In this document: positions 1 through 64,000 of the stretch, piece after piece | How positions within the stretch are numbered: position 1 is the first letter of the stretch | How the letters are laid out: the number at the start of each line of letters is the position of its first letter | NCBI GenBank assembly: GCA_948144175.1 | Contig: CANXME010002096.1 | Coordinates: 496,001-560,000 of the forward strand | Direction: 5' to 3' | Length of the DNA stretch: 64,000 bases | Origin: Closterium sp. NIES-65 | Taxonomy: Eukaryota; Streptophyta; Zygnematophyceae; Desmidiales; Closteriaceae | The notes under the pieces: model-generated | What the model was told of the DNA's origin: nothing | Database searches by the model: none | What the model saw: only the letters and a program-made list of their open reading frames with translations | Translations under genes and position numbers: made by a program

Positions 1-2241
1 TGCACCGCATCTCGTACTCGCGGTACTTGTCCCCCAGATTCACCACGTTCACATGCGCATACGAGTCCTCCTGTCCGGGCGGCAACTCTTGTCCTCTAGG
101 CTCGTAAATAACCTCCCCCGCACGCTTCCCCTTCTCCCCGCTGCTCCCAGTGACGTCGTAAATTCGTGCAAACATGGGCAGGGCCAAGCCGTGGTATTCC
201 TGGGGTGTGGGTGGTTGGAGAAAGAGCAAGCAAGCGTGGGAGGGTGTGGGGAGAGTGAGGTGGGAGGGTGTGGGGAGAGTGAGGTGGGAGGGTGTGGGGA
301 GAGTGAGGTGGGAGGGTGTGGGGAGAGTGAGGTGGGAGGGTGTGGGGAGAGTGAGGTGGGAGGGTGTGGGGAGAGTGAGGTGGGAGGGTGTGGGGAGAGT
401 GAGGTGGGAGGGTGTGGGGAGAGTGAGGTGGGAGGGTTCCTGTGGTCGACTGTTGACCCAAAAGTCCATCCAGATTGAGTCGCATTTGAGAACTCTCAAG
501 AATCTTGCCATGTAGCCGAGGCAAGGCAAACATTGCTGTAAGCAACCTCCCCCTACCACCACTCACCGCATGTCACCATTGCTCACTCATATAGCCAGCC
601 CAGGCACACCCACTTGCAACCCCCAACCGCCCCCCACCTCCCAGCACCCCTCCCCACCGCATACCTCCAGCCCAGTATACCCCCAACCGCCCCCCACCTC
701 CCCACCACTAAAAGTCCACAATCTCCGTCATGTATCCTAGGCACGCCCGTGTTGCAGACTGCACCCCCCCCACCCCCCCCCGCCCCCCCCCCCTCCACTT
801 CCCACCTCAAACCACCCCCCACCACCCAGCAGCACCCCCCATCCACCACTCAGCACCCCGCAGCACCGCTCACCTCCAGCATCGCATCCCACATCGGCTC
901 AAAGTCAATGATTGCCGTCATGTAGCCGAGGCACGCCGCCTGGTACTCGCTAGAAGACAAACCGTCCGGCAGCGGGTCGGGCGTGCGGTAAACGGGGAAG
1001 ACTATAAAGAGGCCGCGCGAAATGGGCCTCTTAGTGAAGGAGAGAGAGAGGTTGAGGGGGAACGGGGGCGTGAGTGCCCCCATTACTCCATAGTCCCGCG
1101 CTCGCGTCACCGCCTCTATTGTTGCTGGGCGGTTGGCTGGACGGGGGGAAGGGGTTGGTTGGGGGAGTGGGGAGAATGGGGGAGGGATAGGAGGAGGGAA
1201 TGGGGGGTAATGGAGGGAAGGAACAGCGGAGGGAAGTGGGGGAGGGGTGTGGAGAGAGAATGGAGAAAAGAAGGGAAGAAGAGAAAGGGGGAGAGAGGAA
1301 AGACATGATAGGGGAGGAAGAACACATGATGATTCATACTCATAGCACTCACTCCCCACTCACTCCACGCACACCCCACACTCACCCCACACTCACCCCA
1401 CACTCACTCCCCACTCACTCCCCACTCCCCACTCACTCCCCACTCACTCCCCACTCACTCCCCACTCACTCCCCACTCACTCCCTACTCACTCCCCACTC
1501 ACTCCCCACTCACTCCCCACTCACTCCCCACTCACTCCACACTCACCCCACACTCACTCCACAGTCACTCCACAGTCACTCCCCACTCACCCCACACTCA
1601 CCCCACACTCACCCCACACTCACCCCACACTCAGTCCCCACTCAGTCCCCACTCACTCCACACCCACCCCACACTCACCCCATGCCAGAAACTCCTGCAA
1701 CGCAAGCTGGTCTTCAGGCAGGTCAACCGAGTCAACGCCGGTCAACGGGTGGTCAGGATGGGAGGAGGGCGCCAGGAGGCCCTGGCCAATCACGGAGGCC
1801 GATGCGCTGGTGAGCACGATGGGGGCGAGCTCGGCCTGGCTGCCCGCACACATGCTGCCGTGCCTGTGATTAGAGGAGGCGGGTGGGGGGGATGGGGGAT
1901 GGGGGATGGGCGGACACGGCAGGCATGTGTGCACTTAAGCAGGCTTGGGCAGGGGGAGGGAGGATGGGGGATGGTTCAGGGGTGTTTCACTGTCGACACA
2001 TTGTGTTTCACTAAAAAAAAAAAAAATGTGTTTTACACTCGATATGATGTGTTTTGGGTTTCGGGTTTAACTGATGCAATCAACTGTGTTTTGCAGCCAA
2101 CGTACCTGATGCAGAAGTATCCGGGACCCCCAGTTAACGCTGCTGCTTTTCTGAGACATCTGGAAAAGCGTACCTGCTGCTTTGTCACGACATCTCAACT
2201 CAAAAATCGCACATACCTGATGCAGTCATTAGGGTCCCCTA

Positions 2242-2277
<36 letters not shown>

Positions 2278-4777
2278 TTCTGAAGACATCTCAACCGTAC
2301 GTACCTGATGCAATACCCAGGGTCCCCCAGCTGCTGCTGCTGCTGTTTCTCAAACGCCGGCCGCTCAGCCTGAGTCACCCGCCGGGAAAAGGAGACGGCA
2401 AACAGCAGCGGGCGGGCGTAGTCCGTCGCATTCACGAGGGACGAGAAGGTGGGCTGGTTGAATGGAAGAGATGGGGGGGGGGGGGGGGGGAGAGAGGAGG
2501 GGCGCGGGGAGGAAGGGGTGGAATGAAGTAGGAAGGTTGAGAAGGGAAGGACGATGGGTTATTAACAGCAGCGGGCGGGCACAGTCTGTCTTATTCACCT
2601 GCAAGCAGTAGGTGGGCTAATTGGATGGAGGGGGTTTGGGGGTTTGTGGGGGAAGGTGGGGGAAAGAGGAAACGGGTAAGGAGAAACATGGAAGGTGGGG
2701 GAAAGAGGAAACGGGTAAGGAGAAACATGGAAGGTGGAGTGGGGAAGGGGAAGGGAAAGGGGCAAGGAGGGAATGATGAGCGCAAGATAGGCGATTCAGC
2801 CACCAGCGAGCAAAGCAGAGCGGCTAACCTGGCGAGCGGCTGACCTGGCGAACGGCAGCCCTGGTGGGTGGCTGACCTGGCGGGCGGCTGATCTGGCGGG
2901 CTGCTGACCTGGCGGGCTGCTGACCTGGCGGGCGGCTGACCTGATCGAGAGTGGCGTTTGGCTTTTGGAAGTAGAAGGTTGAGACGACCGCTCCCAATAG
3001 CCGCACCTGATTGGGTGATGTGGTGTTCAGTGCGGTGGGATGGGATGGGATGCGATGGGATGGGATGGGATGGGATGGGATGGGATGGGATGGGATGGGA
3101 TGGGATGGGATGGGATGGGATGGGATGGGATGGAAATGCATGGGATGGAAATGAATGGGATGGAAATGAATGGGATGGAAATGGCTCTCCAGCAGCGTCG
3201 TCCACTTGTCACACTCCTGCTCCACTTCTGCCAGACTCGTCCTGTGACATAATTGACCAATCGCGTTCGCCCGTCGCTTCCCTCACCTCATCCCTTTCAA
3301 CCCCCAACCCCTCCCCACCACTCACCTGATCAGCGGATTGACGGAAGTGGCTCTCCAGCAGCGCCGTCCACTTGTCGCACTCCTGCTGCACCTCCGCCAG
3401 CCGCGCCGCCTGGAAGTTCTGATACAACACCCAGAAAACGACAAACGCCACCGCCAGGGTCACAGCCGCCCACATCAGCAGACACAGGAAGCGCGCCAAG
3501 TGGGTCAGCTCGAGGCATTTCTCCACGCTGCACTTGCTCAGAAGCTTCCACAGCCATCCTCGATTCCTCCATTCGTCCTCCTCATCCTCTGCGCTTCTCC
3601 TCCTCCTTCCCCCCCTTCTGCCCTTCCTGCCAAACGATCCGTGCTTCTGTCGTTTCTTGTCCTGAAAATTCCCTGTTTTCGTAAAAGCACCCCCGTTTCT
3701 GTCACACGCTGTTCCCCTCACCATCACCTCAACTTCCCCCCTTGGGATCTCCGCGCCGCCAGCCTCCCCCCTCACCCCTCCCCCTGCCCGTCCTCGGCTT
3801 CCCCAAGAACTTCTCCCGCCCCAACCAGCCCAGGAGGGGTAATCACCCTCAAAATTCGCATCTCCGCGTCTTTTCGTCGCCCATCCCTTGAAGGACCACC
3901 ACTTACCGCCGTTTTCTCTCCCTTCCCCTTCCTCCGCGGACATCCAGTCGCTATCCTCCCACATCGCATCCTCGTCTTCAGTCCCCTCGCTATAATCACT
4001 CGTGCTGCTGCTTCCGCCTGGCCCCCACGCACTCGACCGCTCCGACGGGCACGCGGACGGGCGCGGGGAGACCTGGACTCGTTGACTCGGTTGACCCCGT
4101 TGAACAGGATAACCCGTTTGACCTGGTTGACTTGGTTGACTCGAGTCGGATCTTTTCGCGAGTCCAACGGACGCCGCATTGGCCCCCTGCCTGCTCCGCT
4201 TCCCCCTTGCCCCAGCGAGGCGGTCGTCGCTTCCGCCGGCGCTACCCTCCCCGCCGCTCGAGGGCGCAGCTCCGCCTGCCCCTGTGATCCCCCCCGCCCC
4301 TGCCACGCGGGCTAATGCGTTCCGCGGCGTTGTCGCGGTTTCCCCCGCAGGCGGAAGGATTCCGCGGTACCGTCGCGCGCACCACGCGCGAGCGTTGGCG
4401 GCGGCGTTTCTAAGCGGAGATCTGGAGGTAAGCGGATGCGGGGACTGCGCTCTATCGCTGAGAGAGGGCGGAAGCAACGGGGAGGCCTCGCGACCGCGCT
4501 CTGCGGCGGGTCTTGCGCCGCCGTCCGCGCTTTCTGCTTGCGACGAACCGGCGACGGGCGCGGCGGTCGCGGTGGCGGGAATTGCGGCGGGAATTGCGGA
4601 AGGGATGGCAGCCGCGGCGACCGCGGGTGAGGCTTGACCGTCTGCGCCATTGGGCGAGAGGAACGACTTTTGAGACGTCTCAGAGAGCGAGAGGAACGCG
4701 TGCCACGAGCCGCTGCGACGCGCGCGGGCCGGCTTAGATTGCGCGGCACGTGGCGGAGGGGAAAGCCGGTCGGCCAT
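1..4777 (-). CDS. CHASE-domain membrane receptor, cytokinin-receptor (sensor histidine kinase) type; 5' part, runs off left edge
   Basis: Six exons on the minus strand: 4777-3326, 3006-2941, 2453-2305, 1863-1679, 1115-874 and 199-1. All junctions are GT-AG and all phases agree, giving about 764 codons before the edge. Exon 1 encodes roughly 425 low-complexity residues, then a membrane segment near residues 430-451 (LMWAAVTLAVAFVVFWVLY) and the start of the extracellular part. Exons 2-6 read like the CHASE domain of AHK/CRE1 receptors: VVSTFYFQKPNATLDQ, then DYARPLLFAVSFSRRV, then AELAPIVL, then RARDYGVMGALTPPF and GLFIVFPVYRTPD, then ARIYDVTGSS and KYREYEMRC. In land plants this domain binds cytokinin at the ER or plasma membrane and signals through a histidine kinase and receiver; those parts would lie beyond base 1 and are not seen. 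The start is the first ATG of the long open frame. The unusually long N-terminal region is odd for the family. A CHASE receptor with another output domain cannot be excluded. Confidence 0.88.
236..438. repeat. 24-bp minisatellite in the last visible CHASE-gene intron
   Basis: About eight copies of a 24-bp purine-rich unit (gtgggagggtgtgggg plus agagtgag on the plus strand). On the gene strand it is a pyrimidine-rich tract ending about 35 bases before the exon 6 acceptor at 199/200. It creates long repetitive reading frames in several frames that are not genes. Confidence 0.9.
460..760 (-). repeat. Decayed copies of exon 5 of the CHASE gene inside the intron
   Basis: The exon 5 stretch around 901-940 (encoding CLGYMTAIIDF) reappears, diverged, at 711-749 and again, shorter, near 499-527. 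Both keep the core that encodes a Cys-Leu-Gly-Tyr-Met-like string. Neither is flanked by a convincing splice pair, so they look like relics of local duplication. C-rich runs lie around them (about 770-800). Confidence 0.65.
1348..1678 (-). repeat. 11-bp minisatellite starting at the exon 4 splice donor
   Basis: On the minus strand exon 4 ends at 1679 and the intron opens GTGAGTGTGGG. This 11-base unit and close variants (AGTGAGTGGGG) then repeat for about 330 bases, so a GTGAGT-like donor recurs every 11 bases. The array sits directly on the exon border. Confidence 0.85.
2099..2290 (-). repeat. Two diverged copies of the exon 3 end and donor, with a CTG/CAG run
   Basis: The true exon 3 end and donor (about 2345-2299, ending GCATCAG then GTACGT) is repeated at about 2260-2213 and 2150-2099. 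Each copy ends GCATCAG followed by GTATGT or GTACGT and carries the same short intron piece. The middle copy holds an expanded CTG run (about 2241-2276). The intron therefore contains three donors in a row for the same exon end. Confidence 0.8.
2561..2735 (-). repeat. Copy of the exon 3 start plus a two-unit 36-bp repeat
   Basis: 2561-2627 matches 2397-2462 (start of exon 3 and its acceptor), with substitutions. Next to it a G-rich unit of about 36 bases occurs twice (about 2653-2735). Both lie in the intron between exons 2 and 3. Confidence 0.65.
2826..2940 (-). repeat. 17-bp minisatellite starting at the exon 2 splice donor
   Basis: Exon 2 ends CAG and the intron opens GTCAGCCGCCCGC. The stretch CAG-GTCAGC repeats about every 17 bases for some 110 bases, each unit restoring a CAG/GT exon-intron-like border. 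Confidence 0.8.
3031..3239 (-). repeat. GGGAT microsatellite and a copy of the exon 1 end
   Basis: 3040-3135 is a pure run of a 5-bp unit (gggat on the plus strand), followed to about 3180 by a longer diverged form. 3181-3239 is a diverged copy of 3346-3407, the exon 1 segment encoding QECDKWTALLESHF. All of it lies between exons 1 and 2. Confidence 0.8.
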
Positions 4778-5368
4778 GGACGCGTGCGCGTCGCACTACT
4801 TAAGAGACCAGCCTGAAGTGTCGGTCGACCAATAAATAGCAATACGAGTACTTATGAATGCTTATTTCTCGTAGTAGCACCAGCCCCGCTAAGGGCCTTA
4901 GCTACTTCGAGGTTGGAGTCACTTGGAGCCAGAGATTCTAACCTAAGGCCTCTGCCGCGTCGACTTGAGTGAATACTACGGTTCTTGGCCGTGCAATTGA
5001 TACGCACTACGAATGAATGATCGCCTTTCTCCACTGGACACACGCTTTAATAGTAGGAGGCACACTCGAGAGGACGTCAACGAGGATTGTCGAGTCCGCT
5101 CGTGATGACACTTAGTGGAGGATTATGAAGGGAAAGTATGCTGATCGTGGCTTGTAAAGGGAGACTTAGCGATAAAATCGTGTGTCTGTCAGTGGGTTGC
5201 GGTGAATCAAGCAACTCTGCGTGCCACCCACGTGGTGGTGGGGTGGGGGAGGAAGGAGATGGACAAGATCAGTTCCATTGCTCTCGTTTTGTCTTCACTC
5301 AACTCGGCCAGAGCAAAAGCGTTGCAGATAGAATTTACATCTCGCACCCAAGCCCAAGCGCAATGCAG
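4778..5368. other. 5' flank of the CHASE gene; no gene seen
   Basis: About 590 bases upstream of the receptor start. A TATA-like CTATTTATTG lies on the minus strand about 55 bases before the ATG, which is weak support for a promoter. No conserved coding frame was recognised. Confidence 0.4.
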
Positions 5369-5451
5369 GCGTATGTCTCAACCAAACGGGGTCCGACGGT
5401 GGTCGACGGAGCGTCGACCACCGTCGGACCCCGTTTGGTTGAGACATACGC
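5369..5451. repeat. Perfect 40-bp inverted repeat with a 3-base loop
   Basis: Left arm 5369-5408 and right arm 5412-5451 are exact reverse complements, with only GAG between them. The arms begin GCGTATGTCTCAACC and meet at GTCGACG. It lies about 290 bases left of the Harbinger terminal repeat and is not part of a recognised gene. Confidence 0.95.
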
Positions 5452-6163
5452 TCACGAAGCTCAAATGGGTACGTCAACACCCACCTCGAGGTTATCGGTG
5501 TTGGGGGTGCGCACCTCAGGGGGCGGAACACACCATGCTGAGCTGGACGGTTGGGGCTGAGGATGCTGGTTCCTGTCGTGGCCGTGGGCCGTGGTCTCAA
5601 AGATTCGCTGTTCACGTCACGCGATGGTTGGCAATCGCGCACAAAGGGCACGCCATCAAATCAGACACACACCGCGCCGCCTACAGTGCGACCGAATGCA
5701 ATCCGCGTCACAATGTGGTGGGAAGAGCTTCACCATTGTGAGGGCGCGTGTGGTCTTTGAAATTTGTAAAAGTTTATGTTTTTAGGGCGAATTTTAGTTT
5801 TGAACTTACAACGAAAGAAGTTCGAATTTCCTTCTATCGAAGTTCGAACATCGGGCTTACCACACTGTAAAAAATCACACACACATACAAGGTCGAACCC
5901 CGACATTCGAACTTGTAAAAACGAGCCGAGCCGCACGTCAACATCATAGGTTACCCGGTTCGCTCGTCTTGACAGTGCGTCACGTCAACATTTTGCGCCT
6001 CGGTTTACAAGGACCTAGAGCTCCAACTCACCTTCCGCGCCGAGTGTGTAACCAGGGTACAAATAACCCCCGTGGCAACACCTTGTATACTCGTCATTCG
6101 CCCAACATGACAACCCTACAGCTGGTCCGCTTTCTCGGCATCGTATGGCAGGGGTACTTGTAG

Positions 6164-7354
6164 ATGGTGATGCTTCCCGTTCTCAACGCTGTTGGCACGG
6201 CACTCCCCACGCCCGTCTCGGCCTTCACTCTCAGGCAGACCCGGGTGTTCGTGCTTGGCGACCGCCTTGACGCACGTGTGCGTTGGTTTCGACTGATAAC
6301 ATCCCTGCCCGAGGACAATTTCTATGAGTATTTGCGGGTTGACAAACGCGTTTTCGTTTACTTAGTGCGCCAGTATCAGCGCAGCCGTTTCGCTACACTT
6401 AATCGTCCTGTGCATAACTTTATATTCGTCGCCATGGGACTTAGCAGGCTTGGGCATGGTCTCACATTTCGCGAAATTGGGCTTCACTTCGGCTACTCTT
6501 TCTCCCACGCCCACAAGCTGTTTGCGAGGTTCATTTTTTTCGTCAACGAAGTCCTCCTGCCCAAGTGGGTCATGTGGCCAGACATGGACATGATGCAGTT
6601 GTTCGAGACAGAGTTTCGCCTTCAAGCCGGAATACCTGAGGTGGTAGGCGCCATGGACGGGACCTACATACACTGCCGTGGCATGGGACCACATTGCGAA
6701 GGCTTCATAAATAGGAAAGGTTTCTTTTATATTATTTGCCAACTAATATGCGATAGCATGGGTCTCATCTGGGATTTTTTTGTAGGCTACCCCGGAAGCG
6801 TCAAGGACGCTCGGGTTTTCATGAACAGCCCTGCAGGAACTAAAATTGAAGGAGGGATATTGGACTACACGCTAGTAGCGGACGCTGCCTATGGTTTGAG
6901 GCCCTACATCTACACACCCTACCGTGCCCTTCCCGGTCGCGCACTTCCCGACGAGCAGCGAGTCTGGAACCTCCAGCAGTCCCGCACTCGAATGATCGTG
7001 GAGTAGGTGAACGGGAGGCTGAAGACCAAATGGCGCATCCTGGACGGGCGCCTCGAGTGCGACGTCTTCCGCGCCCCGCAGGTCGTCTCCGCCTGCATCG
7101 TGCTTCACAACATCGACCTCCTCCTCGGCTTTCGTCACCGCCTGAACGAACCTCGTGAACGCAACACTTGGTGGCTGGAAGGACCCGTTGCGGAGGCCCC
7201 GCATTTCTCGCCGCGCGATGCGGGCTTTACTCCGACTCGTCGTCGATCTCGCCTGGCGGCGTACTTCTACGCTTCCTGGAGGCTCGGGCATCCTGAGCTC
7301 TCTCAACCATCTCTTGGGTACGTTATAAAAACTCATCAAATTGGTCTCGCATAG
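6164..7354 (+). pseudogene. Harbinger-type DDE transposase (DDE_Tnp_4), interrupted by a stop
   Basis: The ATG at 6164 follows an in-frame stop at 6161. The first 280 residues include a helix-turn-helix-like part (LTFREIGLHFGYSFSHAHKL, about residues 100-120), then the catalytic core: Asp165 in VVGAMDGTYIH, Asp240 in LVADAAYG and Glu280 in RTRMIVE. A TAG follows Glu280 directly at 7004-7006. The same frame continues after it with VNGRLKTKWRIL and a typical C-terminal ACIVLHN to 7354. The family usually has a sense codon there, so I read this as an inactivating stop unless it is suppressed. The enzyme would cut and paste DNA at TWA targets together with the partner protein. Confidence 0.85.
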
Positions 7355-8679
7355 CCCCTTTTACCGATTGTGCAATTATCCCCGCTATTTCAGCACACAG
7401 CACTGAATCGCTTGAGTTCATGTGGTTACCAACACCACCTCCCATTGTGTCGTTGCTCGAATGTTCCTCTTCGGCAGCCGCAGGCCCGGGCCGGCGGGAG
7501 ACACCGCGGCCACGGAGCGCAACACTCGCGTTCGTGCCGACAACGCGTGAACGGGATAGAGATGCAGTGGCGGTGGCAGCGGCGGGGGACACGTCGGGCG
7601 CAAGCGCAGACGTAGACGGAGACGAAAACGGCTGGCGCGAAGGAGTGACCAGGCGAAGCCGTCACTCGGCGGGGATTGGGTGAGCGTCGAGCCGACTGCG
7701 CTCGGCTTGCTGATGCCGCTACGCCATCGGGCCCTGCAGACACCGCTGATGCGGTGGTAGGAGACGCCACATCTGCCGGTGATGGGCGTCGCATAAGGGG
7801 GTGTTGGGTGGTTTCATTATTACATGCCACCTTGATGAATGGTTATATAAGTATCATCAATCTTAAATTATGAGCAGTTAAAAATAAGGATCACATCAAA
7901 CAACAATCAACACTTACTAGGAATGGTACGAGCCGGGGGAGGAGGCGCGGTAGTAGTTGCGGGAAGCAAGGGGCCCGCGAGCGCCGGGGGATGCGCATTC
8001 GCCCGATCCCCTAGGAACCTGTCCAAAATGTCATAGAAAATAGGCATTTTGGGGGGCTTCCCCTTCCCGGAAGGTTTGAGCAATAAATCCGACACCTTCC
8101 GCAAGTGAGCCTCCATACGGAAAACCTTGGCTTTTGTGGCTGTGAGACCAATGGCGCCATCCGGGGTGACGAAGACGGACTTGCTCGTCGAGCATGACGT
8201 CCCGGTTCTGGCCTTGCAGGCGGCACAAATTCCGATATTGCTCGTCGAAGTCGTGGCGGATCCACGCCAGCTGCATGACTTCCGCCGGCTCCCACCCTTT
8301 TTTGTCGCTAGGCGTCGCTGCATCGGCGCCGTCGTCAGCGCTGTCTTCGCCATCGCAGTCGATTTCGCCTGCGTCGAAGTACGAGAGGGTGTCGTCGTCT
8401 GCACGTAGAGGAGTGTTCGGGCTGTTAGAACATTATAGCTTATGCTTTTGTGTAGGCTGTAGTAGGGTATCCTATAGGGGGTACAACCCAATTAGGGTTA
8501 GTACTTGTACCCACTTCATTCATAGTTCATTCATTCTCGTTCTCATTTTCTCATGGTATTGAGCAAGTTCCCTCGTGGGAACTGTTCCTAGGGCCCATCG
8601 ATTCTTTTTTTTCCTGCCCGGGGCGCGTCCTACCCCTGCCCGAAGCGCGCCTAGGGTCGCGCCCTTCTTAGCGGCCCCG

Positions 8680-9660
8680 TCGCGTCACCCTTAGCGACCC
8701 GTCGTGTCGCCCTTAGCGGCCCGTCGCGCCGCCCTTACGGTCGCGTCGCGCCGCCCTAACGGCCGCGTAGCGCCGCCCTAGCGGCCGCGTCGCGCCGCCC
8801 TAGCGGCCTCTCGTGGCCCCGATCAGCCGCCCTTGCGGCCCCGATCCGCCGCCCTTTCACCAGCGGCCCCGTCGCCGCCCTTGCAGCGGCCCGTCGCCGC
8901 CCTTCTCACGGCCCCGCCGTCCCTTTAAACGGCCCCGCCGCCCTCACCTGCGGCCCGCCGCCCTTCCTGCGGCCCGTCGCCCTTACCTGCGGCCCAGCCG
9001 CCCTTACCTGCGGCCCCGCCGCCCTCAACTACGACCCCGCCGCCCTTACCTGCGGCCCCGCCGCTCTCAACTGCGGCCCCGCCGCCCTCAACTGCGGCCC
9101 CGTCGCTCTCAACTGCGGCCCGGCCGCCCTCAACTGCGGCCCCGTCGCCCTTCCCTGCGGCCCCGCCGCTCTCACCTGCGGCCCCGCCGCTCTCACCTGC
9201 GGCCCCGCCACTCTCACCTGCGGCCCCGCCGCTCTTACCAGCGGCACCGCCTCTCTCACCTGCGGCCCCGCCGCTCTCACCTGCGGCCCAGCCGCTCTCA
9301 CCTGCGGCCCCGCCGCTCTCACCGGCGGCCCCGCCACTCTGACCTGCGGCCCCGTCCCTTGCTGCAGCGCCGCCCGCTATCCGAGCTGCCCGAGCCGCCT
9401 CACCCAGCCGAGCAGCCGACCGCCGCGCCGCCCTGCAGCAGCACCGCCGAGCCGCCCGGGCAACCGAGCAGCCGGACAGCCGAGCCGCCGAGCCGCCCAG
9501 CAGCCAAGCAGCCGAGCCGCCCTGCAGTCGAGCCGCCCAGCAGCCGAGCCGCCGTACAGCCGAGCCGCCGGGCCGCCGAGCCGCACTGCAGCCGAGCCAC
9601 CTAGCCGCCCAGTAGCCGAGCCACCGAGCCGCCCTACTGGCGAGCCGTGCGAGCTGCCCC
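8680..9660 (+). repeat. Leader array of short GC hairpin units (Copia copy 1)
   Basis: Between primer site and gag lies about 1 kb of units of roughly 20-21 bases built on GCGGC-CCC-GCCGC. The two arms can pair and the loop varies. Some units keep pairing through a G-T wobble (GTCGC for GCCGC). Towards gag the array changes to a GAGCCGCC-type repeat. Long frames across it are low complexity and not taken as genes. Confidence 0.75.
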
Positions 9661-12600
9661 GTCCGGTAAGCACAGCGCCTCTTTCACTGCACTGCCCTCA
9701 CCCTACTGTTTGCACTGCTAGTCTACTGTGGTCATGGCTACCCCTAGTGTCCTCGCTTTTGACGCTGAGGGTCGAGCCATTGACTTTGACGTCTGGGTAG
9801 ATGACCCGCAGCTGTTCTTTCAGTGTGATAGGACAGACGGTCTCTGTCTTTGACCTCACCTCTGGCGCCTCTCCTGCCCCTGCTGCTGATGCTGACGCCA
9901 CTGTTCGCTCCCAGTGGGCCACGCGCGACGCTGCTGCACGTCTTCCTGTGCGTCGCCACCTCCCTACCTCCGAGCGTGCGCACTTTAGTCAGTACAAGAG
10001 TGCTCAGACCTTGTACGATGCTGTAGTTGCACGCTACTCCTCCCCTGCCACTGCTGCACTGAGCCGTCTCATGCTACCGTACCTCTTCCCTGACCTTGCT
10101 GCCTTTCCCACAGTCGCTGACCTCATTACGCACCTCCGCACTAGTGACACTCGCTACCGCGCTGCGCTTCCTGCTGACTTCTGCGCCAAGAACCCCCCCC
10201 CCCATGTACATCACCCTCTACTACATAGTCACCCGACTCCTTGACTCTCTTCTCGTAGTCAGGGACCACTTCCTCGCAGTGTGCCCCACCACCCTCACCG
10301 TTAACTTCCTCGAGAAGGACCTCCTAGCGGCGGAGAAGAGCATAGTCGCTGTAGGAACCTCTCGTGGTGACCCCCGCACCCCTGTCTTTGAGGGGTGTTA
10401 TCCCTCCCCCCTCTTGCCCTCTGTTGCTTCTGCTGCTGCGGCCGACCTCGTTGGTTTTGAGTCGGTTGGTGCTGCGTCTGCCCCTTCGGGGAAGCGCCGC
10501 ACAGGCAAGGGCAAGGGGGGCAAGGGCGCTAGAGGAGCTGGCAGGGGCGGTGGAGGTGGCGGTGGAGGCGGCGATGGGAGTGGGGGTGGTGGTGGGAGTG
10601 GCGGAGGGGGTGGGGGTACCGGTGGCAGCAGTGGAGGCGGAGGCAGCGGCGGTGGTGGAGGGAGCGGAGGCGGCGGTGGTAGCGGAGGCGGCGGTGGTGG
10701 CGGAGGCGGCGGTGGTGGCGGAGGCGGCGGAGGCGGCGGAGGTGGCGGTGGAGCCGGTCGCGGGTCTACGCAGAGGAGTGGCTCCGCTGGTGGTCCGCGC
10801 CAGCAGCAGCAGCGCGGTCGTGAGACCCTGTCCCTTCAGCAGCTCCATGAGTGGTACACTGCTCGCCAGCGGGGTGGGGGTTTTGGTCCGTGCACCTACG
10901 TCCTGCGCACCGGCGACCGTGCGGGTGAGCAGTGTGGGGGTGCGCACCCCACCCAGCACTGCTTTGGCCGCCTGACGAACGCGTGGCGTCACTAGCTCCT
11001 TGAGGCCACAGAGATCCCTCGCTAGGGGCGAGCTGTCTAGGGCGGGAGTTGCCATCTATGATCTTGATTCTGATGCTATTCTTTCTGCCATGTATGCTGT
11101 GGCTATTATTGATGAGGGTGATTGTTACCGGTGTTTCCAGCCCGATCCGCGCATTGAGGCTGCTGCCCTACGTGCTTGCAACGCTGCTGCTCTAGGTGCT
11201 AGTGCGTCTGCGTCCTCAAGTACTGGTGAGTCTGCGCTCTCAGGTACTGCGTCGGCTTCGGCCTCCCTCACCTTCACCCTTGACTCCGGGGCTTCTCGCT
11301 CCTTCTTTCGGGACCGCACCACAATCACGCCGCTTAGTCGGCCGGTTGCGGTGTCTCTGGCTGACCCCTCTGGGGGACTTGTCATGTCTCACTTCTCCAC
11401 TGTCCTCCCGTGTCCGGCGGCTCCCTCTGGCACCCTGTCTGGTTTCTACCTCCCCTCATTCTCTACGAACTTGGTGAGTGGTGCTGACCTACAGGATGGG
11501 GGAGTGCACCAGTTCACTCCTGCGCGTCAGCAGGTGACGCACTGCACAGAGGCTCGCACAGGCCGACACTTGGCTACGTTTACACGTCAGCCGGGGTCGA
11601 GCCTGTACACACTGACCACCGGGTCTCCTCCAGTTGCTGAGTCTGGTAGGGTAGCTGCGTTGGGTCAGGTGTTTGCTGCAGCGTCCAGGTCTGGTCCTGA
11701 GTCTGCCCCCTGTTCGTGTTGTCTCCTGTCTCACGAGACTCTCCTCTGGCACCACCGGCTTTTGTCACCCCTCTCTGCTTCGTCTCAGAGGCATGGCCTC
11801 CCGTCTTCTTGTTTCTCGTCTCTCCCGGTCCCTCCCTCCCCTTCCTCAGGTGCCTGGCCCTACCTGTGTCCCCTATGTTGAGGGGCGTCTGCGGGCTGCC
11901 CCTCACTCCTCCCAGTTTCCTCCGACAGAGGCCCCGCTACAGACGCTTCACATGGACGTGTGGGGCCCAGCCCGCGTCCATGGATAGGGTCACAAGCGCT
12001 AGTTCCTGCTCGTTGTTGACGACTACTCGCGTTACACCGTAGTCTTCCCCTTGCGCAGAAAGGGTGATGTCACTGAGGTGCTGATCGACTGGATCCGCGC
12101 AGCTTGTTTCCAGCTCAGGCAGAGCTTTGGCTCGGACTTTCCTGTTCTGCGTCTGCACTCGGCAGAGGCGGAGAGTTTTCCTCTGGCCTTCTGAGAGCCT
12201 ACTGTCGCGTATGAGGCATCCGTCAGACCTTCACGCTTCCGGACTCTCCGTAGCAAAATGGGATCGCTGAGCCCCACATTGGCATAGTCATGGACGTCGC
12301 TCGTATGTCTATGATGCATGCGGCTGCCCCCCATTTTCTGTGGCCGTTTGCGGTCAGGTACGCGGCGCATGAGATCAACCTCCATCCCAGGGTCTCCAGG
12401 CCGGAGACCTCCCCAGCCCTGCTGTGGACGGGGAAGGTTGGCGATGCGTCGGCGTTCCGGGTCTAGGGATCTCGGGCGTTTGTCCGCGACTTGTCTGCGG
12501 ACAAGCTGTCCCCTCGCCCTGCTCCCTGCGTCTTCCTGGGGTTCCCCCCTGACGCCCCTGGGTGGCAGTTCTACCACCCCACCTCTCGCCGTGTTCTGTC

Positions 12601-15600
12601 CTTACAGGACGTCACGTTTGACGAGTCGGTACCCTTCTACCGCCTCTTCCCCTACCGCACTCCGTCCCTCCCCCCACCCCCGCTCTTCTTGGTACCAGGT
12701 CCCCCCCCGGTAGACCCTCTTCCCCCTTAGGGTCGTGCCCCTTCAGGTGTGTCCCAGGTAGACGTGGTCGAGCCTGTCGAGGTCACTGGTGACTCTTGTG
12801 CTGCTGCGGGTGCTGAGCCTGGGGGTGCTGAGCCTTGGGGTGCTGAGCCTAGTGGTGCGGAGCCTGGGGGTGCGGAGCTTGGGGGTGCTGAGGTTGGGGG
12901 TGCTGAGCCTTGGGGTGCTGAGCCTGGGGTTGCGGAGCCTGGGGGTGCGGAGCTGGGGGGTGCTGAGCCTGGGGGTGCTGAGCCTGGGGGTGCTGAGACT
13001 GGAGGTGCTACGCCTGGAGGTTCTCCGGGTGCTTCGTCTCGCCGAGAGCCACTCTCCCCACAGGAGCTGCGTGAGTGGTTTGCCCGGTGGTGGAGACGTG
13101 CTGCTGGTGCTGGAGGTTCTTCGGCTGCAGAGGGTGCTGCTGTCGCGGGTCCCGGAGGTGCTCGTACTGGGAGTACTGGAGCTGCTAGGCCTGCGGGTTC
13201 GAGTCGAGCTGGTGCTACTGAGGATGTTGGCGCTGGGACTACCACTCGCGGTCAGGCCGGAGGTGCTCCTGGTGCTGCTGGAGGTTCTGGGGCTGCTGGA
13301 GGTGCTGCTGGGGGTTCTGGAGCTACTGGAGGTGCTGCTGGAGCGGGGTCTCCCTGCCGTTTCTGGCGTCGCCACGCGGCCCCGACCGTACTTCGTTCCA
13401 CTCCTGCAGCAGGTTCTTGGTCTTACACCTTCTCCTGGTCCTCCTCCTCCTCCCTTAGAGGGTCTACAGCCTGTCCAGTCACAGTCACAACTACAGCCTG
13501 CCTCCCCTTTGCCTGCTCCTTCTCCCTACGCTGGTCCTACTGGAGGTCTTACTGAGCGTCATGAGCCTGCGTCTCGTCCTGCGTCGCCTGTTCGTGCAGC
13601 GCGGGCTAGAGGTCGCGGTTCGCGTCAGCGTCCTCCTCCTGTCCCTGGCACGCACCAGAAGTCTCTGCGTCCGTCTACTTCTCCTCTGCGTGCCCCTTTG
13701 CCTTCTCCTCCTGCGTCTTCTCTTCCTGCCCTTGCCGACCCGGAGTCGGACTCTCTTCGTGCTGCCAGTCCTACTGTCACGCGTCTCTTTGCTACTGTCG
13801 TCACTGACCCTTCTTTCGAGTCTACTGCTACGTCTGCCCTTGTTACTGAGCTCGTCGACTTTGCTGCTCGCTGTCGTCTAGACTACGCTTCTAGTCTTGT
13901 CGCTGAGTCTGAGTCTGCCTGTCCTCCGTCCGTCGGGGGTGAGTGTGCCCTTGGCACGGACGTCCTTGAGGACAGGCAGGAGGAGTTCCAGTGTCTGGCC
14001 GCCGCTTCACCTCATCTCGTGTCCGTACTGCTCACCATTGAGGGAGACCCGGATGCACTTGACATCCCGACTCCGCGCTCTTACGCGGAGGCGATAGAGG
14101 GTCCCTACTCCTCTCAGTGGCAGGCAGCTATGGATGCAGGGATGGCTTCCTGGAAGTCCACAGGCACCTACGTTGACGCTGTCCCTCCTCCTGGGGCGAA
14201 CATCGTCAGTGGCATGTGGATCTTCAGAGTGAAGCGGCCGCCGGGTTCTCCGCCTGTCTTCAAGGCGCGTTACGTGGCTCGTGGCTTCAGTCAGCGGCAG
14301 GGAGTTGACTACTTTCAGACCTTCTCTCCCACCCCGAAGATGACCACTCTTCGGGTACTGCTGCACGTTGCTGCTCACCATGACTACGAGCTGCACTCTC
14401 TTGAATTCAGCACATCTTTCTTGCAGGGCAGCCTGCACGAGGAGATCTGGCTGCGCCGCCCACCTGACTTCACTGGGTCGTTCCCTCCTGGTACCCAGTG
14501 GAGTCTCCGGCGTCCAGACTACGGTCTCCGCCGGGCGCCCCGTGAGTGGCACGACACACTGAGGACAACACTTGCGGCTCTTAGGTTTGCTCCTTCTAAT
14601 GCCGACCCGTCGCTGTTTCTGCGCACCGACACCTCTCTGCCGCCGTTCTACATCCTCGTGTACGTCGACGACTTGGTCTTTGCCACAGCTGACACTGCTG
14701 GACTCGCCTACGTGAATTCCGAGCTGCAGAAGAGACACACGTGCACAGACCTGGGTGAACTGCGTAGCTACCTTGGCTTGCAGATCACCCGGGGCAGAGC
14801 ACGCCGCACCATTACCCTGACTCAGTCACATATGGTGCAGCAGGTCCTTCAGCGCTTCGGCTTCACGTACTCCTTGCCTGAGGCCACTCCTCTGTCTACT
14901 CACCACTCGCTCTCAGCTCTGCCTTCGGATGAGTCAGTAGAGTCGAGTGGCCCTTATCCAGAGCTTGTTGGCTACCTCATGTACCTGATGACCTGCACAC
15001 GACTTGACCTTGCATACCCTCTTAGCATTCTCGCACGCTATGTTGCTCCTAGGAGACACCGACCAGAGCACATGGCTGCAGCGAAGAGGGTGTTGCGCTA
15101 CTTGTGCAGTACGTCGGGCATGGGGCTAGTGCTTGGAGGGCGCAGTCCAGTGGTCCTCACTGGGCACGCAGACGCTTCTTGGGCTGACGACCAGGCTACG
15201 CAGCGGTCGTCCCAGGGTTACACCTTCAGCCTTGGTTCCGGTTTTGTTTCGTGGCGGGCTACCCGCTCGTCTTCTGTTCTCGGCTCCAGTTGTGAGGCTG
15301 AGATCTACGCAGGAGCCATGGCTGCACAGGAGCTTCGCTGGCTCACCTACCTGCTGACTGACCTCGGAGAGCCGCCTCGTTCTCCTCCAGTTCTGTACGT
15401 AAACAACAAGGCCATGCTGGCCTTGTGTCGAGAGCAGTGACTGGAGCACAGAACAAAGCACATTGCTCTCCGCTACTTCCTTGCTCGTGAGCTACAGCAG
15501 CGTGGTCAGTTGCGGCTTGCATACGTGGCCTCTGAGGCCAACACTGCTGATGTTTTCACCAAGGCACTTGCACCTTGTGATCATCAGCGCTTCTGCACTC

Positions 15601-15659
15601 AGCTGGGTCTTGTCTCTGTCTTGCCTCACTTGCTCACCTCTTGACCTTACTTGTACTGT

Positions 15660-15660
<1 letters not shown>

Positions 15661-15692
<32 letters not shown>
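15661..15692. repeat. (TA)n microsatellite
   Basis: A run of about 14 TA units between the end of the Copia copy 1 coding region and its right LTR. The related copies 3 and 5 have much shorter TA runs at the same place. Confidence 0.9.
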
Positions 15693-15694
<2 letters not shown>

Positions 15695-16691
15695 GCTCTT
15701 GCATGTCTAGCGTTATATATATTTGTACTCCTGCATGTGAACTAGCCTTGTGGCCTTGAACTTGTGCTCGGATTGTGTGGTGACTTTGTGATCCACCCTG
15801 AGCTTTGCTTTGCTTTGCTTGACTGGTCTTGTGACCCCCTGTTCTCCCCCACTTTGCCTATGGGGGTGTGTCATAACATTATAGCTTATGCTTTTGTGTA
15901 GGCTATAGTGGGGTATCCTATAGGGGGTACAACCCAATTAGGGTTAGCACTTGTTCCCACTTCATTCATAGTTCATTCATTCTCGTTCTCATTTTCTCAC
16001 TGGTTTGGCACACGCGCCACGATATCGTCCAGGTCGATAACTTCAAGGCGCCTGGAAGCGGCCGGATCAACGGCAGCACGCCGACGCCGCTGAGGTGCGG
16101 GTGCACGGACCGGTGCAGCGACAGATGCGGGGGTAGAGGCTGCTGGAGTGGTAGCATCTGCCGGTGTGGCAGAGCCATGGGCGCTAGTGTTGCCGTTTGT
16201 CATGTCGAATGGACTTTGTGTAGACAGTACACAAGTGTTGAAGAAGGGTGGTATATTTGAATGTATCAAGTGCCTTCCACTCCTAGAGGATTTCAAAGAC
16301 ATTTGGTGCAAGGGCGGGAGTTTATTTGACTGACGTCAAGACGGGCGGGACGCGTTGCCACATCGTGCTCGAACGTGCCACGATGCCGGACACGTGGCTA
16401 CCACTGTGTGCTCGAATTGTGGGGTGTCTTCGTTGTGCAGCTTCATGCACTGGCGAAGCGCTCGCCCGTTTCGCCAGCTGTTCGGACGTGCTGCAAATCA
16501 CACACGCTCGCATGAACGTGCGCACGCACGTTCCCGCCTCCGACTCGAGTCAAGTTCATATTTCAAACTCGAAATTTTGCAGAGCCCATAAAATGCTTGG
16601 TTCGTGAAGCACCCTTCGCGAAATTAGCGAATAAGGTAACCACCCAAAGTCTGAACTTTATTTTGAACTTCTAAACCGACCACACGCGCCC

Positions 16692-16945
16692 TAAGGAATT
16701 TTCCCGAATTCCTTATCAGGGTTGACTGCTACGCGTACAGCCCGATTTTCGGACTTTGCACGTTCGGCCGATTTCAACGCTGCCGAGGCTCCTCGCGTCG
16801 CCTTCGGAATTTTTCATCGCCAAACCTCGCTCGTCCGAGGTTTCCTCCTAGCTAGGCTAGCTCCTACATTAGTGTGTTCCTTCATTGTATTCTCGGATCA
16901 GTTAATCACAGTCTCGTCATTCGTTTACCTGCGTACTCTCTTTTA
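16692..16945. other. Host DNA between two transposons; no gene seen
   Basis: About 250 bases from the Harbinger right end to the Copia copy 2 target duplication (CAACT at 16946-16950). This DNA was contiguous with the sequence from 31189 before that insertion, so it is part of the eIF3b upstream region. Confidence 0.6.
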
Positions 16946-19900
16946 CAACTTGTTATAATCCCAAGTGGGACTTAGCAAAGGATCGCTCAGGGTTGATCGC
17001 AGAGTGGTATTGCAACGGAAGTTTAGACCTCAGGTCAGAGTGAATGTAAATGACTGAGATGATAATAACATGCATACATCGGGTTTATATAAGAGTACAG
17101 GGGAATACGAAAGGTCCTAGGCTAGCCATGTACTCTAAGGGGTACATTCCCTTATTGTGACTGAATTCAAAGAGAAAAACCGTGCGTCGCGGGAACCCGT
17201 TCATAACCTGTTCCCGCTCTTTTCATTTTAACTGTTTGCATCGGTCTTGGTCTGACAGTTGCTGTGTCGCTTCGGCTCTTTCTGACTCCTCAACTTCGTA
17301 CTCGGTAGAGTCGGCTCCTGCAGCATACAGGAATGCCTTCTCATAAAACTTCATATCGTAACACTCCCCTTCATTCCTGAGTGCGGGTGGAGTTGACTCG
17401 TTTGACTACTCCGGTGAGGTCAGAGCAGTGCTTGTACTGCTGACGTGGTAGGCGCTTGGTGAGGAAATCTGCTGCCATCTCGGTGGTTGGGCAGTAAGCG
17501 AGGTCCACTTTGCCTTGGTCGATTTCGTCTTTGACGAAAAAATATCGAAGCGCGATGTGCTTCGTGCGGTTCACGAATCCTGGCTTGTTCGCGATTTTAA
17601 TGGCGCTCTGGTTATCGCAGTGGAGACGAAAGGTAGGCGAGGTTTGAATTTTTGCCTCCTGCAGCAGCTCCTGCAGGTACAGACCTTCGCGGACTGCTGC
17701 TGTCGCGGCGATATATTCTGCTTCAGCTGATGACAGGGCAACCAGCTCCTTCTTCTGGGAGTTCGAGGAGATTGGTCCAGTTGGTTCCAGTCAGAAAACG
17801 AAGCCGGTTCGGGACCGTCGATTTGCAGGATCAGCTGCGTGGTCTGCATCCACGTAGCCGTTGAGGTTGAAGGAGGTTGTCGTCAGCGTGGAGTAGGAGA
17901 GTCCGATGTCAGGTGTGGAGATAAAGTACTGTAGGGCGCGCTCCAGGTCCAGCTGGTTCTCAGTTACTGGCTTACGAGAGTACTGCGCCAGTTGGCTAGC
18001 AATGTAGGCAAGGTCGGGTCGGCAGGTGACAGAGGCGAACAGCAGGCACCCCAACTTCTGCTGGTACATTTGGAGTCCTGCGGGCGACAGAGGTTTGTTG
18101 TCCGGTTTGTAGGTGGTGCTCGGGCTGCGGTAGGGGGTTGAGAGTGGTGCGGGTGAAATGTTGAAGCGTTCCCCCAGCTGCTCTGCGTACTTGGAAGCTG
18201 ACAGATGAATTGCCTCTAGCGCGTAAGTGATGTTTAACCCCAAAAACTGCTTTACTTCAAGGTTAATGGTGATATCCACGCGTTGCGCCAGGTTCTCCTG
18301 AAACAGGTCAAGGAGTTTTTTGCAGGTCCCCGTGTACAGCAGGTCGTCGACGTAGACTGTCAGGAGGATGTAGTCGCCGCTGAAGTGGAGGCGATACATT
18401 CCCGGGTCGTGTGGGAGTTGTTTGAAGCCGATTTCGAGGAGGATCTTGAGCAGGTGTTGCTGCCAGAGTCGTGGCGCCTGTTTGATTCCGTAGAGTGACT
18501 TCTTCAGTTGGCAGACCCTGGGGTCACCTTCTCCGTAGGTGTGCGGTTGTTCCACAAAGATGGTGGCATCCACCAATGCGTATAGAAACGCGTTCTTCAC
18601 GTCGATCTGTCGCAGTGGTAGGTGCTTCGCGGCAGCAATAGCGAGTAGAATCCGGACTGAGGTGTGGCGGCTGACGGGAGCGAAGGTTTGGTCGAAGTCT
18701 ATGCCGTGACGCTGGTCGTACCCGCGTACGACCCATCGTGCTTTGAAGCGCTCAATGGTACCGTCAGCGTTAGTTTTAAGACGAAAGACCCATTTTCCGC
18801 TGAGCACCCTCCTCCCCTTCACTACTGCACGATCGACGAGGACCCAAGTGTCGCGCGATTCTAGTGCTTTTAGCTCCGCATCCATTGCAGCACGCCACTC
18901 CTTGGCGTGAGGGCCGGTTAGGGCCTGGCGGGGGTTCTTAGGTTCCACAGTCCGTGCAAGCGTAGAGACGGATGTGTGCAGGCCAAGAAGTTGGAGACCT
19001 GACACGTTGGTAGTGTCTTCAGTGGTGGGGACTTCAATCACGTCTTCATCTCCGCTCTCGTAGCCTGGTGCGGCGGTGCTTGGTTCTGTCTGGCGTCGTG
19101 ATGGTCCTGGCGCGGGGTCTGCATCGCTGTCATCGTCGTTGCGCGGTCGAGGGGGTATGTTGGGATGTTCGTCGGTGTCGTTATGGTCCAGAACTACTGC
19201 TGCTTCTTCATCTTCGGGGGTCGCGAAGCTGCGGCCGCTGTTGGCGTAGCTGCGAGCCTGGTTACGGCGTTGGTCCTCGATCCACTACGTCAAGGTGAGT
19301 CATTCGTAGAAGAGAATGTCACGCGCAGGGACAATTTCCTAGTTGTCCATGTCAAGGATGAGCCATCCTTTATGTTCGTGACTGAGTCCGAGATGAACTC
19401 CCCAGCGCGCACGATGAACGAACTTGCCGATTGTGGCTGAAGTGGGCCGATATTGTACCATGCACCCCCAAACCCTCAGCATGGAGGAATCTCCCCTTGA
19501 ACCCGTCCACTTCATGTGGGGTGACAGGTTGTCCCCGTTGGCGGTGGTTGAGAGAAGGTTGTGCAGGCGCACCGCGTGATTCATGGCGTACGGCCAAAAT
19601 TTCTTTGGTAGGCCGGACTGGTTCATGATGGCGCGGACTTTAGTCATGAGGGTTCGATTAACCCGCTCAGCAACGCCTTGCTGCTGGTGGGCGTAGGGAA
19701 GGGAAATCTCGTGCTTGATCCCCTTCTCGGTAAGCACGCTCTCCAGTTCATGGCTGCGAAATTCTTTTGCCCCATCACTCTGCCAGATCTTCAGTTTCCT
19801 TCCGGACTATCGCTGCGCGTGCGCGAGGAAGACACAGTGCTTTGGAGCGGGCGTCAACATTGGCAACCCACACGTGGCGTGAGTAGGCGTCGATGAAGGT

Positions 19901-22900
19901 AAGCGTGTACTTTTCGCCGTTGAGTCCGTCGCAGGTGAGTACGATGAAATCGCTGTACACCTTCTATAGTTTCTTGTAGCGGTTGGTGCTTGGCTCCAGA
20001 GAGGGATAGGCAGCGTGAGAGAGTGCGGCTGTGGGGAAAACTGTGCAGGTGGATGGGTGGTGGGTGGTGTGTTGTGACTCCGTCCCGTCGGGGCGCAGCA
20101 GTGCTCCTGGCGGAAAGACTTTTGCACGGAAGCAATTGGCGACTGTCTGGCGCGAGGGGTGTCCCATTCGCTGGTGCCAGAGGTCATCTTCGGCACGGAT
20201 GCCGGAAGTGCGTTTGTAGCGGGTGTGGTATTCTGCTGCCTCCTCCGCTGTGAGTTCTGGAATCTGGAGCGGGGGTTCTTTCGCTTCTCTTGGTTCTGCC
20301 TCGTTGTTCGCCTCCTCTGCTTTTGCTTCTGCTGTTGCGTCTCCTTCTGCAGGTGCCGTTGAGAGATACAGGGCGAGAAATTCGCGATCGGGAATGATCG
20401 TGAGTGGGGTCGTGGTGCCTTCGATGAAGCGGGCGTACGGATCTGGGCGGGAGATTGGACCGAGTGAGTCTCGCGGAGGTGTTGGCGGTATATTCCCCTC
20501 CTCAATATCCGACCGGGGATCTCGCCATTGATAGGGTGAGCGAGGTGGTTCGCTAGTGCGTGGGGGTCGACCGAGGGGAATGGCGCTTCAAGGTGATGCG
20601 TTGCCGCGCTCAGCTTGCATTTCTTGTTCAGCTTCTTTTAATTCCTCTTGCGTGAGCTCCCCTTCGGAAGGCTCGTTGTCTCCCCATCCTCCGGTGGTGG
20701 TCGTGCCGGTTCCCCATGCTCCAGTTGCGGAACCCCAGAGTGCGCCTTCTTCCGGATCAGCGGGCTCTTTGCCCCATCCTCCGCGCGCAGTGTCTGGGTC
20801 CCATCCTGCCGCGATGCGCTCCTCATACAGCTTCCGCCTCTTCTCCGCTTGGGCCCTCTCCTGTTCTTCTATGATACTCAGCTCTTCTGGTGCGTCAGGA
20901 TCTTTCCAGGCAGGGTCAATCTCGCGGCGATAGACTTCGCGAGTGTACGGACGTGGGCGTCCTTCGTCGTCGAGAGTGCGCGTGTTGGCTTCGAGGACGA
21001 ATCGTAGGGAGTCCGAGTAAGGCCTTGGTCTCTCCTGCTGTTTTTGGCCAAGTTCCTCGTTTGGCTCGCCGAATATGCGGTGTGATGATACGGCGAGTTC
21101 TTCTGTAGTCATGCCTGCTGGTTGTGTCTCAGCGCTTTCTGCTCCCTGAATTGCCGCTTGCTCCTTTTCCACTTGCTCCGTTCGACTTGCGGTTGGCGTA
21201 TGACAGGTGGTGCACAGTCCGTGAGCGTCAGTGTCGTGAAGACTGATTTCACGCGGGTGAGGACTTCGGCGAACCCACAGTCTTCCATCCGGATACTCCC
21301 AAGACTCCTTGTTCATGAAGGCGAAGTCGAGGGGGACAAGGTCCACGAGTTCGTCTGACGAGGCTTGACTGGAAGGTATGTCGAAGTCTAGGATATAGAT
21401 TCCGTTGATGGAACGCGCTCGTCCGAGGTACTTGAATGCCTCAGGAGGAGTGTCCGGGGGAGCGTAGGTGAGGATGAGATCGCGCGTTGCGAGGTCCGTG
21501 TGGATGATGACGCCACAATCGCGTAGTTGTCCAGCGGAGAGCAAATTGAAGCGCAGGTTCGGGACGTAGAGTACGTCGTTGAACGAGATGTGTGTGTCAC
21601 TGTCTCGTGCTTGCAGGACGACGAGTCCTTGTGAGTTTGCGCGCAGCTGCTCGTTGTTGGCGACGGTGACATAAGTTGCAGGGGCGCGACTTAGGTTAGA
21701 GACATAGCGCGTGGACCCCACCATGTGCTGACCGCAGCAGCTGTCAAGGTACCAGGTGTTGTAGTTGTCGGTGTTGTTGTGGCGCAGCAGTAGCACCAGT
21801 CGTGGGGTAACCAGGGTGGTCTTGAAGCGCCTGTGGAAGTGATGATCTTCGTTTTCCTTCCAGCCCACTGGTACGTAGCGCTGATTTTCGTGAGGCGGGA
21901 TTTCCCGCAGTGTGATTGGAAGGTTCCAGTCCTAGTCGTCTTCGTCGTACAGGTAGTAGTGATCCTCGGTGAATGGATTATTCCATCCCTCTTCTGGTTC
22001 CAGTAATCTTCCTTGGACTTCGTTCTCTTCGTCAGGTTCTGTGGTGCGTCGGCGTCGTGTTGTCAAATTTGCGATGACGTTCCTGGGAGCTCCTGACTGT
22101 GGTCCTTGATTTTGTTGGTGTTGCGCAGGAGGACGAGCTTGCTGATGAGATTGAGGATGACGAGCGTCTTGTCGGCCGGCCCAGTTGTTGTGGTGAGTGG
22201 AAGTTGGGTGGCGATAGTTGGATCGGGATTTGCATCGATCCGTTGAGTGTCCGAAAACTTTACATAATTTGCAGTAATGGCGCCTTGGTTGTCGTCGCTC
22301 TTCTCGGTTGCCCGTATAGAAGGCGAGGCGCTCTCGGCGCGGCGCGGAGCTTGTTCTGCTAGAGTCCATGTCTTGCTGTTCGGACAGGAGTGCGGCGCAT
22401 AGCGCGGCTTTTGAAATCGTTCCTCGCTGTCGGAGTAACGCCTTGCAGGGCTTCCACTCAGGCCCGAGTCCTTGAAGGACTATGTTGACGAAGATCTCTT
22501 CTGAGATCGTACTCCCATGCTTCGTGATCTGGTCACGGATGTTGCGACAGCGGTTAATATATGGATTTGCCTTCTCCCCGTGCCCCATTTTTATCTCCAG
22601 GAGTTGCCGGAGAAGCCTGCTGGAGGTGACCGAATCCTTCGGCTGGTAAACTTCAACGAGGTGCTTCCAGGCTTCCATTGCTGGAGCGTCGCTCTCTTTG
22701 TAGGAGCGTATGTTGAGTTGTTCCGCAGGCGTCATGTTGCGTAGTAGTATGCTGTAGGCCATGAGGGACTCACTGTAGTACTGAGCCCTGGCGACGTCGG
22801 TGTTTTCCTCCGGTTTAGAGTAAGAACCGTCGAAGTAATGGTAGATCTGTGCCGTTTGTAGGAGGAGCTCCAGCTCAAAACTCCATGTGTAAAAATCCTT

Positions 22901-23379
22901 GCCGTCGAACGCGGCAGTAGTCTTAATTTTTGAAACGCTGAGAAAGCGTGTTTGCGCAGAGTTGATAGCCTCATCACTTGGACGGGGGGCAGTTGTTGCT
23001 GATTTGTTTGTGTCGAGGGAGAAGGTATGCGCGGCGGTATCACGGCTTTTCTCAGCCGGTTGTCCAGGTTGTGCTGGTTGGGAGGAGTTTCCCGCATCGC
23101 CTTTGCGCAGTTCTTAGAGTTCTTTCTCCATAGTTGAAAGTCGAGCGAAAAGTTGCTCGAGGGCGGCAGTGCCGATCGTGGTTGTCGCCTCACTTGTCGC
23201 AGCTGGATTGGGTTGTCATTCAGCCGTCAGATTTGCTTGGCCTCCGGATCCTCCGGCCATCTTGGTCTTGGAGCGTGTGCCGCTCGCCAGGTTTTGATTC
23301 GGCGAGTTTTACGGAAGTGAAGTTGCGAAGAATCCCTGAGTAGCTCTCATACCATGTTACAATCCCAAGTGGGACTTAG

Positions 23380-26300
23380 TGTCAGAACATATATACAGCT
23401 CATACTGTTGTGTAGGCTGTAGTGGGGAATCCTATAGGGGGTACAACCCAGTTAGGGTTTGCTACTTGTACTGATTTCATTTTCATAGTCACCATTCCTG
23501 TTTTCTTATTTCACATGGTATAGAGCGGGTCCTGCCTTAGGACCGTTTTCTGGGCCCACCGACGCGCGCTCCGAGGCGCGCCCATTTTTTTTAGCGACCC
23601 CTCGGGTCGCCTTTTCACTCGCGGCCCGCCGCCTCCCCTGACGCGGCTTTGCCGCCTCCCCTGACGCGGCCCAGCCGCCTCCCTTGACGCGGCCCCGCCG
23701 CCTCTCTTAACGCGGCCCCGCCGCCTCCCTTGACGCGGCCCCGCCGCCTCCCTTGACGCGGCCTCGCCGCCTCCCCTGACGCGGCCCCGCCGCCTCCCCT
23801 GACGCGGCCCTGCCGCCTCCCTTGACGCGGCCCCGCCGCCTCCCTTGACGCGGCCCCGCCGCCTCCCCTGACGCGGCCCCACCGCCTCCTCTGACGCGGC
23901 TCCGCCGCCTCCCCTGACGCGGCCCTGCCGCCTCCCTTGACGCGGCCCCGCCGCCTCCCCTGACGCGGCCCCGCCTCTACTGCCGACGGCCCCGCCGCTG
24001 CACTCTACGGCCCGCCGCTGCACCCTGCCGGCCCGCCGCTGCTCCTGCCGGCCCGCCGCTGCACTCTACGGCCCGCCGCTGCACCCTGCCGGCCCGCAGC
24101 TGCTCCTGCCGGCCCGCCGCTGCACCTGCCGGCCCGCCGCTGCACCCATCGGCCCGCCGCCTCTGACGGCCTTGCCGCTGCACCCTACGGCCCGCCACTT
24201 GCACCTGCCGGCCCGTCGCTGCACCTGCCGGCCCGACGCTGCACTTGCCGGCCCGACGCTGCACCTGCCGGCCCGAGCCGCCCCAGCAGCCGAGCCGCCC
24301 GGGACCCGAGCCGCCCTGCTGCCGAGCCGCCCTGCACCCGAGCCGCCCAGCCGCCGAGCTGCCCGGGAGCCGAGCCGCCCTGCGCCCGAGCCGCCCAGCC
24401 GCCAAGCCGCCCGGGAGCCGAGCAGCTGTGCACCCGAGCCGCCCGGTCGCTGAGCCGCCTTTCTGCTGGCTGCACGACCTGCCCTGCCTGGTGAGCACAG
24501 TCCCACTGACACTGCGAGCTCTTTCCCTACCGCTTGCACTGCGTCACTGTCGTCACCATGGCTACCCCTAGTGTCCTAGCTTTTGACGCTGAGGGTCGCG
24601 CCATTGATTTTGAGGTCTGGTTAGATGACCTGCAGCTGTTCTTACAGTGCGACAGGGCTGACGACCTTTCTCTCTTTGACCTCACCTCTGGCGCCTCTCC
24701 TGCTCCTGCTGCTGATGCTGAACCCGCTGTCCGCTCTCAGTGGGCCACCCGCGATGCTGCTGCACGTCTTGCTGTGCGTCGCCACCTCCCTACCTCTGAG
24801 CGTGCGCACTTTAGTCAGTACAAGAGTGCTCAGACCTTGTACGACGCTGTAGTTGCGCGCTACTCCTCCCCTGCCACTGCTGCACTGAGCCGTCTCATGC
24901 TTCCCTACCTCTTTCCTGACCTCTCTGCCTTTCCCACTGTCGCTGACCTCATTACGCACCTCCGCACTAGTGACACTCGCTACCGCGCCGCCCTTCCTGC
25001 TGAGTTCTGCGCTAAGAACCCCCCCCCCATGTACATCGCTCTCTACTACGTAGTCGTGCGCCTCCCTGACTCCCTTCGCGTCGTCAGGGACCACTTTCTC
25101 GCAGTCTGTCCCACCACTCTCACCGTCGACCTCCTCGAGAAGGCCCTCCTTGCAGCGGAGAAGAGCATAGTCGCTGTAGGTGCTTCTCGTGGTGACCCTC
25201 GCACCCCCATCTTTGAGGGGTGCTCTCCTTCCCCCTTGCTGCCCTCTGTTGCCTCTGCTGCTGCTGCCGACCTGCTTGGTCTTGAGTCGGTCGGCGCGGC
25301 GTCTGCCCCTAGTGGGAGACGTCGCTCCAGCAAGGGCAAGGGAGGCAAGGGCGCGGGTGGAGCTGGGGGGGGCGGTGGCGGTGGCGGCGGTGGAGGCGGA
25401 GGGAGTGGGGGTGGCGGCGGGACTAGTGGCGGGGGTGGTGGTGGGGGTGGTGGCAGCAGCGGCGGAGACGGTGGTGGTGGTGCCAGCGGTGGTGGTGGAG
25501 GCAGCGGCGGAGGTGGAGGCGGCGGAGGTGGAGGCGGTGGAGGCGGCAGCGGAGGAGGCAGTAGTGGCGGAGGAGGTGGAGCTGGTCGGGGTGGTACCCA
25601 GCAGCGTAGCGGCGGTGGTGGTGGCCAGCGCTCGCACCGGCAGCAGCAGCAGCGCTCGCGGGACATCCCTTCGCCTCAGCAGCTTCGTGAGTGGTACGCT
25701 GGGCGTCAGAGGGGTGGGGGTACTGGTCCCTGCACCTACGTTCTTCGTTCTGGCGACCGCGCGGGTGAGCAGTGCGGGGGTGCCCACGCCACCCAGCGCT
25801 GCTTTGGCCGCCTCACGGACGCTTGGCGTCAGCAGTTCCCTGGGGCTAGTGAGATCCCTCGCTGGGATGAGCTTCTCAGGGCTGGTGTAGCGATCTTTGA
25901 TCTTGATTTTGATGCTATCCTTACTGCCATGTATGTTGTGGATTATAGTGAGGACAATGAGGGTTACCGCTGTTTCCAGCCCGACCCGGGCATTGGTACT
26001 GCTGCGCTAGGTGCTTGTGAGGCTGCTGCTCTAGGTGCCAGTGCGTCTGCGCTCTCAGGTACTGGTGACACTGCGCTCTCAGGTACTGAGTCGTCCTCGT
26101 CCTCCCTCACTTTCACACTTGACTCCGGAGCTTCTCGCTCCTTCTTTCGAGACCGCACTACCCTTTCGCCGCTCGACAGGCCGGTTGCGGTCTCCCTTGC
26201 TGATCCCTCTGGGGGTCCTGTCCTGTCTCACTTCTCCACTGTCCTCCCGTGTCCGGCTGCCCCTTCGGGCACCCTGTCGGGTCTGTACCTTCCCTCGTTC

Positions 26301-29300
26301 TCTACGAACTTGGTGAGTGGAGCGGACGTGCAGGATGGGGGTGTTCACCGGTTCACTCCTGCGCGTCAGCGGGTGACCCACTGCACGGAGGCTCGCACAG
26401 GCCGACACCTGGCCACGTTCTCGCGTCGGCCGGGGTCGAGTCTCTACACCCTGACCGTTGAGTCTCCTCCTGTCCCTGCGTCTGGTCAGGTGGCTGCGTC
26501 GGGTCAGGTACTTGCTGCTGCGTCCCGGTCAGGTCCTGAGTCTGCCCCCTGTTCTTGTCGCCTCCTGTCTCACGAGACTCTCCTGTGGCACCACCGTCTT
26601 GGCCACCCCTCCTTGCCCCGTCTTCGGAGCATGGCTTCCCGTGTCCTTGTCTCTGGTCTTCCCCAGTCTCTCCCTCCTCTCCCCTTCGGGCCAGGACCTT
26701 CTTGTGTCCCCTGTGTCGAGGGTCGCCTCCGGGCTACCCCTCACTCCTCCCACTTCCCCCCGACAGAGGCTCCCCTGCAGACGCTTCACATGGATGTGTG
26801 GGGCCCAGCCCCCGTCCGTGGGCAGGGTTACGAGCGCTACTTCCTATTGGTGGTTGACGACTACTCGCGTTACACCACAGTCCTCCCCTTGCGCAGCAAG
26901 GGTGCGGTCACTGAGGTGCTGATCGACTGGATCCGCGAGGCTCGTCTCCAGCTTAGGAAGAGCTTCGGCTCGGACTTTCCTGTTCTGCGTCTGCACTCTG
27001 ACAGAGGCGGAGAGTTCTCTTCTCGCCTTCTGCGAGACTACTGTCGTGCACGGGGGATCCGCCAGACCTTCACGCTTCCGGACTCACCACAGCAAAATGG
27101 GATTGCTGAGCGCCGCATTGGCATGGTCATGGATGTCGCTCGTACGTCCATGATGCATGCGGCTGCCCCCCATTTTCTGTGGCCGTTTGCGGTGAGGTAC
27201 GCGGCGCATCAGCTCAATCTTCACCCCCGGGTCTCTCGGCCTGCGATGTCCCCAGCCTTGCTGTGGACGGGGAAGGTTGGCGATGCGTCTGTGTTCCGTG
27301 TCTGGGGATCTCGGGCGTTTGTACGCGACTTGTCTGCGGACAAGCTGTCCCCCCGTGCTGCTCCCTGTGTCTTCCTTGGCTTCCCCACTGACGCCCCAGG
27401 GTGGCAGTTTTACCACCCCTCCTCTCGTCGTGTTCTGTCCTCCCAGGACGTCACGTTCGACGAGTCAGTCCCCTTCTACCGTCTCTTCCCCTACCGCACT
27501 CCTTCCCTCCCCCCTCCCCCGGACTTCCTTGTGCCGGTTCCCCCCCCGGTAGACCCCCTCCCCCCTTAGGTTCCTGCCCCCTCAGGTGTGTCCCAGGTAG
27601 ACGCCGTTGACCCGGTCGAGGTTACTGGTGACTCTGGTGCTGCTGCGGGTGCTGAGCCTGGAGGTGCTGACTCTGGGGGTACTGTGCGCGGGGGTGCTGG
27701 GCCTGGGGGTGCTACTGCGGTGGGGGCGGAGCCTGGGGGTGCTGAGCCAGGGGGTGCTGTGACTGGAGGTGCTGAGTCTGGGGGTGCAAAGTCGGGAGCT
27801 GCTGAGCCTGGGGGTGCTGAGCTGGGAGCTGCTGAGCCTGGGGGTACTGAGCTGGGAGCTGCTGAGCCTGGGGGTGCTGCGCCTAGAGCTGTTGAGCCTG
27901 GGGTTTCTCCTGCTGCTGCGTCTCGGCGGAAGCCCCTCTCTCCACCGGAGCTGCGCGAGTGGTTCGCTCGCCGCTGGAGGCGTGCTGCTGAGTCTAGAGG
28001 TGCCGCTGGAGCTGGAGCTGGAGCTTCTTCGACCGTCGAGGGTGCGGGTGCTGCCGGTCCCGGAGCTGCTGGACCTGCGGGTCCTCCTGGAGCTGGAGCT
28101 GCTGAGGGCGTTCGTGCTGAGCCTGCTGCTGGAGGTGTGGGTGGCGCTGGTGCTGTCGCTGAGGGTGCTGGTGCTGTCCCTGTTGAGTCTGGAGCTGCCG
28201 CGCGGCCTCGGCCGTACTTCGTTCCGCTCCTGCAGCAGGTTCTTGGTCTTTCTCCTCCAGTAGAGGGTCCACCGCCTGTCCAGTCGCAGTCCCTACTGGA
28301 GCCTTCCTCTCCACTGCCTGCTCCCTCTCCTTACGCTGGTCCTACCGGAGGTCTTGCTGAGCGTCGTGAGCCTGCGTCTCGTCCCGCGTCGCCTGTTCGT
28401 GCTGCTCGCGCTAGTGGTCGCAGTTCGCGTCAGCGTCCTCCTCCTGTCCCTGGCACGCACAGGATGTCTCTGCGTCCGTCCACTGCTCCTCTGCGTGCCC
28501 CTTTGCCTTCTCCTCCTGAGTCCTCTCTTCCTGCGCTTGCCGACCCTGAGTCAGACTCTCTTCGCGCTGCCAGTCCTACTGTCACGCGTCTGCTTGCTAC
28601 TGTCGTCACTGACCCCTCTTTTGAGTCCACTGCTGCGTCTGCTCTGGTCGCTGAGCTCGTTGACTTTGCTACTCGCTGTCGTCTTGACTACACTGCTAGT
28701 CTTGTTGCTGAGTCTGTGTCTGTCTGTCCTCCGTCCGTCGGGGGTGAGTGTGCTCTTGGCACGGACGTCCTAGAGGACAGGCAGGAGGAGTTACAGTGTC
28801 TAGCGGCTGCTTCACCTCATCTCGCGTCTGTACTGCTTGCCCCTGAGGGAGACCCGGATGCACTAGACATCCCGACTCCGCGTTCTTACGCGGAGGCCGT
28901 AGAGGGTCCCTACTCCTCTCAGTGGCAGGCAGCTATGGATGCAGAGATGGCTTCCTGGAAGTCCACAGGCACCTACGTTGACGCAGTTCCCCCTCCTTGG
29001 GCGAACATCGTCAGTGGCATGTGGATCTTCAGGGTGAAGCGGCCGCCGGGCTCTCCACCTGTCTTCAAGGCACGGTACGTTGCTCGTGGCTTCAGTCAGC
29101 GGCAGGGAGTTGACTACTTTCAGACCTTCTCTCCCACCCCGAAGATGACCACTCTTCGGGTGCTGCTGCACATAGCCGCTCAGCGCGACTACGAGCTTCA
29201 CTCTCTCGACTTCAGCACTGCGTTCCTGCAGGGTAGCCTGCACGAGGAGATCTGGCTGCGCCGTCCGCCTGGCTTCACTGGGACTTTCCCTCCTGGCACC

Positions 29301-30790
29301 CAGTGGAGCCTCCGACGGCCAGTCTACGGTCTCCGCCAGGCACCGCGTGAGTGGCACGACACACTGAGGACTACGCTTGCGGCTCTTGGGTTTGCTCCTT
29401 CTACTGCTGACCCGTCGCTGTTTCTTCGCACCGACGCTTCCCTGCCGCCGTTCTACATCCTCGTGTACGTCGACGACTTGGTCTTTGCCACAGCGGACAC
29501 TGCTGGACTCGCCTACGTGAAGTCCGAGCTGCTGAAGAGACACACGTGCACAGACCTGGGTGAACTGCGCAGCTACCTTGGCTTGCAGATCACTCGGGAC
29601 AGAGCACGCCGCACCATCACCTTGACTCAGTCACACATGGTGCAGCAGGTCCTTCAGCGCTTCGGCTTCACGTACTCCTCGCCTCAGGCCACTCCTCTGC
29701 CTACTCGCCACTCACTCTCAGCTCTGCCTTCGGATGAGTCCGTAGAGTCGAGTGGTCCGTATGCAGAGCTTGTTGGCTGCCTCATGTACCTGATGACCTG
29801 CACACGACCTGACCTTGCATACCCTCTGAGCATCCTTGCACGCTATGTTGCTCCTGGGAGACACCGACCAGAGCACATGGCTGCAGCGAAGAGGGTATTG
29901 CGCTACCTGTGCAGTACGTCGGGCATGGGGCTAGTGCTTGGAGGGCGGAGTCCAGTGGTCCTTACAGGCCACGCGGACGCTTCTTGGGCTGACGACCAGG
30001 CTACGCAGCGGTCGTCACAGGGTTACACCTTCAGCCTTGGTTCCGGCTCTGTCTCGTGGCGGTCTACTCGCTCGTCTTCGGTTCTCGGCTCCAGTTGTGA
30101 GGCTGAGATCTACGCCGGGGCCATGGCTGCACAGGAGCTTCGCTGGCTCACCTACCTGCTGACTGACCTTGGAGAGCCGCCTCGTTCTCCTCCAGTGCTG
30201 TACGTAGACAACAAGGCCATGCTGGCCTTGTGTCGAGAGCAGCGCTTGGAGCACAGAACGAAGCACATTGCTCTCCGCTACTTCCTTGCTCGTGAGCTGC
30301 AGCAGCGTGGTCAGTTGCGACTTGCGTACGTGGCCTCTGAGGCCAACACTGCTGATGTGTTCACCAAGGCACTTGCGCCTTGTGACCATCAGCGCTTTTG
30401 TACCCAGCTGGGTCTTGTGCCTGTCTTGCCTCACTTGCTCTCTTCTTGACTTTACTTGTACTGTGACATATATACACCTGCTCTTGCTTGTTTTGCTTTA
30501 TATATATGTCTGTACTCTTGCATGTGAACTGGCCTTTGGCCTTGCTCTTGTGCTCGGACTGTGTGGTGACTTTGTGATCCACCCTGAGCTTTGTTTTGCT
30601 TTGCTTGACTGGTCTTGTGACCCCTAGTTCTCCCCCACTTTGCCTATGGGGGTGTGTCAGAACATATATACAGCTCATACTGTTGTGTAGGCTGTAGTGG
30701 GGAATCCTATAGGGGGTACAACCCAGTTAGGGTTTGCTACTTGTACTGATTTCATTTTCATAGTCACCATTCCTGTTTTCTTATTTCACA
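23380..30790 (+). mobile_element. Copia LTR retrotransposon (copy 3), near whole and very young
   Basis: LTRs 23380-23515 and 30655-30790 (136 bases each) look identical. The target duplication CTTAG is at 23375-23379 and 30791-30795. The primer site TGGTATAGAGCGGG follows the left LTR and a TATGGGGG purine run precedes the right. Parts in order: hairpin leader about 23.6-24.5 kb; gag from about 24558 (MATPSVLAFDAEG), glycine run about 25360-25585 and a Cys/His motif (CTYVL ... EQCGGAHATQRCF); protease with DSGAS about 26.1 kb; WHHRLGHPS and integrase (HSDRGGEF) about 26.6-27.4 kb; repeat-rich linker about 27.6-28.0 kb; reverse transcriptase (YVDDLVFA) and RNase H (HADASWADD) about 28.8-30.4 kb. 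Coding capacity looks nearly whole, with about one break. It sits in the right LTR of copy 2. Confidence 0.95.
23620..24480 (+). repeat. Leader array of short GC hairpin units (Copia copy 3)
   Basis: To about 23970 a unit of about 23 bases repeats around GCGGC-CCC-GCCGC. The arms are steady and the loop varies (CCC, CCA, TTT, TCC). From there to about 24280 the unit becomes CGGCCCGCCGCTGCACC-like, then a GAGCCGCC type up to gag. The plan matches copy 1. Confidence 0.75.
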
Positions 30791-31188
30791 CTTAGCAAAG
30801 GATCGCTCAGGGTTGATCGCAGAGTGGTATTGCAACGGAAGTTTAGACCTCAGGTCAGAGTGAATGTAAATGACTGAGATGATAATAACATGCATACATC
30901 GGGTTTATATAAGAGTACAGGGGAATACGAAAGGTCATAGGCTAGCCATGTACTCTAAGGGGTACATTCCGTTATTGTGACTGAATTCAAAGAGAAAGAC
31001 AGTGCGTCGCGAGAACCCGTTCATAACCTGTTCCCGCTCTTTTCATTTTAACTGTTTGCATCGGTCTTGGTCTGACAGTTGCTGTGTCGCTTCGGCTCTT
31101 TCTGACTCCTCAACTTCGTACTCGGTAGAGTCGGCTCCTGCAGCATACAGGAATGCCTTCTCATAAAACTTCATATCGTAACACAACT

Positions 31189-31688
31189 TATAACACCCAT
31201 GGAGAATGCGTATTCAGTTACGACTGAGAATGTATGCACTGTTATAGTGTAATATCATTCACAAAAAAAAGATGGAGAACGAGTATGTGACTCGAAGGGT
31301 GGGTCTATTCAAACTACACTTCGTACCACAGACTGCACGAAAAAGTATATATCCTCGTATAAGCATCTTGACAAATCCCCAAAACGCGCTCACAAAAATC
31401 CAATATTTCGTCAAACATGTTTCGTCTTCGCCTCACTTCGCCTGCCCGCAACCCACTCCACTCTCCCCTCAACCGCCATCCGCAGCAATCTACAAATCTC
31501 CTTTCCCGCCCTCGAGCTTAGGCGATACCCTCCGACCGACCTCGCGACTCCTAGTCCCTAGCACGGATCGCCCTGCGCTTAGGCCGTCCGAGGAGCTTAA
31601 TTCATGACAGCAGGATTCGAGTGATTTTTTAGGCCTCGATTGCACGATAGGATTCGTAACTTGATACCTGCTGCCACTGCCGGCTGCT
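31189..31688. other. 5' flank and leader region of eIF3b
   Basis: About 500 bases between the Copia copy 2 target duplication and the eIF3b ATG. AT-rich at first, with GTATATATCC near 31345 as a weak TATA candidate, then more GC-rich. No other gene recognised. Confidence 0.45.
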
Positions 31689-34600
31689 ATGGGTCGCGAG
31701 GTCGAGTCCAGCGAGGTGGAGGTGGAGGCGTTACCCACGCCTCCTAAGTTCGATCTGAACATCGACTGGTCGCAAGTTAATCTCGAGGCGCTTCAGTTGC
31801 CTGAAGGCGAGGACTTCGACATTAAGAGGTGGGCTGGGTCTGAGTAGTTGGTTTCGCAAAATTCTCACGAATGATGGAGGCGGACTTGGCACGTGGAGAA
31901 ATCAGCACTGAGATCGGGTTTCGTACTTCCATCCGCTTGCGAGAAACGACGCTGGATTTCGAGTTAAGTGCCGATCACGCACTCCTGGCTGACCGTAAGG
32001 CGGATCAGTTCCGCAGTAAGCAGTCCGACAAGGAGGGACATTAAGAGGTGGGCTGTGTCTGAGTAGTTGGGGTCAAGATCGGGTTTGATACTTCCATCCG
32101 ATTTTTAGAATTGACGATTAAACCCGAATTTACGGCTGATCACGCACTCGTGGCTGACCAATATTCGGATTGGTTCTGCAGCAAGCAGTCTGGCAATAAA
32201 GAGAGAGGAGGGGGTGGAGGAAGGGAGAATACGGGGAATAGCAGCCTGACAAGGCGGAACATTGAAGTCGGGCGATCGCATGGCTCTTTTAGGGTTTCCA
32301 ATCTAGAGCATCACGCCGCAGGTTTTGTAAGTTTCCTCTGCGCGCCGATTAACCTGCTGACAGCCTTCTCGATGCGATCCGGTAACGGCATAGATACCAT
32401 GGCGGCTCGCAAACTGTTACAAGATCTGCACCGTTCGCTACAGGATCAGGGTAATTTCATAATCGTTTCTGGTTGCGCCTCCTCGTCTCCCCCCATCCAC
32501 TAGGTCCGCAGGAGAAACTTCCGAGTCGCCAACGAGTCCAATTTCCGTCTCCGGTCCGCTTTTTAGGCGCCTAAAATAATCGTCCGCAGGAGGGCTCCGA
32601 TGAGTTCAATTTCCTTTTATCTTTTTTTTTTTTCTGTTCGTTCTCACGTCATCTCCCCTTCCCCCCCACCCAACCTCCCATCCCCTCCCCCCCCCCCCCC
32701 TCTTCCTCCCCTCCCCTCCCCCAACCCTCTCTTTTCTCTCTTCCGTCCCTTCGTTTTCCCCCTGCGCGCAGCGAGGACGAGGAGGAGGAGCTGGAGGTGG
32801 TGGAGTCGGAGACGGGCTTCGGGAACGTCATCGTCGTCGACAACCTGCCCGTCGTGCCGCCCGAAAAGTTTGAGAAGCTGCAGACCGTGGCCAAGAAAAT
32901 TTTCGGGCAGATTGGGCTGATTCGGGAGGGGGGCCTGTGGATGCCCGTGAATAAGGAGACGCAGAAGACAAACGGATATGCCTTTATCGAGTATGCCACT
33001 CCCCAGGTACGAAATAAGTATTGACCAAGATGCGATGCTTTCGTTTTCGCCTCTCTGTCTGCGATTTCCTGCATTTGCATTGATTTCCCCGATTCTCTAC
33101 CCTTTTTCCGTCCCCTCTTTCGCGTGTTATCCGCCCCCCCTGTCTGTCCCATACCCATGTCTATCGTTCCTCTTTGTCGCTTCGTCGCTCCGTGGCTTCC
33201 CTTTTTGTTGCATGCAGGAGGCGCAAGCGGCGCGGGAGCAGATGGACGGGTACAAGCTGGACAAGGCGCACGTCTTTAAAGTTTCCATGTTTGACGACTT
33301 CGAGAAGTACGCGCGCGTGCCCGACCAATACGCGCCGCCGCCGCTCAAGGAGTACACGCCCTCGGTGCGTGGGTGTGGGAGAGGGGGGAGGGGGTGCGTG
33401 GGTGGGGCGGTGATGGTTAGGTGGGTGGGTGCGTTGGTGGGGTGGTGATGGTTAGGTGGGTGGGTGTGTGGTTGGGTTGGTGATGGTTAGGTGGGTGGGC
33501 GTGTGGTTGGGTTGGTGATGGTTAGGTGGGTGGGTGTGTGGTTGGGTTGGTGGATGGTGGGTGCGTGGGAGCGTGGGTGAGTGGGACGGATCGATGGAGC
33601 AACTAGGGCCAAGGGCGAGTTCGTCTGAATGCCGTCTTATCCTCGCCACTGCTGCGTGCCGCCGCTCAAGGAGTAGACGCCCGTGGTGGGCCCGCGAATG
33701 TGCGGCGGATGAGGTTTAGCTTGAGTCGGCTGGCGCAGATTATTCCCCCCTCATCTCCCCTCTTCTCCTCTCTCCTCCCCCCTTCCCCACCCCCATTCTT
33801 CCCTCCCCCTCCCCATTCCTCCGCGCAATGGTTCGCGGAGGGATAAAAGGGAGCTGTGTTCGTGAGTCGCCTCACTCCCCCCCTCCCTTTTACCCCCCTT
33901 TCTCCCCCCCCCCCCTCCCCTCCCCCTTCCCCCGCGCGCAGGATAATCCGCAATGGTTCGTGGCGGTCGAGATGTGTTGTTGAGTCGCTTCACTCCGCCC
34001 CTCCCTTTTACCCCTCCCTTTCCCCCTCCCTTTCCTCCCCTTTCCCCCCGCGCGCAGGAGAACCTGCAATGGTTCGCGGCGGACGAGCGCGGGCGCGACC
34101 AGTTTGTGATCCGCTTCGCGTCGGAGACCGAGGTCTACTGGAACGACGCGCGCGCCGCCAAGCCCGACCCCGTCTACCGCCGCACGGTAAGAGGGGGAGA
34201 GGGGGAGGGGGAAAGCCGCACGGTAGGGGGAGGGGAGTGGAGCGAGCGACGAGCAGCAGGGGGTGGCGGGAGGATGAGAGACCGCGGTCTACGGGAACGA
34301 CGCACGCGCTGCCAAGCCCGACCCTGTTTACCGCTGCACGGTATGAAGGAGGGGAAGGGGTTGAGGCGCAATAAAGGGATGAGGCGCAATGAGGGGATGA
34401 GGCGCAAGGGGGGATGAGGCGCAAGGGGGGGATGAGGCGCAAGGGGGGGAATGAGGCGTAGGGGGGGGATGAGGCGCAGGGGGCGGATGAGGCGCAGGGG
34501 GGGGGATGAGGCGCAAGGGGAGGTTGAGGCGCAAGGGGGGGAATGAGGCGCAAGGGGGGATGAGGCGCAAGGGGGGGAATGAGGCGCAGGGGGGGATGAG

Positions 34601-37600
34601 GCGCAAGGGGGGGAATGAGGCGCAGGGGGGGGAATGAGGGGCAGGGGGGGTACGAGCCGCAATGAGTGGATGATCCGCAGGGGGGGATGAGCCGCTTTGG
34701 CGGATGAGCCGCAGGGGGGGGAATGATCCAGCCGCGCCCACGGAAGGGGAAGGGGATTGAGCGGCATGGTTGGGGAGGGATGATAGACGCTATCCCATTC
34801 TTCTCCACCCCCCTCTCCACCCCCCTCTCCTACCCCCTCTCCACCCCCCCCTCCTACCCCCTCTCCACCCCCCTCTCCTACCCCCTCTCCACCCCCCCAC
34901 TACCCTCTCCTCCCAACCTCTCCCCCTCCTCCACCTTCTCTCCCCTCTCCCCGCCCTCCCCCCCTTCAGTTTTGGACGGAGAGCTTCGTGCAGTGGTCGC
35001 CGCTGGGGAGCTACCTCGCCACCATCCATCGCCAGGGCGCCGCCATCTGGGCCGGCTCCTCGTGGCAACGCATCATGCGCTTCGCACACCCGCAGGTGGG
35101 TTGTGAGGGTTGCATGGTGGGTTGTGAGGGGTGCATGGTGGGTTGTGAGGGGTACATGGTGGGTTGTGAGGGTTACATGGTGGGTTGTGAGGGTTACATG
35201 GTGGGTTGTGAGGGTTACATGGTGGGTTGTGAGGGTTACATGGTGGGTTGTGAGGGTTACATGGTGGGTTGTGAGGGTTACATGGTGGGTTGTGAGGGTT
35301 GCATGGTGGGTTGTGAGGGTTACATGGTGGGTTGTGAGGGTTACATGGTGGGTTGTGAGGGTTGCATGTTGGGTTGTGAGGGGTGCAGGTGGGTTGTGAG
35401 GGATACCTGGTGGAGCAGCCATCTGGGCCGGCTCCTCATGGCAACGCATCATGTACTTGGCGCACCCGCAGGTACCACCTTCCCCAGATATACCACCTTC
35501 CCCAGATAACTGCAGGTACCACCTTCCCCAGATAACTGCAGGTACCACCTTCCCCAGATAACTGCGCCCCTTGCTGCTCGTAATCTCCATGCCCTCGTGT
35601 GTCAAGCCTTCCTGCGCAGTTTTGGCCGCTCCATTCTTGCTCGCGGGCTCTATTCTTGAGTCGCCTATAAAACCGTCTCAGTTCACGCTCGATTCTTGCT
35701 CGCGGGCCCAAAGGAGAAAAAGGCGCGATCCTCCTTCGGTCCCACCTTTTTCTCCTTCCCTGCTCTTACCAACCAACCGTTTTCTTTACTCCTCCCCCTT
35801 AGCCCCCCACCCGCTCCTCTACCTTCCCCTCCTCTCCCGCTTTTCCCGCTCCCCCCTTCTCTCCGCCGATTCCACCTACCCCTCCTGTCTCCCATTTCCC
35901 CTTCCCTCCCTCTCGTCCCCTTCCCATCGGCCCCTTGCTCGTTACAATCACAGGCCAGGTGCGCCCAATTCACTTCTCGCTGGGGGAGCGGTTTCTGGGG
36001 ACGTACAACAGCCAGCCACGAGCCTGCTAATGCTGTGCCCTCACCATCTCGTGTGTCTCTTCTCCCCTCACGTTGTGCCGTGCTGCCGTATTCTCCGTCC
36101 GTTCCTCCTTTCCCCTCCTCAGGTGCGCCTGATTGACTTCTCGCCGGGGGAGCGCTTCCTGGTGACGTACAGCAGCCACGAGCCCGCTGACCCGTTTCCT
36201 TCTCTCTTCCCCCCTCTCCCTCCCGTCCTCCTCGCCCCCCCTTTTCCCCCTCCCCGCTCCCTCGCTCTCCTCCTCATCCCATATCTCCCTCATTCGCTAC
36301 AATCACTCCGCAGGTGCGCCTGATTAACTTCTTGCCCGGGGAACGGTTCCTGGTGACATACAGCCAGCCACGAACCTGCTAACGCTGTGCCCTCGCCTTC
36401 TCCTCCCCCTCTTCTCCCCCCCACGCTGTGCCGTGCGGCCGTATTATTCCCCATCCTTGTTGTGGTGTGCAGGTGCGGCTGATCGACTTCTCCCCCGGGG
36501 AGCGCTTCCTCGTGACGTACAGCAGCCACGAGCCCGCCAACCCGCGGGACACACAGAAGGTGGTGCTGAACGTGTTTGACGTGCGTACCGGCAAGAGCAT
36601 GCGCGAGTTCAAGGGCGCCGCGGACGACTTTGCTACTGGCGGCGCCGGTGGCGTTGCCGGCGTGCAGTGGCCTGTGTTCAGGTGGGTCATGTGGTCTTTA
36701 AATGGGTCCTGTGGTTTTCACGGGATCCTTGTGGTCTTCAGGTGGGTTTTGTGGTCTTGAAATGGGTTCTGTGGTCTTACGAGGGTCCTGTGGTCTTCAG
36801 TGGTCAACTTCTGTGTGTAGTGCTCGTCTCGCTTCTCCTTCCTCTTCCTCCCCGCTCCACTTTCTCCACTTCCTCTTCCTCCGCTCCCCTTCTCTCTTCC
36901 CCTTTTTTCTTTCAGGTGGGCCGGGGGGCGGGAGGACAAGTACTTCGCGCACATGGGGAAGAACTGTGTGTCGGTGTATGAGACGAGCACCATGGCCTTA
37001 CTTAACAAGACGTCCCTCAAGGCGGACCACGTGCACGACTTCACGTGTTCTCCTCTTTTACCTCTTCCCCTCCCCACCTCTCTCTCCTCCCCACCTCTCT
37101 CTTCTCCTCGACTCCCTATCCATTCCTCCTTCCCTTCCCGGACCCCTGTGCCCCCCCTCTCCCGGTCTCGCGCTGCTCTCTCTCAGGTGGGCGGGCGGGC
37201 GGGAGGACAAGTATTTCGCGCGCATGGGGAAGAACTGTGTGTCTGTCTACGAGACGAGCACCATGGCGCTGCTGGACAAGAAGTCGCTCAAGGCGGACCA
37301 CGTGCACGACTTCACGTGGTCGCCCGCTGAGCCCATCCTGGCCATGTACATTCCCGAGTCCAATGGCGGGAATCAACCTGCTAGGGTGAGTGCCTGTTCC
37401 CCTTAGTGAGTGCGGCACAGGGGGCAGCGAGTGCTTGAGTGAGCAGACGGGGCAAGGCGGACCACGTGCACGACTTCACATGGTCGCCCGCTGAGCCCAT
37501 CCTCGCCATGTACATTCCCGAGTCCAATGGCGGCAACCAACCCGCCAGGGTGAGTGGGATGGGGAGCAGCTTGACTTGGTTTCGCCCCTCCGCCTCTCTG

Positions 37601-39699
37601 CCCCGCTGCCTCTCTGCCCCGCTGCCTCTCTGCCCCGCTGCCTCTCTGCCCCGCTGCCTCTCTGCCCCTCCGCCTCTCTGCCCCTCCGCCTCTCTGCCCC
37701 TCCGCCTCTCTGCTCCCCATCGTCCTGAACCGTCTTACCTTCCCCCCTCTGCCTCTCTTTCTCTTTCCCTCCCCCTTTCTCGCCCTCTCGTCCCCCCCTC
37801 ACCACCCTCCCCCCATCCAGGTGAGCCTTGTTGCCATTCCATCGCGCGAGGAGCTGAGGCAAAAGAACCTATTCAGCGTGAGCGAGTGCCGCATGGCGTG
37901 GCAGAGCGCGGGAGAGTACCTGGCAGTCAAGGTTGACCGTTACACCAAGACCAAGAAAACCACCTACTCGGGCTTCGAGCTCTTCCGCATCAAGGAGCGC
38001 GACATCCCTATCGAAGTCCTTGAGCTGGAAAACAAGAACGATAAGGTCATCGACTTTGCGTGGGAGCCCAAGGGGCATAGATTTGCGGTGATTCACGGGG
38101 ACGGGCCGAAGCCGGACGTGTCGATTTACACGATGAAGCCGGCGGGGGCGGGCGGCGCGGGGGGCGTTGTGAAGGTGGCGAAGCTGACGACGCTCAAGGG
38201 GAAGCAGGCGAACACGCTGTGCTGGTCGCCCATGGGGCGGTTCCTGGTGCTGGCGGGGCTCAAGGGGTTCAACGGGCAGTTTGAGTTCTTCAATGTGGAC
38301 GAGCTGGAGACCATGGGCACGGGGGAGCACTTCATGGCCACCGATGTCGAATGGGACCCCACCGGCAGGTGAGAGATGGGGCTTGGTGTGGCGGGTGAGA
38401 GATGGGGCTTGGTGTGGCGGGTGAGAGATGGGGCTTGGTGTGGCGGGTGAGAGATGGGGCTTGGTGTGGCGGGTGAGAGATGGGGCTTGGTGTGGCGGGT
38501 GAGAGATGGGGCTTGGTGTGGCGGGTGAGAGATGGGGCTTGGTGTGGCGGGTGAGATGGGCAGGGTGTGCGGGTGCATGGCTGTGGAGAGAGGGGACTGG
38601 GGGGGGGGGGAGGCGGGGGTTGGGTATGTGAGGCGGGGCTGAAGGGGTTCAACGGGTAGCACACCCCTCTTCCATCCCTTCCCTGCATCTCCCCGCATCG
38701 CAAATAAGCTGCCTAACCACGTCACTGGCATCTGGTCCTTCAGCACCCGTTTTTCTGCTCTCTTCTGTTCCCTTCAAACCCTCCCCCTCCCCCCCCCCCC
38801 CCTGCCCCCCTTACCACCCTCTTGGCCCCATTCCTCCTCCCTCCCCTCCCCCTCCCCCTCCCCCTCCCCCTCCCCCTCCCCGTCACCCTCACCCTCCCCC
38901 TCCGCTGCCATCACCACCAGGTACCTAGCAACGGCGGTGACGTCGGTGCATCAGATGGAGAACGGCTTCCACATCTGGTCCTTCAGCGGCCGCCTGCTCT
39001 ACCAGCTCCCCCGTGACCGCTTCATGCAGGTGAGAGGGAGGAAGGCTCGTGCTGCCATGCTGCCATGCTGCCATGCTCCGAGTGTCCCCGTGCATTTCGA
39101 TAGTCATCATGGTTTTTTTTTTTGCATGTGTAAACAACAAGACAAACAGCGGACTCCCCTCTCTTGTTTCCGTTCCCACTTTTTGTCTCGATGTACCTTC
39201 TAGTCCTCCTCGTAATCCGCCTTGCATCTTTCCCTCACATTGTCTGCACTGCACTGCACTCCCCCTTCCCTGGACCTTTGAAGTGGCTCGAAAAAACCTT
39301 ACCGTCTCCCCTCGCCAACCCTCGCTGTGCCTTACGTCCTTGCCTTTTTCCTTATCTCTCACCTTCCAGTTCCTGTGGAGACCCCGACCCCCCTCCCTGC
39401 TGCCCGCGGAAAAAGAGGCAGAAGTTTCCAAGAACCTGCGCAAGTACAGCCGAAAGTACGAGGTGGAGGACGAGGAGGCCGGGGCGGCGTCAAGCGCAGC
39501 CGAGGTGGAGAGGCGGCGCATGGTGCTGGACGAGTGGCGGCAGTGGCAGGCGGAGTGGCGGCACATAGACGAGCAGGAGGAGAAGCTGCGGGCAGCGATT
39601 AGAGGAGGCGTGAAGGAGGAGGAAGAGGAGTATAAGGCGGAGGAGGTGGAGGTGGAGGAGATTATTGACATTCAGGAGGAGATTGAGAGGTTTGAGTGA
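31689..39699 (+). CDS. eIF3b: Translation initiation factor eIF3 subunit b, complete
   Basis: Ten exons: 31689-31828, 32772-33006, 33218-33364, 34058-34186, 34970-35095, 36473-36681, 37187-37385, 37821-38368, 38921-39029, 39370-39699. All are GT-AG, the phases agree, and the sum is 723 codons plus stop, near the roughly 710 of the plant protein. Start region MGREVESSEVE ... DWSQVNLEALQLPEGEDF matches plant eIF3b. An RRM lies at about residues 65-150 (VIVVDNLPVVPPEKF; NGYAFIEYATPQ), then a WD-like propeller (FWTESFVQWSPLGSYLA; VRLIDFSPGERFLVTY; RQKNLFSVSECRMAW; YSGFELFRIKERDIPIEVLE; AGLKGFNGQFEFFNVDELET) and a charged C-terminal tail after FLWRPRPPSLLP. The protein is a core scaffold of eIF3 in the cytosol and helps load mRNA on the 40S subunit. 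Introns are packed with exon-end relics. A Copia element lies 500 bases upstream. Confidence 0.96.
31821..32200 (+). repeat. About 220-bp tandem duplication covering the exon 1 end and donor
   Basis: ATTAAGAGGTGGGCTG at the exon 1 border (31821) recurs at 32041. The following sequence up to about 32000 is repeated with substitutions to about 32195 (both copies keep GATCACGCACTC and CTGGCTGACC or GTGGCTGACC). The second copy also carries a donor. A longer mixed tract, including a C-rich run near 32690, leads to exon 2. Confidence 0.85.
33365..33560 (+). repeat. Minisatellite of about 35 bp starting at the exon 3 donor
   Basis: The intron opens GTGCGTGGGTGTGGG. Units of about 35 bases with GGTGATGGTTAGGTGGGTGG and a GTGTGTGG/GTGCGTGG part recur about four times. 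Donor-like GTGGGT or GTGCGT strings appear in each. Confidence 0.8.
33653..33985 (+). repeat. Relics of the exon 3 end and exon 4 start
   Basis: 33659-33690 copies the exon 3 end (GCCGCTCAAGGAGTA then CGCCC). Near 33822-33850 and 33936-33970 are two copies of the exon 4 acceptor and first codons (CGCGCGCA ... GCAATGGTTCG), each followed by the same pyrimidine-rich stretch that precedes the true exon 4 at 34058. Confidence 0.8.
34187..34720 (+). repeat. Copy of the exon 4 end and a 17-bp minisatellite
   Basis: The exon 4 end (about 34125-34195) is repeated at about 34266-34345, including its donor (GCACGGTATG against GCACGGTAAG). A still shorter copy of the border (GCCGCACGGTAGG) is at about 34211-34224. 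From about 34363 to 34720 runs a unit of about 17 bases, GATGAGGCGCAAGGGGG, with variants. Confidence 0.85.
35096..35400 (+). repeat. 21-bp minisatellite starting at the exon 5 donor
   Basis: Exon 5 ends CCGCAG at 35095 and the intron opens GTGGGTTGTGAGGG. A 21-base unit beginning with this string and ending TTACATG or TTGCATG repeats about 14 times, so a full donor-like sequence recurs every 21 bases. Confidence 0.92.
35412..35560 (+). repeat. Copy of the exon 5 end with donor, then a short repeat of about 26 bp
   Basis: 35412-35473 copies exon 5 from CCATCTGGGCCGGCTCCTC to CACCCGCAG, followed by GTACC as donor. The next 90 bases are about four units containing ACCACCTTCCCCAGATA. Confidence 0.85.
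35950..36390 (+). repeat. Three decayed upstream copies of the exon 6 start
   Basis: The exon 6 start (36465-36545; acceptor CAG then GTGCGGCTGATCGACTTC) is preceded by copies at about 35951-36030, 36118-36190 and 36309-36385. Each keeps an acceptor-like CAG and part of the code for RLIDFSPGERFLVTYS. The copy at 36121 stays open and best conserved but has no donor where exon 6 would continue. I chose 36473 because only it runs on to the matched exon end. Confidence 0.9.
36682..36805 (+). repeat. Degenerate repeat starting at the exon 6 donor
   Basis: The intron opens GTGGGTCATGTGGTCTT and this pattern recurs about five times with drift (ATGGGTCCTGTGG, GTGGGTTTTGTGGTCTT and so on). One later unit restores TTCAG-GTGGGT, the same border as the exon 6 end. 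Confidence 0.75.
36910..37050 (+). repeat. Upstream copy of exon 7 without a donor
   Basis: A near copy of the first two-thirds of exon 7 (true exon 37187-37385) with its own acceptor (TTTCAG at about 36916) and an open frame for EDKYFAHMGKNCVSVYETST to DHVHDFT. It then diverges into pyrimidine-rich sequence and offers no donor. The downstream copy was chosen because it continues to a matching end and donor. Confidence 0.85.
37386..37710 (+). repeat. Downstream copy of the exon 7 end and a 16-bp pyrimidine-rich repeat
   Basis: 37452-37551 repeats the exon 7 end (DHVHDFTWSPAEPILAMY to NQPAR) with its donor GTGAGTGGG. Between the true end and this copy GTGAGTGC-like strings recur. From about 37590 to 37700 a unit of about 16 bases (CCTCTCTGCCCCGCTG) repeats before the exon 8 acceptor. 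Confidence 0.85.
38369..38560 (+). repeat. 26-bp minisatellite starting at the exon 8 donor
   Basis: Exon 8 ends ACCGGCAG at 38368 and the intron opens GTGAGAGATGGGGC. A 26-base unit beginning with this string repeats about seven times, so GTGAGAG recurs every 26 bases. Short relics of exon 8 and exon 9 text lie further on (about 38637-38660 and 38725-38745). Confidence 0.92.
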
Positions 39700-39719
39700 G
39701 GGGGAAGGGGAGGGGGTGC

Positions 39720-39850
39720 TGCAGAGGTGGAGAGGCGGCGCATGGTGCTAGACGAGTGGCGGCATATCGATGAACATGAGGAGTTTAAGGCGGAGGTGGA
39801 GGTGAAGGAGATGATTGACATTCAGGAGACTGAGAGCTTCGAGTGAGAGG
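39720..39850 (+). repeat. Decayed duplicate of the eIF3b C-terminal coding end in the 3' flank
   Basis: From about 39723 the sequence repeats the exon 10 end (GAGGTGGAGAGGCGGCGCAT, then GACGAGTGGCGGCA, then TTGACATTCAGGAG) with an internal gap, and closes with GAGTGAG like the true stop at 39697-39699. It lies after the stop, so it should be untranslated. Confidence 0.85.
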
Positions 39851-42800
39851 GAGGGGGGAGATGGCATTTGTTTGTTTGGTTCTTGAGCATGTGCAGATTC
39901 CAGTAGCAAGTATATGTTCTGTAATGTTACCAGAGTACCAGATTCTGCTTTTTGTCACACCCTTTTTTGTGAACCACGTCTGATTATTCAGACCCCTGAA
40001 GTCTTAACATTGAAAATGAATCTGAAGAAGTCACAAGAGAAATCACTAGAGAAGGAACCACAATTTTTACTGTACAGTCACTTTGACAAGCCGGAGTTCC
40101 TTTACTGAGGACCGTGTGTATGAGGGTGCGGCGAGAGTCCCCTCCTGTAATGAATACGAATTCATTACTGTAGAGGCTGCTCCTAGCGAGGACAGCCCCA
40201 AGCGTTTCGTGTCAGTTTCGAGGTTCGGCCTATACTTCGGACTGAACCACTGCCGAGTCGCTCCGCACCAATCGCGACACTTCCAAACCATCCACGTCCC
40301 GAGGTCCTCGCCTACCACGGTTTCGACCCTATAAATGCATGCCTCTTTATCATTCTCGACGTTCTGTACTTCTAATCCAATTTATAAAGTCTTCCGCGCA
40401 CTCTTCTTAGTACAACTCATAACACCTCCCCTCCCACGTGTCACTCCTAAACACATGAGATTTTGTGCTGTAGAGAACCTCCTTTGGTTACCAGTTGATG
40501 CAGCACTGTTACTGGAATTTTTTCTCCTACGCGCAGTTCTGTCGCTTCTGATCAGGGCGCAGAAACAGACGTATCAATTGGTTATGGAGGACCTCCACCG
40601 GATCCGACTTGCCGCATTGAGCTTAGGGACACTCTCAAGTTTTCCCACCATCAGAAGTTTGCCCACGCGACTCGAAATGTTGAGGTGGCATTATTTTACA
40701 TTGGAAAGTTTCCCCACGCGATATGAAGTTTGGCCACCATGAGTCCAACCGGCCATGGTCGCAATTCCTGGCCTGTTCGTCAGTGTACGACAATGGAGAT
40801 CATGCCACGTTTGCTGGGTGTTGGGACTAGTGTTAGACATGCCAATTTCGTGCACACAGCCGTCCCATATATTTCTTTCCTGCCCACGAAACCCATTTCT
40901 GCGTTGCTTGATTTTGCCAAGTAAACCCACGTTGACTTGATATGACCATTGTGCCCAAAATTTACGTCAGGCGCAATCGTCAGGCACGGCCGTTTAGGTT
41001 TTGCCTGACGAAGTTCCTCCAACACTTGGTATGCGAGCTGGCGCGTCAATTTTATTGGATATCGGACATGCGACGCTGGCGACATCTGTCGCCCGCCTAA
41101 ATGAGGTTCGGTGGGTAGAGTGGGAGCGTTCCCACCAAAGGCACCATCATCTTCGGAAAAACGGGCTGGTGGGCAAACTTCGATGGTGGGAAAACTTGAG
41201 AATGGGCTCGTATTCTCACCGACCATAACTCATCACCCGGGTACCTATTCTTGTTCAAACTAGTTTATATGGGTAGTTCTAGAATGAGCGGGAGCAGAAT
41301 TACGTATCCCTTCGTGAGGTATGGTAAGCACAACTTGGTCAATGCCAATCCGCCATTTCTCTCGGATCACTAAGTGTGAGGTTCATTATAATTAAATTCC
41401 TCCTGGGTGTTCACTGCTAGTTCTGTAGTCACAGGTTGCCCGTCTCACTAAACGAATTAGACCCGGGTCGGATGGTGAAAATTAAGGAGGACCAGGTGAA
41501 GAACTTGGGTTTGTCGCGGTCAAGAAGTTCAGTTTCTTCTCATGATCATGAAGTATCTGGTACTGTATGTTTTTGTCACGATTCTATGTGTGTACACCTT
41601 CCCTTTTTTTCCGTATGTACCCTTTACGGACTTCTGTCTTGATGCGATGGATACCCAGAGACTACGGGACTATACAGCTGGCAGGTGCCTTCAGAAAAGA
41701 AACTCGCACTTACAATTCGGGTTCGGGGTTTAGTTAGGTTTGGGTTCTCTTATATATTTTTGGTGCACCCCGACAGTTCACGAAAGTACGTCGGACCCTC
41801 CTCCGCGGTTTTCCTAGACGTTGGTAACTACCCTACGAAACCGATAGGGATAGGTTAAGTACCCCAGGGTGTACGATTAAGGGGTGTGGTTCTAGCCTTG
41901 TCTAGACCAGTGGTGGCTAGATCTAGTGCCACACTGGGTCTCTGTGCATTGAAGCTGTACTGTACACTTGAGAGGTAGGAATTCCATTCCAAGCTTTCCA
42001 GCCACAAGAGTGGAGTTCATGCTCGCGTTCATTCAACGAAGAGCCCAACTTGTCCTTCGTCTACACTTCAGATGTATGCAAGCGTGACAAGAGAAAGAAA
42101 AAGGGAACATGCGGCGTCAAACCACTGCTCACGCAAAACAGTTACGGCTACGCTACAGTTCTTAGAAAAAAAGATTGCTTTGATATTGTATTTTATTGTA
42201 AACCATCACCCTATCTCAAAATTTATTGGTGATGGTTTACATCAGACCAGTTTTAATCTAGTTAGTACAACATGTTATAACAGGGTGGCATTTCGTGATA
42301 TGTCAACAATTGTAATTTGACACTAGGAATTTGCACAATGCTGCTTCACTAGAGACGGTTGTGTATGTGTTTTAAATGTCACTTTAGTACTTGTCAAAGT
42401 TTTTTTTTCAGTTGTAAGTTGTTACTACTAGCTGTACTTGTTTCTTATGAAATTTGTTTTTGTATTTTGCAATCACTTCTACTTTACTTTGGGTGGAATA
42501 ACATATTGATACAACATGGAGCGCAGCTACTGAATCAGCTTAACGCGCTTCTCACGCTTGCGTAGGAGTCGGTGCTCGCCCTCGAAGATCACCATTTCGA
42601 AGAGTGAATTCGTCCCCCAGTAGAAAGATTAGAGGCATTAGAATATAGAGTCAGCTAGTGGTTGGACTGGTGTCGTTAGGTCTTGCTGCCGCAGGTCGTG
42701 CAGATAAGCCGAGGTGGATGGTGACGTCAGCTCTTGCTGCAGGTCGTGGTGGGTGTAGATAAACGACTCACCCCCACTGCCGGTGCGGGAATGCCGCCCA

Positions 42801-43360
42801 TTCCCCCACAGGATGATGCTGTCGTTGTTAAGGTGCACAGATAACAACACAGGTGTCCAGTAGTAGATTCAAGTCAGATAGGGATTTCAGGTCGTCTTCA
42901 AGTTGAAGTAGTGTAGAGCAAGCATCCGATGTCCTAGAGCAGTGGGAAGAGAGTCCCCCCAAGTCGATTCGGTGTTCGGTTCCTGTGGGAGACACTGACT
43001 CCTCCAGTGTTTCTCCCTTCACTGAATGTCATCTCCGCAATCATGGAAAGTGGGGAGCAATCGGGACGAGAGCCATCGTTCAGTATTCTTGGGGGGGCGT
43101 TTTGTGCGACGAAACCCTCGTCTGCTTCCAAACTAGTAGCGAGACTTGCACATTTCGGCGGCGAGCTTGGAGTTGCTCTTTGGAGTTATTACCTACTACT
43201 ACCAGTAGCGCCTGCTCTACTAGGAATCGAGCACCACGTACTGCTACCACAGCATAGGCTCCCGTAAGCTGGTGCTACTAGTAGTGTACTACTAGATTCC
43301 TCGTAATTCCAGGAGAGGCTGTCACAGCCTATCACGTCGCGGCGGCACAGCATACATACT
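39851..43360. other. AT-richer intergenic DNA without a recognised gene
   Basis: About 3.5 kb between eIF3b and the next reading frame. Only short frames without recognisable motifs occur (the longest, 40780-41226 minus, resembles nothing I know). It holds the inverted repeat at 40632-41202 and a small hairpin at 42198-42240 (13-base arms GTAAACCATCACC, 17-base loop). Base composition and the lack of GC-rich codon use contrast with the flanking genes. Confidence 0.6.
40632..41202. repeat. Imperfect inverted repeat, possible MITE or foldback element
   Basis: 40634-40666 (CTCAAGTTTTCCCACCATC then AGAAGTTTGCCCAC) is the reverse complement, with one or two differences, of 41169-41201. The interior is about 500 bases. 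No clear target duplication was found at the outer ends, so a transposon reading is tentative. Confidence 0.5.
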
Positions 43361-43962
43361 ATGTCACCCGGCTCTGATTCGCGGCAAAGCGGCCAGAGTC
43401 TGCGCCATGGTCAAGCTCATGATGCCGCTGCCGCAGTGGCAGAGGCAGCTCTGCCTGAATCGGCGCCAGCATCGCCGTCAGTCTCAGTTCTAACCTGCTC
43501 CGATACCACTGACGTTTCCGAGAATCATGATGCCACCAGTGGTAGCCCGGACTCGGAGGGCTCCTCTGGAAAGTAGGAGCGGCGTCGTGGCGGCTTGCGG
43601 TTGAACCGACGTGCGGTCGAACCCAATCGTGCAGCATCAGCATCAACATCACGGATCCACGTGATCCCCAGAGCCCACATTCCAGACTCTGAGTCGAACA
43701 AGGCAACTACCACCTCAGCAACTCCGCAGCCGCCGCCGCAGTATCAGCAACATCAGCATCAGCATCAGCAGCATCAGCATCACAGCTCCACATCATCCCC
43801 ATCGCTGCCACGTCATGAGACCCAGGCACGTGACCTGAGTCATTCGCACATGAGCGATGCAATGCTTGCATCGCTCGACTCAACCACTCTCCAGAGGCTG
43901 CTAGAACATCTCGCGAGTATGGCCGCAGCAGAGCGGCCCGGAGGAGAAACACCGTCTGGAAC

Positions 43963-45216
43963 TGTCAAAATAGTAGGTAATACAGAGTAGAAACATGGGG
44001 CCTAGGCTTAGTAGCCTAGGCCCTAACTTAGTATCGAGCGGGTTTTCACCTAGGGTGAGAGTCGAGTGAGTTGGAGAGGAGAAATTGTGAAAAGGTGTGT
44101 TTCACTATAGGTTCAGGGGTACATATAGCATAGAAACACAATAAGGTGCACCACCAACAAAAGTTTACATAACTACACTAACTACAACTACAAGCAATTA
44201 TAAAACATGACAAAGTATTTCGACACGCCCCCATAATGCTTGTAGGTAGGTGTGTAGTTATAGCAACAGCAGGTACCCCTACCATCTCCTCACCCTCCTC
44301 CTTCCCCTCCCCCACACTGCTGCAGAAGCAGCAGAGAAAGGGGGAAGAGAGGAGAGGTGGAGGGACGGCTGCTTGTTGCCTCACACCCGCCACCCCGGTA
44401 CCACTCCCCCTGCTCCCCCACATCCTCACACCTTCTCCCCCCAGCGGCAGCTGCAGCGGTGGGACTGAAAGAAGGAGGAGGGGAAGGGAGAGAGGTGACG
44501 CCACACTCCAACACCCTCCACCCCCATACCCTCCTCCCCGCGGCTGCAGGGAGACAAAGGAGGAGGGGGGTGGGAAGGAAGAAAGCCGCAGAGCGGCGAA
44601 AAGGTGTCGGTGCAGTGGTGTCAGGGGCGGCTTCAGGGAGTGCAGGGGCGGAAAGGCCCGTCGCGGGCCAGTGCCACGGGGCGCACGACGGGTAGAATAG
44701 AAGGGCCCGATCGTGTGCCTCGGGGCGCACGACGAGCAGGGCACCATCGTGTGCCACGGGGCGCACGATGGGCAGACGAAGGGCACCGTCGCGTGCCACG
44801 GGGCGCGCGACGGGCACGGAAGGAGTCACTCGCCCGTGGGCGGGACAATGTAAAAATAAAGTCGTCACGCGCCCTAGGCGCGCGACCGGAAAACCTTAGC
44901 AGCGGAAGTGTAAAGTGGGCCCACAGGCCAGGACGAACCTAGCTCCGATAACATGTCAAAATAGTAGGTAATACAGAGTAGAAACATGGGGCCTAGGCTT
45001 AGTAGCCTAGGCCCTAACTTAGTATCGAGCGGGTTTTCACCTAGGGTGAGAGTCGAGTGAGTTGGAGAGGAGAAATTGTGAAAAGGTGTGTTTCACTATA
45101 GGTTCAGGGGTACATATAGCATAGAAACACAATAAGGTGCACCACCAACAAAAGTTTACATAACTACACTAACTACAACTACAAGCAATTATAAAACATG
45201 ACAAAGTATTTCGACA
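43963..45216 (-). mobile_element. TRIM (small non-coding LTR element), structurally whole
   Basis: Direct repeats of 263 bases at 43963-44225 and 44954-45216 look identical, begin TGTC and end GACA. The target duplication GGAAC is at 43958-43962 and 45217-45221. On the minus strand the right LTR is followed by TGTTATCGGAGCTAG, close to the initiator-Met primer site. The 728-base interior ends in a purine run (ATGGGGGCG) before the left LTR. No coding region of retroelement type. Identical LTRs imply a recent insertion. Confidence 0.93.
44657..44811. repeat. Tandem hairpin units inside the TRIM
   Basis: Units at 44709-44733, 44746-44769 and 44788-44811, plus a looser one near 44657-44695, each fold into a stem of about 10 pairs with a 4-base loop. 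Arms are ATCGTGTGCC with GGCGCACGAT in one unit and GTCGCGTGCC with GGCGCGCGAC in another, so two pairs changed together. Confidence 0.8.
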
Positions 45217-45295
45217 GGAACAACGCGAGAAACACCGTCTGGAACAACCGTTTTCTCCAGCGTGCCGCGTCAACGCCACATCATGCATCATGGGC

Positions 45296-45512
45296 CACTG
45301 CCAGCTAATGCCGGCCCACTGGCAGCTAATACCGGCCTACTGGCAGCTAATACCGGCCTACTGGCAGCTAATGCCGGCCCACCGGGAGCTAATACCGGCC
45401 TACTGGCAGCTAATGCCGGCCCACCGGCAGCTAAGGCCAGTCTACTGGCAGCTAATGCCGGCCCACTGGCAGCTAATGCCGGCCCACTGGCAGCTAATGC
45501 CGGCCCACTCTC
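45296..45512 (+). repeat. 21-bp coding minisatellite (7-residue units)
   Basis: About ten units with CCACTGGCAGCTAATGCC-like cores encode repeats of the ANAGPLA / ANTGLLA type. Being a multiple of three it keeps the frame open, and substitutions change Ala/Thr and Pro/Leu. Confidence 0.9.
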
Positions 45513-46077
45513 GTCCGTGCAACCCCTGGCAGAGGCGCCGCGGAGCACAATGGAGACCGCTACATTCAAGAGCTCAGCCACGGTTCCCAGCGTCACAGCT
45601 GTAGCACCCGATCAAATCATATCTGATCCAGCCGGCGGCGGCGGCGGTCTGCGGTTCTACTATTTCTCCTTCCCCAACGGCGTGTGCGGCTTCTTTCAAG
45701 CCGACGAACCAGCCAGTTTGGGATCAACCCATGCGGAGGGCCAGCCTAAGCCTAGTACCACCACCATTTGCCCACAGCCGGAGCCTCGGACCCTTGTTGA
45801 GGCTCAGCCCGAGCCTAGTACCTCCATCTGCCCAAACCTGGGGTCCGGAATCGTCAGTTCTTGTCCAGAAAGCCATGCCGCTTTGGCGGATGCGAGATCA
45901 TCTGATGATGGGTCCTCATGGCTTGCGGCGCGTGGCGGCCTGTCCGACTCGCAAACTGCAGCGTGGGTTGGCGTGGGGGGTCAGGGAGAGATGCGTGTGG
46001 GGAATGAGGGAGGGGTGCGCATTGCAGAGGGGCATGGTGGACAGATCCAGATCAGTTCAACGCCGAGAAAACTGGCG

Positions 46078-46465
46078 GCGGGGTCTAGCCGTGCACCCTG
46101 GCGGCGGGGTCTAGCCGTGCACCCTGGCGGCGGGGTCTAGCCGTGCACCCTGGCGGCGGGGTCTAGCCGTGCACCCTGGCGGCGGGGTCTAGCCGTGCAC
46201 CCTGGCGGCGGGGTCTAGCCGTGCACCCTGGCGGCGGGGTCTAGCCGTGCACCCTGGCGGCGGGGTCTAGCCGTGCACCCTGGCGGCGGGGTCTAGCCGT
46301 GCACCCTGGCGGCGGGGTCTAGCCGTGCACCCTGGCGGCGGGGTCTAGCCGTGCACCCTGGCGGCGGGGTCTAGCCGTGCACCCTGGCGGCGGGGTCTAG
46401 CCGTGCACCCTGGCGGCGGGGTCTAGCCGTGCACCCTGGCGGCGGGGTCTAGCCGTGCACCCTGC
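46078..46465 (+). repeat. 26-bp minisatellite with a stop codon in every frame
   Basis: About fifteen near-identical copies of a 26-base unit containing TGGCGGCGGGGTCTAG. Because 26 is not a multiple of three and every unit contains GTCTAG, each plus-strand frame meets TAG within three units. No protein can be read through it unless it is spliced out. Confidence 0.93.
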
Positions 46466-46558
46466 GCTCCTCTCTGTGAAATCTGGCAAGAGCAGTCCGC
46501 CGCAGTCGGGGTGGAGTCATCATCGTTTAAGCGTCACTGTGAAACAGCTGCCATTGCA

Positions 46559-47737
46559 ATGGATATGGCACCTGGAGGGAGCGCCGGCTGTAGTGATGAC
46601 AATGTGGCTTTCGAACCGACCTCTCAAAGGCTTGAGAATGATGGTGCTGTGAACGCTGTTGTGACGCCGATGCCGACTCACCAAGTACCTGTTTCCTCCA
46701 TCAGCCCCACGGCTGTTGACCTCGTGGACTTGTACTTGCACGGTGCAAGCATGGCAACTGATACCTCCCCCCACAGCAGCAGACTTAACGCAGGTGAACC
46801 GGGTGAACCGGACCGGGAACCTGCTGGAGTGAACGATCTTCGCCATGCCGACATGGCCGCTACTTCTGTGGGGCTGCAGAGCATCACCTCGGAGTCGCAG
46901 AATGTGAGCGAAGGCCTTCTTAACTCTTGGGAAGTTCAGCAACTGCTTGCTGCTGCTGCCGCTTCTGCTGCTGCTGCTCCTGCTGGGACGAACGAGCCCC
47001 ATCATTTTACAACAACAGACTCTTCCCACTCTCCTGGCTCCCCGCACACTCCCCACCGTCCACACTACCTAGTACATGCTTCAGGATTTCCAGACATAGA
47101 CTCTCCAAACGCCAGAGGTGCTCTTTCAGCAGCTGATGCTGCTGCTCCTTTTGCAGCTGATGCTGCTGCCGGCGCTGCTGCAGATCGCACCACTGTTGCT
47201 ACTGAGTGCGCAAAAGCAGAAAGCATGTTCGTGGGTGGGTGCGACGACTACACGTCCCTACTCCTCATGGACCCTCTCACCCTCATCGACTCGCTGCCGT
47301 ATCCCTTCACCACCTTTGAAGCCCTGGCTCCGGGCGCAAACATGCTGACCAGAAATTCCCCGAGAGGGAACATGCCGACAGGGATCTTCTCAACGGCTGC
47401 GCAAGCAGCAGCTTGCATCGAATTGGCGTCACTGGGAGGGCGGAATGGAGATGCTGAGGTGGGAGGGGGGCTGCCGCAGGCGAGCCAGGACTTGATGGCA
47501 CAGGAGGAGCTCTTGCAGACGCTGCTGCTAGAGGAGGCACCAGAGACGGGTGGAAATAGGATGCTGAGTGTTACGTGCAGTGCGGGGATGCCTGCAGATC
47601 AACCTGGTGAATTATCTGAGTATTCTCCTAATGGCCCAGCCGTGAAACAACCTGGGGATTTATCTGGAGGTGCATCTGGAGATCCATTTGGAGATCCAAC
47701 GGTCCACAGCTGCCACCATGAACATTTCAGTCGCTGA
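46559..47737 (+). CDS. Acidic, Ala/Ser-rich reading frame just upstream of the AP2/ERF frame
   Basis: Open from the 26-bp array; the first ATG is at 46559 (MDMAPGGSAG). It encodes about 392 residues with Ala runs (LLAAAAASAAAAPAG), acidic and Leu-rich patches (MDPLTLIDSLPYPF; QEELLQTLLLEEAP) like a transcription activation region, and no folded domain that I know. Its last part (GDLSGGASGDPFGDPTVHS) is the first half of a duplicated unit whose second half is read in the AP2/ERF frame. I infer it was, or is, the N-terminal part of that protein. It overlaps the AP2/ERF start by 20 bases. Confidence 0.5.
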   Translation: MDMAPGGSAGCSDDNVAFEPTSQRLENDGAVNAVVTPMPTHQVPVSSISPTAVDLVDLYLHGASMATDTSPHSSRLNAGEPGEPDREPAGVNDLRHADMAATSVGLQSITSESQNVSEGLLNSWEVQQLLAAAAASAAAAPAGTNEPHHFTTTDSSHSPGSPHTPHRPHYLVHASGFPDIDSPNARGALSAADAAAPFAADAAAGAAADRTTVATECAKAESMFVGGCDDYTSLLLMDPLTLIDSLPYPFTTFEALAPGANMLTRNSPRGNMPTGIFSTAAQAAACIELASLGGRNGDAEVGGGLPQASQDLMAQEELLQTLLLEEAPETGGNRMLSVTCSAGMPADQPGELSEYSPNGPAVKQPGDLSGGASGDPFGDPTVHSCHHEHFSR

Positions 47738-48734
47738 ATCGTGTGTGATGCCAAGAAAGACTGGTGATTCTAGCTATGCTGATGTTGCACTTTTTGTGGG
47801 TGGGAGTGAGGAAGTTTTGCTGAAGACGGCCGTAGTGGGTGCTGCTGTGGGTGCTCCAAAGGGGAAGGAGGAGGGAAGCAAGCAGCAGAAGAAGAGGAAG
47901 AAGGCACAGAAGAAGGCTGAGCTGGTGGCTGCTGATCAACCTGAGTCTCCACCTGCCGCTCCAGCCATGAAAAAACTTGGAGATTCATCTGGAAATCCCA
48001 TCAAATATCTCTATGGAGATCCAACGGTCTACAGCAGCTTGGCGCTCCTCGAGGCCACAAGCGCACCAGGTGCAGAAGCAAGCGTGATGCCACGAAACTA
48101 TAGCGATTCTAGTGAAACAGGGGTTGCACTTGGTGTGGCTGGAAATGAGGCAGTGGCACCAGAGGAAAGCAAGCAGGAGAAAGGCAAGCAGCAGAAGAAG
48201 AGGAAGAAGACACAGAAGAAGGCTGAGCAGGTGTCACCAATAGAGGGTAGGCAGCTGGATGCTGCTGCTGTGAAGGCAGCTCCCCAAGCCAAGAAAGCAA
48301 GGAAGCAGAACGCATCACGAGGCCCTGAGTTCTCTGGCCAGGGCAATAGTCAGGCTGAGCCTTCCAGTGCTGCAAGTGCTGCTCCAGAACCAGCGCCAGC
48401 TCGCTTAGACTCGGCTGGTGATGCCAGTGCAGGGGTGAATAGCCTCTCAACCCCCCCTCCTGCACATGCTGCTGCCAATCCGAAAGGACCCCGACCTGAG
48501 ACGATCAAGAGACGAGCAGAAGAGATATCCCGTGAAGAAATGAGGTACATTGGAGTTCGAAAGAGGGGATTGGGCAATCGGTGGGTGGCGGAGAGAAAGG
48601 ACAACATCCATGGCGTGAGGAGGTGGCTTGGGACGTTCGCCACACCTGAAGAGGCAGCTCGGGAGTATGATAAGGCAGCACGGGAAATAAGAGGTGAAAC
48701 CACCCGCCGCACCAACTTCCCCTTTCACAAGTAA
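47718..48734 (+). CDS. AP2/ERF-domain transcription factor
   Basis: 338 codons. The AP2/ERF domain at residues about 276-335 reads YIGVRKRGLGNRWVAERKD, then GVRRWLGTFATPEEAARE and YDKAAREIRGETTRRTNFPF, with the family's YRG-like and RAYD-like elements. Such proteins bind GCC-box-like DNA in the nucleus through a three-stranded sheet. Before it lie two Lys-rich stretches (KQQKKRKKAQKKAE and KQQKKRKKTQKKAE), possible nuclear localisation signals, belonging to two tandem copies of a unit of about 325 bases. The ATG at 47718 sits in an excellent context (GCCACCATGA) and was chosen for that; the frame is open 48 bases further upstream. The domain lies at the extreme C-terminus. The target genes and subgroup cannot be told from this. 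Confidence 0.82.
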   Translation: MNISVAESCVMPRKTGDSSYADVALFVGGSEEVLLKTAVVGAAVGAPKGKEEGSKQQKKRKKAQKKAELVAADQPESPPAAPAMKKLGDSSGNPIKYLYGDPTVYSSLALLEATSAPGAEASVMPRNYSDSSETGVALGVAGNEAVAPEESKQEKGKQQKKRKKTQKKAEQVSPIEGRQLDAAAVKAAPQAKKARKQNASRGPEFSGQGNSQAEPSSAASAAPEPAPARLDSAGDASAGVNSLSTPPPAHAAANPKGPRPETIKRRAEEISREEMRYIGVRKRGLGNRWVAERKDNIHGVRRWLGTFATPEEAAREYDKAAREIRGETTRRTNFPFHK

Positions 48735-49150
48735 AGGCTTTCATGGAATCCAGGAAATCGCTTCCATTTTTTTCTATTGATTCACAGTTAGGTTTTGTAT
48801 TGTGCCATTGATTAATAACCCGTTTCATGTTGTTGTCTTTGAGAAGACAAACTTGTTGATCAATAAAAGCTCGTTCGCAATTGTACACTGGTCAAGAAGT
48901 GCTGCCATATAAGGCGTACAGTAATGACAATCTGAACCTGGAAAATGAATATTTTTAAAAGCTGTAACGCTTTTCAAAATTGTGTATTTTGAAAGCGAAG
49001 CGGCTTGTAATGTAGCAATGGTCATCGGCGAACCGCGCTAAACGCCCGTTTTGGAGTACAAAACGTGGGCTGGAGGTTATTTCCCTCCACCCACGTCTCT
49101 CATTTTCAAACGGTTTAGTCAAGTTTCTCACCCACCCACACCCTAGAATA
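48735..49150. other. 3' flank of the AP2/ERF gene
   Basis: AT-rich sequence with AATAAA at 48862-48867, a plausible polyadenylation signal about 130 bases after the stop. Near 49062-49105 an imperfect hairpin (ACGTGGGCTGGAGG with CCCTCCACCCACGT) precedes the DIRS-like element and could belong to its terminal repeat. Confidence 0.5.
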
Positions 49151-50045
49151 GTGAATAATAGTTAATTGTGCTACGAGAATTATCCTATGCTACGTGGGCC
49201 CTGACGCGCCTCAGGCCCCTGACGCGCCTGTGGCCTCGCCCGTCTTCACCTCGGCCCAACTGCAGCAGCTGTTGTCCCTCTTACAGCAGCAAGTCCCCGC
49301 CGTTACGGAAGCAACCGCTACACCAAACGCGACTTCAATTTCTGCTAAAAGCGCAAAGGAAAAAAGGGAGACGGTGCAACACGCTCGCACGGCAAAAATC
49401 GCACGCACCGAGGGCACCACTGTCAAGGCTACCCCGGGACCGGAAAATCCCGCCGACAGCGACACTTCAGACGACGAAGCTGGTGAGGCACCTGCTGATA
49501 ATGCATTTTTTTCGACCACCGAGCACCTTCCCCCTCTTCTCACCTCCAACCCCAACCTCCCCGCATCCTCATTCAAGAACGCGGCTGTCCGTGAGCAAGC
49601 CGAGCTCGAGGACCTGCGCGCTTACCTGATGCACGCGGAACAGAAGGTGCGACTCAACGAACCGGCCAGTGCCATCGAACTTCTCGAGGAGGCACTCACG
49701 CTCGTCAACAATCGTTTCAAGCTTCTTCACGTCGCCGATTACACGAACTTCCGCGTTGCTAACCGGTTCAAGATGTACGAGGAGAAGAGCTTGTTCACCT
49801 CACACCCATTCAAGCAAGCCATGGCGGACGTTGCGGCCATGGAACGCGCGCAAGGCAATCTCGGTCGTGCCGCACGCGGTGGAGGGCGAGGAACCGGAGC
49901 ATTTGGCAACAAACGCGGGCTGCCAATGGACGAAAACGGCAGGAGCTTTCGTGGAACTTGCTTCAAGTGCGGGCAGCCAGGCCACATGGCCAATGTGTGC
50001 CCAGAAAATGGGCGGGGACCCCAAGGTCCCGCGCCGGTGGTGTGA

Positions 50046-50923
50046 CCCCTTGAGGGGGAAACCACTTGGGGGCGCGGAGAGGATGTTGCATGGGCAACAC
50101 GGCGCGCTTAAGCCGCTGGCCAGATCAGTTGAGCGCGTAGAACGGCCGCCGGCCGACCCCAAGTGAAGGGGGTAGGACTAGGAGTCCTAGGTTTTAGCCA
50201 TGAGTGGCAATCATGAGATCTATGCGTATGGAATATAGGCCGGAAGGGCATGAAATGTGGATGATTGTTGTTACGTGGCCAATGAATAATATTTGAACGT
50301 TTGAAACCTGGATTGTTGAAGCAAGCAAGCCTCAAAGAGTGGAGGTATTTGCTGCCGGCGAAAAAAAAAAAAAAAAAAAGAGAGAGAGAGAGAGAGGAAA
50401 GTAAGACGAGAAAGAAAGCGAGCAAGTGCGAAGTGCGAAATGATGGGGATTGTTTAAGGAGGCTACATGATTCGGCCAGCACCCGCCCAATTTAATGGGA
50501 CAAGAGAGGGCCACTAGCAAGGCAAGCACACAAGGAGGCATACAGATGGAGAGGGGCAGGCATATTACTACGCGCAATTGCCACGACGGGAAAATAGCCC
50601 GCGACACAAGACACGCTGCCAAAAAAAAAAAAAAAGAACGAGACACGATACGGCAGCCCACCTAGGGCTTGTTGAACACCGCGAAAGAGAAGAAGACAAG
50701 GAAGAAGAAGAGAGAGAGGGAGAGTGAGAGAGAGGGAGGGAGAGAGAGAGTGAGAGAGAGAAGCAAACGTGCCAATCCGGAAGAGAAGGTGAGGAGTGCG
50801 CAAACGACCTATCCGGTATGGGCTCATCCACACACGGCTTCATTGTTGGTACATGCAATCGTATCAAGGACAATAAGCACCCGTAAAAAAAAAAAAAAAA
50901 AAAAAGAGGCGTACTCATAGTCC
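50046..50923 (+). repeat. Low-complexity A-rich and GA-rich stretch within the DIRS-like element
   Basis: Between the gag-like and reverse transcriptase regions: poly-A runs near 50361-50379, 50621-50635 and 50885-50905, and GA repeats near 50380-50400 and 50710-50765. No coding motif recognised. Confidence 0.75.
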
Positions 50924-53900
50924 GTGCCTTTCTTCGACCCGTGGCACAGATACACCGGAGATCGGGATGGGCGAGCAACACATTCCCTACGAATACGCGA
51001 TCACAGACGAGCTCGTAACAAGGATGCGCGGGCGACTACGTGCGGCATTTCCATGGTGGAGTTCATGGTGCGAAAGCAGCTTCATACTATCAGTAATCGT
51101 ACACGGCTACTGGATGCCGTGGAAACTTGCCGCCCCGGTGCTGTTCCAGCGGGACAACCATGCGGGCGCACAGATCCACGCCCAGTTCACCAAACAGGCT
51201 ATCTGCGAGCTCCTGGAAAGCGGCGCAGCGGCTCTCGCCCCCGCGGATCAGGCTGTATGCATTAGCCCACTAAACGTGGTGGTCCAGAGAGAGAAATGCT
51301 GACTGATCCTCGACCTCCGCCAAGTGAACCTGCACTTGCGCATTCCAAAATTCAAATACGAGGGGCTCAACCGAGTTGCACAGATCGCTCGCCCGGGCGA
51401 TTGGATGTTCTCTATCGCCCTGAAGTCTGGGTATCACTACGTGGATATTCACCCATCATGCTGGAAGTACATGGGGTTTCGATTCGACGGAAAGACATAC
51501 ATATTCCGCTCGCTCCCTTTCGGCCTCGCGACAGCCCCGTTCGTTTTCACACAACTGATCAAACAACTTGCCCGGCGCTGGCGAGCCATGGGCATACGGG
51601 TCATTCGTTATGTGGACGACATTCTTTTCCTTTGTGACACGGAAGCAGCGGCACGAGCCACATGCAACTCAATCATACATGACCTCAACAAGGCAGGCCT
51701 GGTGATGTGAAGAAATGAGGAATGAATGAACTAGCAAGCAGGGGGGTACAAGTAGGAAAACCTAAAAGTGTTGTACCCCATATTCTCTACCCCACTACAC
51801 TCTACACAGACTATCGCATATGAGTTAGACACACCCCCATAGGCAAAGTGGGGGAGAACAAGAGGTCACAAGACCAACCAAGCAAAACAAAGCAAGCTCA
51901 GGGTGGATCACAACGTCACCACACATTCCGAGCACAAGAGCAAGGCCAACAGGCCAATTCACATGCAAGATCAAATATAAAGGTAAACAAGCAAGTGCAG
52001 GTATAGAAAGATCACAGTACAAGCAAGGTCAAGAAGTGAGCAAGTGAGGCCAAGTAGGCACAAGACCTAGCATCGTACAGAAACGCTGATGATCACAAGG
52101 CGGAAGTGCCTTGGTAAAGATATCAGCTGTGTTGGCCTCAGAGGCCACGTAAGCAAGGCGCAGCTGACCACGCTGCTACAGCTCACGAGCAAGGAAGTAG
52201 CGAAGAGCAATGTGCTTCGTTCTGTGCTCCAGTCTGTGCTCCCGACACAAGGCCAGCATGGCCTTGTTGTCTACGTACAGAACTTGAGAAGAACGAGGCG
52301 GCTCTCCTAGGTCACTCAGCACGTAGGTGAGCCAACGTAGCTCCTGTGCGACCATGGCCCCCGCGTAAATCTCAGCCTCACAGCTGGAGCCGAGAACAGA
52401 AGACGAGCGGGTAGATCGCCACGAAATAGAGCCGGAACCAAGGTTGAAGGTGTAACCCTGTGACGACCGCTGCGTAGCTTGGTCGTCAGCCCAAGAAGCC
52501 TCGGCGTGACCTGTGAGGACCACTGAACGTCGTCCTCCAAGCACTAGCCCCATGCCCGACGTACTGCACAAGTAGCGCAACACCCTCTTCGCTATAGCCA
52601 TGTGCTCTAGTCGGTGTCTCCCAGGAGCAACATAGCGTGCACAGGTGCTAAGAGGGTATGCAAGGTCAGGTCGTATGCAGGTCATCAGGTACATGAGGCA
52701 GCCAACAAGCTCTGGGTACGGGCCACTCGGCTCTACGGACTCATCCGAAGGCAGAGCTGAGAGCGAGTGGCGAGTAGACAGAGGAGTGGCCCGAGGCGAG
52801 GAGTACGTGAAGTCGAAGCGCTGAAGAACCTGCTGCACCATGTGTGACTGAGTCAGGGTAATGGTGCGCTGTGCTCTGTCCCGGGTGATCTGCAAGTCAA
52901 GGTAGCTGCGCAGTTCACCCAGGTCTGTGCACGTGTGTCTCTTCTGCAGCTCGGACTTCACGTGGGCGAGTCCAGCAGTGTCAGCAGTGGCAAAGACCAA
53001 GTCGTCGACGTACACGAGGATGTAGAACGGCGGCAAAGAGTTGTTGGTGCGCAGAAACAACGACGGGTCGGCAGTAGAAGGAGCAAACCCAAGAGCCGCA
53101 AGTGTAGTCCTCAGTGTGTCGTGCCACTCACGGGGCGCCTGGCGGAGACCGTAGACTGGCCGCCGGAGGCTTCACTGGGTACCAGGGGGAAACGACCCAG
53201 TAAGCCAGGTGGGCGGCGCAGCCAGATCTCCTCGTGCAGGCTGCCCTGCAGGAAAGCTGTGCTGAAGTCAAGAGAGTGAAGCTCGTAGTCGCGCTGAGCG
53301 GCTATGTGCAGCAGCACCCGAAGAGTGGTCATCTTCGGGGTGGGAGAGAAGGTCTGAAAGTAGTCAACTCCCTGCCGCTGACTGAAGCCTCGAGCCACGT
53401 AACGCGTCTTGAAGACAGGCGGAGAACCCGGCGCCCGCTTCACCCTGAAAATCCACATGCCACTGACGATGTTCGCCCAAGGTGGGGGAACCTCGTCGAC
53501 GTAGGTGCCTGTGGACTTCTAGAAAGCCATCTCTGCGTCCATGGCTGACTGCCACTGAGAGGAGTAGGGACGCTCGATCGCCTCAGCGTACGATCGAGGA
53601 GTCGGGATGTCTGGTGCATCCGGGTCTCCCACAGGGGCAATCAGCGTGGACACGAGATGAGGCAAAGCAGCAGCAAAACACTAGAACTCCTCCTGCGTGT
53701 CCTCAAGGACGTCCGTGCTAAGAGCACACTCACCCCCGACAAACGGAGGACATACAGACTCAGACTCAACAACAAGACTAGCAGCGTAGTCTAGACGACA
53801 ACGAGCAGCAAAGTCGACAAGCTCAGCAACCAAGGCAGACGCAACAGTGGACTCAAAGGAAGGGTCAGTAACAAAAGTAGCCAGGAGACGCGTGAGGGTA

Positions 53901-55453
53901 GGACTGGCAACACGAAGAGAGTCAGACTCCGGGTCAGCAAGGACAGGAAGAGAGGACTCTGGAGGAGACGCCAACGAGACACGCAGAGGAGCAGTGGAAG
54001 GACGCAGTGCCATCTGGTGTGTGCCTGGGACCGTAGGAGGACGCGGAAGCGGAGCACAACTACTAGTGCGAGCAGCACGAACAGGCGACGCAGGATGAGA
54101 CGCAAGCTCACGCCGCTCAGCAAGACCTCCAGTAGGACCAGTGAAGGGAGGAGCAGGAAGGGGTGAGGCGGGCTGTAACTGTGACCGTGACTGGACAGGC
54201 TGTGGACACTCTAAGGGAGGAGCAGGACCAGTAGAGGGCGGGAGACCAAGAACCTGCTCAAGGAGCAGAACAAAGTACGGCTGCGGCTGCGCAGCGCCTC
54301 CAGAACCCGCAAGGACAGCACCAGTACCCCCAGCGGCAGCACCAGCGCCAGCAGCACATCCAGCTCCAATAGCGCCAACTCCAGCACCCTCAGAAGCACC
54401 AGCTCTAGCAGCACCTCCAGCGCCAACACCCCCAGCAGCTCCAGCTCCAGCAGCTCAAGCTCCAGCAGGACCGTCAGCTCCAGCAGTCTCAGCAGCACCC
54501 CAAGGACCAGCTGCTCTAGTACCGCCAGTACGAGCACCTCAAGGACCAGAGGCTCCATTAACTCCAGTGCCAACCCCAGGGTCAGCAGTACCATCAGCAC
54601 CTCCAGCTCCAGCAGCACGGCTCCAGCGCCGGGCAAACCACTCTCGCAGCTCCTGTGGAGAGGGTAGCTCCCGCCTCGACAAAGCACCCGAAGGGGCCCC
54701 AAACCCAGCACCGCTAGAGGCCACACGAGCAGACCCAGCACCTTCAGGCTCCGCACCCCCAGGCTCAGCACCCCGAGGCTTCGTACCCCCAGGCTCCGCA
54801 CCCCCAGGCCCAGCACCCCCAGACTCAGCACCCCCAGGCTCAGCACTCCTAGACTTAGCACCCCCAGGCTCAGCACCCCTAGCAGTACCAGAGTCAACAG
54901 CTACCTCGACAGGCTTGAATGCGTCTACCTGGGACACACCTGACGTGGCAGGACCCTGAGGGGGGAGGGGGTCTACTGGGGGGGGCCCTGGCGCAAGGAA
55001 GAGCGGCGGCGGGGGGAGGGGTGCAGTGCGGTAGGGGAAGAGACGGTAGGAAGGATTTGACTCGTCAAACGTGACGTCCTAGGAGGATAGAACACGGCGT
55101 GAGGTGGGGTGGTAAAACTGCCAACCAGGCGCGTCAGGGGGGAAGCCAAGGAAGACGGATGGAACCGCACGGGGGGACAGCTTGTCCGCAGACAAGTCGC
55201 GGACAAACGCCTGAGATCCCCAGACCCGAAACGCAGACGCATCGCCAACCTTCCCCGTCCACCGCAAGGCGGGGGAGGTCTCTGGCAAAGAGACCCGGGG
55301 CTGAAGGTTGAGCTGACGCGTCGCGTACAGAACCGTAAACGGCTACAGAAAATGGGGGGCAGCCACATGGATCATGGACATATGAGCGACGTCCATGACC
55401 ATGCCAATGCGGCCCTCGGCAATCCCATTTGCTGTGGAGAGGCCGGAAGCGTG

Positions 55454-58400
55454 TGTCAGATTTATATGACATAGTTGCTGTAGGCTATAGTGGGGTAGCA
55501 CATATGGGGTACAGGGTTTCTAGGGTTGTATTTGTACCCAATCTTTCCTTAGTCATATTCATTCCTGTTCACTTCTTTCTCATGGTATAGAGCGGGTCCT
55601 TCCTAAGGACCGTTTTTTTTAGGGCCCACCGAAGCGCGCCCTGAGGCGCGCCTTTTTTTTAGCGACCCCTCGGGTCGCCATTTCCCTCGCGGCCCCGCTT
55701 TCCCTCAGACGCGGCCCCGCCACCCCTCCTGATCGCGGCCCCGCCGCCTGCTTGACGCGGCCCCGCCGCCGGCTCTGACGCGGCCCTGCCGCCCGCTTCG
55801 TCGCGGCCCCGCCGCCTGCTTGACGCGGCCCCGCCGCCTCCACTGACGCGGCCCCGCCGCCGGCTCTGACGCGGCCCTGCCGGCCCGCCACTGCACCTGA
55901 CGGCCCCGCCGCTGCACCTGCCGGCCCGCCGCTGCACCCTACGGCCCGCCGCTGCACCCTACGGCCCGCCGCCTCACCTGACGGCCCCGCCGCTGCACTT
56001 GCCGGCCCGCCGCTGCACCTGCCGGCCCGCCGCTGCACCCTACGGCCCGCCGCTGCACCTGCCGGCCCGCCGCTGCACCCTACGGCCCGCCGCTGCACCC
56101 AGCGGCCCGCCGCTTCACCCGACGGCCCAGCCGCTGCACCTGCCGGCCCGCCGCTGCACCCTACGGCCCGCCACTGCACCCAGCGGCCCGCCGCTTCACC
56201 TGACGGCCCCGCCGCTGCACCTGCCGGCCCGCCGCTGCACCCTACGGCCCGCCGCTGCACCCTACGGCCCGCCGACTCTTCCTGCCTTTGCCGACCCGGA
56301 GTCGGACTCTCTTCGTGCTGCCAGTCCTACTGTCACGCGTCTGCTTGCTACTGTCGTCACTGACCCCTCTTTTGAGTCCACTGCTGCGTCTGCTCTTGTC
56401 GCTGAGCTCGTCGACTTTGCTGCTCGCTGTCGTCTAGACTACGCTGCTAGTCTTGTTGCTGAGTCTGCGTCTGTCTGTCCTCCGTCCGTCGGGGGTGACT
56501 GTGCTCTTGGCACGGACGTCCTAGAGGACAGGCAGGAGGAGTTACAGTGTCTGGCGGCTGCTTCACCTCATCTCGCGTCTGTTTTGCTTGCTCCTGAGGG
56601 AGACCCGGATGCACAAGACATCCCGACTCCGCGCTCTTACGCGGAGGCCGTAGAGGGTCCCTACTCGTCTCAGTGGCAGGCAGCTATGGATGCAGAGATG
56701 GCTTCCTGGAAGTCCACAGGCACCTACGTTGACGCAGTTCCCCCTCCTGGGGCGAACATCGTCAGTGGCATGTGGATCTTCAGGGTGAAGCGGCCGCCGG
56801 GCTCTCCACCTGTCTTCAAGGCGCGGTACGTTGCTCGTGGCTTCAGTCAGCGGCAGGGAGTTGACTACTTTCAGACCTTCTCTCCTCCCTCGAAGATGAC
56901 CACTCTTCGGGTGCTGCTGCACATAGCCGCTCAGCGCGACTACGAGCTTCACTCTCTCGACTTCAGCACTGCGTTCCTGCAGGGTAGCCTGCACGAGGAG
57001 ATCTGGCTGCGCCGTCCACCTGGCTTCACTGGGACTTTCCCTCCTGGCACCCAGTGGAGCCTCCGACGGCCAGTCTACGGTCTCCGCCAGGCACCGCGTG
57101 AGTGGCACGACACACTGAGGACTACACTTGCGGCTCTTGGGTTTGCTCCTTCTACTGCTGACCCGTCGCTGTTTCTGCGCACCGACACTTCTCTGCCGCC
57201 GTTCTACATCCTCGTGTACGTCGACGACTTGGTCTTTGCCACAGCGGACACTGCTGGACTCGCCTACGTGAAGTCCGAGCTGCTGAAGAGACACACGTGC
57301 ACAGACCTGGGTGAACTGCGCAGCTACCTTGGCTTGCAGATCACTCGGGACAGAGCACGCCGCACCATTACCTTGACTCAGTCACACATGGTGCAGCAGG
57401 TCCTTCAGCGCTTCGGCTTCACGTACTCCTCGCCTCAGGCCACTCCTCTGTCTACTCGCCACTCGCTCTCAGCTCTGCCTTCGGATGAGTCCGTAGAGTC
57501 GAGTGGCCCGTACCCAGAGCTTGTTGGCTGCCTCATGTACCTGATGACCTGCACGCGACCTGACCTTGCATACCCTCTGAGCATTCTTGCACGCTATGTT
57601 GCTCCTGGGAGACACCGACCAGAGCACATGGCTGCAGCGAAGAGGGTGTTGCGCTACCTGTGCAGTACGTCGGGCATGGGGCTAGTGCTTGGAGGGTGGA
57701 GTCCAGTGGTCCTTACAGGGCACGCGGACGCTTCTTGGGCTGACGACCAGGCTACGCAGCGGTCGTCACAGGGTTACACCTTCAGTCTTGGTTCCGGCTC
57801 TGTCTCGTGGCGGGCTACTCGTTCGTCTTCGGTTCTCAGCTCCAGTTGTGAGGCTGAGATCTACGCTGGGGCCATGGCTGCACAGGAGCTTCGCTGGCTC
57901 ACCTACCTGCTGACTGACCTTGGAGAGCCGCCTCGTTCTCCTCCAGTGCTGTACGTAGACAACAAGGCCATGCTGGCCTTGTGTCGAGAGCAGCGTCTGG
58001 AGCACAGAACGAAGCACATTGCTCTTCGCTACTTCCTTGCTCGTGAGCTGCAGCAGCGTGGACAGTTGCGGCTTGCGTACGTGGCCTCTGAGGCCAACAC
58101 TGCTGATGTGTTCACCAAGGCACTCGCGCCTTGTGACCATCAGCGCCTCTGCACCCAGCTGGGTCTTGTGCCTGTCTTGCCTCACTTGCTCTCCTCTTGA
58201 CTTTACTTGTACTGTGACATATATATACCTGCTCTTGCTTGTCTAGCTTTATATATATATGTCTGTACTCCTGCATGTGAACTGGCCTCTGGCCCTGCTC
58301 TTGTGCTCGGACTGTGTGGTGACGTTGTGATCCACCCTGAGCTTTCTCTGCTTTGCTTTACTTGACTGGTCTTGTGACCCCTTGTTCTCCCCCACTTTGC

Positions 58401-58540
58401 CTATGGGGGTGTGTCAGATTTATATCACATAGTTGCTGTAGGCTATAGTGGGATAGCACATATGGGGTACAGGGTTTCTAGGGTTGTATTTGTACCCAAT
58501 CTTTCCTTAGTCATATTCATTCCTGTTCACTTCTTTCTCA
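55454..58540 (+). mobile_element. Short Copia derivative (copy 5) nested in copy 4
   Basis: LTRs of 129 bases at 55454-55582 and 58412-58540 differ at about two positions. The target duplication GCGTG is at 55449-55453 and 58541-58545. The primer site TGGTATAGAGCGGG and a TATGGGGG purine run are present. Inside, the GC hairpin leader (about 55.69-56.27 kb) is followed directly by the reverse transcriptase and RNase H region (about 56.3-58.2 kb, YVDDLVFA). Gag, protease and integrase are not seen, so it could have moved only with proteins supplied by relatives. It is young. Confidence 0.93.
55690..56275 (+). repeat. Leader array of short GC hairpin units (Copia copy 5)
   Basis: Units around GCGGC-CCC-GCCGC change into CGGCCCGCCGCTGCACC-like units, as in copy 3. 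The array joins directly to the reverse transcriptase region. Confidence 0.75.
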
Positions 58541-61279
58541 GCGTGAAGGTCTGGCGGATGCCCTGTGCACGACAGAAGGCTCCCAGAAGGGCAGAGGAAA
58601 ACTCCCGCCTCTGTCAGAGTGCAGACGCAGAACAGGAAAGTCCGAGCTGGAACTCTCTCTGAGCTGGAGACGAGCTGCGCGGATCCAGTCGATCAACACC
58701 TCAGTGACGTCACCCTTACTGCGCAAGGGGAACACCGTGGTGTAACGCGAATAGTCGTCAACCACCAACAGGAAGTAACGCTCGTGACCCTAGCCACGGA
58801 CGCGGGCAGGGCCCCACACGTCTATGTGAAGAGTCTGCAGCGGAGCCTGTGAGGGGCGGCGCGCTGCCGCCCCTCGACGCAGGGAACGCAAGTAGGGGCA
58901 GGTCCCAAAGGGAGGGGAGGGAGGGACTGGGGGAGACCAGAGACAAGGACACGGGAGGCCATGTCTCGGAGACGAGGCAGGGAGGGGTGACCAAGGCGGT
59001 GGTGCCAGAGGAGAGTCTGGTGGGACAGGAGACGACACGAGCAGGGAGCAGACTCAAGACCAGACCTGGACGGTGCAGCAAACACCTGACTCGACGCAGC
59101 TACCTGACCAGACTCAGCAACTGAAGGAGACTCAGTAGTCAGTGTGTACAGGCTCGACCCTGGTTGACGAGTAAACGTGGCCAAGTGTCGGCCCTTCCGA
59201 GCGTCCGTGCAGTGGGTCACCCGCTGACTCGCAGGAGTGAACTTGTCAACCCCCCCATCCTGTAGATCAGCACCACTCACCAAGTTAGTAGAGAACGAGG
59301 GGAGGTAGAGACCTGACAGGGTGCCAGAGGGGGCTGCCGGACACGGTAAGACAGTGGAGAAGCTAGCAAGGACAGGACCCCCAGAGGGGCCCGCCAGGGA
59401 GACCGCAACCGGCCGACTAAGCGGCGTAAGTGTGGTGCGGTCTCGAAAGAAGGAGCGATAAGCACCCGAGCCAAGGGTAAAGGTGTGTAAGGCCTGAGCC
59501 GATGTGGTACCTGAGAGAGCAGACTCACCAGCACCTGGGGCAGCAGACGCACTAGCACCTAGAGCAGCAGCCTCACCAGCACCTAGAGCAGCAGCCACAA
59601 TGCTCGAGTCAGGCGGAACACACAGGTAACAGTCACCCTCATCACTAGTAGACACAACATATATGGCAGCAAGAATGGCATCATAATCGAGATCAAAGAC
59701 AGCAACCCCCGACCTAAGCAGCTGGCCCCAGCGGGGGATCTCAGTGGCGTCAGGGAACTGGAGACGCCAAGCGTCCGCCAGACGACCGAAGCAGCGCTGG
59801 GTGGTGTGCGGGCCACCGCACGGCTCACCAGTGTGGTCGGCGGTACATAGGACGTAGGCACAAGGACCAGCACCCCCACCCAGCTGACGCGCAGAGTACC
59901 ACTCACGAAGCTGCTGGGGGGGCGGGGTCTCACGAGAGCGCTGCTGCTGCTGGTGGTGACTACCACCGAAGCCTCCCCACTGCGCAGAGCCACCCCGACT
60001 AGCTCCACCTCCTCCGCCGCCACCTCCGCCACCTCCGCAACCACCTCTTCCTCCGCTCTGATCGCCACCGCCGCCGCCGCCTCCGCCTCCACCGCCGCCA
60101 TCGAAGCCCCCACCCCCGCCACCACTCCCACCACTACCCCCACTCCCTCCTCCTCCTCCACCGCCACCTCCACCGCCCCCGCCAGCCCCTCCAGCGCCCT
60201 TGCCCCCCTTTCCCTTGCCGGTGCGGCGTCGCCCGCTAGGGGCAGACGCAGCGCCGACCGACTTGGTGCCAACGAAGTCGACGGCAACAGCAGAGGCAAC
60301 AGAGGGCAAAAGGGGGGAGGGGGAGCACCCCTCAAAGACGGGGGCACGAGGGTCACCACGAGAGGCTCCTACAGCGACTATACTCTTCTCAGCTGCCAGG
60401 AGGCGCTCCTCGAGGAGGTCAACGGTGAGAGTGGTGGGGCAAACAGAGAGGAAGTGGTCCCTAACCGAGCGAAGGGAGTCAGGGAGCCGGGTGACTATGT
60501 AGTAGAGGGTGATGTACATGGGGGGAGGGTTCTTGGCGCAAAATTCAGTAGGAAGCACAGTGCGGTAGCGGGTGTCACTAGTGCGAAGGTGCGTAACGAG
60601 GTCAGCGACAGTGGGAAAGGCGGCGAGGTCAGGAAACAGGTACGGCAGCATGAGGCGGCTAAGGGCAGTAGTGGAAGGGGAAGAGTAGCGTGCAACTACA
60701 GCATCGTACAAGGTCTTAGCACTGTTGTACTGACTAAAGTGCGCGAGCTCAGTGTACGGCAAATGACTACGCACAGCAAGACGGGCAGCAGCATCGCGTG
60801 TGGCCCATTGTGAGCGAGCAGTACTGTCAGCATCGGCAGCAGGGGCAGTAGAGGCGCCAGACGTGAGATCGAACAGGGAGAGACTGCCTTCCTATCGCAC
60901 TGTAGGAAAAGCTGTAGATCATCGACCCAGACCTCAAAGTCAACAGCCTGACCCTCAGCATCAAAGACTAGAACACTAGGGGTAGCCATGACCGCACTGG
61001 CAGCAGGCTAGGGGCAGCACTAGCAGGCGTGGCTTGGCAGTGCTCTCACCAGGGCTGGTAGGTAGGGGCCGGCAAGCGGTGGGGCAGGGCCGAGGCGCGT
61101 CGGCAGGGACAGAGCCGCGACCGCGGCGGCAACTCCTACTGTCAGTGGTGGCGGCAGACGCTGCTGTTGGCGGCGATGGATGCTGCTGGTGGTGGCCGCC
61201 GCTGTTGTCGGCGGTGTCTGCTGCTGTCGGCTGCTCCTGGCGGCGGCGGCGGGTGCTGCTGGCGGTGGCTGCTGCTGGT

Positions 61280-61870
61280 GGCGGAGGAGCCGAGGAGGGG
61301 CCGAGAAGGGTGGCGACGGGGCCACGAAGGGTGGCGACAGGGCCGAGAAGAGGCCGCGAGGGGTCGTGAAGGGCGGCGACGGGGCCGCTAGGGGCGGCGA
61401 CGGGGCCGCGAAGGGCGGCGACGGGGCGGCTAGGGGCGGCGTCGGGGCCGCGAAGGGCGGCAACGGGGCCGCTAGAGGCGGCGACGGGGCCGCTAGGGGC
61501 GGCGACGGTGCCACTAAGGTCAGCGACCAGGCCGCTAGAGGCGGCGACGGGGCCGCGAAGGGCGGCGACAGGGCCAATAGGGGCGGCGACGGGGCCGCGA
61601 AGGGCGGCGACGCGGCCGCTAGGGGCGGCTACGGGGCCGCGAAGGGGCCGCGAGGGGCCTCGAAGGGCGGCGACGGGGCCGCGAAGGACGGCGACGGGGC
61701 CGTAACGGGCGGCGATGGGGTCGCGAAGGGCGGCGATGGGGCCGCTAGGGGCGGCGTCGGGGCCGCGAAGGGTGGCGACGGGGCCGCTAGGGGTGGCAAC
61801 GGGGCCGCTAAGGGCGGCGACGGGGCCGCTAGGGGTGGCGCGAGGGGCCGTGAGAGGGGCCTCTAGGAGG
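61280..61870 (-). repeat. Leader array of short GC hairpin units (Copia copy 4)
   Basis: On the minus strand units of about 20 bases carry GCGGC-CCC-GTCGC or GCCGC arms, similar in plan to the leaders of copies 1, 3 and 5 but with their own unit sequence. Confidence 0.75.
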
Positions 61871-64000
61871 GCGCGACAGGCCGCTAAGGCAGGGGACGCG
61901 ACGAGAGGGCGGCCCACGGGGCGCACCTTGGGAAGGGGTGACTCACGCTCCGGTCAGAAAAAAAAAATATTTTCGATTTTCAGCGGTGGGCCCTAGGAAG
62001 CGTTCCCACTAGGGAACCTGCTCTATACCATGTGAAGAAATGAGGAATGAATGAACTAGCAAGCAGGTGGGTACAAGTAGGAAAACCTAAAAGTGTTGTA
62101 CCTCATATTGTCTACCCCACTACAAGCTACACAGACTATAGCATATGAGTTTGACAGGTGATCAACTCGAAGAATTCGCAGCTGGAACCAACCCAGCAGC
62201 TGCGTTTTCTCGGAGTCGAGTTAGACACTGATCGTGGTCTTCGATTGGCGCTGAACGACGAGCCTCACTACTCTCCACCATCCAAGACCTACAAAGGGCA
62301 GGAAAGTCAAGACGCAAGGTCCCAGTTCGTCACATTGCCAGAGTCACCGGCATGCTAGCATCCATGTCCCTGGCCCTCGGGGCGACGACGCAAGCATTCA
62401 GTCAATGCCTACTGCACGCAATTCAGCAGGCACCATCATGGAACAACAAGGTGCCGCTTGACCCCACGGCCATTGAAGAGTTGGATTTTTGGCGCCACGA
62501 ATTCGACAAATTTAATGGCGCCCCGATCCGCGTCCCCAACAGCTATGATGCCGTGATCCACGTGGATGCCAGCGCACACAGCTGGGGAGCGACGCTGGAC
62601 AAGTTCTCAGGACGGCGTCTCGAGGCTAGTGCGGCAATGCCAAAGCACCTGCTGGAGGCATCCAACACGCAACGCGAGATCGATGGTGTACTATGGGCGC
62701 TCCAAACGTTTGCAGAGCGGATTCGTGACCAGCATGTTCTCGCAAGGACCGATAACCAGGGCGTTTTCTTCATCCTCAGAAAAGGCGGTTCGAGGCACGA
62801 CAATCTCACAACGACATGCAAGCCGATCATTTAGATATGCACGACCTTTCGGATTCGGCTCATGGTTGAATAGATCCCGCGCGAGCTAAACACACGAGCG
62901 GATGAGCTTTCCAAGTCGCTCGATCGGGACGACTACTCCCTAAAGACACCTTGGTTCCTCCTCATCGAGCGTCGTTTGGGCCCACATTCAATCGATCTAT
63001 TCGCAAATGGGAGCAATACCAAGCTACCCCGGTTTTGCTCCAAAATACTGCACCCAGATGCAGCAGCAGTCGATGCGTTCTCCATCCCTTGGACATCCGA
63101 GCGGAGATATGCATTCCCACCACCCCACCTGATCCCGCCAGTACTCCACCATGCCAAACGAACTCACACCACCTTCACGCTTATCGCACCCCGCTGGGCT
63201 GGTGCAACCTGGTGGCCCCTACTGCAACCCTCCCCCCCTCAATGGGCCCCCTACATTCATACCCACATTCCTCTCACGCACGGTAGCCAGTGCCTGACGG
63301 CAGGCAATCACTCGAGTGCCTTTTCTGGCGACGGTCTACCATGCAGTCCCATGGTTGCACTACGCGTGTCCTTCGCCAACTAACCACGCTCGTACTGGAT
63401 GCAGGATTGCTGGAAAAACTCAAACATCGGCTACTAGAGATCACCACCCAAACGTGGGCCTACTCAACAATCCGCACGTATGAGCCCTACTGGGTCAAGT
63501 TCCGCTCCTTTTGCCAACAACACAAGCTCAAGTTCCTCCCATGCACCGACATGTCGCTCGCCCTGTACCTAGTCCACGCCATCCAGCAGAAGGCCACGGT
63601 ATCCGCAATACAGTTGACATTCTCGGCAGTCAGCTCCACGCATCAGTCGATCGGTGCATCATGCCCGTCCACTGGTCCATTCACCTTACAAGTCAGGGAG
63701 TTCGCGAAGAAGCAATGCTCGCATCCTACCCGGGCCAAAGAACCTGTGTCACTACATCAAGTGCATGCGATGGCATCGGAATTTCTACAATCGGACAACC
63801 CTCGCAAATTTCAGAAGGGCCTAATTCCAATCTTAATGTACGCTGCGTTCCTGCGCTACTCCGATCTCGTAGTCATCAACTGGCATAAGATTCATTTCGA
63901 GTCAGAAGTCATGTGGCTCTTAATCCCCCGCTCCAAGACGGACCAGGCAGGAGAAGGCATATGGGTCCTGGTAGCTGCAAGCCCGGGCCCTTTTTGCCCC

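Follow-up and report, generated by a model that had tools for sequence, protein, structure and literature searches.

Exon-border copies with coding-type divergence in the introns of a photosynthetic eukaryote

Introns of the genes analysed here hold copies of the adjacent exon ends that recur at a preferred spacing, differ from the working exon in the manner of coding sequence and are weakly constrained between haplotypes, and at two loci the haplotypes differ by a border whose flank has been swapped. The explanation we favour, with a probability of about 0.58, is that many borders lie in small tandem arrays whose units are exchanged, with parked and working exon ends swapping places. A further proposition, that exon borders turn over as units in many genes, with introns as a reservoir of spare ends and whole-unit swapping accompanied by synonymous bursts, is put forward tentatively.

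The window, by which is meant the whole stretch of 64,000 nucleotides analysed (C1798:496001-560000, from an assembly of 874 Mb and 2400 contigs), contains the 5' part of a CHASE histidine kinase gene on the minus strand, copia elements and eIF3b. At least 146 light-harvesting family matches in the genome identify its source as a photosynthetic eukaryote, at a guess a desmid or other streptophyte alga. The second haplotype of the window is found on C1604, with colinear blocks that are mostly 94-99% identical and other blocks that are not colinear. The eIF3b gene (31689..39699, plus strand) was modelled with ten exons (31689-31828, 32772-33006, 33218-33364, 34058-34186, 34970-35095, 36473-36681, 37187-37385, 37821-38368, 38921-39029 and 39370-39699), giving an open frame of 723 amino acids with GT/AG borders; residues 57-712 align to the solved eIF3 subunit B and a PF08662 match lies in the frame of exon 8. 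The kinase part (874..4795, minus strand; donors near 3325, 2940, 2304, 1678 and 873), with exon limits drawn from the sequence alone, belongs to a gene that continues leftward beyond the window. Its CHASE name is the label of the first-pass annotation, and a Pfam scan of the long first frame gave no match. The kinase continuation in L010 (C1798:486001-496000) includes H-box pieces (MSHELRTPLNG), a 'VRGEVDTVLTMFIERF' exon and an ATPase piece (DTGEGIPYAAQRTI), each repeated several times. Several copia elements with GC-rich minisatellites of ~20-23 bp occupy positions 8600-15500, 17800-30500 and 50000-61900 of the window, and a 26-bp repeat at 46072-46464 (15.1 copies, 100%; TRF) has about twice as many copies in the other haplotype, judged by span.

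The first-pass annotation had listed 18 copies of exon borders, twelve in eIF3b and six in the kinase, and all 18 are real, each scoring higher than any of 1000 shuffled versions of its stretch (dinucleotide walk, or plain shuffle where the walk failed); four are short, at 15-25 nt. Among those of eIF3b, all on the plus strand, the exon 1 end with the start of intron 1 recurs at 32037..32059 (22/23 nt; score 41, the shuffles reaching at most 31); the query included 12 intron nucleotides, and exon 1 alone scores 23 in intron 1, no higher than background. The exon 3 end is copied at 33658..33682 (24/25 nt). The exon 4 start has a far copy at 33825..33841 (16/17 nt), part of a ~118-bp unit (TRF period 118 at 33851-34087), and a near copy at 33942..33971 (25/30 nt; distance 116), and the end of the same exon is copied with its donor at 34278..34340 (56/63 nt), the alignment extending beyond the donor. 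The copy of the exon 5 end and donor at 35412..35471 (53/60 nt) stops 2 nt beyond the donor. Three copies of the exon 6 start with its acceptor are present at 35959..36030 (54/68 nt), 36123..36194 (65/72 nt) and 36314..36383 (57/69 nt). Exon 7 is represented by its start and acceptor at 36916..37053 (122/138 nt; whole-genome probe) and by its end and donor at 37453..37549 (91/97 nt), the six differences in the latter all being synonymous (0, 0 and 6 at the three codon positions). A copy of the C-terminal coding end lies at 39778..39846 (63/69 nt), beyond the stop codon, a position that lacks a splice site. The kinase copies, all on the minus strand, are those of the exon 1 end at 3174..3234 (54/61 nt), the exon 3 start at 2564..2616 (41/53 nt), the exon 3 end at 2217..2257 (35/41 nt) and again at 2106..2152 (38/44 nt), and exon 5 at 708..747 (32/40 nt) and, in a short copy, at 509..523 (15/15 nt; score 30 against a shuffle maximum of 27). 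The first of the two exon 3-end copies is situated inside an 88-bp border unit that haplotype alignment found to be absent from the other haplotype.

When every eIF3b exon was compared with every intron, 9/18 adjacent pairs scored at least 32, the highest score being 31 among the 72 non-adjacent pairs and 33 among the 90 antisense ones. A DNA probe of eIF3b exon 7 run against the 874 Mb matched two haplotype contigs only, each at the exon and at its two copies. An assembly in which diverged haplotypes were interleaved could yield local partial exon duplicates with synonymous differences, but the exon 7 copies occur on both haplotype contigs, and the copy-bearing genes are colinear between haplotypes while other blocks and array lengths differ; such an artefact is thus hardly credible as the source of the copies.

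Family searches for CCT chaperonin, adaptin and class-I tRNA synthetase genes provided candidates beyond the window, and a set of eight genes with 35 introns and 70 borders was made up of eIF3b, the kinase, five CCT genes (CCTa-CCTe) and one class-I tRNA synthetase, which was taken for ValRS. Exons of the six added genes were HMM matches trimmed to splice consensus; in CCTb, exon 7 starts without an AG, and the third 'intron' of CCTc and the first of ValRS must contain missed exons. The last or first 150 exon bases were sought on the sense strand of the adjacent intron, and copies were found at 43/70 borders, a share likely too high for the genome because the added genes were not picked blindly, search tables having already shown repeated exon matches in four of them (C1626, C1794, C1052 and C1749). 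The same search gave 0/70 in reversed introns, 2/124 in sampled non-adjacent introns and 3/210 in sampled introns of other genes. Copies occur at donor-side and acceptor-side borders, with 4/6 borders in CCTa, 9/12 in CCTb, 7/10 in CCTc, 5/8 in CCTd, 4/4 in CCTe, 3/4 in ValRS, 8/18 in eIF3b and 3/8 in the kinase. The splice site is reached by 55/79 copies, so that the earlier claims of frequent local tandem duplication across exon borders, enlarging introns, and of copies that keep the splice site and leave decoys are both borne out in the eight genes. In a less selected sample of eight exon pieces from six further CCT-family genes, clear copies were observed in three genes (C2400, C1727 and C2050), short ambiguous copies in one (two haplotypes, C1103 and C1667) and no copies in two (C326 and C584). 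These eight genes and eight further exon pieces are the material on which the genome-wide claim was examined.

The distance from a border to its nearest copy has a median of 162 bp (IQR 146.5-209; 43 borders), with 28/43 nearest copies falling within 110-180 bp, 34/43 within 116-224 bp and one below 116 bp. A filtered autocorrelation peak at 100-175 bp is seen in six genes (66, 87 and 81 per thousand, with neighbours at 23-24), and no peak of this range was found in copia or in other parts of the window. For eIF3b the strongest bin is 150-175, short periods being nearly equal, and the kinase region has no prominent peak. Two versions of CCTe exon 1 alternate along the intron (exon, 123, 266, 407 and 556 bp), in a pattern resembling higher-order repeats. 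Over the 35 introns, border copies make up 18.3% of the bases, non-simple local duplicates of any kind 48.2% and short-period arrays 14.9%. The copies themselves stand, but the statement that introns are built from them was too strong, and the notion of a habit specific to splice borders finds no support, given the share of non-simple duplicates and the copy beyond the eIF3b stop codon; border copies may be a tolerated subset of a general local duplication.

One genuinely border-specific feature is real, namely short arrays anchored at donors. A short-period array begins within 8 nt of 7/35 donors, where 0.64 would be expected and the maximum in 2000 draws was 4, and 0/35 acceptors have such an array ending there. 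The periods of the donor-anchored arrays range from 11 to 60. By TRF and the donor test they include, in eIF3b on the plus strand, a 21-bp minisatellite from the exon 5 donor (35095..35413), a 26-bp minisatellite from the exon 8 donor (38364..38556) and a 20/60-bp array from the exon 6 donor (36677..36800), and, in the kinase on the minus strand, a 16-bp minisatellite from the exon 2 donor (2820..2943) and an 11-bp minisatellite from the exon 4 donor (1346..1678). Homology between exon and copy ends 2-8 nt beyond the splice site in 39/79 copies. These sharp ends could be taken to mean that copying is bounded by splice sites, an interpretation that we do not adopt: looser alignments often continue into the intron. 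The flanks have a p-distance of 0.24 (36 pairs) compared with a null of 0.31, and nothing here is built on their homology.

The copies had been described as decayed versions of the adjacent exon, and their differences bear a coding signature instead. Exon-copy differences number 158, 120 and 517 at the first, second and third codon positions, and in 79 exon-copy pairs 490 of the 784 differences are synonymous and 294 non-synonymous, where ~305 synonymous differences would be expected had the copies come from the present exon and then evolved neutrally. After matching by mutation class and CpG context, the 72 pairs that are 80% or more identical give an omega of 0.19, and three further loci give 0.24 (44 synonymous and 34 non-synonymous differences). 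Decay of CpG as the source of the third-position bias was ruled out by the class matching. A likelihood fit to the 79 pairs places dS at ~0.21 when dN is zero (2 delta lnL of 218 against a fit with no intercept at slope 2), and leaving both intercept and slope free improves on an intercept-free fit with free slope (5.5) by 2 delta lnL ~48. An 11-copy array in CCTc was excluded from these counts and fits. In a three-way comparison 20/92 exon-only differences are non-synonymous, 14 at three borders whose exons may be wrongly delimited. Simple tandem duplication, in which the intron copy of a present exon end later decays neutrally, is the mechanism of the first-pass annotation. It accommodates the local, sense and tandem arrangement, and a minority of copies with low dS fit it (e.g. 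CCTe D1 at 266, CCTe A3 at 157 and the CCTc array). For most copies it is disfavoured by the synonymous excess, and by several that show 9-16 synonymous and 0-1 non-synonymous changes (CCTc D3, ValRS D3 at 458 and CCTe D1 at 556), and overall we consider it improbable.

Between haplotypes the copies behave differently. They differ at a rate of 0.27%, excluding six differences misaligned across the 88-bp kinase unit (0.41% with them), compared with 0.26% in exons and 0.48% in other intron sequence; as this is about the exon rate, it does not alone show the copies to be free of constraint, which is the part of the synonymous and non-synonymous pattern. Leaving aside the ValRS genes, the copies contain three synonymous and ten non-synonymous haplotype differences (omega 1.04, CI 0.27-5.89); adding ValRS gene 1 brings the counts to 9 and 17, and adding gene 2 as well brings them to 15 and 25 (omega 0.52, CI 0.26-1.06; p 0.0013 against 0.19 and p 0.037 against neutrality). 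An exchanged unit of ValRS gene 2, with 10 synonymous and four non-synonymous differences, was excluded from the pooled count. Because the haplotype pattern is near-unconstrained and the exon-copy pattern is of coding type, the copies are taken to be little constrained now and to have acquired most of their divergence as working sequence. Were they working alternative exon ends under selection, coding-type divergence, retained splice sites and a corrected haplotype rate as low as that of exons would be expected; however, the haplotype differences are less synonymous than an omega of 0.19 predicts (p 0.0013 to 0.0049), and inspection of the inner edges of the 79 copies by eye revealed no systematic AG on donor-side copies or GT on acceptor-side copies, which makes this a very improbable account.

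Most copies look like former or parallel working borders that were parked rather recently. Several lineages are found at one border, with mutual omega of ~0.05-0.21. ValRS exon 3 is known in seven versions, two in working position and five parked, across two paralogs, and these are 0.37-0.75 apart in dS and 0.01-0.10 in dN. A one-paralog origin of the ValRS copies was rejected, as at sites separating the two genes the copies match either. Turn-taking within one isolated array as the sole cause was likewise rejected, by the argument that dN is too low for dS. Since no two units at a locus could stay in use together for so long, many copies were probably supplied by parallel gene copies; a dS of at least 0.3 with a dN near 0.02 needs parallel working copies, and for eIF3b none was found in this genome. 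The second ValRS-like gene (L051 and L053) lies ~55 kb from the first. The haplotypes differ at 122/2705 aligned bases in this gene and at 21/2699 in gene 1, and at L047:8861-8975 in gene 1 there is a 72-bp exon-like repeat where they differ by ~73 bp.

Swaps of working borders are visible in two cases, kinase exon 3 and the ValRS paralog, and each may reflect either gain or loss of a unit. In the window haplotype (C1798), kinase exon 3 is followed by its own flank and then by the parked exon end and donor with a different flank. In C1604 the alignment lacks 88 bp, and the exon joins directly to the flank that accompanies the parked unit of C1798. In the ValRS paralog, units of ~190 bp with the exon 3 end number four in C1749 and three in C946. 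The working-position exon 3 of C946 resembles unit 1 at 9/9 informative sites up to offset 161, and from offset 179 onwards resembles intron copy 2 at 25/28 sites (10/10 in the exon and 15/18 beyond the donor), the identity of its 55-nt flank being 98% with copy 2 and 74% with unit 1. As exon 3 of C946 has two in-frame stops, this swap may have affected a gene in decay. One of the parked copies of ValRS gene 1 is nearly identical to gene 2 over one half and the flank and clearly more diverged over the other half, a mosaic produced by exchange between paralogs.

The swapping of units that we favour would proceed as follows. Many borders would sit in tandem arrays of a unit composed of the exon end, the splice site and a stretch of intron, mostly 116-224 bp in length, and out-of-register exchange or slippage would add or remove units. 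Splicing would use only the unit that runs on from the exon body, and the rest would be parked in the intron under little constraint. Shared exon sequence would allow an exchange to fall within or at the end of the exon part, and a parked unit could thereby become the working border, or a working border (whether from that locus, from the other chromosome or from a paralog) become parked. Most copies would have been made by such exchange, many of them supplied by parallel gene copies, i.e. alleles, paralogs or relatives. Besides the stops in C946, the absence of a parallel eIF3b copy and the 20/92 non-synonymous exon-only differences, several points count against this explanation: the haplotype omega with both ValRS genes departs from neutrality, the corrected copy rate is like that of exons and below that of other intron sequence, three of the six further CCT-family genes have no clear copies, and the swaps of working borders seen number only two. 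The working exon ends of diverged homologs, brought together by hybridisation or polyploidy, might alternatively have been inserted beside the resident border with no swapping within arrays. Such capture would explain why copies seem to begin with dS ~0.2 and little dN, why several lineages are found at one border, and why homology so often stops 2-8 nt past the splice site, as if the source introns could not be aligned. On its own, however, it does not account for the ~150-bp unit and the alternating arrays, the two haplotype differences show exchange within arrays, and no eIF3b source gene was found in this genome; as the only process it seems unlikely. Swapping, capture from relatives or both may have produced most of the copies.

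The structures described here are mirage-type border duplications. The term 'mirage' has been applied to tandem duplications of exon-intron boundaries in amphioxus Adh3, a case credited to Canestro et al. 2002, and in the globins BflGb6 and BflGb9 (PMC3087553). According to the part of that paper devoted to them, the units measure 150-160 bp in the globins and 10-72 bp in Adh3, involve 5' and 3' boundaries and in many cases keep AG/GT; BflGb6 haplotypes carry six and three units, regular splicing is undisturbed by RT-PCR, somatic length instability is reported for Adh3, and the authors suspect a wider occurrence in cephalochordates (PMC3087553). As in amphioxus, the units found here span the border, on both boundary sides, with the splice site included in most copies, their lengths comprise a long class (median 162 bp, with a wider spread than 150-160 bp) and short periods of 11-60, and haplotypes differ in copy number (the 88-bp unit; four and three ValRS units). 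Unlike amphioxus, where some genes are reported, copies are here present at well over half of the borders of eight genes in a photosynthetic eukaryote, and the coding-type divergence and working/parked swapping seen here are not described in the amphioxus section on mirage. Intron gain through tandem duplication of exon sequence that carries a proto-splice site is reported for Drosophila (PMC2891723) and potato (PMC4974935). Coding sequence with splice-like sites is likewise tandemly duplicated here, but the units accumulate at existing borders and no new intron is seen, whereas in those cases a new intron arises inside coding sequence.

Introner elements are dispersed, similar elements that mass-produce intron sequence. 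Intron sequence is mass-produced here as well, but each gene repeats its own exon ends, and dispersal in the manner of introners was not observed, the exon 7 probe having matched its own locus only, on two haplotypes, and introns of other genes having matched in 3/210 comparisons. In the open-access literature searched, no comparable density in ordinary genes outside amphioxus, no coding-type divergence of such copies and no border working in one haplotype and parked in the other was found. Border arrays offer a route by which introns may lengthen and splice borders be replaced without loss of function, and by which introns keep a record of other working exon states. At many introns here, the spliceosome must pick the working border among close decoys. 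The unit of ~150-160 bp shared by amphioxus and the present genome points to a common size-setting step, for which the length of a nucleosome or of an Okazaki fragment would be a guess.

A very young border array is present at L044:5112-6539, where a 124-bp unit containing an acceptor plus 56 nt from the start of a CCT exon recurs in ~11.5 copies at 99% identity.
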